A program made the position numbers and the translations under genes. From assembly GCA_963921795.1 (NCBI GenBank), contig OY997647.1, positions 62,391,155 through 62,455,154 on the forward strand: 64,000 bases of DNA, in the 5' to 3' direction. The DNA is from Nannobrachium achirus (taxonomy: Eukaryota > Chordata > Actinopteri > Myctophiformes > Myctophidae). This document shows positions 1-64,000 of this stretch, in pieces. The first letter of the stretch is position 1; every line of letters starts with the position of its first letter. Under the pieces are notes generated by a model that saw nothing but the letters and a program-made list of their open reading frames with translations, did not search any database and was not told where the DNA came from.

Positions 1-171
1 GCAGCTCACAAGCCCTTTGAAGTTCAGAGGGAGCAATTAAGAGCAAGTCAACTTAACATTTTTTTAAACCACCCCCTGCCCACCCCCCCAGAAGTGGAAT
101 GTCTGCCCGAAATCTCAGACTCTCTTCCCAAAACGAAGTGTGTGATAGAGTCTGACGCTTGCAGTCAGGCT
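1..171. other. Unassigned intronic sequence at window edge
   Basis: I see no coding pattern or recognisable repeat here apart from a short C-rich run. By position it lies in the trim71 intron after exon 5, since the gene continues towards and beyond position 1. Confidence 0.4.
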
Positions 172-317
172 ATTTCGAAACGGGTCCGGAATCAATGGGT
201 CCGATTTTTGTCTTAGGAATGCGACAGAACCCAAAAAATATTATTGAACTCTAGTCTCCATGGCGTGAGTAATCAATAGGAAAAAAAAGTCATTTTGGGG
301 GTGAACTACTCCTTTAA
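172..317. mobile_element. TTAA-bounded palindromic MITE, right half (family T1)
   Basis: This matches the right arm of the full element at 14615-14933. Shared blocks include GGAATCAATGGG, TTTTTGTCTTAGGAATG and the end TGAACTACTCCTTTAA. The left arm is missing. The terminal TTAA is at 314-317. TTAA targets are typical of piggyBac and Kolobok elements; the superfamily is inferred from that alone. Confidence 0.7.
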
Positions 318-319
318 AT

Positions 320-432
320 AACCCAGCCTTCAGTTTACTGATTTCCCAAGAGAGATTCTCACTAAAGTTGGATATTTGGTTGTAATTACATTATTTGGAA
401 GCTAAGAATTACCTGTATTAGGCTTTGGGCCA
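320..432. repeat. Dispersed repeat, inverted copy of 52917-53035
   Basis: The block containing GATATTTGGTTGTAATTA, GAAGCTAAGAATTACC and AGGCTTTGGGCCA reappears in reverse complement near 52.9-53.0 kb. Similarity fades towards the left end. The copy runs straight into the assembly gap, so its true end is unknown. Family not recognised. Confidence 0.6.
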
Positions 433-632
433 NNNNNNNNNNNNNNNNNNNNNNNNNNNNNNNNNNNNNNNNNNNNNNNNNNNNNNNNNNNNNNNNNNNN
501 NNNNNNNNNNNNNNNNNNNNNNNNNNNNNNNNNNNNNNNNNNNNNNNNNNNNNNNNNNNNNNNNNNNNNNNNNNNNNNNNNNNNNNNNNNNNNNNNNNNN
601 NNNNNNNNNNNNNNNNNNNNNNNNNNNNNNNN
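433..632. other. Assembly gap (200 N)
   Basis: Two hundred ambiguous bases, likely a placeholder of arbitrary size. A near-perfect palindrome abuts its right side (633-735), which could explain why assembly failed here. Confidence 0.99.
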
Positions 633-735
633 ACAAAGCTGCTGGCTATTGTTAGAATTGTCTGATAACTAATCATATAGAAGGCCTTCTATATGATTAG
701 TTATCAAACAATTCTACAATAGCCAGCAGCTTTGT
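633..735. repeat. Near-perfect 103-bp palindrome beside the gap
   Basis: Two arms of about 51 bases meet at AAGGCCTT (681-688) with almost no loop. They differ by one indel and one substitution. The outer ends read ACAAAGCTGCTGGC and its complement. It may be the tip of a palindromic MITE or a fold-back assembly artefact. Confidence 0.8.
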
Positions 736-749
736 GTTCTCCCAGTCAG

Positions 750-862
750 AATTAAACATTGGCCAAATTGTCAAATATTAGAGGCAGAAATTGTGAAAAT
801 AGCCGATCTACATGCTCACAACGCCTTGCAACGCGAGGCGTTGTGGAGCATGTACAAAGTAC
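750..862. mobile_element. hAT-like MITE fragment with shared hairpin
   Basis: The text from CATTGGCCAAATTGTC through the hairpin at about 797-856 matches the interior of the complete hAT-like element at 19308-19665. The termini are absent. The hairpin arms are GATCTACATGCTCACA and a decayed complement. A (TATAC)n run follows at about 866-895. Confidence 0.6.
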
Positions 863-940
863 ATGTACTATATACTATATACTATATACTATATACCAGT
901 GGCGATGCGTGCCCCAAGGGACCGGACCTTCCGCACCCCG

Positions 941-980
941 CACCCCCCCCCACCGCCCCCCCCCCCCCCCCCCCCCCCCC
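941..980. repeat. Poly(C) tract
   Basis: A C homopolymer interrupted by A and G, about 40 bases long. It gives rise to spurious proline-rich reading frames. Confidence 0.9.
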
Positions 981-984
981 GCAC

Positions 985-1350
985 GTACACATGCGCGCAA
1001 ATTGTATGCCTTTTTCATTCTTCTTTTTCTTTTACAAAACTGGTTAACAATGAACAGCAGACTGTGTACAAGGCAAGCACGCTGGGTAGGCTTAACCTAC
1101 ACACATACTCCAAACCAAGACTTCCAAACAATGCCAATATAAGGATTAAATAGATGTGCGCTGCTGACAGACAGAGCCACACAAGACACAACCAGCGCAA
1201 CCAATCGAAACGTCCATTTAACATAGCGTGCTTTACAAAGCAAAACGCACTGTCCACCATCATGTAACAACACCAGCTATCAATGTAAAGAAAGACCACG
1301 TCAAGAAAGACCCACATTAAATAGACAAAAACAGCCTAAGTGTATCAATC
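985..1350. other. No gene or repeat recognised
   Basis: Intronic sequence of ordinary composition. The reading frames here have no recognisable domain or flanking splice logic. Confidence 0.4.
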
Positions 1351-1354
1351 TGTC

Positions 1355-1508
1355 TTTCAATGTTATATGAGATACATAAAGTGGTTCCTGTGTAAATAAG
1401 CTGTAAGGTTTACTAGGATCTCCTTTTAGCTGACCAGTGATTTGTACTGTCATGAAACTGTACCTTTTCCAATTGCAAACTTCTAATACATTCTTCAATG
1501 ATCAATCA
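1355..1508 (+). mobile_element. Retroposon 3' end with (TCAA)n-type tail (family Q)
   Basis: This copy carries ACTAGGATCTCCTTTTAG, TTTGTACTGTCATGAAAC and TTCTAATACATTC, and ends in ATCAATCAATGG. The same block recurs at 49589-49731, 57730-57830 and, inverted, at 53572-53698. A 3' short-repeat tail is typical of non-LTR retroposons. The parent LINE or SINE is not identifiable from this part. Confidence 0.6.
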
Positions 1509-1515
1509 ATGGAAA

Positions 1516-2320
1516 TTAAATGCACAGCGGCATATCCCAGCAATATAAATTAATTCAGTTTCTCTCACCAATGAAGTTGTTCACTGAAGAAAAGAAAAAC
1601 ATCCTCCTGTCCTTTTGGGTGAATTTCTCAAAGATGGGTTCATAAAGCTATCATTCCTTTTAAGTTCTGTCCATCTTTTCATAAAACAGTCTTCTTGAAA
1701 AGGCAACGATAATAATAAATCCACAGCGTTCACTCCAGCTGCAGCCATGTCGCGTCTGTTTACTTTACAAGTTTCACGTGTAGTGCATAGTGAGTGTGAA
1801 ACATGCTTGTTGTTCCACTCCCAAGTCCCGGAAAAGCTGTGTTGTGATTGGCCAGTAGTCACTTGACCTCATTTTGATTGGTGGTTGAACGTGGGTGTTC
1901 CGTATACCTTGACCAGAGCCCTCAAATATGATTGGTTGATCAAACTGACAATCCACACCAAGGCTTGTATTATGGGGAACTGGCTCAGGGAATTCTGGAA
2001 GACCTGCGAGTGAGAGTAATCTGCGCAGAGACTCAGTAGAAAAAATCTCTCATTGGCTGTTATTTTCCCCAGCACACAAGCACTCCCTATGCACAGAACT
2101 TGGGGAAGAAACAACTACAACGAGTATAGCGAGCGAAACAGTGCAGTTTAACAGATTACCAACACAAATAATTGTAATTATTTTAATAAAAATAATAAAA
2201 ATAAAAATATATTTTTTATTTAAAATAAAAATATTATTTTCTTTCTTCTGAGGATCCCTGGGTCTTCTCTGAATACCCTGAAGGTCCTGAAAATTCGCCA
2301 CTGCTATATACTAAGCCTGT
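1516..2320. other. No gene or repeat recognised
   Basis: Intron 5 sequence, strongly AT-rich around 2160-2250. No coding signal was found. Confidence 0.4.
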
Positions 2321-2322
2321 CC

Positions 2323-2410
2323 GACAGGACAGGACAGGACAGGACAGGACAGGACAGGACAGGACAGGACAGGACAGGACAGGACAGTAACAGGACAGTA
2401 ACAGGACAGG
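2323..2410. repeat. (ACAGG)n microsatellite
   Basis: A 5-base unit repeated about 15 times, with two ACAGTA variants at the right end. It lies within 30 bases of the splice donor of trim71 exon 5, on the intron side. Confidence 0.95.
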
Positions 2411-2438
2411 GCTCATGTGTGATCAAGCAGCAGCTCAC

Positions 2439-2572
2439 CTTCCACAGTAGTTCACACTCTCTCTCCTCAAGGCCTTCTTGTGACGGAGGACGATGGCCTT
2501 CACCTCCGTCTGCACCACCTTGGCCTTGATCTCCACCTGTTCTGCCATGGCCTGGGCCTTCTCCATGCTCAG
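2439..2572 (-). CDS. trim71: trim71 exon 5: start of the coiled coil, one base short
   Basis: The exon is bounded by TCCTAG (acceptor) and GTGAGC (donor) on the minus strand. It begins in phase 0, continuing from exon 4. It encodes [18 protein letters not shown] and then [18 protein letters not shown], which closely matches the TRIM71 coiled-coil start in other vertebrates. After HKKAL the family reads [10 protein letters not shown]. Here that segment is present only one base out of frame: the text is TTGAGGAGAG where TTGGAGGAGAG is expected. The exon is therefore 134 bases instead of 135. Such a core gene is unlikely to be dead and the flanks are intact, so a sequencing or assembly error is the likeliest cause. 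The coiled coil mediates TRIM self-association. The rest of the protein (filamin and NHL repeats) lies outside the window. Confidence 0.93.
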
Positions 2573-2639
2573 CTAGGAGGCAAGAGAAAGTTTTCAGTTA
2601 ATAATTAGTATTGATTTGTGTACCGATTGTTGTCTAATG

Positions 2640-2999
2640 GTCAATGTACATAACATTTTCTCACCCAGTGCCAATTACCCAACTGTGGTCCCGGTTTCTG
2701 CTCTCCCTCTGCCACGCCTGGGGATTTGGGGAGCACCTGGCTGGCTAGGGGGAGGGTAGTATAGAAACCAGGACTACTGCATGTTTTTGTGAGGGCTTCT
2801 ACCCAAGGGAGACACGGGGAGGAACATGCAAACTCCGCACAGAAAGGCCCCTTCACCAACCACAACCTAGGGTGTGGGTCGCCGATGACGCGGAGGAGGG
2901 AACACGCCCCCAGCGCCCACAGCGTCCCCGGCGGGAATCGAACCCAGGACCTTCTAGCTGTGAGGCAACAGTGCTATCCATTGAGCCACCGTGCCCCCT
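2640..2999 (-). mobile_element. tRNA-derived SINE, type 1
   Basis: Read on the minus strand, it starts with a tRNA-like head GGGGGCACGGTGGCTCAA. Box B follows as GGTTCGATTCCC-like text around 2935-2945 (plus strand GGGAATCGAACCCAGG). The body holds the ATGCAAACTCCGCACAGA block found in many fish SINEs, and the tail GGCACTGGGTGAG. Similar copies lie at 11151-11397 and 16171-16679. It resembles V-SINE-type elements, but the family name is an inference. Confidence 0.85.
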
Positions 3000-3730
3000 A
3001 CACATCATCTTTTAATCATGTTTGTTGCAGGCTGACATGGAGCACTTGGCACTATATGACATCATACCATCCTATTGTCTTGATCATATAAAAACCTTGT
3101 CACTGTATCTGATACAGAAGAAGAATATTGATCTACCACTGACTGATGTATTATTGGATTATTTTAATACAATTATTTAAAACAGACTTATTGATGTGGT
3201 GCCTCTTCCTTGCGTGGACTGTCGTTATATTCTTGGGGGAAAACTGAATCTTCTGGAAATTGATTACTTTCTAAGGAATTAATTTCCCAACACACATGTA
3301 CTGGGGTTATTACTAAATGAGCCATGGTTCTACACATGTCTTTTTAACCCCCTCCATATTCAGCATCCATATTCAGCATCCAAATTCGCATCCATATTTT
3401 GTGAGCAGACGCTCACAACACACTGTGAAGCGTTGTTAGCTTTTAGATATGGCTATTTTTGGTCAATAGATTTGGTGTAGAGGGGAAAAAAGCAGTCCAA
3501 GTACAAAGCCAACTCAGGCCCAGTTTACTAAGTGTAGGACCCCTAGTTGATAGAGAGATAAAGCAGGGACCCCCACAACCTGTTCATAGATTCCATATAG
3601 TTTCATCGTTTGACAGCACAATCATCAGTGTAATTTGGATTCTTTTGATTCATGTCAATTTGTGTTTTCAGATATTTAACCACTTGAACCGTCAACACTT
3701 AATACAACACTTGACCTATCCTATCATGAG
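3000..3730. other. No gene recognised
   Basis: Contains a short tandem CATATTCAGCATC repeat (3353-3400). A phrase AACCACTTGAACCGTCAA (about 3677-3694) reappears at about 53363, suggesting an unclassified dispersed repeat. No coding evidence. Confidence 0.4.
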
Positions 3731-3732
3731 TG

Positions 3733-3782
3733 TTTTTTATCACGATAAATGATAATATCGCTTATCGTCCCATCATCCCTAT
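3733..3782. mobile_element. Terminal fragment of hAT-like family C
   Basis: The segment CTTATCGTCCCATCATCC matches the right end of the complete element at 30025-30449, including the preceding ATCACGATAAA text. Confidence 0.55.
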
Positions 3783-3783
3783 A

Positions 3784-3862
3784 AGAGAGGAAAGGAAACA
3801 GGATATGAAAAGGAGGAGGAAGCATAAAGGAAACGGCGTATAAAAGGAGGAGGAAGCACTAA
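3784..3862. repeat. Two tandem units of about 37 bp
   Basis: AAGGAAAC, then CAGGATATGAAAAGG or CGGCGTATAAAAGG, then AGGAGGAAGCA occurs twice in a row. Confidence 0.7.
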
Positions 3863-4064
3863 AAGCAAGGACTCTTTCTGTCCCACGTCTCCCTGGAGGG
3901 GGGATGCAACCACACCTGCTCAGTCACTGTGACCCGTTGCAGACAGGGCTCTTTAAAGGGGGATGTGAGGGGTTGGGGGTTCAAGAATAACATGTTACTT
4001 CACTCTACAGACATGAGGTCACTTCCTACTGGTGCCCCCACGCTAAAACTACTTACGGCACAAA

Positions 4065-4068
<4 letters not shown>

Positions 4069-4137
<69 letters not shown>

Positions 4138-4151
4138 TGTGTGTGTGTGGG
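4069..4151. repeat. (GT)n microsatellite
   Basis: About 40 units with three interruptions. Confidence 0.98.
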
Positions 4152-4235
4152 GTGTCTGCTGTTCACCAAGTACACAGAAACGGAAAATGTGATGATTCCA
4201 TACTTGACTGATGGTTTATATCTATTATCTACCCC

Positions 4236-4505
4236 CAGTGTGTCTCAACACTGTGCCTGGGGACCTTTGGTGTGCCCCTGAGAAGGGTCAAGTGTGCCCC
4301 TTGAAACTGCTTGAAAAGCCAGTATTGTATTTATCATTTTAAAAATGATTTAAACTAGTGACAACAGCAGATCTACAAGCACACAACGCCTTGCGGTGCG
4401 AGGCGTTGTGTGCTTGTAGATCTGCTGTTTTCACTACTGTTGTGCGACAGCCTTGTATGATGAAGCAGGGCTTTACTTTGCAAAGAAACGTACACAAAGG
4501 TGACG
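4236..4505. mobile_element. hAT-like MITE, left part, with shared hairpin
   Basis: It starts CAGTGTGTCTCAACACTG and matches the complete element at 52486-52862 over its left two thirds. The hairpin at 4357-4435 has arms reading AGCAGATCTACAAGCACA. The right end is missing. Confidence 0.75.
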
Positions 4506-4553
4506 TTTTAATTTAGTGGAAACTATTAAGATGGACTTTGTTACTTTTTAAAA

Positions 4554-5055
4554 TTAAAGTTATACCATGTAACTTTTTTTATAAAACAAATCTTAAAATT
4601 GTCCTAATTGTTAAATCGCTAAAGTTTTAGAACCCCCCACTCCGTTATTTTCAGCTTCTAAAGCCTTCTCTTTATATGTTTTCTATGATCCCTACCGGGG
4701 ACCGGTTTTCGCGGCAAAATTGCGTCATCACACTACCGGCCAATCACAGCGAGGGTTATACACTGCCGGCCAATCACAGCGCATCTTGGAGTGGGGTCGC
4801 TAGGGCGGCCATATTTGTAGTCTCCCGTGTGTCTCTATACTCGGGTGCACGGTGAAGCATGGGTGAAGGAGTGTATCTCCGGAATGGCTGAACGCACAGC
4901 AACCAGGGACCCCTCAAAAGATAGATCTCGGCGAGGTGGAGGCAGACGCGGGGTGTGAGAACCGAAAAAACGGCCGAAAGACGACGCGGACGCGACCGAG
5001 GTTTGCTATAGAGCTACTGACCACAAGTTGAGCAACTTACACAGTATAGCTTTAA
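4554..5055. mobile_element. TTAA-bounded MITE (family T6)
   Basis: It begins TTAAAGTTATACCATGTA and ends with the complement of TTAAAGCTATACTGTGTA, so the two ends form an imperfect inverted repeat. The interior is CpG-rich (about 4690-4990) and has a tandem CCGGCCAATCACAGCG motif (about 4737-4782). No transposase frame. Confidence 0.7.
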
Positions 5056-5193
5056 AGTACCCTTTTATTGAACTTTTTAGATTTTTATTATGTGATGATG
5101 CATTTATATTTAGGCTATTTATATTCTCTTTTCTACTAATGAACTGCTAGTCCCGAGGAGTCTTGACAAATGGATTTCACCACTACTGTAAAG

Positions 5194-5764
5194 CAGAGGT
5201 TCCCAAACCTTTTTTGTCTCAGGGCACCCCATAAATATTATTTTTTTAATTTGAGGCACCCCTACATTATAATTTTCACTCCCAGCACCATATATTTATA
5301 GCATATCGTCGTTGTCGGGTAGAAACCTAGTATGTCCAAAACCTTTTCTTTTTTATTTATCATTTTAAAAATTATCTAAACTAGTGAAAACAGACGATCT
5401 ACAAGCACACATGCGAGGCGTTGTGTGCTTGTAGATCTGCTGTTTTCACTAGTTTTATGCAACAGTCTTGTATGATGAAGCAGGGCTTTGCTTTACCAAA
5501 AGACGTACTCATTTGAAACTTTGAGATACAAGGTTTCTACCCGACAGTGACAATATTTTAGTGATTATGTTGCGAGGAAAACGTTGAGATAATAGCCATA
5601 GAACTGACTGAAAATAACTTTGTACTATGATACTAAATATTTTTTCAAGTACTTTTTTCAAGTGTCCAAATAAATTCCAAATATTATCAAATTACGTCGC
5701 AGCACCCCTGGACTGCCGTCACGGCACCCCAGGGTGCCCCCGTCACCCACTTTGAAAACCCCTG
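5194..5764. mobile_element. hAT-like element with nested family F element
   Basis: The ends are CAGAGGTTCCCAAACC and the near-complement of CAGGGGTTTTCAAAG. Flanks CTGTAAAG (5186-5193) and CCGTAAAG (5765-5772) are an 8-bp duplication with one mismatch. A family F element, ATCGTCGTTGTCGGG to CCCGACAGTGAC, occupies about 5299-5556. It holds the shared hairpin at 5383-5450. Confidence 0.85.
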
Positions 5765-5774
5765 CCGTAAAGTA

Positions 5775-6245
5775 TTCTTGGTAGGGACCAAATAGGGACG
5801 CCAGGGTTCGTGTTGGTTAAATTGTGTGGCTCCTCACATTTTTGGGGGTTAAATCCACATTCTCTCCTGCTTTGTTTGTGTCCCTTCCCTTCCCCCTCTG
5901 GGGTTTTTATTTTATTTTTATCAGGCTTTTCCTCTGGCATCTTTCAGGAGGTCACAGGGTGGCTGCTGGACCTCACATGGACGCTAGGCCAGAGGGACAG
6001 AGAGATAGGGCTTCCTTTGTGGCCCTCGGCCGCACGGGGGTCAGAGGTCAGCCTAGCCCCCCAGCGGGTCGTGATCTGCGACCCCAGGGGGGTTGGGGGG
6101 GGGACACACAAAGCTCTGGTAGCAGCAGGGACCTTTTCTCTTTCCTCTCGCCCATTTGCGGGCAGGCAGTAAAAGGGTCAGCTAAAATCAGGCCCCCAGA
6201 AAAGGAACACAGCAGCGAAACAGCAGGAGGAGGGAATTCTGGGAG
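5775..6245. other. No gene or repeat recognised
   Basis: Intron 4 sequence. Open frames on both strands lack any recognisable domain. Confidence 0.35.
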
Positions 6246-6257
6246 GATTTCCCCCCC

Positions 6258-6351
6258 TTCTCCCTCTCTCTCTCTCTCTCTCTCCCCCTCTCTCTCTCCC
6301 CCTCTCCCTCTCTCCCCCTTCTCTCTCTCCCCCTCTCCCTCTCTCTCCCCT

Positions 6352-6376
<25 letters not shown>
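6258..6376. repeat. (CT)n-rich tract
   Basis: A pyrimidine run with CCCC interruptions. It ends at a TGTGTATATATA step. Confidence 0.95.
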
Positions 6377-6388
<12 letters not shown>

Positions 6389-6742
6389 CCCTGCACAGTC
6401 TGCATCGTGTAATCTCCATACATGAAAACTGTTCCACCCCTTTCAATTGTACACATTTTATTTTTATTGTATTATATTGATTGACTGATTGTACGGTGTA
6501 CACTTCTGCTTTGGTAATGTTGTAAACGTATATTTTCTCACGCTAATAAAGCCCTTTGAATTGAAATTGTGTGTGTGCGTGTGTGTGTGTGTGAGTGCGT
6601 TTTGTGAACGTGTAACTACCTTTCATTCACTTCTAGGTGTGAAACTATTTCATTTAACCGATTATAGAAAATGCTAAAGAATCAATTCGCTTGCAGAACA
6701 ACTATCGCTATTTTTGCTTGCAGCCATTGAGCATCAAAGTAC

Positions 6743-6940
6743 ACCAGTAAGACTCCCTAATCGGGAGATAAGCGACCGTCAGGTCGCATACACAAACTTT
6801 AGAAGGCAATCGTAGCCAATCAGGAGGGAATATGGGAAATGGGACAGATCCATGTTGATGACATGACTTTAGAGATACTGCGTACCGCTTTGCGTGATTT
6901 CAGGGCAAAATCTGAGTACATAATAGGGTGAAATAAGTGG
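6743..6940. mobile_element. Dispersed repeat family M
   Basis: Starts CCAGTAAGACTCCCTAAT and includes TCCATGTTGATGACATGA and TGATTTCAGGGCAAAATC. Further copies lie at 8622-8822, 19697-20380 (longest) and 57094-57189 (inverted). No reading frame or terminal repeat identifies the class. Confidence 0.6.
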
Positions 6941-7040
6941 TTTATCAGACAATTTGAGTCGATTATAGTTCGATTCATTGATATATGATATAAAAGAAAA
7001 ATAAATAAAACATGCTTCTTGATTCTTCGATACATTGGGA

Positions 7041-7296
7041 AAGTAAATGCCAGGATAAAGGCTGAAACAACAATGGCAGGCTGCAGCCCTACTTAACATT
7101 CCGTCTCTCTCATGATCTTTCTCATGCGTCTGGTGGTCAGTCTGTCTCCCATGGCCTGGACAGCACAGCACCAGACCGACCAATCAGGCCGCGGAATGAA
7201 CCAGAGCTGACCAACCAGGAGGTCACACATTCAGGGGTTAGAGGTCAGAGAAGATAATGGGTGTGGAGTGGGAGGAAATTTCCTACCCCAGGGGGG
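7041..7296. other. No gene or repeat recognised
   Basis: Intron 4 sequence without identifiable features. Confidence 0.35.
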
Positions 7297-7297
7297 G

Positions 7298-7376
<79 letters not shown>
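7298..7376. repeat. (GT)n microsatellite
   Basis: About 38 uninterrupted units. Confidence 0.98.
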
Positions 7377-7377
<1 letters not shown>

Positions 7378-7617
7378 ATTCTCTCCCAGGTCACCTCAGG
7401 AGTAAACGCTGACGCCGGAGAGAATGTAAACACGCAAATACACACAAACGTGCGCGCACACACACACACAAACACACACACACACCCTTCCCCATCGGCA
7501 GAGCCCATGACTCAGCTAAAAATGGGTCGGTTCAACTCACCACTTGATTAAATAGGTTTTTTGGGGGGGAAACTTATATGCCAAACTTTGCACACACACT
7601 CCTTGGTTGGCAAACCA

Positions 7618-7795
7618 CAACCTCCACCCCTGATTTCTCACATGGCCCTCTTCTAGCGCCACCATCAGGCCGAGTTTGCAGCGCGGCACTCGGTGCCGGC
7701 CTGTGAGCTTGTATATCTGCTATTTTTCAATAGCTAAAGCATAAAATAATAACACGCAATAATACCCAGTCTAAATGGATTAATTACAGTGTAGA
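7618..7795. mobile_element. Fragments of family M and of hairpin family J
   Basis: TTTCTCACATGGCCCTC (inverted M) leads into GAGCTTGTATATCTGCTA, a single hairpin arm of family J. That runs to the J end, TCTAAATGGATTAA. Confidence 0.55.
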
Positions 7796-8231
7796 AGTGA
7801 TGGAGTGGGCCAGGTGAGAGGTACCTGCTGAGGTGTGTGTGTGTGTGTGTGGGCCTCGCCCACCCACTCGGCTGCTTAAGGGTGTCCCCGTCAACACAAA
7901 AGGTCAGGCGTGAGTGAGCGATGGGCGAGACCGCAAACGATGTTGAGGAAACATTTAAGAAGACGCGCCGTGAGGTCATATGACCTCGGCGGAACGGGCT
8001 TGTGTTTCAGGTTTCTAGTGACTCGTCCACCCCAAGGTCAGCGCATTGCTGCACCGTCCAGGCGGGTTACGCAACACTAGAATGTTAACTACCCCTGTGA
8101 GCTTTAGGTCGAGCTCAAAACCCTGAAGCAAGGCATTCGAAACATGTTTTAAAAGCATTCCTAATCCTAACAGCTTGGTGATGGTGAACGGAACCCTCCC
8201 GTCTCTTGTTCTGCGCATCAAAAGCAGTGTT

Positions 8232-8375
8232 GTTTTTGACAGCACATTTTGATTTAGTTTTAGTCATAGTCTTTTGAATAACATTTCAATTAGTTTTTGT
8301 CATAATTTAGTCACCTGAAAAGTATTAGTTTTAGTCTAATTTTAGTCAACTAAAATACCCTAAGATTTTAGGCAA
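8232..8375. mobile_element. hAT-like family D fragment
   Basis: AGTGTTGTTTTTGACAGC followed by TTTTGATTTAGTTTTAGT matches the left part of the complete element at 23741-24281. Confidence 0.65.
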
Positions 8376-8621
8376 GGCTTGAGCTTATTCGTTCCTTTAT
8401 ACTGCATGTATAGAGCAGGACGTTAACTTATTTAGAATGTATTTATTCATACAGACAACTAAAGAAGAGCATTTCATCGACACTTAAAATGTATAAACAG
8501 ATTAGCATTACTCTCAACAAGGTCCTGCCTTGATGAATAAAATGGTATTCCCAAAAGCGCAGGGAGGAGGTTGACTGAGGACACGGTATCAACCTTTATC
8601 AACCACTCACCAAACCAGTAG

Positions 8622-8950
<329 letters not shown>

Positions 8951-9336
8951 TTTATGGCGTGGCACAGTAGGAGGGCAGCAGTCTAGTAGAGGGTCTGTCT
9001 GTGTGTTTAACTAGGGTTAATCACACAAAACACAAGACTAGACTGATCAGCACCAAACACAATTTCTGTTTTTATTCTTTTTTATTTTTTTTAATAAAGT
9101 CAAAGGCAGTGGGATCAGGCTGAAACCTTGCCCAAATCTGGAACCACACAACACTTTCACTGTTTACTTTCTGCTAACACATGCTGGAAATGTTACTAGC
9201 AAGCTTACTGAAAGATTTCAAACACCAAAACTGCTGCCACACAAGATCAGTGACACAACATGGATTTCAATTAATACTGCCTGCATTTTGGCAATGTGAA
9301 AAACACACCAATATATGCCTGACTTCAGAGACCATC

Positions 9337-9516
9337 CACCAGTGGCATTGGCGACTCATTCTTATGACTTCCTATCTAGCCAAGCTTTATAAACTATATT
9401 ATTTTTTTAAAGAGAAAACAATAAAATAAAAAAAAATAAGCGAATATTCGACTTGGTGAACAACGTCGAATAGTGACTTTGATATTCGAATATTCTAATA
9501 TTTGGTGAATGCCCTA
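9337..9516. mobile_element. hAT-like family E, right-end fragment
   Basis: CTAGCCAAGCTTTATAAAC, GAATATTCGACTT and the end GGTGAATGCCCTA match the complete copies at 12345-12866 and 18230-18733. Confidence 0.7.
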
Positions 9517-9581
9517 GTTCACAACTTCCTCCTCTTGGCCTCTGCCACTACTTTCTTATCTCATATATTCTGCAGCCATCT

Positions 9582-9618
9582 TCCTCCCCCCCCCCCCCAT
9601 CTCCCCCCCCCCCCCCCC
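9582..9618. repeat. Poly(C) tract
   Basis: Two C runs split by ATCT. Confidence 0.9.
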
Positions 9619-9878
9619 AAGAGATCAGCATCACAAATCAGCATGCCGTTTAATAAAAACGTTGAGCACGCGCCCAGGCAGGCTGATACAGATATCAACT
9701 CCGGATAATAGGCCCGATTTTATGCCACATTATACACATGGAGAAGGTCCTCTTTTGTGTCCGCCTGCCCTCCGCAGATGCTTCCTTAACATGCGTCGCG
9801 TACCTTTCTCTGTGGAGCACAGCTGGAGCTCCGGAGAGGCCTGCACGTAATCTACAATCATGTAAATGAAGAGGGGTT

Positions 9879-9881
<3 letters not shown>

Positions 9882-9950
<69 letters not shown>
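9882..9950. repeat. (GT)n microsatellite
   Basis: Two (GT)n runs joined by a GGT step, followed by a purine-rich GA block. Confidence 0.97.
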
Positions 9951-9951
<1 letters not shown>

Positions 9952-10299
9952 CAGAAAGAGAGACCGCAAGAGAGATAAAGAGAGAGAGAGGAGGGAAAAG
10001 AAGGGGGTGGCAGCATTCTACTGCTTTGAAAGGGGAGGGGACGTTTTCCTTTCTCTGAAATCCTTTAAATACCTCCCTACCCCCCCTCTCCCCCCCCTCC
10101 TCTGTTCCCCTACCCCTCCTCCCCTTTGACCTTCAAGGCCTGCCCTCACCAGACCTCACCCCATACGACCCAACCCCCCCCCCCCCCCCCCCCCCTCCCC
10201 CCTCTAAGGCCAGCTGGCCAACCTCTAACCTCCCATGCTTCTCAGAGCCTGGGCCTGGTCACTCTCAAGACATAGTGGTGGTGGGGGCAAAACCCTTCA

Positions 10300-10750
10300 T
10301 TTCAGTGAACGAACCGTTTCGTTCACGGCAACGATCCGTTCAAATGATCCGTTCAAATGATCCGTTCAAATGATCCGTTCAAATGATCCGTTCAAATGAT
10401 TCGTTGGCCGTTCAGTGGTGCTTCCCTGCCTGGTCGCACGCATACATTTTGACCATTTGAAAACTTCAAATAGGAACATTTTGCATAACGAGTACTTTAA
10501 GTACATTTTGAAACCAATACTTTTTGTACTTTCTCCTCAATGGACATTTTGAATTCCTGACTTTTACTTGTAACAGAGTATTTCTACATTGCAGTATTGA
10601 TACTTTTACTTAAGTAAAACATTTTAGTACTTTTCACACCACTGGACTCGGGGGAGGCGGAGGGGTGAACGAAAGCGTGAACGTAATATTTTAAGGGAAA
10701 TGAGCGAATCGTTCACGGTTCTTTCTTGTGATTCGTTCTCTGAATCGCGT
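10300..10750. mobile_element. Nested MITEs with 13-bp tandem repeat
   Basis: The outer sequence has GAACGAACCGTTTCGTTC on the left and GAATCGTTCACGGTTC on the right, an inverted pair. A 13-bp unit, CCGTTCAAATGAT, is repeated about five times (10336-10400). A second element ending TACTTTTCACACCACTG (10643) is nested inside; that end matches a common fish hAT-like MITE. Confidence 0.55.
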
Positions 10751-10754
10751 TAGA

Positions 10755-11430
10755 TTTTAACCACTTTAACCATTTATTTTATGCTTTAACTATTGAAAAA
10801 TAGCAGATATACAAGCTCACAGCGCAGCACCGAGTGCCACGCTGCGAGCTTGTAGATCTGCCATATGTCTCTGAATATCTTTGACCCGACGTCTAAATCC
10901 TTCCTCTGAATCAGTGGATCTGAAACTTTTTCCAAGTCAAGGACCCCCAAAATTACAGGTATTTGGCCGTGGACCCCCATCTCAAAATATGTTGTTCCAG
11001 GGACCCCCCCAGGAGCAGAGATTTGAGTTACAAAAGTTTGCTTTGGAAAAATATATATTGAAAAATGTGCACACATTTTCACGATTAGTTCAAAAATAGC
11101 AGATCTACAAGCTCGCATCTGCTATTTTTCAATAGTTAAAGCATTCAATATATATATATTATTTTTATAAATGTTTATCCCATGATTTTGTAACCCATTT
11201 TCACCCAATGCCAATTGCCTATGTAATCCTGGGCTCTGCTCTCCTTCTGCCGCGCCTGGGGAGACAACGGACTGACCTCATGCTTCCTTTAGAGAGGAAC
11301 ACGCCCCCAGCGCCCACAGCGTCCCCCGACGGGAATCGAACCCAGGACCTTCTAGCTGTGAGGCGAAGCGCTAACCACTGCGCCACCGTGCCTCAATGCA
11401 TTCAATAATTCTAGGCCTAAATGGATTTAA
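10755..11430. mobile_element. Family J element with two hairpins, interrupted by a SINE
   Basis: Shared hairpins sit at 10802-10862 and about 11096-11135, flanking a hAT-like segment (10915-11035, GGACCCCCAAAATTACAGG). A SINE at 11151-11397 interrupts the right arm. The J end CTAAATGGATTTAA finishes at 11430, four bases from the splice donor of trim71 exon 4. Confidence 0.7.
11151..11397 (-). mobile_element. tRNA-derived SINE type 1 with 10-bp target duplication
   Basis: The head reads GAGGCACGGTGGCGCAGT on the minus strand, with box B as GGTTCGATTCCC. The body lacks the central block seen at 2640-2999. GCATTCAATA flanks both sides (11141-11150 and 11398-11407). Confidence 0.88.
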
Positions 11431-11434
11431 GTAC

Positions 11435-11602
11435 CTGCACAGCCTGTCGTCCTTGCTGTGCGTCTGCCAGCAGCTGGATGGTGATGGCTCTGGAGTCCTG
11501 CACGGCGTCCTGCAGGTACACCAAGCTGTGGCCCAGGTGTCTCCCCGAGCTGCACTCCCTGCAGATGGGCACGGAGCAGGTCTCACAGAAGAACAGGAAC
11601 AC
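11435..11602 (-). CDS. trim71: trim71 exon 4: completes B-box 2 zinc finger
   Basis: The exon encodes 56 residues, numbered 251-306 in the conceptual protein: VFLFFCETCSVPICRECSSG and onward to QLLADAQQGRQAVQ. Zinc ligands visible are C256, C259, C264, C267, H272 and H275, which complete the B-box begun by CQHH in exon 3. The acceptor is CCCCAG behind a (CT)n tract supplied by a microsatellite, giving a very strong polypyrimidine stretch. The donor is GTACTT, weak at positions +4 and +5. Intron sequence from +5 onward is transposon-derived (family J, then a SINE). Both exon ends are in phase 0. B-box 2 and the following coiled coil orient the RING ligase in TRIM proteins. In TRIM71 this module supports ubiquitin transfer and self-assembly. 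Confidence 0.96.
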
Positions 11603-11607
11603 CTGGG

Positions 11608-12003
11608 GAAGGGGAGAGAGAGAGAGAGAGAGAGAGAGAGGGGGAAAGGGTGAGAGATAGCTTTTAACTAGTCTCGCGTGGCCAGACTTTTGCCTAACGC
11701 AACTTGCAAATGCTCCCGGCATACAGTCTGGGGCACGGAAATAGAAACGATGAGTGCGAGATAGAGCGGATGTGACGCAACCGCTCCCTTGGTGCAGTAG
11801 CAATAACAAGTCCTACTGGAAGCGTTATGTCTCCTTTCAATATTTTTGGGGGCGTTATTTCGTCTTTCTCTGGTGTTGTTGGTGTTACTTCCATGTTTTC
11901 AAATGTTGTCTAAACTATACACGCATAACAAGAATATGCCGCTCGACTGACTAAGGGGAGAGAGAGAGAGAGAGAGGGAAAGGGTGAGAGATCGCTTTTA
12001 ACC
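11608..12003. repeat. Direct duplication flanking 280 bp
   Basis: AGGGGAGAGAG, GGGAAAGGGTGAGAGAT and CGCTTTTAAC/AGCTTTTAAC form a block of about 55 bp at 11608-11670 that repeats at 11953-12003. The intervening text starts CTAGTCTCGCGTGGCC. The duplication is far longer than a transposon target site. Confidence 0.7.
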
Positions 12004-12084
12004 GACTGATCACAAACCTATTCTGTTTCAACCTATTCTGTTGTATTGCTCAGCATGTTTCTTCACTATACTGTCCATGCCTAA

Positions 12085-12272
12085 CAGAAAAAAGAACTCT
12101 ACAGTATTACCCGTATTGCTTCCAAGATCATTGGACTTCCCACCCCCACACTTGCTGATATGAACGATAAGGCCATCACACGCTTAGCACTCTCAATAAC
12201 ACATGACACTGATCATCCTCTGTATCGCTACTTCCACCTCTTGCCATCAGGGTGAAGATACAGAACCTTGAC
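12085..12272 (+). mobile_element. LINE ORF2 C-terminal fragment (CR1/L2/Rex-like)
   Basis: One frame reads KKELYSITRIASKIIGLP and then ADMNDKAITRLALSITHD, followed by HPLYRYFHLLPSG, an in-frame stop, and RYR. The HPL-x-F-x-LLPSGRRYR pattern is the conserved C-terminal tail of CR1/L2/Rex-type LINE reverse transcriptase proteins. The stop replaces the expected arginine codon (TGA for CGA). The copy is a short dead 3' fragment. The exact clade cannot be settled from this piece. Confidence 0.65.
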
Positions 12273-12344
12273 GTGGCACAAGGTACGGTTTAGCAGGAGT
12301 TTTGCCATTTTGTGGTCAACTGGTTGCAGCATAATAGCGCAGAG

Positions 12345-12866
12345 TAAGGCATTCACGAATAGTGATTTTTAGTATTCGAATTATTCGATCTCAAAGTGTT
12401 CAAATAGTCGAATATTCGACAGGACTGGCCAAACTGTCAAATATTAAGCAAGAGGCAAACATTGTGAAAATAGCAGATCTACATGCTCACAACGCCTCGC
12501 GTTGCGAGGCGTTGTGAGCATGTAGATCTGCTATTTTCACAATATTTATCTGTGGAACCGAGTCACATTAAATGTAATACCTACAATTCCAAGTGCTTGT
12601 CAGGGTGGGGGTCCCCAGTTCAAATATGTTTATTTTGGGGGTCACAGCCTAAAACGGTTTGAGAAGCCCTGGTATAGAGCATTAACAAATTCATCCACCA
12701 GGGGCATTGACAACTCATTCTTATGACTTCCTTCCTATCTAGCCAAGCTTTATAAACTATATATTTTTTAAAGAGAAAACAATAAAAAAAAAAAAAAAAG
12801 AATAAGCGAATATTCGACTTCGGTGGACAACGTCGAATAGTGACTCGAATATTTGGTGAATGCCCT
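12345..12866. mobile_element. hAT-like family E element with shared hairpin
   Basis: The ends are TAAGGCATTCACGAATA and the complement of TAGGGCATTCACCAAAT. Flanks GCGCAGAG and TTGCAGAG agree at 6 of 8 positions. The interior contains a hAT-like segment ending CGGTTTGAGAAGCCCTGG and a perfect 83-bp hairpin at 12461-12543 (40-base arms, 3-base loop). Confidence 0.8.
12461..12543. repeat. Perfect 83-bp hairpin (shared module, type A)
   Basis: The left arm starts ATTGTGAAAATAGCAGAT and includes CTACATGCTCACAACGCC. The right arm is its exact complement. The outer ten bases are specific to the hAT-like shell. The inner core is shared with other families. Confidence 0.95.
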
Positions 12867-12963
12867 ATTGCAGAGTCACCATCACCTCTCAATGACATGG
12901 AGAGACCAGAGAGATCAATACATGCATCAGGAAGTTTGTTTGTGTCACTCACTCCCCCATCCA

Positions 12964-13117
<154 letters not shown>

Positions 13118-13532
13118 CCTCAGTTTCCACAGCTAATGAATGTGGAAGTACATGAATGACAAGCAGGGCATCCATATGTATATATGCCTGACCAGGGACC
13201 CCCCAGGGACCGGCTGCCTGCCTACCGTAAAGCTCAGGGAGGATGGAGGGATTAGCAGGCTGCACCCAACAACACGGATCAATATTGTTTTGGGCCTTTC
13301 TTTCTCTGAGCCTGGGGAGTTCAGTTGGGATCATGTAATATGTGAATTTGTGAAATTTAACATTTCCACACCACCTTTTGCCATTTAGCCATTTAAAAAA
13401 AGGCAGCTTTCTATTCATTTAGTTCAGAAAGAAAACCAAAAACAATCTTAATATGTTTTGGTTAACTTTTTTTGGGTTGTTTAAAGTTAAATCTCTATAT
13501 TCTGATAGTAGCCTAACCATTGATATACACAG

Positions 13533-13793
13533 TATATCGTCACTGTCGGGCAGAAACCTCGTATCTCCAAGTTTCAAATGTAAACGTTTTTTTTTTCGTC
13601 AAGTTAAGCCCTGCTTCATCATACAAGGCCGTCGCACAAAAGTAGTGAAAACGGCAGATCTACAAGCACACAACGCCTCGCGGTGCGAGGCGTTGTGTGC
13701 TTGTAGATCGGCTGTTTTCACTAGTTTCAATCATTTTTAAAACGACGAACGGTTTTGGACATACAAGGTTGTCACCCGACAACGACGATATAT
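13533..13793. mobile_element. Family F MITE with shared hairpin
   Basis: Terminal inverted repeats are TATATCGTCACTGTCGGG and the near-complement at CCCGACAACGACGATATA. The hairpin at 13644-13722 is perfect except for base changes near GATCGGC, with 38-base arms and a GGT loop. Other copies: 5299-5556, 25230-25461, 33029-33552, 60079-60314. Confidence 0.8.
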
Positions 13794-13799
13794 AGAATG

Positions 13800-14340
13800 C
13801 TTGTTCCGTAACTGGGAGATTCCCCGTCTTTCCATCTCTTCAACAAACAGAAGATACATCGTCAGGTGGTTTGCCCCTTTCAGCCAATCAGGAGAGAGAG
13901 ACCTTTTATCGGCTCCAGCTCTAATTTTGTTTGCTCATTTCTTTGTCATCACCTGTTTGTCACGTATCCTGTACGCCTTCTCCCCTCCTCACAGGATCAA
14001 TTGGTTGAAAATGCATTTTAATAAAGAATTGGAGAGAGACGGTGCGACCCCGGCTACTAAACAAACATTGTATAGAATGTATGCCATGCAATGATTAATC
14101 AGAATGCAGCTAAAAAACATCCAAGACAACGAATAAAGGTGGTTTTCTACAGTTTGGTCGTTTTGTCAGAAGCCGTGGTGGGTGTGTCTGCTTTGACCAG
14201 TTAGAATACCAGTTCGACCAGGAGAACAAGAGACGGAGGACAATGCTATTGGTGTTGCTGTGAAAAAGAAACCATCCCGTTTGCTGAGGCTTCAAATTAA
14301 TTGTGCGTGTTGTTGACATGCACAACTTCCTGCCGCCAGC
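13800..14340. other. No gene or repeat recognised
   Basis: Ordinary intron 3 sequence. Confidence 0.35.
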
Positions 14341-14343
14341 CAC

Positions 14344-14550
14344 TCGCTATCTGTCTGTGTATCCATCGTGTCCATCCATCTATCCATCTATCTGTCTATG
14401 TATCCATCGTGTCCATCCATCTATCCATCTATCTGTCTATGTATCCATCGTGTCCATCCATCTATCCATCTATCTGTCTATGTATCCATCGTGTCCATCC
14501 ATCTATCCATCTATCTGTCTATGTATCCATCGTGTCCATCCATCTATCAA
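14344..14550. repeat. 41-bp minisatellite, 5 units
   Basis: TATCCATCGTGTCCATCC and following bases recur with exact 41-base spacing. The unit is itself built from 4-base ATCC/ATCT/CTGT steps. Confidence 0.95.
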
Positions 14551-14614
14551 GTATGAAGTATGCATTTCAAATGGTACCTCAAAGAGGGTTTAGTTTCAGG
14601 AACCCTATACTTAC

Positions 14615-14933
14615 TTAAAGGAGTAATTCACCCCCAAAATGATTTTTTTTCTATTGATTAGTCACGCCATGGAGACTAGAGTTCTTATTTTTAGTTTTTT
14701 GTCACATTCCTAAGACAAAAATGTGATAACAATAAATTTACCCCCATTCGTTCCGGATGGTGACCCGTTTCAAAACGGGTCCCCATCCGGAATCAATGGG
14801 GGTAAATTTACTCGAATCAAATTTTTGTCTTAGGAATGTGACAAAAAACAAAAAATATTATTGAACTCAACTCTCCATTGCATGAGTAATCAATAGAAAA
14901 AAAAGTCATTTTGGGGGTGAACTACTCCTTTAA
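14615..14933. mobile_element. TTAA-bounded palindromic MITE (family T1, complete)
   Basis: It starts TTAAAGGAGTAATTCACC and ends with the near-complement GTGAACTACTCCTTTAA. The whole element folds on itself around GACCCGTTTC/GAAACGGGTC. Other copies: 172-317 and about 51290-51499. No coding capacity. Confidence 0.85.
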
Positions 14934-15011
14934 GAGTAGTCTAACAGTCACCAGAATAGAAACACATTATATTAACATTTCCATATTTCAAAACATCCAA
15001 TTAACTCCAAC

Positions 15012-15597
15012 AATGTACTAGCCATGATCGCGATCGTGAAATTACATGTTTAACCCCCATACCAACCCCATCTTTCAAACACGGCAGCCATGTTTACATT
15101 TGAATAAAACACAAGGGCTGCTATCTCCTGAATGCCTGAACGGCTTTCCAAGCGGATTTTTTAGTTTGAAAGCTGTGAAAAGCGCGCACATGCGTAGTGT
15201 ATGATCTGTGCATGAATTCGTGCACCAGCGTGCACACTATTTTTTAACCCTTTGTACCATTTTGGTGGCAAAACGACAATATAAGAGGTCCCACTTTACA
15301 TATGGCACCGACTGTGTTAACACTTATGTTGCTAAGATTTTTTCTCTTCAATGTCCCACGTTGCCATGGTTACCATAGACTTCCATGTAATTGCGCAATT
15401 GTGTAAAAAGTGCACGCCCATGCCTAGATGATGCACCACGTGTGTGCACACTGTTCACAGCTTTCAAACAAAAAAATCCGCTTGGAAATCCGTTCAGGCA
15501 TTCATGATTTATCAGCCATTATGTGTCTTCTTGAAAGAATGGGTTGGTATGGGGGTTAAACATGCAATTTCGCGATCGCGATCATGCCTAATACATT
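15012..15597. mobile_element. Foldback element with long inverted ends
   Basis: The ends AATGTACTAGCCATGATC and the complement of AATGTATTAGGCATGATC continue through CGCGATCG and TTTAACCCCCATACCAACC. Inner inverted patches (CCGCTTGGAAA..., GTTTGAAAGCTGTGAA) extend the fold. No coding frame. Confidence 0.8.
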
Positions 15598-15732
15598 TCT
15601 GGAGGTCCAAAAAAAATGTTTGAAATTTTTTTTTTGAAAAAAATAAAAAAATAAAAAATTCAAAAACGGCCCAAACTCGGGAAACTCGGGGTTGGCACCA
15701 GATGTGTTAACAAAGAAATCCCTGTAATAAAA

Positions 15733-16005
15733 CAGTGTTTCCAAACCTTTTTTTCCTGCCAGGGCACACTTTTCATAGCCAAAAGATCCCAGGGCACAAC
15801 TAGATATTATGGTGTGTGTGATGTACTTATGAGCTTGTAGATCGGCTATCAAAATGTTTGCCTTTATTTTATAATTCGGACATTTTCAAAATATTTGCCT
15901 TTTGGCCAATGTTTAACCAGTATTTATATATATAGTTATATCGTTTTTATAGAAATTTCAAAGGGCACACCAAAGGTCCGCGGCACAGTGGTTGGGATAA
16001 CGCTG
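15733..16005. mobile_element. hAT-like MITE with half hairpin
   Basis: CAGTGTTTCCAAACCTTT on the left and GGTTGGGATAACGCTG on the right. Only one hairpin arm remains (GAGCTTGTAGATCGGCTA, about 15830-15850). No convincing target duplication. Confidence 0.6.
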
Positions 16006-16762
16006 TTTATACTTGAAAAAGAACATTGATAGTGGAAACAGCAGATCTACAAGCTCACACCGCGTCCCATCGCGACGCGTTGTGAGCTTGTAGATCGGCT
16101 ATTTCCACTATTTTTGAAAATGTTTGAAAATATGAAAATATTTCAACATGTAAACAATTATGACGATTATCTCTCTTATTAATTTTTATCCCACGATTTT
16201 GTAACCCATTTTTCACCCAGTGCCAATTGCCTATGTAATCCTGGGCTCTGCTCTCCCTCTGCCGCGCCTGGGGAGACAACGGACTGACCTCATGCTTCCT
16301 TCTATGCATGAGGAGTCCAAGTTGCTTCTTTTCACCTGACAGTGGGGATTCCCCAGTTTGGACGTAGCGCGTGGAAGGAACACGTTATTCCAACCAGTTC
16401 CTTTCCCCTCCATCAGGCGCCCCGGCTGGCCAGGGGGAGGCATTATAGAGACCAGGATTACTGCATGTCTTTGTGAGGGTATCAACCCTAGGAGACAAGG
16501 GGAGAACATGCAAACTCCACACAGAAAGGCCCTATCACCAACCCCACCTAGGGTGTGGGCGCTGATGACGCGGAGGGAGGAACACGCCCCCAGCACCCAC
16601 AGCGTCCCCCGGCGGGAATCGAACCCAGGACCTTCTAGCTGTGAGGCGAAGCGCTAACCACTGCGCCACCGTGCCCCCGAATTATGACTATTAGGCCAAA
16701 ATAATTGCGATTATGTCAAATAATTGCGATTAGACGATTATGTAATAATTGTGACAGCCCTA
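16006..16762. mobile_element. hAT-like family B element interrupted by a SINE
   Basis: The shared hairpin is at 16030-16110, flanked by TAGTGGAAA arms. The right end TTGTGACAGCCCTA finishes at 16762. The left end is missing. A SINE (16171-16679) lies between. Confidence 0.7.
16171..16679 (-). mobile_element. tRNA-derived SINE type 1, long copy
   Basis: This is the fullest of the three copies. It has a tRNA-like head, box B, the ATGCAAACTCCACACAGA block, an extra segment at about 16300-16430 and the tail GGTTACAAAATCGTGGGA. Flanking AATTATGACGATTA and AATTATGACTATTA form a target duplication with one mismatch. Confidence 0.85.
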
Positions 16763-16770
16763 CCACCTTT

Positions 16771-17365
16771 ATAAAAGACAACTCTAAATGTAAGATTCAC
16801 AGTCAAACCATCCAATTAAAAACAACTCATGGTTTGCAACGAAACCAAACAAGAAATGAACAGTTTGCCAAAAGCGAGACCCCCCCCCCCCCCCCCCCCC
16901 TCTCTATTGTCCCTGGAGTAACGGAGGTTAGATGTGACAGCTAACCTTACCCGCTCAGACCTAAATCCTGGCTTCTGAACCATGATTGGTCGTAATCAGA
17001 GGCTAATTAAATATGCAGCGGCCATCATATCCCAGGGAGACGGGAGATCAATGCACCCAATGGCAGGAGACCAGGCCGTGGAAGGGGGGAGGCGCCTGCG
17101 ATCAATCCATCAATAATGGCCGCTCCCCCGGGGGAGTAGCATAATCTAATGACGCGCGCACACACCTCCCTTTCTATCTATCTATCGGGGACTTCCGCAC
17201 CTCCTCCTCCCATGCCCTTCCACCCCCCCCATCCCCCCCCACCCCCACCCCGTAAGCTTCTCTCATGGAATCCTTTCTTCTTGTCCTTTCTTGCCATCTT
17301 CCGTGCTTCTATTAAAACATTCTCCTCTGATTCTGCCTCTGCTCTAGCCTGGTGTAGCAATACTA
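16771..17365. other. No gene recognised; poly(C) tract
   Basis: Contains C homopolymers at about 16880-16900 and 17222-17252. No coding evidence. Confidence 0.35.
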
Positions 17366-17833
17366 TATCACACAGGGGCGTCAATTGGGTATGGCAGGGC
17401 TTTGTGCTATAGAAGTTACGCTAAAAGTGTATTAACGGGAATTCTTGTGATACGCTAGAATCTTGCTTTGGAAACGGAGTCATTGTTTACAGCCCGTTTC
17501 TCATCCAGGTCAATATGTGGTGGACTAACAACACTTTGGTTGGTCTCAGGGCACTATAAATATACGATTCATAAAGAAAAAAGTTACTTTGGAACAGCCA
17601 AAAAAAAACGCTTTGGATTAGTCGCTCCAGCCCCATTTTAGCTGTGGGGAGGTGGTCCCATTTAGGGGGGATATGTTTTGGTCTGTATTTCTCCTTTAAC
17701 TGCGTGAGTATATATTTATATAATTTATATTTATATATTTCTCCCTTGTGTTAACATGGGTGGATGGTTTAGCTGTGCTAGGCTACCTCTGCTTCACTCT
17801 GTCACTCAATCCCCCCGGACTTATCCAAAAATG

Positions 17834-17974
<141 letters not shown>

Positions 17975-18229
17975 GGGACAAAAGAATGGAATGCAGGTCA
18001 GAGCTGGGAGAGACAGACAGACAGACAGACAGGTTGGACAGAGGATGAGGGACAGTCAGAGGACAAGGAGGAAACAGGAGGTTGGAGGATGGGGTTGTTG
18101 GATGGGGTTGGATGGGGTTGGATGGGTTAGTTGGGGCAGTGGTCCTCAAACGTTTGAATTTGAGTGGCTGAGGCTGAAGTCCAAATATGGACCAAACACT
18201 CTATAGTATCAGAACATAGACCCTAAGAC

Positions 18230-18733
18230 TAGAGCATTCACCAAACATTCGAATATTCGAATATCAAAGTCACTATTCGACGTTGTTCACCGAAGTCGAA
18301 TATTTGCTTATTTTTTTTTTTTTTACGGTTTTCTCTTTAAAAAGATATAGTTTATAAAGCTTGGCTAGATAGGAAGTCATAAGATTGAGTTGTCAATGCC
18401 CCTGGTGGATGAATGTGTTAATGCTCTATACCAGGGGTTCTCAAACCTTTTTAGGCTGTGACCCCCAAAATAAACATATTTGAACTGGGGACCCCCACCC
18501 TGACAAGCACTTGGAATTGTAGGTATTACATTTAATGTGACTCGGTTCTGCAGATAAATATTGTAAAAATAGCAGATCTACATGCTCACAACGCGATCGG
18601 CTATTTTCACAATGTTCGCCTCTTGCTTACTTAATATTTGACAGTTTGGCGAGTCCTGTTGAATATTCGACTATTCAAATACTTTGAGGTCGAATAATTC
18701 AAATACTAAAAATCACTATTCGTGAATGCCCTA
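18230..18733. mobile_element. hAT-like family E element, perfect 8-bp duplication
   Basis: Ends TAGAGCATTCACCAAAC and the complement of TAGGGCATTCACGAATA. CCTAAGAC flanks both sides (18222-18229 and 18734-18741). A segment starting CCAGGGGTTCTCAAACC is nested. The hairpin near 18566-18612 is shortened. Confidence 0.9.
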
Positions 18734-18987
18734 CCTAAGACCCATTTTGTTATCATTTGAATTAAATGAAATCACCTACCCTACATTTAATTGGAGACAC
18801 GGGAAACTACATTAAGTAAAGAAAAGAAAAACGCAACTAAATAACACTGGGGGACCGTCCAAAACCCTAAGCGGAGTAGCATTTCACTGCCGGTAGATCC
18901 CATGACAGATAGTAGTGCGTCTATAGTAAAGTCCTATCTCCTACTCATGTATCATCAACAACTCCAGAGTCCTTGAGGTGTCAGGCA

Positions 18988-19128
<141 letters not shown>

Positions 19129-19307
19129 GTGGATTACATAATACATTGGCCTCTTGGAACGGTCGTCGATATTATTGATCTACACGGGATACTGGTTCTT
19201 CCCTGAGCTCTCCACTCAAGACTATCATTCATTCTTTATTTGTGTTATATAAATATATATATATGCGCGCACACACAGTCTTTCGTTACACTTTTTGTAT
19301 TTTAAAG

Positions 19308-19665
19308 CAGTGGTTCTCAACCTGTGGGTCGGGACCCCCAGAGGGGTCCCCAAATGATTTGGGGGGGTCCCCAAATGTTTAGCTAAATCAATAGCTTTTT
19401 AGTACCTCTGGTCAAACATTGGTCAAATTGTCAAATATTAGAGGCAGAAATTGTGAAAATAGCAGATCTACATGCTCACAACGCCTCGCAATGTGAGGCG
19501 TTGTGAGCATGTAGATCTGCTATTTTCACAATAGAATCATCAAGTCTAACTACCGTAAATTCAAATGCCAACTCCTACAATTCCAAGTGCTTGTCAGGGT
19601 GGGGGGTCCCCAGTTCAAATATGTTTATTTTGGGGGTCGCAGCCTGAAAAGGTTGAGAACCACTG
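19308..19665. mobile_element. hAT-like family A element, perfect 8-bp duplication
   Basis: Ends CAGTGGTTCTCAACCTGT and GGTTGAGAACCACTG. TTTTAAAG flanks both sides (19300-19307, 19666-19673). The hairpin at 19450-19532 is nearly perfect. At 358 bp it is non-autonomous. Confidence 0.92.
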
Positions 19666-19696
19666 TTTTAAAGGAGCAAATATGGTACAGAAATAA

Positions 19697-20380
19697 CCAG
19701 TAAGACTCCCTAATCGGGAGATAAGCGACCGTAGGTCACTTATCTCCACAAATAGAGCAAAAATGTGTTTTTCCAAAATCTTCCTGATCCATGTTGATGA
19801 CATGAGTGTAGACATACTGTGTAGTGATTTTCGTGATTTTAGGGCAAAATCTGAATCGGCCTCATGGTGGCGCTAGAGGGCCATGTGAGAAATGAGGGGT
19901 GGGGTCTCCGCGCCGCCAAGGCGGACGAATAGGTACCGGCCCCGGCTCTCCCGGTCGCTCCTAGCCCGAGTTACGGCATTTTATGTGAGCTGCAGTGGCA
20001 GGGGGTCCTCCACTGGGGGCGCCACCACTTTTGCATCCGTTCTGGAGCACCAGGAGTGGGTGGTCCCCGGGAATGCCCCGTGAGCAGCCCCGTTGGGGTG
20101 GTCATTTGGTAATTTTTGCACATGTGCTCATTTTTTACACTTGGGGGTCCCCGAGGGAGCTGGGGGTCCCTGGAGCTCTGGGGGTCCTTGGAGGTTGTAG
20201 TTTGGCAGGTAAGGAGTGTGTGTGCAAAATCTGGCATGGATCGGGGCAACGGTTGCGGAGATATGAGCAGGGCAAAAGTGTGACGTGTGACGTGTGTGAC
20301 GGACGGACGGACGGACGGACGGACAGACGGACACCTCGAGCAGCTTTCTGTAGTAAGTGCGACCTACGGTCGCAATAAAA
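19697..20380. mobile_element. Dispersed repeat family M, longest copy
   Basis: Runs from CCAGTAAGACTCCCTAAT to GCGACCTACGGTCGCAAT. It contains a (GGAC)n array at 20300-20330. Near each end, AAGCGACCGTAGGTCAC-like and GCGACCTACGGTCGC hairpins are visible. Class unknown. Confidence 0.6.
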
Positions 20381-20599
20381 GATTGTGGATTGAATGAACT
20401 TCCCCACAAGCCAAATTGTTCATTCAATCCAATCCAGGTGTCAAGAATATACAGTACGTCATTTTCAAGGTCCCCCAATTTTATATACATCATCTCCGGA
20501 ACCCCAATCCAATATCGTTTTAATGGTTGGACATAATTTGGTCATTTGGTCCACAATTCCTTTAGTACGAATGGAACCATTGCTTGATGTACACTAGAT

Positions 20600-20954
20600 C
20601 AGTGGTTCCCAAAACTTTTAGTCTGTGACCCAAAAGAGATATTACACATTTGCCTAGGACACAAAATCGTGAAAATAGCAGATCTACAAGCTCACAACAC
20701 AATGCGTCGCACCGCGTTGAGAGCTAGTAGATGGGCTATTTTCACAACTTCTTAAACACTAAAGGGCCTTTTGGTGAAAATATCTAAAATAGCAGACCTC
20801 CAAGCTCACAACGCGTCGCAGCGCGACACATTGTGAGCTTGGAGCTGTGTAGAGTGTGGTCAAATCAATTTTGATGCTATGTTAACTAATTTAGCTCCGC
20901 CCCTTCTCAAGAACCCCTGGAGGTCCGCGGATCTCAAAGCGTTGAGAACCACTG
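20600..20954. mobile_element. hAT-like MITE with two hairpins
   Basis: CAGTGGTTCCCAAAAC and GCGTTGAGAACCACTG are the ends. One hairpin (about 20668-20745) has the GATCTACAAGC core. A second (about 20782-20846) has the variant GACCTCCAAGCTCACA. Confidence 0.75.
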
Positions 20955-20962
20955 TTCTAAAA

Positions 20963-21318
20963 GCGAGGAGTGAATTAAGAGGTGGGTTATTGTAACAGCT
21001 TCACGGCCCTCTCGGCTTGGGAGCTTTCGGCTGGTGGAGACGACGGAGGCGTGCGGCCTCAAGCGGACTCGAGCCACGTGAGACCCTGCCGAGCGAGCTA
21101 AAGTGAGCGAGTCGCCGTGTCGAGCGTTTGCGAAGTACGCTTGAGCCGACTCAGCGCCGTCCGAGTTACATCCCGATAGGGACACAATCGTAAATTTTCA
21201 TCCTCCCCGCCCCCGACTTTCGGCACCTCCGTGCCGTCCTAAGGGTGCGTAGCCAAACGTTCCCAAGCCGCGAGGGGCTGTGAGCCTAGCAATAACCTGC
21301 CTCGAATTCACTCCTGGC
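20963..21318. mobile_element. GC-rich element with long inverted ends (Mutator-like spacing)
   Basis: GCGAGGAGTGAATTAAGA and the complement of GCCAGGAGTGAATTCGAG form ends that stay matched through GGTTATTG and CGGCTTGGGA. Flanks GTTCTAAAA and ATTTTAAAA agree at 7 of 9 positions. The interior is CpG-rich. No coding frame recognised. It abuts the hAT-like element on its left. Confidence 0.6.
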
Positions 21319-21479
21319 ATTTTAAAACACACTCACGCACACACATAAGCACAGGAAACATGACTAACGACACAGTAAAATCCTCTGTGTTCCTTTAACT
21401 CTGAAGAGTGTACAAAGAGGTCTAAATGGACCCATAAAAGGTCCAATTTGGTTCCATTTGTGTTCAAGACCTGGAACAC

Positions 21480-22405
21480 ATTATGTTATGCTTTAACTAT
21501 TGAAAAATAGCAGATCTACAAGCTCACAGCGCGGCACTGCGAGCTTGTAGATCTGCCATTTTTGAAAAATCGTGAAAATGTGTGCAAGTCTTTGAATATA
21601 TTTGACCCGATCTTTGACCCGACTTCTAAATCCTTCCTCTAAATCAGTGGTTCTCAAACCTTTTCATGTCAAGAACCCCCAAAATTACAGGTATTTGGCC
21701 GCGGACTCCCATCTCAAAATATGTTGTTCCAGGGACCCCCAGAAGCAAATAGCCTATTTGAGTTACAAATGTTCGCTTTTAAAGGTGATACACCATGCAT
21801 TTAAAAAGTATTTATGTCATATTGTTTATGTCCCAAAAACGTTTTTCAAAAGGTTTGAGGCTAAATTACCACTCCTGAATAGAGAGCCTCTCTCATTTTT
21901 GAATGGCTCTCAGAGCATTTCAGCTGCAGTACCACCTTTGGCCTGAACTGCGCCACCCCCCCAAAATCTTTTTGAAATAAATTTTTTTTTTGAAAAAAAA
22001 AATCTTTTTGAAAAAATTTTTTTTATTTATTTTTTATTTTTTTTGTGTGATGACGTCACAATCGGCAGATGACGTCACAATCGGCAGCAAATCTGAACAG
22101 CCTGTTTTGAGAACCCGTGGGATACTTTTAACCTTCACCTTCTCAAAACCAGAGAAAGACACAACGGTCAGAAATGGGACTTTGTGAGGATAGAAGGTGC
22201 TAGTGGGACCCCAAAAAAAGGTTTTAAAATAGGAAAAGTGAAATTTCATGGTGTATCACCTTTAAATAGATATATTCAAAGACTTGCAAAAAAGAAAATC
22301 GTGATTTTTCAAAAATAGCAGATCCACAAGCTCGCAGCGCGGCGAGTGCCACGCTGTGAGCTTGTATATCTGCTATTTTTCAATAGTCAAAGCATTAAAT
22401 GATTC
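21480..22405. mobile_element. Family J element with two hairpins and a nested TTAA MITE
   Basis: Hairpins at about 21507-21560 and 22317-22380 flank a hAT-like segment (CAGTGGTTCTCAAACC, 21644). A complete TTAA MITE (21779-22265) splits that segment. The layout matches 10755-11430. Confidence 0.75.
21779..22265. mobile_element. TTAA-bounded MITE (family T5)
   Basis: TTAAAGGTGATACACCAT and the complement at ATGGTGTATCACCTTTAA are exact inverted ends. The flanks rejoin the J sequence seen uninterrupted at 11030-11050, so this is a clean nested insertion. Confidence 0.9.
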
Positions 22406-22732
22406 TAGGCCTAAATGGGTTAATTCTGTTTGTGTTGAATTTGATTCCATTTGTGCTAAATTAACACTCTATTTTACCGTGTAGCTCTCAGGTAGGTACT
22501 ACTGTAGGTAAAGGGATGGATACAATGTGTCACACAGAGGACCCATGGCATGCTGGGGGAAGTGAGTTATTAGTCCACAGGATGTTAGTCACCCCCTCCT
22601 CTTTACGCTCACGCATACAAATGCACACACACCCCCATGACGGCCACTGCTTTACTGCTAGACATGCAAGCATTGGTATTTACCATTTAAGGTTCTAGCT
22701 AGCAGCAATATTTTGACCGCCATAACGACATG

Positions 22733-23154
22733 TAGGCTGGTCACGATTATGACATTTTACATGACGATTAATTGTCACTCAAATAATTGCGATTAACTAT
22801 TTTATTGCGTTTTTGTCGTTGACAATTACATTTCTGTTTGGCTCGTAGGCTCTGAAGTTGCACATGGTAGATAGGACACATAACCCAAATATACAAAGAA
22901 ATGAAGGACATATTTGACAACTTTACACTTTAAAAAGGACATTGATAGTGGAAATAGACGATCTACAAGCTCACAACGCGTCACATCGTGACACGTTGTG
23001 AGCTTGTAGATCTGCTATTTCCACTATTTTTTTAATGTTTGAACATAATATAAACATTTTTCAACAACAACGATTACGACGATTATCACAAAATAATTGC
23101 GATTCTTTCAAATAATTGCGATTAGACGATTATGTAATAATTGTGACAGTCCTA
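22733..23154. mobile_element. hAT-like family B element with shared hairpin
   Basis: TAGGCTGGTCACGATTAT and AATTGTGACAGTCCTA are the ends. The hairpin spans 22946-23026, with TAGTGGAAATAG outer arms. No clear duplication. Confidence 0.75.
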
Positions 23155-23284
23155 GTGACCACTTCATGAAATCTCGTGATTCTAAGTACAGGGTTCAGCT
23201 ATAGAAAATATCCATCACTTTATACCAGATACTGTATACTGTGTAGACAGTAGACACAAACACACACGTTGTGTTTGCCTATGA

Positions 23285-23288
<4 letters not shown>

Positions 23289-23353
<65 letters not shown>
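23289..23353. repeat. (GT)n microsatellite
   Basis: About 32 units. Confidence 0.98.
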
Positions 23354-23355
<2 letters not shown>

Positions 23356-23740
23356 TACGGGCAGCCTTGCCTTTTAGACCATAGGTGCTGGTGCTAGCCC
23401 AGCTTATAGCCCCGCTAGCAGGCTGCGGTAGTAGGACTCACACCGCTCCCCCAACCCCCTCCCTCCCTCCCTCCCTCCCTCTCCCATAGGCAATGGGAAC
23501 TGGGGTAGAGGGCACGGGCTCCATCAGCCAGTCAGATCGCTCGCTGGAGCACTCCCTGCCTGCATGCACACGGCATGGGGGAGGGGACATAAGGGCCAGT
23601 AACATCACACCATGGTGCCAGAAAGCCAAGCAGAGAAGACTGCTCTGCTCTGGGAAAGGCAAAAGAGCATGTTCTCTGGAAAGAGAGCTTCCACCTTCAT
23701 CTTTAGCTGCATTTCTGTGTGGAAAAAGCAGCGTTCTGAG

Positions 23741-24281
23741 CAGTGTCGTTTTTGACAAGCAAATTTTGATTTAGTTTTAGTCATTAGTCTTTTGAATAAA
23801 ATGTAATTTAGTTTTAGTCCTAATTTAGTCACGTGAAAGGTTTTAGTTTTAGTCTGATATTTAGTCGACTAAAATATCATAAGATTTTAGTTGACTAAAT
23901 CTACAGTTGATTTAGTCAACTGAAATGTATTTTGGCAGGCCTTGATGACATCGTAATGACCGATTTTACACTTGGTTGCATGCTGAAAATAGCCGATCTA
24001 CAAGCTCACAACGCGTCGCGCTGCGACGCGTTGTGAGCTTGTAGATCTGCTATTTTCAGCACGCAACACCTGATAGCAAACAAACATAAAATTACTTTCT
24101 CCTCCACTAGTCCCTCCCTAACGTTTTAGTCTAGTTTTTATTTTGTTGACAAAATTGTCAATTATATTTAGTTTTAGTTTCAGTCATCACAGCTTAGTTT
24201 TTATTTAGTTTTCGTCAGTGAAAAAAAAACGCAGTCGACAAACATTTTTCGTCATAGTTTTAGTCGACGAAATCAACACTG
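23741..24281. mobile_element. hAT-like family D element, perfect 8-bp duplication
   Basis: CAGTGTCGTTTTTGACAA and GTCGACGAAATCAACACTG are the ends. GTTCTGAG flanks both sides (23733-23740, 24282-24289). The hairpin at 23975-24067 has outer arms GTTGCATGCTG specific to this family. Confidence 0.9.
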
Positions 24282-24563
24282 GTTCTGAGATGGCTGTGGT
24301 ACCATCGGAAATGCTAGTCGTCTTGTACACGGATTTCATAACCGTTTCTGTATAAAAGCTGTACAGTTTTGCTGCGTAATATCCATTAAACAGTCCTGGA
24401 TTGCAAGCTTAATATTGTATTTAATTACATTTACAGCTGCAATTGATTGATTGATTGATTGAATACTTAATCAACAGTTTGCTAAAAGTACAGAGGTAGA
24501 GTTAGTTACACAATAATGTTAAGAACTAAAACCACTAGGGTTCATGTTGAGGGTGCATTTACT

Positions 24564-24904
<341 letters not shown>

Positions 24905-25229
24905 CGTTAAATAAAACCAAAACATTCTTCATATAACCAGTTCTAGATTAACTCACTGCCTTGGGCAGGAGCATTATGCTCTCTTGCTTTCTGCCTTTCA
25001 AACCAATGAGAACAAGGTCAGCGATGTCTAAACAGACACGAGGCTTTGACAAACAGATGATGATGATAACAGTATTTTCAGTTTCATGTCAAGGGAAAAT
25101 CGATTACTTACATTATTGGACTTTTTACATGTGTTCCTCACACAATATGCTTCCATTTTGCAAAGATAAATGTGTTGTTCCACACTAAATAATATGTATT
25201 CCCATACAAAGGCTACAAAAATATACCCA

Positions 25230-25461
25230 TATCGTCACTGTCGGGCAGAAACCTTGTATCTCCAAGTTTCAAATTTGTATGTTTTTTTTTCGCAAAGTAA
25301 AGCCCTGCTTCATCAGACAAGGCTGTCGCACAAAAGTAGTGAAAACAGCCGATCTACAAGCACACAACGCCTCGCACCAGTAGTTTAAATCATTTTTAAA
25401 CTGATAAATGCAAAACGAACGGTTTTGGACATACACGGTTTTCACCCGACAACGGCGATAT
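25230..25461. mobile_element. Family F MITE with a single hairpin arm
   Basis: ATCGTCACTGTCGGGCAG and CCCGACAACGGCGATAT are the ends. The right hairpin arm is missing after CACAACGCCTCGCACC. Confidence 0.75.
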
Positions 25462-25966
25462 GTAGGCTACAGAAATAAACACAACTTGTGCACGTTGTTT
25501 TTTTTGTCTCCATCTTCCCGCTATCAGACAAACGTATGCTTTCTTGCGAGATATGCGACTGGTCTCAGGGATGGGTGTGTGCCTGTGGTTTCATTACCGT
25601 TACGGAGTGACAAGCATTGTTGTGACCTCAATATGTGTGTTAGGCCTTTAGGCGAAATTGCCCAAGCCAAACAGACACAGGCACACACCGCGGGGACATT
25701 CTTAAGGGCTGATGTCAGAGTGCTTGCTTGGTGGCCGGAGCCAAACAAGGTGAAGAATGGCTCTTCCTGTGTTGTCTTAGCCTTGGAAAATTCCCACTTC
25801 ACAGACAGTACTGGTAACGACACTCCAATACGGCGCTGTCGCAAATATAACCTCTTAAGTTATATAAATGGATAAAAAAAAGACATTGGCTCCCGTGACT
25901 AATCTCCTCGGATGTTCCGTTTTCTACATTAATGAACATAATATTCTATTTTGTGACTTTCTGAAC
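25462..25966. other. No gene recognised
   Basis: Two overlapping open frames on opposite strands (about 25408-25875 and 25524-25844) have no recognisable domain. I regard them as chance. Confidence 0.35.
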
Positions 25967-26599
25967 CAATGGTTCTCAACCTGTGGGTCCCCCAGATGAT
26001 TAGCTTAATGTAATTTATTTTTCTCACTCAACGGTAAACAGGGCTAGTCCCAGTTGTCCGGTGTCCCAGTTGGGCAAACAGACTGTAAAGCAAGCGATCT
26101 TCATGCGTTTATCGTGCGCTGCATAAATATAACGATAGCGGCATAAATATAACGATTGCATTCACCACGGCTTCGTAACTTAGCGGGCACTCGCGCCTGC
26201 GGCGCTCGGGCGCGAAGAGCAGGACCAAGGTCCACTGGCCTTTGCGCCGCTTGCAATGTCGTGGACAATAATTACAGTCTGTTCGCCCAACTGGGACACC
26301 GGACAACTGGGATTTTCCCCGGTAAACAAACCAACATACAGTATAAGTGTATATTTGCACATTTATAAAGTGACAATTTAAGGACTTTCAGGACCGTTTT
26401 AATACCAAACGGGCCAAACTGTCAAATATTAAGTAAGCAAGAGGCGAACGCTGTGAAAATAGCATATAGATTGTCTATTTTCATAATATTTATCTGTGGT
26501 GCCGAGTCACATTAAATGTAATACCTACAATTCCAAGTGCTTGTCAGTTAAAATACGATTATTTGAGGAGTCGCGGCCTGAAAAGGTTGAGAACCACTG
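25967..26599. mobile_element. hAT-like family A element split by a Mutator-like element
   Basis: CAATGGTTCTCAACCTGT and GGTTGAGAACCACTG are the ends. Flanks TTCTGAAC and TTCTAAAC differ at one base. The hairpin (about 26452-26485) is degenerate. Confidence 0.85.
26041..26319. mobile_element. Mutator-like MITE K with shared GC-rich core
   Basis: Ends are GGGCTAGTCCCAGTTGTC and the complement of GGGAAAATCCCAGTTGTC, continuing through CGGTGTCCCAGTTGGGC. CGGTAAACA (9 bp) flanks both sides. The core includes the complement of CACGACATTGCAAGCGG and of GTGAATGCAATCGTTATA. The same core fills the elements at 39938-40278 and 48765-49117. Confidence 0.88.
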
Positions 26600-26921
26600 T
26601 TCTAAACCAAGGGAAATGTTGAAAGTTATATATAACACTTATATCAATATATTGTTAAGTGTCTCACAAAAAATACTGTTCTATATATATATAATATAAG
26701 CAGATTTCTTGCAGTTGGTCAAAGCCTTCCGAGTGAGAGCGCACCACATTCTGTCTGCCCCGGAGAGACGGCTGTGTGGTGTGACCCACAGTCCTCTGAC
26801 TGACTGACACACCCACAGTCCTCTGACTGACACACCCACCCACCCCATTCCAACACATCAGGCCAAAGCAGGTGTCAAGAGGGATTAGGTATCCAACCGC
26901 CATGCAAAGAAGCATGCCGCG

Positions 26922-26924
<3 letters not shown>

Positions 26925-26981
<57 letters not shown>
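26925..26981. repeat. (AC)n microsatellite
   Basis: About 27 units. Confidence 0.97.
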
Positions 26982-26983
<2 letters not shown>

Positions 26984-27093
26984 AGACGCACGTGTTCGCT
27001 ACGGTGAAAAGCAGCGACGTCCGTTCATAGAATCTCCCGGAAATTCTTGAAAAGAAGGGGAAAAAATAAACCTCACTAAAGTGTCAGTTAGAC

Positions 27094-27273
27094 CAGTGGT
27101 TCTCAAAGTGGATTCCAGGGACTTTGTGGGGGTCTAAATTGACACATACAAGTCTGTAACTCTAACAGCATACAAATGGAACCAAATGGACCCTAACGGG
27201 TCCATTTGGTTCCATTTGTACACTGTCAGAGTTAAGGGGAAACCTTGAAAAGGTAAAGGTTTGAGAAACACTG
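27094..27273. mobile_element. hAT-like MITE, perfect 8-bp duplication
   Basis: CAGTGGTTCTCAAAGTGG and GGTTTGAGAAACACTG are the ends. AGTTAGAC flanks both sides (27086-27093, 27274-27281). Inside is a small palindrome, TAACTCTAACAG to CTGTCAGAGTTA, with GGTCCATTTGGTTCCA arms. Confidence 0.9.
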
Positions 27274-27323
27274 AGTTAGACCCACTACACTGACAATAGA
27301 TTATTCTCCGCTGTTTTTATCTG

Positions 27324-27324
<1 letters not shown>

Positions 27325-27365
<41 letters not shown>
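27325..27365. repeat. (AC)n microsatellite
   Basis: About 20 units. Confidence 0.96.
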
Positions 27366-27367
<2 letters not shown>

Positions 27368-27871
27368 CAACTCTCTACAAGTTACGATGGTTAGGGAGGG
27401 AGAGTGGAGGGCGGTGGAGCAAAGACTAATGGAGCCAGACGACTGAGAGAGGGGCGGCGCTGAGTGCTATTCCAGATATAAAAATACAGAACCGTCTAGG
27501 CGGCTAGTAGCGACAGGGCTAAAAGCCAGTCTGGAATGTCTCGGCCCGGGATAATCTGTGGAATACCCAATCTGGACCGTTGGCTCGCACCAATCACAGG
27601 AATCCCATCTGTGCCAGACAAAGCTCCTTTTCATACAAGTCACAAGTACCTCCACTCGACCCTCCCCCGCCCTCCCCTCCTCCCCTCCTCCCCTTTCCAT
27701 CCATGCCCCATTTCACAACCCCCCCCCCCTTTCCTCCCCTCCCCTCCCCCGGCCCCTCTTTGCCACTTTGTATGCCATTCTGTTTTTCCGTCCTTTCGTT
27801 TTGTCTATACCTCGTTTCCCTTTCTCTGCCGCCCGCCCGCCCAGGCCAGGCCCCCGCCCCCGCTCTCCACT

Positions 27872-28439
27872 CAGGGGTGTCGCACCAAATTCTGGGCCCT
27901 GGGTACAAGGACTCACTGCGGGCCCCCCCATGAATGTTTAACCCATTTAGACTGGGAACGCATTATTACGCATTATTTTAGCAATTGAAAAATAGCAAGC
28001 AGATATACAAGCTCACAGTAGCCGTGCTGTGAGCTTGTAGATCTGCTATTTTTGAAAAGTCGAGAACATTTTGTGCAAGTCTTTGAATATTTCAAATCAT
28101 CCTTCTAAGGTTTAAAAAAAGTGGTGCTCAAACCTTTTCATGTGAAGGACCCCCAAAAGGATATGCATTTGGCCACAGACCCCCATCTCAAAATATTTAG
28201 TTCCAGGGACCCCCCCAGAAGCAACATTTGAGTTAAAATACACATATTCAAAGATTTGCACACATTTTCACAACTTTTCAAAAAATAGCAGATCTACAAG
28301 CTCGCAGCGCGATGTGAGCTTGTATATCTGCTATTTTCCAGCAGCTAAAGTATACAATAATCAAGGCCCCCTCCACCACCTTGGGCCCCTAGGAACTCAG
28401 TCCCACTTCCCCCCCTCCACCTTATGTGACGCCCGTGTC
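27872..28439. mobile_element. Family H element carrying family J double hairpin
   Basis: CAGGGGTGTCGCACCAAA and TATGTGACGCCCGTG are imperfect inverted ends. Inside lie hairpins at about 27985-28055 and 28285-28340 around a hAT-like GGACCCCCAAAAGGATA segment. A second copy occupies about 47596-48755. Confidence 0.7.
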
Positions 28440-28977
28440 TCTCCAGTGGTAACCCCTGTTGGCGTGTTGCCACGGAACACACATACACATGGACACGCCT
28501 GCTGATGTTTTGAAACTCTGCCAGTTACTACATAGTAAAGGGTGGGGGCAGGGGGCGGTGGCCGCAAGCCGCTCCGCTGATTGGATGACCCGGGCAGAGC
28601 GGAGAAGGAAAACAAACCACAGTCAGCTGGCCTCCTTAGCCAGCGAACATGTGACACAGAGAGAGAGGCGGTAAGAAGAAAAAAAAGGAAAGAAAAAAAA
28701 AGAAGGGAGAAATGCGGAGGGGGAAAAAAAAAAGAAGCGAGAATGGAAAGGGAGGAAGAAATTGGAGAAGAGCGACGGACGGACAGGAGAGTGAGAGAGA
28801 AGCGAGGGCGAGCAACTGTGAGAGAGTTGATCCTCAAAACATCCACAAGCGCAGAGACAAAGACATGCCGTCTGGTTTGAATTATAATGTCGTTGCTGCC
28901 TGGGTTTGTTTTAATGTTTTAGCTTTTCTTGTGGACCAGTAACTTATGTAATATGTACATTTACTTCCATACTGTAC
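28440..28977. other. No gene recognised
   Basis: Contains a purine-rich stretch (about 28660-28800). Its lysine- and arginine-rich open frames are compositional. Confidence 0.35.
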
Positions 28978-29276
28978 TTAAAGGGGAAGACCACCCATTT
29001 TCAATATTGAACTATGTCATTAATATACCTTAGAGGAAATAAGAAAAAAGTTCCCCCTCTTCTGTGTTGCCTAGAACTGGAGGATTGATTTGGGGGTTTG
29101 TATTGTAAAGTACAATGTGTGTCATCAAGTTGTACTTTACAATACAAACCCCAAAATCAATCTTCCAGTTTTAGGCAACACAGAAGGGAGGGAACTTTTT
29201 TCTATTTCCACACGACTCCTCTAGGGTATATTAATGACATAGTTCAATATTGAAAATGGGTGGTCTTCCCCTTTAA
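28978..29276. mobile_element. TTAA-bounded palindromic MITE (family T2)
   Basis: TTAAAGGGGAAGACCACC and its exact complement are the ends. Arms of about 140 bp pair almost throughout, around a short centre near TGTGTCATCAAG. GTAC flanks both sides of the TTAA. Confidence 0.9.
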
Positions 29277-30020
29277 GTACTTTCTTTTTTTTGCAAGCGC
29301 ATGACTTTCAATTCCAAATATTTTACTTTTGACTCTCGGAAGGTCGGAAGGGGCTGAAACTTAATACAAATATATTATGAATGAATCACTTAAGCTCCAT
29401 TTCCAGAGCCACCCTTTACTCTGCTATTTGCACCATTATTATAATTTTTCTGAAAATGAAATTTCCTTTTTTTTTCCTGCGTTCTTTGACATTATTTTGG
29501 AAATGTTCTAAATGTCAACACAGCAACGCATTGACATTAAAAATAAACGTACTTCGTCATTTGTATTTTTGAACACGTTGTGGAGTACCTTCTTGAGTGC
29601 ATACTTTGTTCACCACACCAAGAAGCTCTGGTTACTGGTGACCCACTCTCTCTCTCTCTCTCTCTCTCTGTCTGTCCACTGCCCTCACAAACACGCACCG
29701 AGTAGAGAGGGAGCGTCTGCCCTGCATACACACACGTCACACACACACGGCTCGCATACCAGCGTGGCATCCTAAAGAGCGCGACCTTTACAAGAAACAG
29801 CCTGCTGACACAAGCAGGCAGACACACACAAATACCTCGCGTGTTCACAATTTGGTCCAAAAGACAAGTAATAAAGCCGGATTTTACAAAACATTGTGCG
29901 GCGCTGTCGCGCACGCCACAAATAAAATCACACCTAAATTAGCTCTCAACCCAAAAGACACGGACAAAACTAAGCGAGCGTAAAGGTGCAACTGCACTGA
30001 ACAATTAAATGGCACAGGTT
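29277..30020. other. No gene recognised
   Basis: Contains a short (CT)n run at 29647-29670. No coding signal. Confidence 0.35.
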
Positions 30021-30024
30021 CCGT

Positions 30025-30449
30025 TAGGAATGGGACGATATGAACATTTCATATCACGATTATTGTGACAAAAGAAATCACGATTTACGATATTATCGCG
30101 ATAATCAAATCCATTATTCTGGGGCGGAACATTTGCCAAAAATAGCCGGTCTACAAGCTCACAACGTGTCGCAAAATGCGACGCGTTGTGAGCTTGTAGA
30201 TCGGCTATTTTTTGGCAAAGACATTTGATAGAGTGAAAAAAAAAGACTGTATCAAGTACGTATATTATAAGTACCTTTTACCAATTATAGAGGGTTTAAA
30301 TGGTACCAGATATGCAGCTCTGCAAATAAGAAAGATTAATTGATCCCAGTGCATGACGGGAGGACGACATCACGATAAATAAAATCTCCACGATACGATT
30401 ATCGTGAGTGTTTTTTACCACAATAGAATCTCTTATCGTCCCATCCCTA
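30025..30449. mobile_element. hAT-like family C element with shared hairpin
   Basis: TAGGAATGGGACGATATG and TTATCGTCCCATCCCTA are the ends. Flanks GGTTCCGT and GGTTGAGT agree at 6 of 8. The hairpin at 30132-30219 has outer arms TTTGCCAAAAATAG unique to this family and a GTCTACAAGCTCACAA core. Confidence 0.82.
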
Positions 30450-30659
30450 GGTTGAGTTAAATGTGGTCAAATAATAATCGTCAAATAAGCATAAGACAGG
30501 TGGACACCTGTCCGTCATAGAAAGTGACGTTTTTTTTTTAACAGTTTTGGAACGGCCGATAAGCCCCGATGTCGGACACAATGTGACAAACGCCTTCCTT
30601 TCCATCCGTTAATGTACAAAGTCCAAGGCCCTCAAATTGGACATCAAAGCGTCCCTGCA

Positions 30660-30872
30660 CGCACACACACACACACACACACGCACACACACACGCACAC
30701 ACGCACACACATCCCTTTCCTTCACATTCACAACAGAACACACACAGGAAACATTGGGGCTGCTCTCTAATTATTGGGCACATGTTGTGCATTAAAGCCC
30801 TGGAAGTCCAACTTCACATAATCCACGTGCACGCACACGCACACGCACACACACACAAACACACACACACAC
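30660..30872. repeat. Interrupted (AC)n tracts
   Basis: Two runs (30660-30712, 30829-30872) with GC steps. Confidence 0.9.
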
Positions 30873-31120
30873 CTTAATTTGATAACTGCCAACAGATGGG
30901 AGATGCTCTCCGCAAAAAAAAAAAGAAGAAACCCTGCCGTCATACACACTCTCACAAGACGCATCCGCGAGCGATGAAAACGTAATCGTTTGGGCCGTCG
31001 ATGGTGGCAGCTGCTAAATCGTGTTGGGGAGGATATTTTCTCCATCCGTACGCGTCGTCTCCGACACGCCGCAGACGGAGAGGGCTGATGAGAAAGCCAG
31101 GAGCCAGCAGAGGAAATCCC

Positions 31121-31122
<2 letters not shown>

Positions 31123-31170
<48 letters not shown>
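31123..31170. repeat. (GT)n microsatellite
   Basis: About 22 units ending in GCGCGTGC. Confidence 0.96.
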
Positions 31171-31173
<3 letters not shown>

Positions 31174-31690
31174 TGCATGAGAGAGAAAAAGAGAAGGAAA
31201 GAACCCAGGAGGTATAAACTGAAATTACAGGAATTCCTCTGGCCTTGTATCAGGCCCAGCTCGGGGGTTAGGTTTCCTCACAACACTGTGTGTGTGCGCG
31301 CGCGTGTGCACGTTCGGAGTACACGTGCGTGTATGTGTGACGAAGTTTCCCCCCCTCTACATGCAGTCATTTAGCTGCTAATGCTCCTCTCTCCAGTCAA
31401 CGTAGGAGAAGTGCAACCACAGAATAAGCTTAGATTCCTAGATCATCAGCATTACAACTAATAGCCTAATTAGAAGGAGGTCAGACTGAGTCAGAGCCGC
31501 CGCCGGCCCGGCTCAGATGAAGTTCCTGGGTTCCTAGAGGATCCGGTAGCCGTGGAGGAAGTGCCCAGTAGGAGAGGATTAAAGCACGCGCGAAGAGAAG
31601 AGGAAGATTCTCTCGTTGGGATTTTCTTACTCATAAAACACAAGTTCATATAATTCACAATTCATATAATCAGAGCACAGAAGGAACTTG
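31171..31690. other. No gene or repeat recognised
   Basis: Intron 3 sequence of ordinary composition. Confidence 0.35.
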
Positions 31691-31694
31691 CAAC

Positions 31695-31900
31695 TAGGGA
31701 TGGGACGATAAGCGATATTATCGTGTATCGTGATATCGTCCTCCGTCATGCACTGGGATCAATTCACCTTTTATTTGCCGAGCTGCATATCCGGTAGCAC
31801 TTAAACCCTCTATAATTGGTAAAAGATACTTTGATAGTTAGTACTTCATAGTTGTTTTTTTCACTCGTAAATCGCACAACAATTGTGGCAATTAACGTAA
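31695..31900. mobile_element. hAT-like family C fragment
   Basis: TAGGGATGGGACGATAAG followed by text shared with 30230-30360 (CACTGGGATCAATT, CTATAATTGGTAAAAG), partly inverted. The hairpin is missing. Confidence 0.65.
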
Positions 31901-33025
31901 GTATAGACTTTAGTCTGATGTGAAGGACTGTCAAAGACAAAATACCCATTATTTTTGTTCTAAAAATAAGTTAATCCAGGGATTGTCCACTGTGTCGGGT
32001 AGGTGGCTCTGTATGGTGTATCAAATTATTATATTTGATACAGCCTTTAGTTGAACGTCTTTTTTTCCCTTCTTTGGAACACACGTCTCAAAAAGTGATT
32101 TAAAGAAAAAAAAATCTATGGGATTTTTGATGGCGTGGCTTTGGTGCTCTATACCAGCAGTTCTCAATTTAGCCCCTTTTCCACTGACATGGCCCAACAC
32201 CACACCACTCCACACCGCCCACTTGTGCCAGGTTTTCCACTACAAGGACCTGGGTAGAGTGGTGTAAAAGTGGTACTAAACATGGTACGATAAAAGTATC
32301 CAATCTAGAGTAGGTCTAGCAGAGTAGCCGTCATTAATCCAGCTGTTCGGTGCCACCAAGATTTTGTGACTCCCCGAACCGAACCGAACAATAAATCCGC
32401 CCTAAGCGGTCCATTTGGTTTAGCGGTCCATTCGGGGGTCTGTGGCCTAATGCATACCAGTCTGAAGGTCTGAGAACCGCTGCTATTGTGGCGTTTCCTG
32501 GGCGAAGGGTGACAGCATGGGTAAAAAGTCCTTCCTTATGGGGAATGCTGCTCAGCCTGCTCCAGTGACCCCTCCACCCCTGACCCCACCCCCGACCCCT
32601 GCTATAAAAAGACTCGCCGATGGGGTGTGTGTGTGTGTGTGTGTGTGTGTATACGTGCAGCCATGCACGAGGTATAGCACAAGGTAGCGGGGAGGGGGGG
32701 GCGGGGGCAGCCCAGGCCCTCCCCCCCCCAATCGCACCCCCCAGGGAGGTTGTCATGGTGACAGCAACAGTTTAATCGGAGGCGCCGAGTCACATTTTGC
32801 CGGATTATCATATCATTAGCGGAGGCCATCCCCTCCTCGGCGCGCTGTGCGTGTGCATTTAAACAAGGGCGAGGGCCAACATCACAGCGAGTTGAGGGCG
32901 TCCTTTGATGTAATCCAATTTTCCATTTCCATTGCACATGCAGCGTGGGGGCCAAGGCTAGCCTAGCTACGGCCACTCACAGATAGGACTGGCACGTTGT
33001 GCTGGGAAAGGAAACGCAGGCCCGC
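31901..33025. other. No gene; short repeat pieces
   Basis: A block GCTGTTCGGTGCCACC (about 32342) reappears at about 63604. A short (GT)n lies at 32624-32651. No coding evidence. Confidence 0.35.
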
Positions 33026-33028
33026 ACA

Positions 33029-33552
33029 ACGTCACCGTCGGGCAGAAACCTTGTATCTCCCAAGTTTCAAATGTCTGTTTTTTTGGTAAATTAAAGCCTT
33101 AAGCCCTTTGGACACAGGCGCGTTTAACCGCACGGATAAAACGGACAATATAATGTTTTGAAAAGAAAACAATGATTCTCTATGACCTCATGCACACCGG
33201 CTCCGAATTAGCCGTGCGACAAGTGGCTGCCGTCGTGCGTTTCTTTCTCGATCGAACCCAGTTCGATTTGTGCGTCTTGTCGCATGCGGTAAAAAACTCA
33301 TCATTCCTTTTATGACTCCTTTTTGGATCCGCAGCGCCGACTCCGCACAACCTTGCACACCAAATCCAATGCGTTTTTTATTCATGCCGCAAACGAAAAA
33401 AACGCAACTGTCCTGTGTGCAAAGGGCTTTACTTCATCATACAAAAGTGTCGCACAAAAGTAAATCGTTTTAAATCGTTTTGTTTTTTTTAATAATAAAG
33501 AAAAGGAAGGTTTTTGGAAATAGAAGGTTTCCACCCGACAAAACAACGATAT
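33029..33552. mobile_element. Family F MITE split by another element
   Basis: CGTCACCGTCGGGCAGAA and CCCGACAAAACAACGATA are the outer ends. A second element (33101-33429), with ends AAGCCCTTTGGACACAGG and the complement of AAGCCCTTTGCACACAGG, replaces the hairpin region. Confidence 0.7.
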
Positions 33553-34135
33553 TCACTTTGTGTATAGACTTAAACTATCTGTTTGTAGGCCCAGAGAAAA
33601 ATGAATATTTATGGTACCTATGGTTAGATGATGTAGCAAGAGTACAAGTAAGAAATCTTTAGAATATTGCCAAATGGACTTCTATTGAAATATTTAGCTC
33701 AAATGTGAATTAGCTGAATATCTTACATGCAGAGGAATTAAAATATTATTTTTTAACCAAATAAGCAGCAAGGGATCCATTCCTGACCATCTTCATAAAT
33801 GCTCTTTCCCCAGTAGTCAGGGAAACTGAATCTAAAATTAAAATGAGTTTGTATATTCCGGCAGAGAACCTCTGGCTCTTCTCTCCAGTGCCTCGATTCT
33901 TTCCCATCGTCGTATGAGTCTCTTGGTTAGTTTAGATGCAGGCTGAATCTCCTGGTGGTTAATATGTCCGTATATACAGAGTAGACAAATAGGAACCGTA
34001 CATCCAAGTGAACGTTTCTCGTTGACCACACGTGGTCTACCTATGTTATTGTTTTTCTAGATCGATATTCCTAGGCATTTGTTGTATTGTTGTTGATGTA
34101 CTGACATATTAGCTTGCTTATTATAGTGATGTATT
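33553..34135. other. No gene or repeat recognised
   Basis: Intron 3 sequence. Confidence 0.35.
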
Positions 34136-34139
34136 ACCT

Positions 34140-34197
34140 GCTTATTGTAAGTCGCTTTGGATTAAGAGCGTCTGCTAAATGCCTAAATTGTAAATTG
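34140..34197 (+). mobile_element. LINE/SINE 3' tail
   Basis: GTAAGTCGCTTTGGATT, AAGAGCGTCTGCTAAATG and a short A-rich repeat follow each other. This is the conserved 3' tail shared by many fish L2/CR1-type LINEs and the SINEs that use them. Only the tail is present. Confidence 0.75.
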
Positions 34198-34364
34198 CCA
34201 TTAAGAATTGTCATTCCGTTTCGTTGGCTCAGCTAGCCAATTACCCATAGTTATTGTGAGGGAAAGAAAAGGATAGTTATAGCAATAATCTTGAGGCCTT
34301 ATTTTCCCTGATCATTGTGCAAAACCCTCAACCTGACACCTTCCATCATGAATGGTTGATGACG

Positions 34365-34450
34365 AATAGCCTATGCTAACTGCAAGACAACATGCTGTAG
34401 AACCAACCAGCCTATGCTAACTGCAAGACAACATGCTGTATAACCAACCA
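34365..34450. repeat. Two tandem units of about 40 bp
   Basis: GCCTATGCTAACTGCAAG followed by ACAACATGCTGTA occurs twice. Confidence 0.85.
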
Positions 34451-34524
34451 ACAGCAGAGTGGAAAGGTTTTGGCTTGTCTCCTAGCAACATGAGGGGGTT
34501 TGGATGAAACTGTCTGTATATATA

Positions 34525-34525
<1 letters not shown>

Positions 34526-34613
<88 letters not shown>
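34526..34613. repeat. (GT)n microsatellite
   Basis: About 44 units. Confidence 0.98.
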
Positions 34614-34615
<2 letters not shown>

Positions 34616-35498
34616 CCTGGCTCCAGCAGGAATGTGTCTATGAGGAAAAGGATTCAGCAGCAGCTAGCAGCAGCCATTCCCCCGAGACCTCCGAGCAGTA
34701 TAGTTTTCCTGCAGTCCTGACACCCCCCCCCCCCCTCCCCTCCCCTCCCCCAGCCCATCATCACCATCGCCACACACCCACATATCACCTATGTTTAAAG
34801 CGCTACGTGTTTGCAATAGAACGAGAAAGTAATCCTGCAAAAAAACACGAATGGTTTGTTATATTCCAACTCTGAGATGTAGCACTAGCTTTACAGTTGA
34901 ACCGATACTTCGGTGAGTGTCTTTGTGAACGGTGCGTGAGTGAGTGTGCGTCCTTTTTGCACACAGCAGAGGGATGGTTAGCTATTTCCATATTTTCCAC
35001 ATATCCCTGAGGGTAATGTTTTTCTTAGGAATCAAGGTAATTTTTTTCTTAGGAATCAAGGTAATTTTCGTTACCTTTTGAGCAACCTAGCGAGCCATCA
35101 TTAGGATTAGTCAAATCCACAACCGGTCTGTCCCAGACCGCTGCCGTACACTACATGCCAAAGAATTCCTCGAAAGGGTTACGTAATAGTACAGAGGGGG
35201 AGAGTCCCCCGGCTCCTGGAAAATCCAGCTCTTTCACTGGCACTCGGAGAGCCTTCGGCTGGGTTTTTAAGGGGTTGGACATGGGGCACAATGCACGTTT
35301 AGAAATGTGGCGGCCTTTATTTAGAAGCCCGGGCCGCCTGAGTGTGTTGTCTGTTGCCGCTTGTCAAGAGAGGGTTGTCACTGAGGAGCACAGCACTGCA
35401 GCGATACCAGACTATACCAGAACTGTCACAATCCTCGGAAAACACGCACTGAACTAAAATAAATACCAGTCGCGCACACCCCTTGTATCTGCCTAGCA
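34614..35498. other. No gene recognised
   Basis: Contains two tandem TTCTTAGGAATCAAGG units (35020-35065). A 100-codon open frame at 35155-35457 has no recognisable domain. Confidence 0.35.
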
Positions 35499-35506
35499 AC
35501 AGTCCA

Positions 35507-35838
35507 TAGGCCGGTCACAATTATTACATTATCGTGTAATCGCAATTGACATAATTGCAATTATTTTGTCATAATCGATTCCATGTTGAAAAATGTTCAT
35601 ATATTTTCGAACAATTTAAAAAATAGTGGAAATAGCAGATCTACAAGCTCACAACTCGTGGCGATAGATTGGCTAATATGTCAGTCATTTATTTGTATAT
35701 TTAGGTGTCATATCTGCAATGTGCAACTTCAAAGCCTACAAGCCAAACAAATATGGAATTGTCAACAACAAAATCACAATTAAATCGTTAATCACAATTA
35801 TTTGAGTGACAATTAATCGTCATGTAAAATGGCCCTAA
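35507..35838. mobile_element. hAT-like family B element (inverted)
   Basis: TAGGCCGGTCACAATTAT and GTAAAATGGCCCTA are the ends. ACAGTCCA flanks both sides (35499-35506, 35839-35846). Only one hairpin arm remains (GCAGATCTACAAGCTCAC, about 35634). Confidence 0.85.
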
Positions 35839-35846
35839 ACAGTCCA

Positions 35847-36584
35847 CAGGAAGACGATGCATTGACAATAAATATAAACAAAACGTTCCTTCGTGAAAAG
35901 GAATGGGGAATGGCATTCTGCTTGATGCCTTAAAGCCGCACTTTCTTCTTCTATTTTTAACCGCCATTTGTGTTATGATTATCCGTCTCTCTGAGCAACC
36001 ACCAAGTCAGATTCCTTGTGTGTGTAACATAACATACTTGGCCACCAAGTGACCCTGCCATTTAGGCTTCCATTTTTTCATACCTTCACGACATTTCATC
36101 GGGGTACACGCTATATGACGAGATTTGTGTAAAAACGGTCTATTGGCTTCCCAGTGCAATTGAAAAGGCTTTCAGACCAGGAAGGGTACATCAATTAGCA
36201 GGTGTCTGTCTAGAATCTCCCTAAACATAAAAGAATACATCTTAAAATGAGGGATGTGTTGAAGTGACAAAGATGAAATTCACTAACTATGATTCCATTA
36301 ACATTCTATTAACGATTAATATTTAACCAAACTACTGCCAAACTGACAGCAATTTTCGTGTTTCTTAACTTTTAAAAGTAGTCACAGCATATTTATCTCA
36401 AGTAAGATCCAGTCCGAGCTCGAACATGTACACGCACGCTGCGTCGTTTTTTTAAAATAAAATAATCAATTGCTAATCTACCTCTATTTTGGGCAAGTCA
36501 TTATCATTATAAATGAAGTTTGAAATGTTTTTGTAGATCTGTTATTTTCGTTATATTTGCAGGATATGTTGCACGACATTTTTT

Positions 36585-36620
<36 letters not shown>

Positions 36621-38007
36621 GAACATTTCTTGATTATTCAATTCATTGAAAAGTAATCTATAGAATAATAGCTAAGAAAATAATAAATGGTTTCAGCCCT
36701 AAATCTGACAAATCAGTGGGCTGAACAGATATGATGTAGTAATGGCATGGATAAAGTCACGTGGTCAATAAACTGCTTTTGTAGTTGGAATAAGTCATCT
36801 CAAGATGATGTGGCAACATTTTCATGATTTCATATCTTAGTTAATCATCTTTAATCAATTACATGATAACAGAAATGACAAGCCAATTATTTCCTTTCTA
36901 CCTCCAATAATTATTCTGTTGGCCAGGTTCCCTGTTGTAATAGAATTTAATTGTATCTACAGTATATTCTCTCCAATCAATATTTGTGATGGTATTGAAA
37001 ATCCCACAGTCAGGATTTCTAAATACCCTGCCATTATAATTACGGTATCTCTAAACTACTTTTCTATTGATGAACAATGCTAATGTAAATAGGTACAAGT
37101 CAGAAGGTATAACAGATCTCTTTCTAGTTGCATGGAATATGGCAATTGCATTCAAGTGAAAAAGCATTTGCTCACTTATCTGTGGGGACAATTCTACTCC
37201 TTGTGTAAAGACAAATCACAACACAATTTCACAAAACAGCGTTGACTGAATAATGAGCGTGGGAAAAAAGTCGACGCTTGGCAGAATGCCACTTTGCTGC
37301 GGTCTAAGCCACAATGTTCTGGGAAAATCTCCAGGAAAAATTCAGATCTAGCATTTTGTGTATCTTATACATTAGCAGGGGATGGCCTAATTGAGGGTAA
37401 ATCGCTGCTATCTTTGAGAGCTTGTCAACCCTCAACAGAGCTGAACTGATGTAACTGCATCACGTTGCCAAAAGAGAATGGGACACACCATAGCTGAGCT
37501 TTATTGGTGAAAAGCCTTACAGTGCGATGTTTATTTTAGGGCAAGGGGGGCCAATGTGATGTATTTGTTCACCCATTTCCTCAAGAAATGCTGGGTATTT
37601 GGTGCAGCATTGACCGAGTAGAAAGAAGAACTTTCGATGTGCGAGTGCAGACCAAGCCCCCAGAACCACGGTAGAATGTGGAAGCAGCCTTGGCCTGGTG
37701 GTCAACCCTGGGATAGCAGTTAAACGCTACTGCGAGTGCGTATGCTAATGCTACTGCTACTGCTACTGCTACTGCGTACCCGTGTGCGCCTGCTCAGTGC
37801 TCAACACTTTGTCCTAACTTTTTAGACCAATCGTGCCGGCAGTCTTCCGGGGGCTTCAAACACCACTGAGCAACTTGCATTGAAATGAATAGCTGGGGGC
37901 GGGGCTGTCCGCTCTCTATTATATTATACCTCTATGGTGCGGACCTGCATTGTTGTTAGTTCCACTGTCGTGCCACAGTGCACGTAGGTAGGCACGTAGG
38001 TAACGCG
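35847..38007. other. Longest repeat-poor stretch
   Basis: About 2.1 kb of AT-rich intron 3 with only an (AT)n run (36580-36620) and a (CTACTG)n run (37740-37773). I found no exon or RNA gene. Being free of the surrounding repeats, it is the part most likely to be old, unique intron. Confidence 0.4.
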
Positions 38008-38015
38008 CCTCTTTC

Positions 38016-38398
38016 TAGGGCTGTCACGATTAAGACATTTTACATGACGATTAGTTCAAATAATTGCGATTAACGATTTAATTGTGTTTTTGTCGTTGAC
38101 AATTACATTCCTGTTTGGCTCGTAGGCTTTGAAGTTGCACATGGCAAATATGACACATAACCTAAATATACAAAGATACAAAGACATATTTGACAACTTT
38201 ATACTTAAAAAAAGAACATTGATAGTGGAAATAGCCGATCTACAAGCTCGCAACGCATCGCGAGCTTGTAGATCGTCTATTTCCACTATTTTTGACTTTC
38301 TTATTAAATATATGTACGTTTTTCAACATGGAAACGATTATGACGATTATGAAAAATAATCGCGATTAGACGATTATGTACCAATTGTGACAGCCCTA
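38016..38398. mobile_element. hAT-like family B element with hairpin
   Basis: TAGGGCTGTCACGATTAA and CAATTGTGACAGCCCTA are the ends. Flanks CCTCTTTC and CCTCTCTC differ at one base. The hairpin at 38223-38288 has a deleted tip. Confidence 0.9.
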
Positions 38399-38507
38399 CC
38401 TCTCTCCTTTCCTGGCAGTGCCCTGGGTGCCCACAGTGTGGGTTTGCTTGCAACCAGTTCTGTGTGCCTGACAGGCTGACACAGTGCCCAGCCATGCCAG
38501 CCCTCAT

Positions 38508-39655
38508 CCTTCTATCTCTGACCTGGTCCGTGACCCATGGTAGGTCTTCTATCTCTGACCTGGTCCGTGACCCATGGTAGGTCTTCTATCTCTGACCTGG
38601 TCCGTGACCCATGGTAGGTCTTCTATCTCTGACCTGGTCCGTGACCCATGGTAGGTCTTCTATCTCTGACCTGGTCCGTGACCCATGGTAGGTCTTCTAT
38701 CTCTGACCTGGTCCGTGACCCATGGTAGGTCTTCTATCTCTGACCTGGTCCGTGACCCATGGTAGGTCTTCTATCTCTGACCTGGTCCGTGACCCATGGT
38801 AGGTCTTCTATCTCTGACCTGGTCCGTGACCCATGGTAGGTCTTCTATCTCTGACCTGGTCCGTGACCCATGGTAGGTCTTCTATCTCTGACCTGGTCCG
38901 TGACCCATGGTAGGTCTTCTATCTCTGACCTGGTCCGTGACCCATGGTAGGTCTTCTATCTCTGACCTGGTCCGTGACCCATGGTAGGTCTTCTATCTCT
39001 GACCTGGTCCGTGACCCATGGTAGGTCTTCTATCTCTGACCTGGTCCGTGACCCATGGTAGGTCTTCTATCTCTGACCTGGTCCGTGACCCATGGTAGGT
39101 CTTCTATCTCTGACCTGGTCCGTGACCCATGGTAGGTCTTCTATCTCTGACCTGGTCCGTGACCCATGGTAGGTCTTCTATCTCTGACCTGGTCCGTGAC
39201 CCATGGTAGGTCTTCTATCTCTGACCTGGTCCGTGACCCATGGTAGGTCTTCTATCTCTGACCTGGTCCGTGACCCATGGTAGGTCCTCTATCTCTGACC
39301 TGGTCCGTGACCCATGGTAGGTCTTCTATCTCTGACCTGGTCCGTGACCCATGGTAGGTCTTCTATCTCTGACCTGGTCCGTGCCCCATGGTAGGTCTTC
39401 TATCTCTGACCTGGTCCGTGCCCCATGGTAGGTCTTCTATCTCTGACCTGGCTCCGTGACCCATGGTAGGTCTTCTATCTCTGACCTGGCTCCGTGACCC
39501 ATGGTAGGTCTTCTATCTCTGACCTGGTCCGTGCCCCATGGTAGGTCTTCTATCTCTGACCTGGTCCGGGACCCATGGTAGGTCTTCTATCTCTGACCTG
39601 GTCCGTGACCCATGGTAGGTCTATCTCTGACCTGGTCCGTGACCCATGGTAGGTC
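38508..39655. repeat. 37-bp minisatellite, about 31 units
   Basis: The unit contains TCTATCTCTGACCTGG, TCCGTGACCCATGG and TAGGTCT. Spacing is exactly 37 bases over most of the array. Variants (GCCCCATGG, GGCTCCGTG, one shortened unit) cluster in the last eight units, so the left part looks recently expanded or homogenised. There are no spacers. Confidence 0.98.
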
Positions 39656-39937
39656 CCCGCAGAGGACGCGTTTCTGATGTGGTCTGCCCATGTGACGCTA
39701 AGTGTCATCCGTGGCATTCTTGTGTGGAAATTAATTGATTCTAACATGCATCGTGATGTGGACAAACATGGAGGATTCTCCATCGATGCAGTGGCATTAC
39801 GTAAGTGATTATATTATAGCCCGCTAACGCTTACTGTTGATTTACCAATTACTTCCAGGAGCAGTGTCACATTGAACTGCGAGTCAATGTTACGCTACAC
39901 GCTAAACTACATGCTAGGATAACACTACGGAGATATG

Positions 39938-40278
39938 AGAGAGTGTTTTTTACTGGTGATTCAGTCAGAGTGTATGAAAGGGTGCGCTCGTTTTATTGTC
40001 CACGACATTGCAAGCGGCGCGAAGGCCAGCGGACCTTGGTCCTGCTCTTCGCCCCCGAGCGCCGCAGGCGCGAGTGGCCGCGAAGAGCGGGCCAGGGCCG
40101 CGCGGCCGGCGGAGCGCCGCGCGAGTTACGAAGCCGTGGTGAATGCAATCGTTATATTTATGCCCAGGCCGTAAGGCCTGGGCAAGCCCACGATAAACGC
40201 CCGCGCAGTCCGGTGCGCATTTCCAAACGCACCCTTTCCCCACACTCGGACTGAAACACCAGTAAAAAACACCATCCC
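39938..40278. mobile_element. Mutator-like MITE with shared GC-rich core
   Basis: Ends near GAGTGTTTTTTACTGGTG and the complement of GGTGTTTTTTACTGGTG continue to GAAAGGGTGCG. ACGGAGATATG (39927-39937 and 40279-40289) is an 11-bp direct repeat. The core (about 39995-40200) has CACGACATTGCAAGCGG, GAAGGCCAGCGGACCTTG and a CCAGGCCGTAAGGCCTGG hairpin. Confidence 0.85.
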
Positions 40279-40289
40279 ACGGAGATATG

Positions 40290-41930
40290 CACTGAGGAAG
40301 CCCATTTCTGCCACGGAGTTCTCTTCTGAAAATGTTGACTTGATATCTCATAATTCTTCTTTTCCATGAAATTCTAACTAGGGATGTTAACAATTAATCT
40401 CAAAATAAATGTTAAATTAAAAAAAAGATTGCCTAGTGAAAATTACAGGTATGGTGTGTGTGATATCAAATGTGATCTTAACAAGCACTGCTTGCCGCTT
40501 ATCCGCTTATCTATTAATCGTTAATCGATTGATAAGGTTATCAACTATCAATTAATGAATTAATCGATAATTTGCATCCTAATTCTGACTTTGTTACCGT
40601 AGATCTCAGTGAGCAGTAGTTGGTCAATTAAAACGATACTCTATACTATATAATTTCATAATAATTAGTACAATTAGTTGTACCGCTAAAACCCTATATA
40701 CTTAGTTGGTCAACTTGTTTTTCCCCCTCTACGCCAAATCTCTTCTGCAGCACATTGGAAAATGAACTCCTGCCATGCAAAAAAAACAGCAATCCCCTTG
40801 AGAACAGCAGACAGGCCATCGCAGGTCTCCAGCAGAGCAGCTACATACATGCAGGCAGCTAGCCAGTCATATGACTGCTGTGGCACTGTTTGATGGAGTG
40901 CGGGCTCAGATCACCAGACAATGACTCTTGCCTGTTCAGAGCTCACAGGTAAAGAAAGGCTGGCCGTCTCCAATGTCATTCCCTCCCCCAGGCTGGGAGC
41001 CGGAGAGAGGCGTTACTGGGAAACAGAGTCCTTACTGGAAAAGTGAACCCACCTATTTACTGGCAATGGGCAAAAGGAGGAGGAGGGAAACTGACCCCCC
41101 CCCCCCCCCCCCCCCCCCAAACCCAACCCCCTGGAATCTGAACTGGTTCTTTGCAACCATGGATGACTTAAGGTTTCGAAAACCGCAGACAGAATTACTC
41201 ATCTTATGACCCAGATACTGCTTTACCACAATGATAACATTGATCACTCAGTGGACACTTCATGTTGAGCTGGCAATGCAATGACTGTAGGAGTGGGCTA
41301 CAGTCGCACGGCGGACGTTTTTTAGATATACGTTGTTGGTTTTTACTTTCAAATTCACATAGGACATCAGACAGACAGTAAACTGAGGGTAGAGACTGAG
41401 GGATAAAGGACATGCCAACACTGGTCTCCAGCCATACATCGTACCATGGATGTTGCGATAATCAATGCACTATACGGTCAGCTACTGGAGTGCATGGGCG
41501 GCGGCCATTTTGCCTGGGTGCCTTTTTTTTCTTTCTTTTTTCTTTATTGCATTTTTCCCTTCCTACGACTTGACCATAACTTCCCAGTGTACTGAATAGA
41601 AACCAGGAGTTGCAGGAGGATAAGATTCCAAAGACCCCCTACCGGAGCCATTTGTTATTTTTCCCCGAGCATACGACTAAAAAGCAAAAGGAAGAACTTT
41701 GGGCTCCTGTTTTAAAAGGCCTTTGTAGTTTACCCAGTTGCAGAGATCACATTGACAACAAAGGAACTTTGACCTTAGAGTCCTTACTAGTTCCTCTCAT
41801 CTCGCAGAAATCCTAGACCTCCATAACATCTCCATGGTTATGACTTCTCCCAACAGTCAGAAAAAACATGTGTGCATTTACTTGAGGGGCCTCTCACTCC
41901 CTCTGCCCTGGATGGCTGGTGTGGTACAGA
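40290..41930. other. No gene recognised
   Basis: Contains a poly(C) tract at 41095-41118. The rest shows no domain, RNA gene or repeat that I recognise. Confidence 0.35.
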
Positions 41931-41939
41931 TTAACCAGA

Positions 41940-42141
<202 letters not shown>

Positions 42142-42489
42142 CCCACTCAGCACACGTGCCGGGCTGTCTCCAGGGAACTAGGTGAAGAGCCACTCTGCTT
42201 CCTTTGAACTCCGGGCCATATGGCCCCCAGTATGGTTCTGTACCATACAACACATAATGCTATTAATCTATAGGACGGTGAATGTTTGTGAGTGTGTTAT
42301 ACAACATGCCTGATGCAATTACACAACAAGGACCAATTAAAAAAGGTTAGTCCCATTACAATAACAACTAGACTGCACTCGGTCACGGTGCCAACTTGCG
42401 TCTTGTGCACTTATGGTCGTATAGTATATGGCCTACTTGTGCGCCAGCAGAGCGCGCAAATACTGCGATCAGTGCAGTTTGTATGTATG

Positions 42490-43069
42490 TACCGTCATTG
42501 CTGGACTAAAAGCTGCACCTGATTATAAGCCGCACCAGCTAAATTTAGAACAAAAAACAAATGTTTACATATATAAGCCGCACCTGACTATAAGCCGCAG
42601 GTGTCCTTCCTGCTAGAGCGCCCCTGGTGGCCGTTAGCTGTAAAGATCTATATATAAATCCTTGTTAAAGACCATTGCAAAACTAACTAACTGGCTGTTA
42701 GCTGTAAAAATCTCTATATAAGCCGCACCGCTGTATAAGCCGCAGGGTTCAAACCATAGGAAAAAATCAAACCTCGGTTCAAAGTGAAGCGGTGAATTTT
42801 TATTCTATGTGTTCTAGAGCTATGAAATCTGTGTTCTAGATCTATACATTCTGTGTTCTAGATCTATACTTTCTATGTGCTTTAGTTCTATATTTTTATG
42901 AATTCTGAATGAATGAATGATTTTGTCTGGAGGGCCAAATTGTCATGTGAAGCTTGACCAATCCTCAATTCTGCATGCACGGGACATGTACGGGACACAC
43001 AAAGCCACTCCTTGGAAGCGGCTTTCACCGCTTCAAAAAGCCACGGCTTATAGTCCAGCAATTACGGTA
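42490..43069. mobile_element. DNA transposon remnant with TACCGT ends, carrying family P
   Basis: TACCGTCATTGCTGGACT and the complement of TACCGTAATTGCTGGACT are the ends. Inside, TATAAGCCGCACC is repeated several times, a widespread vertebrate element signature. A family P variant (42761-43040; AGCGGTGAAT to GGAAGCGGCTTTCACCGC) is inserted near the right end. Confidence 0.75.
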
Positions 43070-43284
43070 TGTGGGGGAGGGAACGTTGGCACTCTGTCGA
43101 GGTGCCAACTTGCGCCTTGTTATTTATATCAGGTCGCACTTGGTGGTGGTGACGTCACCGAGAACGCTGCTCCCTCATTGGCTAAAGGGCCCTGCCATTG
43201 TACTGTCGGCTGGAAACGGACGGCACCCAACACAGTACTTGCACGCTCTGCTGGTACAAGTAACAACTCCAGCTACTGAGAGAG

Positions 43285-43287
<3 letters not shown>

Positions 43288-43340
<53 letters not shown>
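43288..43340. repeat. (GT)n microsatellite
   Basis: About 26 units, ending 55 bases from the exon 3 donor. Confidence 0.97.
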
Positions 43341-43342
<2 letters not shown>

Positions 43343-43394
43343 CATATGCATATGATATCATCTCAGTACAGTAAGGTACTGATGCTGAACTCAC

Positions 43395-43625
43395 CTCGTT
43401 GTCGTGATGCTGACAGAAGCTCATGCGGTCCTGGAAGAGGGAGAGCAGGGCGAAGTTGTTCTGCAGCGACTGGGCCAGCGAGACGGAGACCCCCGGCTGG
43501 CCCGGGTTGCTGTTGGCGTTGGCGCGGCCCCCCAGGTGGAGGCTCTCGCCCAGGCGCTCGATGAAGTGGTCCTTGGTCAGCCGGACCCTCAGGTGGGCCC
43601 GCACGCAGTTGTCACACAGGTACTC
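43395..43625 (-). CDS. trim71: trim71 exon 3: end of B-box 1, start of B-box 2
   Basis: The exon encodes 77 residues (174-250): [20 protein letters not shown], a linker rich in G, N and S, then [15 protein letters not shown]177, C180, H184 and H193 complete B-box 1 from exon 2. C244 and H247 open B-box 2, which finishes in exon 4. The acceptor is TTGCCAG and the donor GTGAGT; both ends are in phase 0. The sequence follows the TRIM71 family closely ([22 protein letters not shown] in mammals), with a shorter linker than in mammals. The next exon downstream is 31.8 kb away, an intron swollen by repeats. Confidence 0.97.
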
Positions 43626-43834
43626 CTGGCAAGTAGGGGAGGTGGGCCATATGGAAACATTAGGGGTGGAAAAGTAACGATATAGTAACTGAATTGTATT
43701 TGGAAATTTTAAGCTACTCTTGGTCTATCGATAAATGTGTGTAATCTCTGTGTTCATGTCAAGGTGGGTTTGTCCATATACCGGTATGTGCTGAAATATA
43801 ATGAACGTATAATGAACGTATAAGGTTAGGTCGG

Positions 43835-43899
43835 ATATTTGACTTCAATGAACAACGTCGAATAGTGACTTTGATATTCGAATATTTGGTGAATGCCCT
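43835..43899. mobile_element. hAT-like family E right-end fragment
   Basis: GAACAACGTCGAATAGTG and ATATTTGGTGAATGCCCTG lie inside the 373-bp intron 2. Two copies of ATTTATCATGATAT follow. Confidence 0.65.
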
Positions 43900-43998
43900 G
43901 TCGTGGAGACATTGTATCGTCTCAACGATATTTATCATGATATGGTCCCATGTCATGATATTTATCATGATATCGTCCCATGTCATGGTCCTTCCTAC

Positions 43999-44268
43999 CT
44001 GGCAGTCCAGGCAGTGGGAGCTGGCCGGGTTCTCCTCGTCACAGGAGCTGCACTGGGGCTCTCCCAGGTGGTGCGGGCGCAGGAGACCCCCATGGGGCCG
44101 GTGGAACCCGGAGGAGGAACCCATGCCCACTCCGCCTCCTCCTCCGCCGCGATGGTGGCCGTTCTTGTTCTGGATCTGCTCATCAGAGCTCACCACCACG
44201 TCCAGCAGGTTGCTGAACAGGAAGTTGGACGAGGGCAGGGAGTCCACGCCCGCCTCGCTGATGGACAC
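43999..44268 (-). CDS. trim71: trim71 exon 2: linker and first half of B-box 1
   Basis: The exon encodes 90 residues (84-173). VSISEAGVDSLPSSNFLFSN begins the exon and LLDVVVSSDEQIQNKNG follows. A glycine-rich run comes next, then CSSCDEENPASSHCLDCQ with C156, C159, C169 and C172 as zinc ligands. The acceptor is CCTTCAG and the donor GTAGGA, phase 0 at both ends. The LPSS-FL-SNLLD motif is a hallmark of TRIM71 just after the RING. The low-complexity linker between RING and B-box is much shorter than in mammals, as expected for fish. Confidence 0.96.
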
Positions 44269-44670
44269 CTGAAGGGAGTTTGAAAAACCAACGACCAAAT
44301 GATGAGAAACTCCCACACCTACTGGGAGAAATACAACAATGTGCGACCACGGCAGCAAGATTTGTGTACTGTTGTGACAAAAGAAGGCTAGAAACACAAC
44401 CACCCTATAAGGACTATAAACCATGGATTGACATCTAGACCTACTGCACACACAGTATGAAACAGAGCTACTACTTTTAAATGCATTTTGAGAAGAAATT
44501 ATTCTATTTGTTCCAAAAGCTTTATACCCTGCCTGTATATATAAAATGTCACAATGCGACATAGCTCTGTTTACACAATGCTGTACCCCCTCCCAATGTA
44601 TATGTTCCCCATTTTCAACTGTTTTCATTTTATTTGTGACACTTGTGACACAATGCAAATGTATGTTTTC

Positions 44671-44861
44671 CAGAGGCGTCAATTGGGTATGGCAAGCTAT
44701 GTCAGCTGCCATACCCTTGGCTACAGGGGGGGGGGGGGGGGGGGGATGTACTTCTTAAAATACATTCATCGTGCCTGTTGCTAAGGTATGGCAACATGAC
44801 TGGTGTCTGGCGCGCGTGCAAGTTGCCATACCTTAGCTTTTTTTCTGAACTGACGCCACTT
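44671..44861. mobile_element. hAT-like family N MITE, perfect 8-bp duplication
   Basis: CAGAGGCGTCAATTGGG and the complement of AAGTGGCGTCAGTTCAG are the ends. ATGTTTTC flanks both sides. Inside are GGTATGGCAACATGACTG and a poly(G) run. Other copies: 47396-47578 and a fragment at about 63663. Confidence 0.88.
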
Positions 44862-45252
44862 ATGTTTTCTCATGCCAATAAAGCTCCTTTGGTTGATTGA
44901 AGACTTTATTAGAAGTTTGCATACTGAGGCATCTCTATTCAGAAACATTGCTATTCAAAAGATTGACTTCCATATTATTCTAAATGGAGGTGTCACCTAA
45001 ACCCTAACCTCAGTGGGGGTAGGCCTATATTTCTGAATAGGGATGTTTGTTAGGGATGTTAAGTAGGGGTGTTTCTGAATAGAGGTCTGCCCCCAGTTTG
45101 GTGACGGTACAGTTCACTGGTACAAGGTCAACTAAAAGGAGATCCTAGAAAAGCACTTGGCTCAATTTACTCAGGAAACCACTGAAGTATCTCATATATA
45201 ACATTGACTGACAGACGGGATAGAACAGTACTATGCAGTAGATGTGGGGTCC

Positions 45253-45400
45253 TCTATGTTCCCCAGGTTCTATGTTCCCCTCTCTCTAGCCTATGTTCCC
45301 CACCTCACAGCATTAGTTTTAGTGAGGTTAGGGTTAGGGGTTAGGTGGTAAGAAAGTGGGGAACATAGAACCTGGGGAACATAGAACCTGGGGAACATAT
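45253..45400. repeat. Inverted repeat with GTTCCCC arms
   Basis: TATGTTCCCCAGGTTCTATG (45258) pairs with CATAGAACCTGGGGAACATA further right. The right arm is partly duplicated. TTAGGGTTAGG-type text lies between the arms. Sits in intron 1 close to exon 1. Confidence 0.8.
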
Positions 45401-45456
45401 GTACGGTCCGTAGATAATGGTCAGGGGGTAAATTGGGTAAATTGAATATTGACAAC

Positions 45457-45705
45457 CTTCTGGTCGCACGTGGGGCAGCGCAGCTTCAGGGGCTCCCCGG
45501 GGCTCCGCTGGGACTCCAGGCACTGCCTGCAGAAGGCGTGGAGGCAGGGCAGGACGTGGAGCCTCCTGGTCGTCTGGCCGGAGGAGGAGGAGGTGTGCGA
45601 GGACGACGAGGAGGTGGAGGAGTTGGAGGAGATGGGAGCGGAGGAGCCGCACAGCTCCTTGCAGAGCGGGCACGTCTGCAGGTCCGAGTCTGGGAAAGAG
45701 GCCAT
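45457..45705 (-). CDS. trim71: trim71 exon 1: start codon and RING finger
   Basis: The exon encodes 83 residues beginning [20 protein letters not shown], almost the same as the vertebrate TRIM71 N-terminus, which fixes the start codon. RING zinc ligands are C12, C15, C54, H56, C59, C62, C77 and C80. A serine-rich insert (residues 21-45) separates the first two pairs, as is usual for this protein. The donor is AAGGTTGTC, phase 0, joining DQK to VSIS in exon 2. TRIM71 (LIN-41) is a RING E3 ubiquitin ligase and NHL-type mRNA repressor active in embryos and stem cells. It is itself silenced by let-7 through its 3' UTR, which is outside this window. Confidence 0.98.
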
Positions 45706-46300
45706 GTTTGTGCATGCACTACTGTAGGCTTACAGAGTACAGACTGCACGACAAACAGCGCTCAGTTTGCGATGCAGCGACGTTGCAGTGAGGAGGATGA
45801 GGTATTCATTTGGAGGAGAAGATTGTTTTTTTTTTTGTGTTTGATATCAGAAAGCAATCTCGGGTTGTTTTGAGGTAGATAGATATGAGGGCGTGCGTTG
45901 CATGAGATATCAAGTAAGTTCCATTAATGAAAACGGTGCTCATTGACTCTCTCTCTCTCTGCAGAATATAACACTTTAGACTAATGCAAACTAAGGAGGA
46001 GGTAGGCTGTTTTACGAAACAATTACTTGAGATGAACCTATCGTTTTTCTTTTCTTTCTTTTTTTTAAAGAAAAGACTGCTTGGTCAGCAGAGATCATAT
46101 AGTTTTATAAGGCGTTTGAGGGGAACATCTTCGTGACTTTCTCAAATAAGACAAAAACTTCATGAGAACGGGCTATATATAGGAGGCTATAATACACCAT
46201 TGCCCGATTAGTGCTTCTCTAGACAAAGTATCTGCTGTTAAGCTTTTTGCCGGGAGGCAGGTTCACGAAACGAGACTAATCCTGAAAATGTGGTGACATA

Positions 46301-46337
<37 letters not shown>

Positions 46338-47330
46338 CAGGATCGGCGTCGAGCTGCTACGATCGGCCGTCTCTCCTCCCCCATCGACTCAACATGACTA
46401 TACCGGGGCTCGGCGTACCGAACGGGCCCCCACACCGCGATTGTCCCCCCCCCCCCCCCCTCCACCACCGCGATTTTTTATAAAAATCTCCCGTGTTACC
46501 GTGGTTTTCTCTAATCAACCATCGGGGCCCGTTCACCGTTCCGCGGCGGCGTCAGGCGTAGCAGCAGCAGCAGCGATACACCCGGACGAAGAGACCGTAA
46601 ATTATTCATCAAAGCATTTTCTTTGCCTCACAAGCGACGCGATCTCATCGCACGCCCTGAAGAATTAGAATCCCCGTTTGGCATTTAAAACACAAGATAG
46701 AAAAACCTCCAGCACAGCAATCCCGACAACAAGCGCCTCCTCGTCTCGACGTGCTGCATGTAAACGTGCCCGCCCGCCCGTCTCTGATCTGATCGCTCCT
46801 CTTGCGGGGTTTTTATTATTATTATTCTTTACGAAGAGGCCACTTCTTGTTCTTCTTTCCAGTTATTCCTCTCCGTGCGGAGGAATGCATGGGGCTTTTC
46901 CACGCACAGCTCCTCGCTGAGTCTCTGGAGAGGCTCCGAGAGGTACGACGAGCCTCCCAGTCCTCCAATAGCAAACAGTCAGTGCCCTCTAAACGGAAAC
47001 CCTCCTCCCCTGGTCCCTCCACAGTGCGCGCACGCACACACACACAGCAGGACGAGCAGGTCTCTGGCTGTATGTCTGAGGTCTCGTGTTCTTCTGTTTG
47101 GCTGTGTTTCCCCCCTCTCTCTCCTTCCTCTCTCGGCGATCAACATGAACCAACGGTGAACCAACGGACGGTGTGTGTGCGCTCTTATTTTACGCGCTGG
47201 CCTGGCCTGGCTGGTCCCCCGGCCGTCTCGCGTGTTTTTCGGTGGTCAGGCTGCTGCTCCTCCAGCCAGCTCTGCTCTGGGATCCAGGACCAAGTGAGGA
47301 AAAAAACCATACACGTTTCCGCCGTGTAGA
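45706..47330 (-). promoter_or_regulatory. Likely 5' UTR and promoter region of trim71
   Basis: Sequence upstream of the start codon, with GC- and CpG-rich stretches (about 46230-46600 and 46740-47300), a poly(C) run at 46445-46461 and an (AC)n run at 46303-46332. No TATA box or transcription start can be fixed by eye. The open frames on both strands here lack domains. The assignment rests on position and composition. Confidence 0.4.
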
Positions 47331-47395
47331 GAGAGGGAGGGAGGAGGGAGGGAGGAGGGAGGGAGTGGTAGCGCGCAAAAGGCTCGCACCCGATG

Positions 47396-47578
47396 CAGCG
47401 GCGTCAGTTCAGAAAAAGCTAAGGTATGGCAACATGACTGGTGTTTTGCACGCGCGCAAAACACCAGTCATGTTGCCATACCTTAGCAACGGGCACGATT
47501 ATAGTACATTTTATTATTTTCCCCCTGAGCCAATGTATGGCAGCTGCCATTGCTTGCCATACCCAATTGACGCCTCTG
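47396..47578. mobile_element. hAT-like family N MITE
   Basis: CAGCGGCGTCAGTTCAG and CAATTGACGCCTCTG are the ends. Flanks ACCCGATG and CCCCGATG differ at one base. The interior has an AAAACACCAGTCATG palindrome around CACGCGCGC. Confidence 0.88.
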
Positions 47579-47595
47579 CCCCGATGGTGAGGGCA

Positions 47596-48755
47596 GGGGC
47601 GTCACAAGGAGGGGGGGAACAGTGGGACTGAGTTACTAGGGCCCAAGGTGGAGGAGGGGCCTTCATTATTTTATATACTTTAGCTATTGAAAAATAGCAG
47701 ATCTACAAGCTCCGAGTGCCGCGCTGCAAGCTTGTAGATTTGCTATTTTTGAAAAGTTGTGAAAATGTGTGCAAATCTTTGAATACTTTAGTCTATGTAT
47801 TTTTTGCTTCCCTGGAAGTAAATATTTGGAGATGGGGGGGGGGGGGGGGCAAATACATATTCTTTTCGGGGTCCTTCACATGAAAAAGTTTGAGCAACGC
47901 TGACCTAGAAAAACCTTAGAAGGATTTGAAATATACAAATTTTCACTATTTAAAAAAAATTGTTGATCTACAAGCTCGCAGCGCGGCACTCAGGGGCGCT
48001 GGAAGTGGGGTGCTGAGGGAGCTGCAGCTCCCCTGGTGGTGGGGAGGGAGGAAAAAGATTATTATTATTATTATTATTTTTTTTAATAAGCCCATATGCC
48101 TACACACACAGAGCTATATTAAAACAATAATGTATTTGACTTTGGGGAATAAAATATGTTGAAAAAAGGTATTTGATTATCACATGGTGACCTAATCACA
48201 TGGTCACCTTGCCACTTCCGGTCAGAAGGGAAGTCAAATTTAAATCCCGCTTTGATGGCACACCAAAGTCTATTCATTTGAGAACTAGAAACTGTCTATA
48301 GGCTCATTGTTGCAAACTAACACCGTTGTATATGGGGAATAAAAAACTGTAGAAAACTGTTACAAAAATAATACCCGATTTTGTAGTGTGTGCGTGAGTG
48401 ACTGTGTGTGTGCATGCGTGCTGTGTGTTGCACTGTGTGCTAAAATAACTAGTAACTATATAGCTCCTTGTTACACCGTTGTGCGGGGAATAAGCACCCG
48501 AAACCGTAATAAAAATAACCCAAAACCGGATAAAAAACGTGAATTTTTCGGCGTGCGGCCTTTGGCCGCACGCATGAACTCCTCCAAGCTCAGCTCCCCT
48601 TGGGATATGGGAGTTCCAGCGCCCCTGGCGGCACTCGATGCCGCGCTGTGAGCTTGTATACATCTGCTATTTTTCAATAGTTGAAGCACAAAATAATGCA
48701 TAATAATGTGTTCCCAGTCTAAGGGGCCCGCAGTGAATCCTTGTACGCAGGGCAG
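47596..48755. mobile_element. Family H/J element with insertion in hairpin tip
   Basis: Left end CAGGGGCGTCACAAGG. Hairpins: one at about 47693-47745, a second split between 47960-47990 and 48628-48672. The second is interrupted at its loop by the 637-bp element at 47991-48627. The right end is lost at the Mutator-like element that follows. Confidence 0.7.
47991..48627. mobile_element. hAT-like element inserted in a hairpin loop
   Basis: CAGGGGCGCTGGAAGTGG and the complement at GAGTTCCAGCGCCCCTG are the ends. GCGGCACT flanks both sides exactly (47983-47990, 48628-48635). Inside are two related blocks of about 60 bp (near 48300 and 48466) and a hairpin GCGTGCGGCCTTTGGCCG. No coding frame. Confidence 0.9.
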
Positions 48756-48764
48756 GGCTGGGTG

Positions 48765-49117
48765 GCGAGCGAGTATTTCCCGGTGGATCTGAGCACAAGG
48801 GGCGGAGCCGCTCGATTGTCCACGACACTGCAAGCGGCGCGAAGGCCAGCGGACCTTGGTCCTGCTCTTCGCCCCCGAGCGCCGCAGGCGCGAGTGGCCG
48901 CGAAGAGCGGGCCAGCCGCGCGAGTTACGAAGCCGTGGTGAATGCAATCGTTATATTTATGCCCAGGCCATAAGGCCTGGGCAAGCGCACGATAAACGCC
49001 CCGTCCAAGCGACTACAATGGAGCGCTCCCTAGCTCCGCTTCAGCCAATCAAAATCTTCGGTGGGCGGGGTTGCCCCCGCCCCTTGTGCACAGATCCACC
49101 GGGAAATACTCGGTCGC
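48765..49117. mobile_element. Mutator-like MITE with shared GC-rich core
   Basis: GCGAGCGAGTATTTCCCGG and the complement of GCGACCGAGTATTTCCCGG are the ends, matched on through GTGGATCTG and CACAAGGGGCGG. GGCTGGGTG (9 bp) flanks both sides. The core is almost the same as in 39995-40200, yet the ends are unrelated to those of the other two carriers. Confidence 0.92.
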
Positions 49118-49254
49118 GGCTGGGTGAGGGAAGTGGGAAGTGCCTCTGGCTGCATCCAGAGTTTTCCATTAAGACATTTGGAAGAGCCAAGAAAATAAAC
49201 AATTACAGGGAAATCTGGTGATTTAAGATGTTTAAGGTCCACCGTTTCACCAAA

Positions 49255-49753
49255 CAGTGGGTCGTGACCCATTTAGATTTGTATGGGTCCCTTTGTTTGT
49301 TTTTCCTACATTTTGTTTTTTAAATTATTATTCAAAAATATTTTCAAAAAACACATCCCTCCCCAAAAAGATTTTTTTTTTTTTCATGAATAAAACATTT
49401 TCAGTAATCTCATGAAGGAATCAAAGAAAAATCTAAGAAATTCCATACATTACAACACAAATGTTTAAGAAGTAGTGAAAATAGCCAATCTACAAGCTTC
49501 AGACACGCTGTGAGCTTGTAGAACGGCTATTTTTATTAGTTTGGTCCCGGGCAAACATCTAATTTCTCTTTTGGGTCTCGAGCATTATGAGATGCATAAA
49601 GGTTTCCTGTGTAAATAAGCCGAAAAGCTTACTAGGATCTCCTTTTAGTTGACCTTGAACCAGTGAACTGCACTGTCTGTCACCCTTTTCTGTGCAAACT
49701 ACTAATAAAGTCTTCAATCAATCAATCAAAGCTAAGATGTTTGGGAACCACTG
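49255..49753. mobile_element. hAT-like element with hairpin, split by retroposon Q
   Basis: CAGTGGGTCGTGACCC and GTTTGGGAACCACTG are the ends. The hairpin (about 49478-49535) is worn. The Q retroposon tail (49589-49731) ends in TCAATCAATCAA. Confidence 0.7.
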
Positions 49754-49839
49754 TTTTAGGCTATCTTGAAGCTTTTGGTTCTCCTAAACCTTGGTCATCA
49801 TCTCTCTCACATGAGACACAGCATCTGATCACATGCATG

Positions 49840-50230
49840 CTGCATGCAGGATGCTAGACTAGACCATGGCCAAGACATGGCCCATATCTGTGTGGCTGGT
49901 TCAGATAGGGATCTCCATATGGGCATAAAAGGGATCGTATGTTGTGATGTCATGAGAACCACTCTAACAGAATCCCTTTTATGCCCAGATAGATCCCTGA
50001 TGTCATCAATATTAAGCCCATATCTAACTGGACTTCATATGGGAATGCCCGTATGGAGGAAGACAGCCCATATCTGCGTTATCTGCGTGGCTGGTTCATA
50101 CAGGGATCTCCATGTATGGGCATAAAAGGGATGTACCATATAAAGTACATGGATCTCCATATGGCTACCAGGGGTCTCCATATATGGGTAACTGGTCCGA
50201 TATACATCACAGGCCAGATGGCCGAGAATG
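49840..50230. repeat. Cluster of imperfect direct and inverted repeats
   Basis: ATCTCCATATGGGCAT, AAAAGGGAT and their complements recur several times. GGCTGGTTCA (TA/GAT) AGGGATCTCC occurs twice. A fold is possible between 49912-49935 and 49974-49997. Confidence 0.6.
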
Positions 50231-50700
50231 TCGCCCTGAGGTGTCTTACTAGTAGCATAATATACTACATTAGATACCCTTTGTTTAGCGGTTTTCTTTC
50301 TTCTTTTTTCACAGAATCAAAAGTTTTATGGTTATGATTCACCAGGATCCTGGATAGCTTGATACTAGACTTAACATAATGTATATAAATATTTGTGTAA
50401 AGGTCTATGGGAAAAATGAATGGAGTCTTTTTTGTGGCACCAGTAAACCACTCCCACTCCGATTGTTGTTGTGGCATAATAATAGAAGGCTATTCCTATG
50501 TAGTTGAACCTCTTTCCTTCATAAGCAAATCTCTGAGAAAACTTTATAGAGAAAAGACCATTGAATTGTAGCAGGATTGGCTACATTGCCAAGGTATATT
50601 AGCCAACCCTGGCATGATTGGCATCCCTATTTTTGTCCAAAGTTTTCAAAATGTAAAAAACTAGAAGTTTGCAGCCCGAGAGTTCGCACCCGCTTCATTA
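50231..50700. other. No gene or repeat recognised
   Basis: Unassigned sequence right of trim71. Confidence 0.35.
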
Positions 50701-50734
50701 CTGTACTGTACTGTACTGTACTGTATACTGTACT

Positions 50735-50880
50735 GGGGCGGCATAGCTCAGGGGTAGAGAAACCACGGCATAGCTCAGGGGTAGAGAAACCAGCACGAAG
50801 GGTTCCCAGTTCGAATCCGGGCTCCCCCTGAGTTAATGCGAAGAGTCCTTGAGCATCTTTAAAATCACAGTTCCTCTAAG
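50735..50880 (+). mobile_element. tRNA-derived SINE, type 2, with duplicated box A
   Basis: GGCATAGCTCAGGGGTAGAG (box A) occurs twice in tandem. Box B reads GTTCGAATCCGGG. A unique body (GAGTCCTTGAGCATCT) follows. The duplication rules out a normal tRNA gene. An (ACTGT)n run precedes it. Confidence 0.75.
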
Positions 50881-50882
50881 TG

Positions 50883-51129
50883 CCAAACTCTGTATACTTG
50901 GAATTTATCCGAAGAACTTTATACAACCAGCAAAACTAACCAAGCTAGAAGAGTGGTGGCACTATGTTGGAAAAGCGTGGATGCCCCTACGTTGAGGATG
51001 TGGCATCGAGAACTCATGAATTCCATGGGGCTGGAGAGGTTGACATATAAAGTGTGGGGTAGACAGAGTGATTTTGAACAACTGTGGGAGATGTATATGA
51101 ATGCCATGGAAATAAAATACCTAATGTAA
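50883..51129 (+). mobile_element. L1-like LINE ORF2 C-terminal fragment
   Basis: From 50968 one frame reads WKSVDAPTLRMWHRELMNSM and then GLERLTYKVWGRQSDFEQLW, ending in EMYMNAMEIKYLM and a stop at 51127-51129. W-K-x-x-x-A-P-T and E-x-L-T-Y-x-x-x-G are typical of L1-clade ORF2 C-termini. Upstream, KLCILGIYPKNFIQPAK fits the same region in a different frame, so at least one indel separates them. This is a dead 5'-truncated copy. Confidence 0.72.
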
Positions 51130-51289
51130 TATATATATTCTAACCCGCAGAACCTCTGACGAATGTCTGGTGGGACTCTTTCAATACCTAGCCCGTTCTA
51201 ACCTTTGGGTATATTTCTCTACTAGGGTCTATCGAGAGTGCTGTGCTTAGGAGGATAAAAAATATTATAAATATATTAAAAATATTTTA

Positions 51290-51499
51290 GTCGATTTACC
51301 CCCACTGATTCCGAATGGGGACCCAAATGCATTTGGGTCCCAATCCGGAATCAATGGGGGTAAATGTATTGTTATCAAATTATTGTCTTATTAAGAATGC
51401 AACAAAAACTAAAAAATATATTTGAACTCAAGTCTCTAGCATAGCATGAGTAATCAATAGGAAAAAAATAATAATTTTGGGGGTGAACTACTCCTTTAA
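51290..51499. mobile_element. TTAA MITE family T1, left end lost
   Basis: GATTTACCCCCACTGATT through GTGAACTACTCCTTTAA matches 14700-14933. Confidence 0.8.
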
Positions 51500-51815
51500 C
51501 AGCCCATACATCTAAACAGAAAAGTCCTATCTGATTGTAACTTAAAACTCACTTTGCCACTCCATTTGCCATTCACTTTATGCATGTGCATGCCCTCTAT
51601 TGGTGGCTTAAAGCCCCACTTCATCCAATGTGTTACTTTTTTATTTAGAGTAGTAGGCTAGTGTAGTAGTTTTTGCTCAGTTTAGTCGTTATGCCAATTA
51701 ATTCCTCCCCACGTAAAATGTAGACTATTTCTGTTTTCTAAGGAGCAGGAGAGACACAGAGATCCCGGTTACTGAATACTCCATAGCAAATGATTACCTG
51801 AAATCACTTGATAAC
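51500..51815. other. No gene or repeat recognised
   Basis: Unassigned sequence between two elements. Confidence 0.35.
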
Positions 51816-51816
51816 C

Positions 51817-52014
51817 AAAAAATCACACCCGATGTGAAGTGAGCGGTGGTCGTGCTTGCATAACGTCTTCAGACTAGGATATAAGTCTAGGATGTACAGG
51901 CTACAGACACACGCACACATTGCTATGGCAAAACACTGAGGAGTACAGGCTATAGGCTACACACACACACACACACACATTGCTATGGCAAAACGCTGAG
52001 GAGTACAGGCTACA

Positions 52015-52099
<85 letters not shown>

Positions 52100-52127
52100 C
52101 CACTCTATGGAGCGGAGCCGCTCAGAA
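51817..52127. mobile_element. Family P element with (AC)n
   Basis: AAAAAATCACACCCGATG, then GAGCGGTGGTCGTGC and a 30-bp type repeat (ATTGCTATGGCAAAAC) three times. (AC)n follows at 52017-52098. The 3' hairpin is GGAGCGGAGCCGCTC. Confidence 0.75.
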
Positions 52128-52477
52128 ATGCTGAATACATTGGCATTCATCACTGTTATTCTAAATGGTGTGTTTCATCTCCAAGCCTGCTCCAATCACA
52201 AGTTAACGTTCCATAGTGGAGCTTAGTCGCTCTTATATTTCTATCGCCTAAGTTTTGTGACTACAATGTGTCTTCTGTGTTCCTCTGGACCTGGACTAAT
52301 AACTCACTCAGTGTTTGATTGTAATCTTGCCTCCCAAAAGGATTAACGTTCTAGAAGATAAAGGGGCATTTCATATATAAATTAATCACAGTTGATCTCT
52401 CGTGTCCATGAAACTGTAAACTGTCATGCACAAATTAATTTGTCTTGAGACATAATTGTTTGTGCTTCCAGGCATGT
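52128..52477. other. No gene or repeat recognised
   Basis: Unassigned sequence. Confidence 0.35.
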
Positions 52478-52485
52478 CACTAGAA

Positions 52486-52862
52486 CAGTGTTTCTCAACC
52501 ACTGTGCCTGGGGACCGTCGGTGTGCCCCTGAGAAGGGTCAAGTGTGCCCCTTGAAACTGCTTGAAAGCCAGTACTGTATTTATCATTTTAAAAATGATT
52601 TAAACTAGTGAAAACAGCCGATCTACAAGCACTACAAGTTGTGTGCTTGTAAATCTGCTGTTTTCACTACTGTTGTGCGACAAGCCTTGTATAATGAAGA
52701 AAGGGCTTTACTTTGCGAAGAAACGTACAAATTTGAAACTTGGAGATACAAGGTTTCTTCCTGACAGTGAGGATATTTACACCCCCGTATTATGTTGGTG
52801 TGCCCATGGATTCTTGGGACATGAAAAGTGTGCCCATGCAGAAAAAAGGTTGAGAAACACTG
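52486..52862. mobile_element. hAT-like element with hairpin, perfect 8-bp duplication
   Basis: CAGTGTTTCTCAACCACT and AAAGGTTGAGAAACACTG are the ends. CACTAGAA flanks both sides (52478-52485, 52863-52870). The interior includes family F text (TTGGAGATACAAGGTTTC) and a shortened hairpin at about 52605-52670. Confidence 0.93.
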
Positions 52863-52916
52863 CACTAGAAGATGTAGAATTAAATCCTGCTGAGTGAAAG
52901 AATGACATTGAAAAAC

Positions 52917-53035
52917 ATGGCCCAAAGCCTAATAGCCTACGGGTAATTCTTAGCTTCTAAATAATTTAATTACAACCAAATATCCAGCTGTGTTTTTTAA
53001 GAATTAATGCTTCTCTTGTGGTCTGGGTTGGTTCA
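52917..53035. repeat. Dispersed repeat, inverted copy of 320-432
   Basis: Shares GGCCCAAAGCCTAATAG-type text and AATTACAACCAAATATCC with the sequence left of the assembly gap. Confidence 0.6.
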
Positions 53036-53570
53036 ATCAGTACTTGAAGATCAACGTATATCTCTTCCAAATACATAAATGTCACCAATGTCACCAAGAC
53101 AGACTGATATAGCAAATAGAGAACAAAATAGCATAGGTATGTACACTTAAAACTACCATATATCAGTTATCACCCAGACAGTGATAGAGCAAATAATTTG
53201 ATCTGGACAATAATGCTTCCTTCTTTTGATTCAGTCTAAACTACACAAACGGTACTCCCTTAAACACCACAGTTGGGCTCATCTCTCAACTGACTGTACT
53301 GCATAACACCTGCTGATTACCTCTTTGAATACATATTGAACCATTTTATTTGTTTATTTTAACCACTTGAACCGTCAATACTTAATAAACTTGAACTTTC
53401 ACTCTGTACTTAGTCTGCTCCTTTTCCCCTCTAAAAAAGGAGAAAAAAAAGTTTCTATCACTCAAAGATTTGGAGGACCCACTGTAGTAACTCTGGGGAC
53501 CCCTTATGGGTCCCGGACCCCCTGTTGAAGTCCCCTGGGCAAGGCAATATGCTTATTGTAGATTAAAATA
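53036..53570. other. No gene recognised
   Basis: Contains the phrase AACCACTTGAACCGTCAA also seen at about 3677. A worn hAT-like GGACCCCTTATGGGTCCC segment lies at about 53497. Confidence 0.35.
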
Positions 53571-53571
53571 A

Positions 53572-53698
53572 GATGATTGATTGATTGAAGAGTTTGCGAT
53601 AGGAAAAGGTACAGTTTCAACTAAAGGTCGACTAAAAGGAGATCCTAGCAGGCTTTTCGGCCTATTTACACAGGAACCACTTTATGTATCTCATGAAG
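53572..53698 (-). mobile_element. Retroposon Q 3' end, inverted
   Basis: (ATTG)n at the left, then CGACTAAAAGGAGATCCTAG. Opposite orientation to the copies at 1355 and 49589. Confidence 0.65.
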
Positions 53699-53913
53699 AT
53701 TGATCCAGGGGATGGGGGGGAATATTATCAACTAGTTATTTTCTTTTCTTTCTTTTTTCTTTTCTTTTTTTGTTACAAACTTACAAAGTAAAAAGTCTGA
53801 AAACCCCAGTGCATGCTTTAGCTATCATATAGAATGCTCTCACCCCCCCTAGTGGGCATTAAAGCAAAGAACAGGATGAAGTTATGTGTTCTGTATTAAT
53901 CTACTTAAAATAT

Positions 53914-54430
53914 CAGGGGTGGGCAACTTTGATGGTGGCGAGCAGGCGAGGGCCACTATATTTCCACCTTCACTCCAGAGGGCCACTAAATTTCCACCTT
54001 CACTCCAGAGGGCCACTATATTTCCACCTTCACTCCAGAGGGCCACTATATTTCCACCTTCACTCCAGAGGGCCACTATATTTCCACCTTCACTCCAGTG
54101 GGCCACATTGCATATCGCTACGTCCTACTTTGTCATTCTAGTATCTCATACAAAAGAAGCAAAAACAGCAGATCTACAAGCTCAAAACCTATCGCAGCTT
54201 GGAATCATGAATACGTTTTTGTTGTTTTTGAATTGGAATCCTGAAATATAACATTTTTATCAAATTTCAAATGCATTTAGTGATATACTCATGTTAACTT
54301 TATTAACCTAAATACAAATACATTGGACAAAAAAAAACATTTTAATACTACTATACTAGTTACGCTACTAATATAGACTGATGGAATTAAAGAAGGTCAT
54401 GTTTGGAATTGTAACAGCTGAAATCAGGGG
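53914..54430. mobile_element. hAT-like family G element with 30-bp tandem repeat
   Basis: CAGGGGTGGGCAACTTTG is the left end. Five exact-spacing 30-base units of GGCCACTATATTTCCACC type fill 53951-54100. One hairpin arm (AGCAGATCTACAAGCTCA) follows near 54165. The right end is missing. A fuller inverted copy is at 58222-58668. Confidence 0.75.
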
Positions 54431-54546
54431 CGCATTAAGTGAAGGTGGGGGTATGCTCTATCTATATGGTATTAATCCACCATTTGTCCTTCAGCTCTGT
54501 CTGTGATGCTAGTCAGGGAATCATTAGTCAAAAATGGAGTTGATTC

Positions 54547-55714
<1,168 letters not shown>

Positions 55715-56055
55715 TGTAGTACAGTACAGACCCTGGCACCCCACAATCATAAGTGTAATCAATAGGCTAAATGCATTTCCCCTGTTTCTCTGGAAAAATA
55801 GAAATAAATAAAACATAGGGCGGCTTGCACCAACACGGTTTAAGCCCATAGTGTACAAAGATACTTTTAGCATTTCCAATGATCTTGTCTGGTGGAATCT
55901 CAGGAACATTTGGCCCTAGTGGTGACATTGGACCCTCCACACTGCTGGGATCCTAACAATAAATATACAGAGCCATCTAAAAGAAAATATATATATTGTG
56001 TAAAAGTACATTTTCTTCTGTAATATAATTAAAACATTCGTTCATATGGATACAT
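55715..56055. other. No gene or repeat recognised
   Basis: Unassigned AT-rich sequence. Confidence 0.35.
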
Positions 56056-56057
56056 TG

Positions 56058-56443
56058 TAGTCCACTTGCCAGAATCTGAACCCTGGCATATTGAGTACAC
56101 CAAGGTTTTATGTTAGAAATGTTGAGTATGGGTCCCCAGCATGTAGAAACTGCCGGATGCTAACTTGCATATGTTGAGCAATTTTCATAATTTGCATAAT
56201 TCGATTTATTTAGCATAATCCCCCATAATAATGGATAATATGTCAAAAACTGATTGGCCGATTTGAACAATATTGGAGTGGTTTTGGGGGTTATTGAGGA
56301 TGCTGAATCCATTTCTGACATTTTCTAAATTCAAAATGGCCGTTTAAAACCGGAAATGGCCATATACCAACTGGAAAATCAACAAAAATCACACCCGTGT
56401 GAACTGAGCGGTGGTTCTCTCCCCCCCCCCCCCCCCCCCCCCC

Positions 56444-56497
<54 letters not shown>

Positions 56498-57001
56498 CCT
56501 GGACAACAGCGCCCCTCCCTTAACATGTGTGGTCAGAAAAGGTACTACACAGGCTTGAGGCTACATACAGACCCACCCACATACAAACAAACAAACTAAC
56601 AAACAAACATACCTACACACACGGCCACGCTATGGAGACGGTGTGACCACCGCTCAAAAAGTATCAAAATCACCCCACTTTAAGTTGGTATAAGGCCATT
56701 TCCGGTTTAAAACGGCCATTTTGAATTCAGAAAATGGATTCAGCATCCTCAATAACCCCCAAAACCACTCTAATATTGTTCAAATCGGCCAATCAGTTTT
56801 TGACATATTATCCATTATGGGGGATTATGCTAAATAAATCGAATTATGCAAATTATGAAAATTGCTCAACATATCCAAGTTAGCATCCGGCAGTTACTAC
56901 ATGCTGGGGACCCATACTCAACATTTCTAACATAAAACATTGGTGTACTCAATAGGCTATGTCCGGGTTCACAATGGGGCTCTATGGGCTGGCAAGTAGA
57001 C
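56058..57001. mobile_element. Foldback element with family P in its loop
   Basis: Arms of about 320 bp: TAGTCCACTTGCCAG at the left, complement CTGGCAAGTAGACTA at the right. They match through CATACTCAACATTTCTAAC and AAAACCACTC. Family P (56384-56660) sits exactly in the small loop between ACCAACT and AGTTGGT. Confidence 0.9.
56384..56660. mobile_element. Family P element with poly(C)-(GT)n
   Basis: AAAAATCACACCCGTGTG, GAGCGGTGGTTC, poly(C) (56421-56444), (GT)n, AACAGCGCCCCTCC, a CAAA-rich run, and TGACCACCGCTCAAAAA. Confidence 0.8.
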
Positions 57002-57093
57002 TATTGTGAATACAGTGAAATATTCAAAACCTTTTTTGTTTTATTTTAATTAATGTATTATTATTACCCTTATTATTATTATTACACTTAGTA

Positions 57094-57189
57094 TGTCTAC
57101 ACTCATGTCATCAACATGGATCAGGAAAAGTTTGGAATTTGCCCTATTTGTGGCGATACTTATCTCCCGATTAGGGAGTCTTACTGGTT
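57094..57189. mobile_element. Dispersed repeat family M, inverted
   Basis: CATGTCATCAACATGGATCA and ATTAGGGAGTCTTACTGG match 19697-19820 in reverse. Confidence 0.65.
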
Positions 57190-57725
57190 ATTATTATTAT
57201 TATGGCATACAGCTCATGAATAAAGAAAATCCAAATCTCAAAACAAGTATTTATCATACAGAATTCCAACCCTCTGAAGTAGGCTAATATTTACTTGAAG
57301 TCCAGTGTGATGTTTCCGCAGTCAGTGATGATTGGTTGTGCTAAGGCATATCTCTATGCTTTTTTCCCACAATATATTCTTATAAAGATGTCCGTGAGCC
57401 ATGAGCCATGACATTTTTGAGGATCCCAGCTGCCTAAAAAAGGTCCTGTGGACATTCACAAATGCCTATACTCATAGTGCATAATATGCTACACACAGTC
57501 CATGGTCCTGCTTGCAGTTTCCTGACGCTACAACTTGATGTCAGCAGTGTCACATCTCACATTCAGCCTGAGCAGCCTCCTCTGTAGCTGGACTCACATG
57601 CGTCTACTCTGGTAAACCTTTGGAGTAGCTCTGCACAGTATATCTTACAGTAATTCACTTACCAATGTAAGGATACATATTTCAAGGGACAAAAGGGACC
57701 CCAATACAAACAAGCCTAACAGTGT
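57190..57725. other. No gene or repeat recognised
   Basis: Unassigned sequence. Confidence 0.35.
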
Positions 57726-57729
57726 TTAT

Positions 57730-57830
57730 CCTTTTAGTTGACCTTATCAGTGGACTGTCCTGTACCTTTTCCTATGCAATTTCTAATACATTATTCATTC
57801 ATTCTTTCAATCAATCAATCAATCAATCAA
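57730..57830 (+). mobile_element. Retroposon Q 3' end with (TCAA)n
   Basis: CCTTTTAGTTGACCTTATC, TTTTCCTATGCAATTTC and five TCAA units. Confidence 0.65.
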
Positions 57831-57969
57831 ATATTGTACTTTTACTCCACTACAATTATTTGAAAACTATAATAACTAGTTTGTAAAGTTTGATAATTAT
57901 TACAAAACCACTTCAGTCTTTTATCCACCTCTTTCCGCGGGAATTTACTGGAGAATGTTTTGCACCACA

Positions 57970-58165
57970 CCTACGGTTAACAGCAGACATACAAGCTCAC
58001 GTCGCGTCGCAGATGCAACCGTTGAGAGCTTGTAGATCACACTCGGCTGCGGCGCTGGAAGCTCCGTGCAACGTCTGCGCAATGCACGATGGGATGTTGG
58101 AAAGTTGTGGATACATTTTCGTCTACAATCATGGGATGCACTGTGAGCTTGTAGGTCTGTTATAT
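57970..58165. repeat. Shared hairpin arms split by about 110 bp
   Basis: CAGACATACAAGCTCACG (about 57982) and GTGAGCTTGTAGGTCTG (about 58140) are the two arms. A second right-arm fragment, GAGAGCTTGTAGATCAC, lies at about 58024. The inserted text has no clear ends. Confidence 0.55.
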
Positions 58166-58221
58166 TCAAAATCTACCACAGTGTAAGGTAGACATGAATG
58201 TGTTGCCATGACTGCCTAGGT

Positions 58222-58668
58222 CATACATGGGCAACTGGCGGCCCGGGGGCCACATGCGGCCCCCAGCTTCACTTTAATGCGGCCCGCAGGTTAATACCGG
58301 AATACTGATATATTATTGATTTCAGCAGTTACAATTCCAAACATGACCTGCTTTAATTCCATCAGTCTATCTTAGTAGCTTAATAGTATTATTATTATTA
58401 TTATTTATTTTTATGTGCAATATATTTGTATTTAGGTTCATAACGTTAACTAAATGCGTTTGAAATTAAATCAAAATGTTAGATTTCAGGATTCCAATTC
58501 AAAAGAAGCAAAAATCTACAAGCTCAAAACTGAGCTTGTAAATCTGCTATTTTTGCTTAATTAAGATACTAGAATGACAAAGTAGGACATAGAAATATGC
58601 AAAGTGGCCCTCTGGAGTGATGGTGGTAATATAGTGGCCCTCGCCATCATCAAAGTTGCCCACCCCTG
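58222..58668. mobile_element. hAT-like family G element
   Basis: CATACATGGGCAACTGGC and AAAGTTGCCCACCCCTG are the ends. Flanks GCCTAGGT and GCCTAGAT differ at one base. A small hairpin with AAATCTACAAGCTCAAAA arms is at about 58510-58556. Confidence 0.88.
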
Positions 58669-58669
58669 G

Positions 58670-59440
58670 CCTAGATCCAGTGTTTTGGGGGTCAGCTGAG
58701 CAATTAGAACGACACAAACAGGGCAAGTCCCACTCTGACCCGTACAGTAGCGTACAGTAGGTGTTTGGACATGACTTCATCAAACGGCAGCGCGTGTCGA
58801 GCAGGCAGCAGCAGGACCGGAGCAGCAGCCGCCACCGACATCAACCCACTACAGAGGGAATGGAAGACAGGTCCAACAGGCACACACCTGTACATGCAAG
58901 CCCCACAGATGGGTGGGTGGTCCTTTCATGTGTGTGTGTGTGTGTGTGTGTGAGTTCTCAGAGGAGCCAATTAGCTGTGTGAGATTGAGAAGGAGCCACG
59001 GAGAAGTTGAACACACATCCAGGTTGTTTTTAGCGACGGCAGGCGGTCCTGCATTCTCACCGTGCAGCCAGAATGTTTCACGCTGACGCTTGTTATAATA
59101 ATATAGAGACTATGTTGCACTTTATGTTGCATGGGGACTATGTCTCCAACAACAAAATTGTTGATCAATGATTTACAAAAAAATAAATAAGTGTGTTTTT
59201 CATGAGGAAAAAATAAATGCACCTGTGCCTGTGCAAGTGGTACTCACTTCGCATGGTATCAAAAACGACACACATGCATATCTCCTTGTATCTGCCTCCG
59301 TGACATCAGCTGTGGTGATGTCGGTCTCTGCGTACATTCTATGACGTTTGTCTTGTCGGTGCCACGGCATTGGTCCCAAATCTAATTGTTCCTATATCCC
59401 ATTATTCAGAATCTGGTGATGTTAACCCGGTGAAAATACT
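58670..59440. other. No gene recognised
   Basis: Contains a short (GT)n at 58930-58951 and no recognisable coding sequence. Confidence 0.35.
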
Positions 59441-59445
59441 ATGCC

Positions 59446-59526
59446 TAAACCTAAACCTAACCCTAACCCTAACCCTAACCTCAGTAAAACTATGCCTAAA
59501 CCTAACCCTAAAACCTAACCCTAACT
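59446..59526. repeat. Interstitial telomere-like repeat
   Basis: CCTAAA and CCCTAA units, with three perfect CCCTAA in a row and several variants. Shorter runs occur at about 62143 and 45328. Confidence 0.8.
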
Positions 59527-59737
59527 AAATTCAGAGTCAGATTATGAGATTTAGGACTAATGAGATTTCGGATCTATGGGCAGTCCCCTGTCCCACTCTC
59601 GTGCGACCGCAGCTGTTGTATACTGCATACAGTACATAGGGACACATACATATAGGGTACAGCTCCATAAGTGGGATTCCGGGCATTATGCTCTAAAACG
59701 TTGGTGCTGCATACATAGGGACCTACACACTAAGTCA

Positions 59738-59770
59738 AACATAGGAGCGGTTAGCACCGCTCAAAAAGAT
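59738..59770. mobile_element. Family P 3' end fragment
   Basis: ATAGGAGCGGTTAGCACC, then GCTCAAAAA: the terminal hairpin alone. Confidence 0.65.
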
Positions 59771-60078
59771 GTTGTACAGCATCATCATTTTTTGGGGGGT
59801 TATTTATCTCTATAAAGAATATTCCAATTAGAAGATGAAAATATGATTTCATATTGAAATGGCCCTACTGGTTATGAATTGAAGAGTGGAGGTTTCGTGT
59901 CGGCCACGGTCCCACTGTGACCACATTTGTTGTGGTCCAATCCAGGGACGTGCTGGCCATTGGGAAAAGCGGGACAACTCCCGAACGGCCGGTTCATTCC
60001 CTAGGAAAAAATTAAGAATAAAATGTCGGCCTTCGTTCCATTTTGGGGGCTGGGCGGCCAACAAAGTAAATCGTCAGT

Positions 60079-60314
60079 TCGTCACTGTCGGGCAGAAACC
60101 TTGTATCTCCAAGTTTCAAATTTGTAAATTTTTTCGCAAAGCAAAGCCTTGCTTCATCATACAAGGCCGTCACACAAAAGTAGTGAAAACAGCAGATCTA
60201 CAAGCACACAACGCCTCGCACCTGTGTGCTTGTAGATCGGCTGTTTTCAGTAGTTTAGTAGATAAATACAAAACAAACGGTTTTGGACATACAAGGTTTC
60301 CACTCAACAACGAC
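60079..60314. mobile_element. Family F MITE with hairpin
   Basis: CGTCACTGTCGGGCAGAA at the left, a worn right end. The hairpin lies at about 60183-60252, with a shortened tip. Confidence 0.75.
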
Positions 60315-60391
60315 AAAATTTAACTCATGTAACTGGCCCACTGGCTTGTCACTTGTCATGATCTGAAATGGCAAATCTTTGAGTAGCAGCA

Positions 60392-60423
60392 GCGCTATAG
60401 AGAGAGATCTCTCTCTATAGCGC
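60392..60423. repeat. Perfect 32-bp palindrome
   Basis: GCGCTATAGAGAGAGA followed at once by its exact complement, no loop. Confidence 0.97.
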
Positions 60424-60827
60424 GCAATGAGGGCCTCTACAACTCTTTTTCCCGGGCTGAATCAGAGGCCCAGAACGTCCCTGGTCCAACCACAAACGAT
60501 GTTGTCTGGTTTGACGTGATGCACCATGAAGTGCTTCTCCTCCAAAGAGAGAACCGGAGCTGACAGAGTCGTGACTACATGGTGACGTAGCAGTGACGCT
60601 GTGGGACCTCTGGGGAAGGTGGTTGCCTGGGCTGCCTTCATATCCACGTATTGGTGCTCAGCAGTGTTCATTTAGATTGTTTGACGACAAACCTTTGTTC
60701 AGTTATAGTCAGGCATGTGCACACATAGACATCAAAGGGGGCTTGAGCCCCTGCCCTTTTACCCGTCTGTAAAAAGTGCCCTCTCCAGACCATGAATGCA
60801 GTTTTTATACTGTGGTGAAAGAAATGC
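60424..60827. other. No gene or repeat recognised
   Basis: A minus-strand open frame (60462-60671) has no recognisable domain. Confidence 0.35.
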
Positions 60828-60842
60828 AAATGCCCCTCTTTC

Positions 60843-61034
60843 GGGCGCCCGCTGGCCTGGTGGTCAAGGCGCATACCACATACTAGGCTATGATGCCTGC
60901 TGGCGTCGCCGGTTCGATTCCCGATCTTTTGCCACATGTCATTCCCCATCTCTCTCCCCATTTCCTGTCAGTCTGCTGTCCTATCAAATAAAGGCATAAA
61001 AAAAGCCCAAAAATAAATCTTAAAAAAAAAGAAA
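60843..61034 (+). mobile_element. tRNA-derived SINE, type 3, with 15-bp duplication
   Basis: GGCCTGGTGGTCAAGGCG (box A region), GGTTCGATTCCCG (box B), a CTCTCTCCCCATTTCCTG body, AATAAAGGC and an A-rich tail. AAATGCCCCTCTTTC flanks both sides (60828-60842, 61035-61049). Confidence 0.92.
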
Positions 61035-61204
61035 AAATGCCCCTCTTTCCATGCCATACCCGAAGGCACTCAAGGCAGCATTCAAGAGAATTGCCTTGTT
61101 CAAACTTTAATGCAGCATCTTATGTTGAAATAATTGCCCTCTCTGTGTAGAAATCCAAGTATTCTCCAGTGTTCACTTGATTATACTTAGTTCAGTGTGG
61201 TATC

Positions 61205-61275
61205 AAGTACCGAAAATAGCCGACCTCCAAGCTCACAAGGTGTTGCGCTTGGAGGTCGGCTATTTTCGATATTTT
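61205..61275. repeat. Hairpin, GACCTCC variant
   Basis: AAATAGCCGACCTCCAAG and its complement flank a short tip. Adjoining AAAAGGCCATTTTAG text matches the second hairpin in the element at 20600. Confidence 0.85.
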
Positions 61276-61329
61276 CACCAAAAGGCCATTTTAGAAATGT
61301 CAGACCCTGCCTAACATTCTCTGCACGTC

Positions 61330-61635
61330 CCTGATTATAGTCATAGTCTTATGAATAATCTAAAATGTATTAGTGGTAGTCTAGTTTTAGTCGACTAAAT
61401 CTACAGTTGATTTTGTCTACTATAATGTATTTTGGCGGGCCCTAATGACTGATTTTACACTTTAAATAGCTGATCTACAAGCTCTCAGCTGCGACACGTT
61501 CTTTGATGAAATTGTCAATATATATAGTCTTAGCATAGTTTTTATTTAGTTTTTATTCAGTTTTGGTCAGGGAAAAAAGGCAGTCGACTAACACTTTTCG
61601 ATTTAGTTTTAGTCAACAAAATCAACTCTGGAGCT
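61330..61635. mobile_element. hAT-like family D, worn copy
   Basis: GTCTAGTTTTAGTCGACT and TTAGTTTTAGTCAACAAAATC match 23741-24281. A single hairpin arm is at about 61467. Confidence 0.65.
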
Positions 61636-61641
61636 CAGCTG

Positions 61642-62085
61642 GAGGTCCTGCTCTGAAAGCTGATTAAGTATTGGCATAGAGAGAGCAAACACGTGGGTGT
61701 CAAGGGGGAATGAGGCGCTGGAGAGAATTGAGAGAGAAAGGGGAGAGAGACATTGATTTTGTCTGGCACTCTCCTCTCTCTTCAAGGACTTGGCACTGGC
61801 ATATCGACTTCATCTCATGGCTGAGAGGCTGTTTAAATTCAGTCTCATCCTTGACGGTCAGAAAGATTTCAGGGCATGGTGTGGGACTGGGTTGGTCGTT
61901 GTTCTTTTGGTGGTATACTGTATAAGTATAACTGGTTTACTGGTGGGGATACATCATGCAATGACTCAACTTCACAGTGAAGGTTTAACTGCCAAAGTGT
62001 TCAAATGGATCCTTTTTTGTCACTTCTCCTAGCATCCAATAAAGCCTGATTAATATTTACATTGGTGGAAACTCGTGAGTGCATC
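61642..62085. other. Unassigned stretch with a hydrophobic small open frame
   Basis: The frame 61790-62032 (+) encodes about 80 residues with a hydrophobic run GLVVVLLVVYCISITGLLVG, followed by CCAATAAAGCC. No family is recognised and no splice or promoter evidence supports it. It could be chance or a decayed repeat. Confidence 0.2.
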
Positions 62086-62088
62086 TCT

Positions 62089-62472
62089 CCATTCCGACAT
62101 GTCTCCTTTCCGACATGTCTCCATTCCGACACCCTATCTCTTACCCTAACCCTAACCTTAAAGGAGCTATAGTCAACTTTTTCATTGTAGGGCCGACACT
62201 TTGTTTACATCCTAGTCTATAGACTAGAATGTAAACAAAGTGTCGGTCTGACAATGGCCAAAATGATTATTTTATCATTATTTTACGCTTTTTGTGGTCA
62301 TTTTTGAATAGAAACACATTTTTTCATAAAATATTTTCGAAACATTATTTTTATTCTAGCATCCGTTTTTCAAGAAAAAGTTGACTATAGCTCCTTTAAC
62401 CTCTATGGAAGTGTTGCCACTCCGACAATAAGAAGTCACTGTCGGAGTGGCGACATGTCAGAATAGAGAGCG
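62089..62472. mobile_element. Palindromic repeat with nested TTAA MITE (family T3)
   Basis: The outer inverted pair is CCATTCCGACATGTCTCC and GGCGACATGTCAGAATAG. Nested at 62158-62399 is a TTAA element with ends TTAAAGGAGCTATAGTCAAC and its complement. Its interior fold is GTTTACATCCTAGTCTA against TAGACTAGAATGTAAAC. Confidence 0.85.
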
Positions 62473-62631
62473 CCCCCCGAAACTCGTTGTGAGCTTGTGG
62501 ATCAGCCATTTTCAGTTGTGCAACTTACGTAGCACGTACAAATCAGGCATAAGGTAGGTGGTTTTATTTTCATTTTCCACATAACTGCCAATGTCCGGAA
62601 ATTGAATGCTACAAAATGTTACCCTGAGTGT

Positions 62632-62656
62632 AAAAATCACACTCGTGTGAACTGAG

Positions 62657-62751
<95 letters not shown>

Positions 62752-62832
62752 CAACAGCGCCCCTCCCTTAACATGTGTGGTCAGAAAAGGTTACTGCAGG
62801 CTACAGACAGACAGACAGACAGACAGACACGG

Positions 62833-62880
<48 letters not shown>

Positions 62881-63002
62881 CCACACACACGGCCACGTAT
62901 AGGAGCGTTGTGACCACCGCTCAAAAATCACACCCAATGTGAAGTGAGCGGTGGTCGTGCTTGCATAACGTCTTCAATTGGTAATTGGTGATGTAATACA
63001 GG

Positions 63003-63036
<34 letters not shown>

Positions 63037-63235
63037 CTATGGCAAAACGCTGAGGAAAAAACAATGCTATGGTAAAACGCTGAGGAAAACACATTGCTAT
63101 GGCAAAACGCTGAGGAAAACACATTGCTATGGTAAAACGCTGAGGAAAACACATTGCTATGGCAAAACGCTGAGGAAAAGTGGCTACAAACAAACGCACA
63201 GCCACTCTATGGAGCGGTTTACCACTGCTCAAAAA
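62632..63235. mobile_element. Two family P elements head to tail
   Basis: The first copy (62632-62925) has (GT)n and (CAGA)n arrays and ends CCACCGCTCAAAAA. The second starts at once with AAAAATCACACCCAATG and carries (AC)n and five CTATGGCAAAACGCTGAG units. It ends in GGAGCGGTTTACCACTGCTC. The copies share the junction A run. Confidence 0.85.
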
Positions 63236-63239
63236 TGGA

Positions 63240-63595
63240 CCTGGAATGGTAAAGGCCAATTCTCACTCATTTTTCTGTGTGTACTCATTAGTCAAGGACC
63301 TGCGTTAACATGTCAAACCTTCCACTGCCTCCCTCAATTCCCTGTCTGTCGTCATCGTCTCAGAGCAAGGAACATCTTGACGTTAACAGCAATGATAACA
63401 CATTCTCTTTATGTGTCATCCCGTGCTCCCTGTCTGTATTAGTGAGAGTGGCGTGACGTCATGGGCCTGCAGACAGCCCTGTTGCTGTCTCATGTGACTC
63501 AAGCCTTCTCAGCTGCGTGCTTTCCAGTAGTGGGAGACATACCGGTACTCAGTTTAGTAGCAACACCACAATGTTCAAAGTTTTACTTGAGTAAA
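63240..63595. other. No gene or repeat recognised
   Basis: Unassigned sequence. Confidence 0.35.
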
Positions 63596-63661
63596 TTAAT
63601 TCGGCTGTTCGGTGCTACCGAGATTTTGTGACTCCCCGAACTGAAATAATTCGACCCTGAG

Positions 63662-63780
63662 CAGTGGCGTCAGTTCAGAAAAAGCTAAGGTATGGCAATA
63701 TAATATGACAGGTGTCGCCAGGAACAGGCATGATACATTTATTTTAAGAAGTCTACGGTCTACGGTTTCTTGGGCAGCCT
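63662..63780. mobile_element. hAT-like family N fragment
   Basis: GCAGTGGCGTCAGTTCAG and AAAAGCTAAGGTATGGCA match the left end of 47396-47578. Confidence 0.7.
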
Positions 63781-64000
63781 GGAACGGTTGTTCAAGTGCA
63801 GCTAAACTTGGCATGTTAGTAAACGTGCCACAATTAACAATAATGCATTTGCACCTGTGCAGCTGACCTGCAGAACCTGGGAATATACCAATTTGTCAAG
63901 ATGGAGAGAATAAAAGAGTGGAGAATATAATTATAATACCTTGTTAAAGTGAACATTTCGTTAAATTTAGCATTTGTAGTTATTTTACTGTAATTTAACA
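63781..64000. other. No gene or repeat recognised
   Basis: AT-rich sequence up to the window edge. Confidence 0.35.

What the first reader, a model, noticed from the sequence alone, without database searches (positions are those of the whole stretch)
797..62515. One hairpin module inside at least eight otherwise unrelated transposon shells
The core GATCTACAAGCTCACAACGC, or a close variant, and its complement form hairpins at 30 or more places. Good examples are 4357, 5383, 12461, 13644, 16030, 19450, 22946, 23975, 30132 and 38223. The shells have different ends (CAGTGGTTCTCAA, TAGGGCTGTCAC, TAGGGATGGGACG, TAGGGCATTCAC, CAGTGTCGTTTTTG, ATCGTCACTGTCGGG, CAGGGGTGGGCAAC, CAGGGGCGTCAC). The outermost 8-12 arm bases are shell-specific (TAGTGGAAA, TTTGCCAAA, GTTGCATGCTG, AGTGAAAAC). 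The inner core is common, but each shell has a diagnostic tip: CGTCGC, CCTCGC or GCGGCAC. This suggests an old, conserved structural module kept as shells diverged, or moved between shells.
Basis: partly seen in the sequence, partly recalled or inferred. Interest (0 to 1): 0.88.

Follow-up and report, generated by a model that had tools for sequence, protein, structure and literature searches.

The report
Shared palindrome inside unrelated jumping genes
A 90-base DNA palindrome sits in the middle of many otherwise unrelated small jumping genes in this genome; it looks like an old part of the control region of one group of transposons that has since been passed on by one jumping gene landing inside another, and it breaks easily once in place.

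Summary
The core occurs at 38 places in the window (20 with both arms) and 54,361 times exactly in the genome, reversed control 0. It is a near-perfect 80-90 bp palindrome, usually near the middle of non-coding elements with hAT hallmarks.

Origin: the same inverted arms, at the same 33-bp spacing, lie between the 5' end and the transposase start codon in two BED-type hATs whose proteins are 35% identical (L031, L091). The hairpin is the only clear leader DNA match. This favours an old inherited module.

Spread: some shells gained it by nesting. Seven J-shell copies show a clean empty site for a hairpin-bearing, non-hAT module. Shell K holds a nested A element.

In A, C and F, copies lacking all or part of the hairpin are deletions, 21 of 21 junctions distinct, not empty sites.

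Pairing is kept between families (19 of 43 pairs doubly changed, 0/500 shuffles) but decays within them (108 one-arm versus 6 symmetric). Function is inferred. Closest precedent: coral CMITEs.

The parts
12345..12867 (.). K shell (TAGGGCATTCAC ends, one mismatch) holding a nested A element; hairpin about 12458-12546
   Evidence: flanks GCGCAGAG/TTGCAGAG 6 of 8; DNA fold z -16.2
18230..18733 (.). second K copy; nested A right end starts at 18432; hairpin arm at 18575
   Evidence: 8 of 8 target duplication CCTAAGAC
13531..13794 (+). solitary module 1 (CGTC..TGTCGGG ends, ATAT on both sides), hairpin 13639-13727
   Evidence: fold z -17.6
5194..5764 (.). J shell (CAGRGGTTCCCAAA) with module 1 inserted at 5305-5554; hairpin arms 5396 and 5418
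   Evidence: 7 of 8 target duplication; empty-site alignment
19308..19665 (.). A shell (CAGTGGTTCTCAAC), hairpin arms 19465 and 19498
   Evidence: 8 of 8 target duplication TTTTAAAG, ends 14 of 14
23741..24281 (.). E shell (CAGTGTCGTTTTTG), hairpin 23975-24067
   Evidence: 8 of 8 target duplication GTTCTGAG, ends 11 of 14; fold z -15.3
38016..38398 (.). C shell (TAGGGCTGTCAC), hairpin arms 38237 and 38255
   Evidence: 7 of 8 target duplication
52486..52862 (.). B shell (CAGTGTTTCTCAAC) with truncated module 1, hairpin arm 52636
   Evidence: 8 of 8 target duplication CACTAGAA; module homology
59943..60483 (.). D shell (CAGGGACGTGCTGG) with module 1, hairpin arms 60195 and 60219
   Evidence: 7 of 8 target duplication
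30025..30449 (.). I shell (TAGGGATGGGACG), hairpin arms 30148 and 30183, outer arm TTTGCCAAAAATAGCC
   Evidence: flanking duplication 6 of 8
22942..23030 (+). C-type hairpin near a TAGGGCTGTCAC-type right end (23154)
   Evidence: fold z -14.3
4322..4481 (-). module 1 fragment in a B-type context, hairpin arms 4370 and 4403
16044..16096 (+). C-type hairpin, arms 16044 and 16077
47965..48662 (.). hairpin of the GGCAC-tip type interrupted in its tip by an inserted 637-bp element (47991-48627)
   Evidence: 8 of 8 duplication GCGGCACT, ends 14 of 14; arms

Best explanation
It is one homologous palindromic cis element of a hAT transposon lineage, not a separate mobile element. Ancestrally it was a pair of inverted copies of a roughly 20-bp motif, 33 bp apart, in the leader between the 5' terminal repeat and the transposase start codon of BED-finger hATs. 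Non-autonomous derivatives kept it near their middle while ends and flanks diverged. Further shells acquired it when a hairpin-bearing element inserted into them and the composite then multiplied through the outer ends. The most likely role (inferred, not shown) is as an internal DNA site for mobilisation, for instance an inverted pair of BED-type transposase sites, with arms kept matched in the lineages that multiply. In resident copies the palindrome looks like a weak spot: it is often deleted with one-off breakpoints, and its arms drift apart. Shown: similarity, position in leaders, nesting for J and K, deletions, covariation. Inferred: common descent of all classes, binding, selection, and the physical cause of the deletions.
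For: Leader position: L031 has its 5' end at 725, arms at 898 and 931, ATG at 1049; the element runs into L034 and is bounded by GATGTGCT on both sides, 8 of 8. The same leader lies upstream of all 7 transposase copies of that family listed (leaders 97-100% identical, so not independent). L091 has its 5' end at 222, arms at 569 (4 mismatches) and 602 (2 mismatches), ATG at 985. The proteins are 35% identical and start at the same residue, and the hairpin is the only clear DNA match between the leaders. Shuffled cores gave no arm pairs in the 16 transposase loci, 30 shuffles. Relatives L035 and L037 keep a left arm with 2 mismatches. With hairpins masked, most shells compared share nothing. J empty site: 39 of 40 scored copies match the joined flanks in an unbroken stretch, the 40th being the filled source copy, and 7 fetched copies show the intact target. 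K contains A's right end. Deletions: 21 of 21 junctions differ. Covariation: 19 of 43 pairs, 0/500 shuffles.
Against: Only 2 clear leaders plus 1 doubtful (L054) were found among 12 transposase families whose upstream stretch was readable. L093, which also has a TAGGGTTGGG-type end upstream of a BED frame, showed no arm. The L091 pair does not fold better than shuffles (z +0.33), so the autonomous form is not always a hairpin. The transposase-bearing partners of shells A, C, E, F and d were not found. The J0 shell multiplies without any hairpin, so it is not generally required. Module 1 is not hAT-type, which weakens a hAT-transposase-specific role. One family variant (A, CATGC) loses the AAGC motif. 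The deletion copies were picked because they match a hairpin-less query.
Confidence: 0.55

Rival explanations
1. The hairpin is itself a small mobile foldback element that inserted separately into each shell.
For: It is the only shared part of most shells compared, and it occurs in hAT and non-hAT elements.
Against: Fetched A, C and F copies without all or part of the hairpin are irregular deletions with different junctions, 21 of 21; no precise empty site with duplication was seen among them. Arms extend into shell-specific sequence. The two autonomous leaders hold it between the 5' end and the ATG.
Confidence: 0.1
2. The hairpin works as RNA: a stem in the 5' untranslated leader of transposase mRNA, or a precursor of small RNAs that help or silence the elements.
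For: It lies between the 5' end and the ATG in L031 and L091. The pairing is long and covaries.
Against: No Rfam family reaches its gathering score in the window. Folding (DNA parameters) is weak in the autonomous leaders: z -3.1 for L031, +0.33 for L091. MITEs carry no transposase gene that a leader could regulate. Transcription was not tested.
Confidence: 0.2
3. No function: the palindrome arose once, spread by nesting and hitchhiking, and looks conserved only because families multiplied recently.
For: Nesting is shown for J and K. J0 multiplies without it. Resident copies lose it in many different ways.
Against: Compensatory changes between families (0/500 shuffles), flanks mostly unalignable while the nine hairpins stay 82% alike over 89 columns, and presence in leaders of transposases 35% identical suggest constraint.
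Confidence: 0.3
4. The perfect MITE palindromes were made by copying: during gap repair the new strand snapped back at the imperfect leader hairpin, copied its own arm, then switched to the other end, which gave central palindromes with shell-specific outer arms.
For: MITE hairpins are central and, in the four folded, far more stable (z -14 to -17.6) than those of the transposase carriers and their relatives (-3.9 to +0.3). Outer arms are shell-specific yet paired.
Against: A mismatch just outside GATC (A on one arm, C on the other) recurs across several families (6 of 9 unpaired at that pair), which fresh copying would erase. In L031 and L091 each arm differs from the core at other positions than its partner, as expected if a near-perfect palindrome came first.
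Confidence: 0.2

Closest known systems
CMITE elements of Acropora corals (PMC2872659; abstract, sections 10 and 14 read)
   Same: MITE families with different ends but a shared internal region (75 bases there) more conserved than the ends; a new element created by insertion of one into another sequence; a role in transposition proposed there.
   Different: CMITEs are about 100 bp with TTAA duplications, tied to piggyBac-like elements, about 1,600 copies; the origin of the internal region is unknown, and no palindrome is described in the sections read. Here the shells are mainly hAT, the module is a long palindrome, copies are far more numerous, and it is traced to transposase leaders.
Tol2 with its internal Angel element (PMC8151067, passages seen)
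   Same: A fish hAT transposon carrying an internal inverted-repeat element.
   Different: Reported there for one autonomous element; no sequence was at hand to compare with this core.
Hermes hAT transposon and its BED-domain subterminal repeats (PMC10368747, passages seen)
   Same: BED domains of a hAT transposase bind quasi-palindromic pairs of short repeats inside the element; one further palindromic pair lies far inside (from bp 276).
   Different: Hermes sites are short AAGT-type motifs, concentrated near the tips. The present 80-90 bp palindrome is not shown to bind anything; its ACAAGC motif is only a lead.
Non-autonomous hAT MITEs in general
   Same: Short, non-coding, 8-bp duplications, YAGNG ends, high copy number.
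   Different: [quoted passage not shown] here an internal module is shared although ends and flanks are not.

Membership tests
hAT superfamily (shells A to K) | 8-bp target site duplication | tested here: met
   7 or 8 of 8 in at least one copy of each shell (both scans required at most one mismatch)
hAT superfamily (shells A to K) | terminal inverted repeats of YAGNG type | tested here: met
   (the scan required this, not)
hAT superfamily (hairpin-bearing transposase carriers) | BED finger and C-terminal dimerisation domain PF05699 | tested here: met
   L031 both domains and 8 of 8 duplication; L091 BED, with a PF05699 hit 1.5 kb downstream at C4:73243058 taken as the same gene
hAT superfamily | own transposase for shells A, C, E, F and d | not tested
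hAT superfamily (module 1) | 8-bp target site duplication | tested here: not met
   and empty site: only ATAT (2-4 bp) is repeated
Tc1/mariner-like (module 1) | TA target duplication | tested here: inconclusive
   TA, ATA or ATAT all fit; no transposase identified
piggyBac-like (inner part of F and G) | TTAA duplication at a demonstrable insertion | tested here: inconclusive
   TTAA and CCACTTGAACC ends seen in F; 3 of 40 scored copies match across the join and, when fetched, are deletions, not clean empty sites
CMITE-like MITE group | internal region more conserved between families than the ends | tested here: met
CMITE-like MITE group | TTAA duplication and CCYT ends | tested here: not met
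   shells have 8-bp duplications and YAGNG ends
Angel element | sequence identity to Angel | not testable with these tools
   no Angel sequence or other fish genome available

The most novel reading that the evidence does not exclude
The palindrome is a portable recognition module: a BED-hAT transposase (or a host factor) reads this inverted pair, so that elements with different ends can be cross-mobilised once they acquire it by nesting. That would make it a driver, not a passenger, of its roughly 10^5 to 10^6 arms in this genome.
Probability: 0.12. Interest if true: 0.85.

Novelty: new variant of a known kind. Interest (0 to 1): 0.6.

Why it matters
Ends are usually taken to decide which transposase moves a MITE. 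A conserved internal palindrome that outlives the ends, is traceable to transposase leaders, and is passed on by nesting would point to internal cis sites as units of selection. Because the families carry the palindrome ancestrally and many copies lost it by one-off deletions, the genome also offers a large natural series of palindrome-breakage events whose junctions can be read directly.

Tried and rejected
Rejected: a chance repeat (shuffled cores); a known RNA family at gathering scores (none); the hairpin as a self-inserted unit in the A, C and F copies fetched; frequent arm-to-arm correction in resident copies (108 one-arm, 6 symmetric and 3 other double changes in 38 copies of four families). 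The L054 leader pair was left as inconclusive (6 and 5 mismatches, spacing 43 instead of 33, weaker in relatives). Real-core arm pairs were found in 7 of 16 transposase loci; in L030, L052, L053 and L055 they are MITE-type hairpins judged to lie outside the leader or nested, though for L052 and L053 this could not be settled. L030 and L055 have subterminal hairpins of unrelated sequence. L032 and L053 are partly masked. The ends 53914 and 58668 could be a 4.75-kb element, but their flanks do not match; frames up to 139 residues were listed and not searched for domains. A guess (snake pipefish, PMC10795108, passages seen) was not tested. Other species could not be searched. The nine literature searches showed no report of this palindrome in the listings seen; only open-licence papers are held.
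Full report
WHAT IS THERE. The window lies in a 1.66-Gb assembly. The core GATCTACAAGCTCACAACGC occurs exactly 54,361 times in the genome and 0 times for the reversed control. The variant with CACAC instead of CTCAC (module 1 type) occurs 61,188 times, control 0. In the window there are 58 arms at up to 5 mismatches, at 38 places, 20 with both arms. With at most 4 mismatches there are 54, and shuffled cores give a mean of 0.04. In 20 fixed-coordinate stretches on 20 contigs (200 kb) I counted 109 arms. Scaled up this is of the order of 900,000 arms, a rough figure from a small sample.

ANATOMY. The outer arm (consensus ...AAAATAGC), the 20-base core and a 5-bp tip stem with a 3-base loop form one palindrome. 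Four window hairpins fold as single-stranded DNA at -38 to -52 kcal/mol, z -14 to -17.6. The tips CTCGC, GTCGC and GGCAC go with families. One position just outside GATC is often unpaired (A on one arm, C on the other) in several families (6 of 9).

SHELLS. A scan for 8-bp duplications plus YAGNG ends gave 24 rows, 16 of which hold a core arm; one of the 16 (window 7679-10844) is a chance pairing of tip sequences. Shells found: CAGTGGTTCTCAAC (A), CAGTGTTTCTCAAC (B), TAGGGCTGTCACGA (C), CAGGGACGTGCTGG (D), CAGTGTCGTTTTTG (E), CAGGGGTCTTCAAC (F), CAGGGGTTTTCAAA (G), CAGGGGTCAGCAAC (H), TAGGGATGGGACAA (I), CAGGGGTTCCCAAA (J), TAGGGCATTCAC (K) and CAGGGGCGTCAC (d; two hairpins). In single-hairpin shells the arms lie at 0.37-0.70 of the length. 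With hairpins masked, most shell pairs share nothing at E 0.001; the exceptions are B, D, H and J (one inner module), A and K, G and J (outer ends), a 29-base match between F and G, a weak match of A to d (72%), an 18-base match of C to K, and copies of one family with each other. Half-flank clustering of 135 hairpin places (66 with both arms) gave 20 clusters of two or more and 51 singletons; the largest cluster merges several families.

NOT A SEPARATE INSERTION IN A, C OR F. I joined the shell flanks without the hairpin and searched the genome (40 candidates scored each time). Many A and C copies and 3 F copies match across the join. Among 28 copies fetched (A 11, C 12, F 5; chosen among the matches and therefore biased towards hairpin loss), 21 have lost the hairpin wholly or in part at the join: 7 in A (L039-L045, keeping 2-58 of 83 palindrome letters), 10 in C (L066-L075, keeping 0-29 of 81), 4 in F (L085-L088). 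All 21 junctions differ. The other 7 keep most of it or show other small losses. L043 lacks the usual left end of A. So the hairpin appears ancestral in these families and is lost by one-off deletions. Deletion rates elsewhere in the elements were not measured.

SPREAD BY NESTING. Module 1 occurs alone, with ATAT on both sides in the four solitary copies seen with both ends, and inside B, D, H and J. For J, 39 of 40 scored copies match the hairpin-less join unbroken, 35 of them over the whole query to within 2 bases; the 40th is the filled source copy. Seven fetched copies show an intact target, and the two filled copies, at different sites with different duplications, carry module 1 between ATAT repeats. 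Module 1 is therefore a non-hAT element (2-4 bp duplication) that landed in a hAT MITE, and the composite then multiplied. For D no unbroken copy appeared among 40 scored. K holds the right end of A with its hairpin and lacks A's left end.

ORIGIN. A genome search with PF05699 scored 150 of 1,653 candidates. I fetched upstream stretches of 16 transposase loci: 12 families readable, two more partly masked (L032, L053); the 5' end itself was recognised only in some. L031 (BED finger and PF05699) has arms at 898 and 931 between its 5' end (725) and ATG (1049). Its 3' end lies in L034, and GATGTGCT stands on both sides, 8 of 8. The same leader stands upstream of all 7 transposase copies of that family listed; these are near-identical. 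Diverged relatives L035 and L037 keep a left arm with 2 mismatches. L091 (BED finger) has arms at 569 and 602 between its 5' end (222) and ATG (985). The first ~85-107 bases searched recur at the other 39 scored places, which supports the end; none of these extends into the leader. The two proteins are 35% identical over 272 residues and start at the same residue, yet the hairpin is the only clear similarity between their leaders. The 33-bp spacing equals that of standard MITE hairpins. L054 has a doubtful pair. L029 and L090 (one family), L033, L050 and L051 (one family), L056, L092 and L093 showed none inside the visible part; L090 showed only 173 bases before its frame, and L093 has a TAGGGTTGGG-type end yet no arm. 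L030 and L055 have unrelated 5' hairpins; L052 has MITE-type hairpins of unsettled position.

CONSTRAINT. Nine representatives (one per class, chosen because they have the standard 13-base tip; a tenth, decayed one was left out) give 88.6% paired cells, 19 of 43 pairs with changes on both sides, 39 such cells; 0 of 500 shuffles reach these, 6 of 500 reach the number of further pair types (32), and slid structures give 5-8 pairs. Choosing well-kept hairpins favours pairing. Within four families (38 of the 66 two-armed hairpins) there are 108 one-arm, 6 symmetric and 3 other double changes. Pairing is therefore kept in the lineages that multiply and decays in resident copies. Pairing is weak in the transposase carriers (z -3.1 for L031, -3.9 for relative L035, +0.33 for L091), so what they conserve is the inverted motif more than a stable hairpin. 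This is why I favour a site for a DNA-binding protein over an RNA stem, at modest confidence.

LITERATURE. Hermes BED domains bind quasi-palindromic subterminal repeats (PMC10368747, passages). Tol2 holds an internal Angel element (PMC8151067, passage). Coral CMITEs have an internal region more conserved than their ends and one element made by insertion (PMC2872659, abstract and sections 10, 14). The CMITE case makes this a new variant of a known kind.

VERDICT. Function remains inferred.

Noticed in passing
window 47991-48627: A 637-bp element with perfect CAGGGGCGCTGGAA ends sits in the tip of a hairpin with duplication GCGGCACT.
   Followed up: partly
window 57986-58157; L010:8195, L016:7576, L023:6186: A distinct variant (GACATACAAGCTCACGTCGC-like on one arm, a GATYTACAAGCTC-like sequence on the other) with its own flanks recurs at four places.
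   Followed up: no
L025:2706-2786: Several core arms lie in direct succession, a small tandem array of the motif.
   Followed up: no
L030:443-499; L055:1662-1740 counted on its reverse complement: 5' ends of other hAT families carry long hairpins of unrelated sequence just inside the terminal repeat, so subterminal hairpins may be common in hATs here.
   Followed up: partly
window 53914-54300 and 58440-58668: Two inverted, 79% similar ends (CAGGGGTGGGCAAC), each with a hairpin, 4.75 kb apart, without matching duplication.
   Followed up: partly
window 27094-27273: A 180-bp hAT MITE (CAGTGGTTCTCAAA, duplication AGTTAGAC 8 of 8) without a hairpin.
   Followed up: no
window 38509-39655: A 37-bp minisatellite of 31 near-identical copies just downstream of the C element.
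   Followed up: no
window 59444-59525: A short CCTAAC-type array, resembling telomere repeat inside the chromosome.
   Followed up: no
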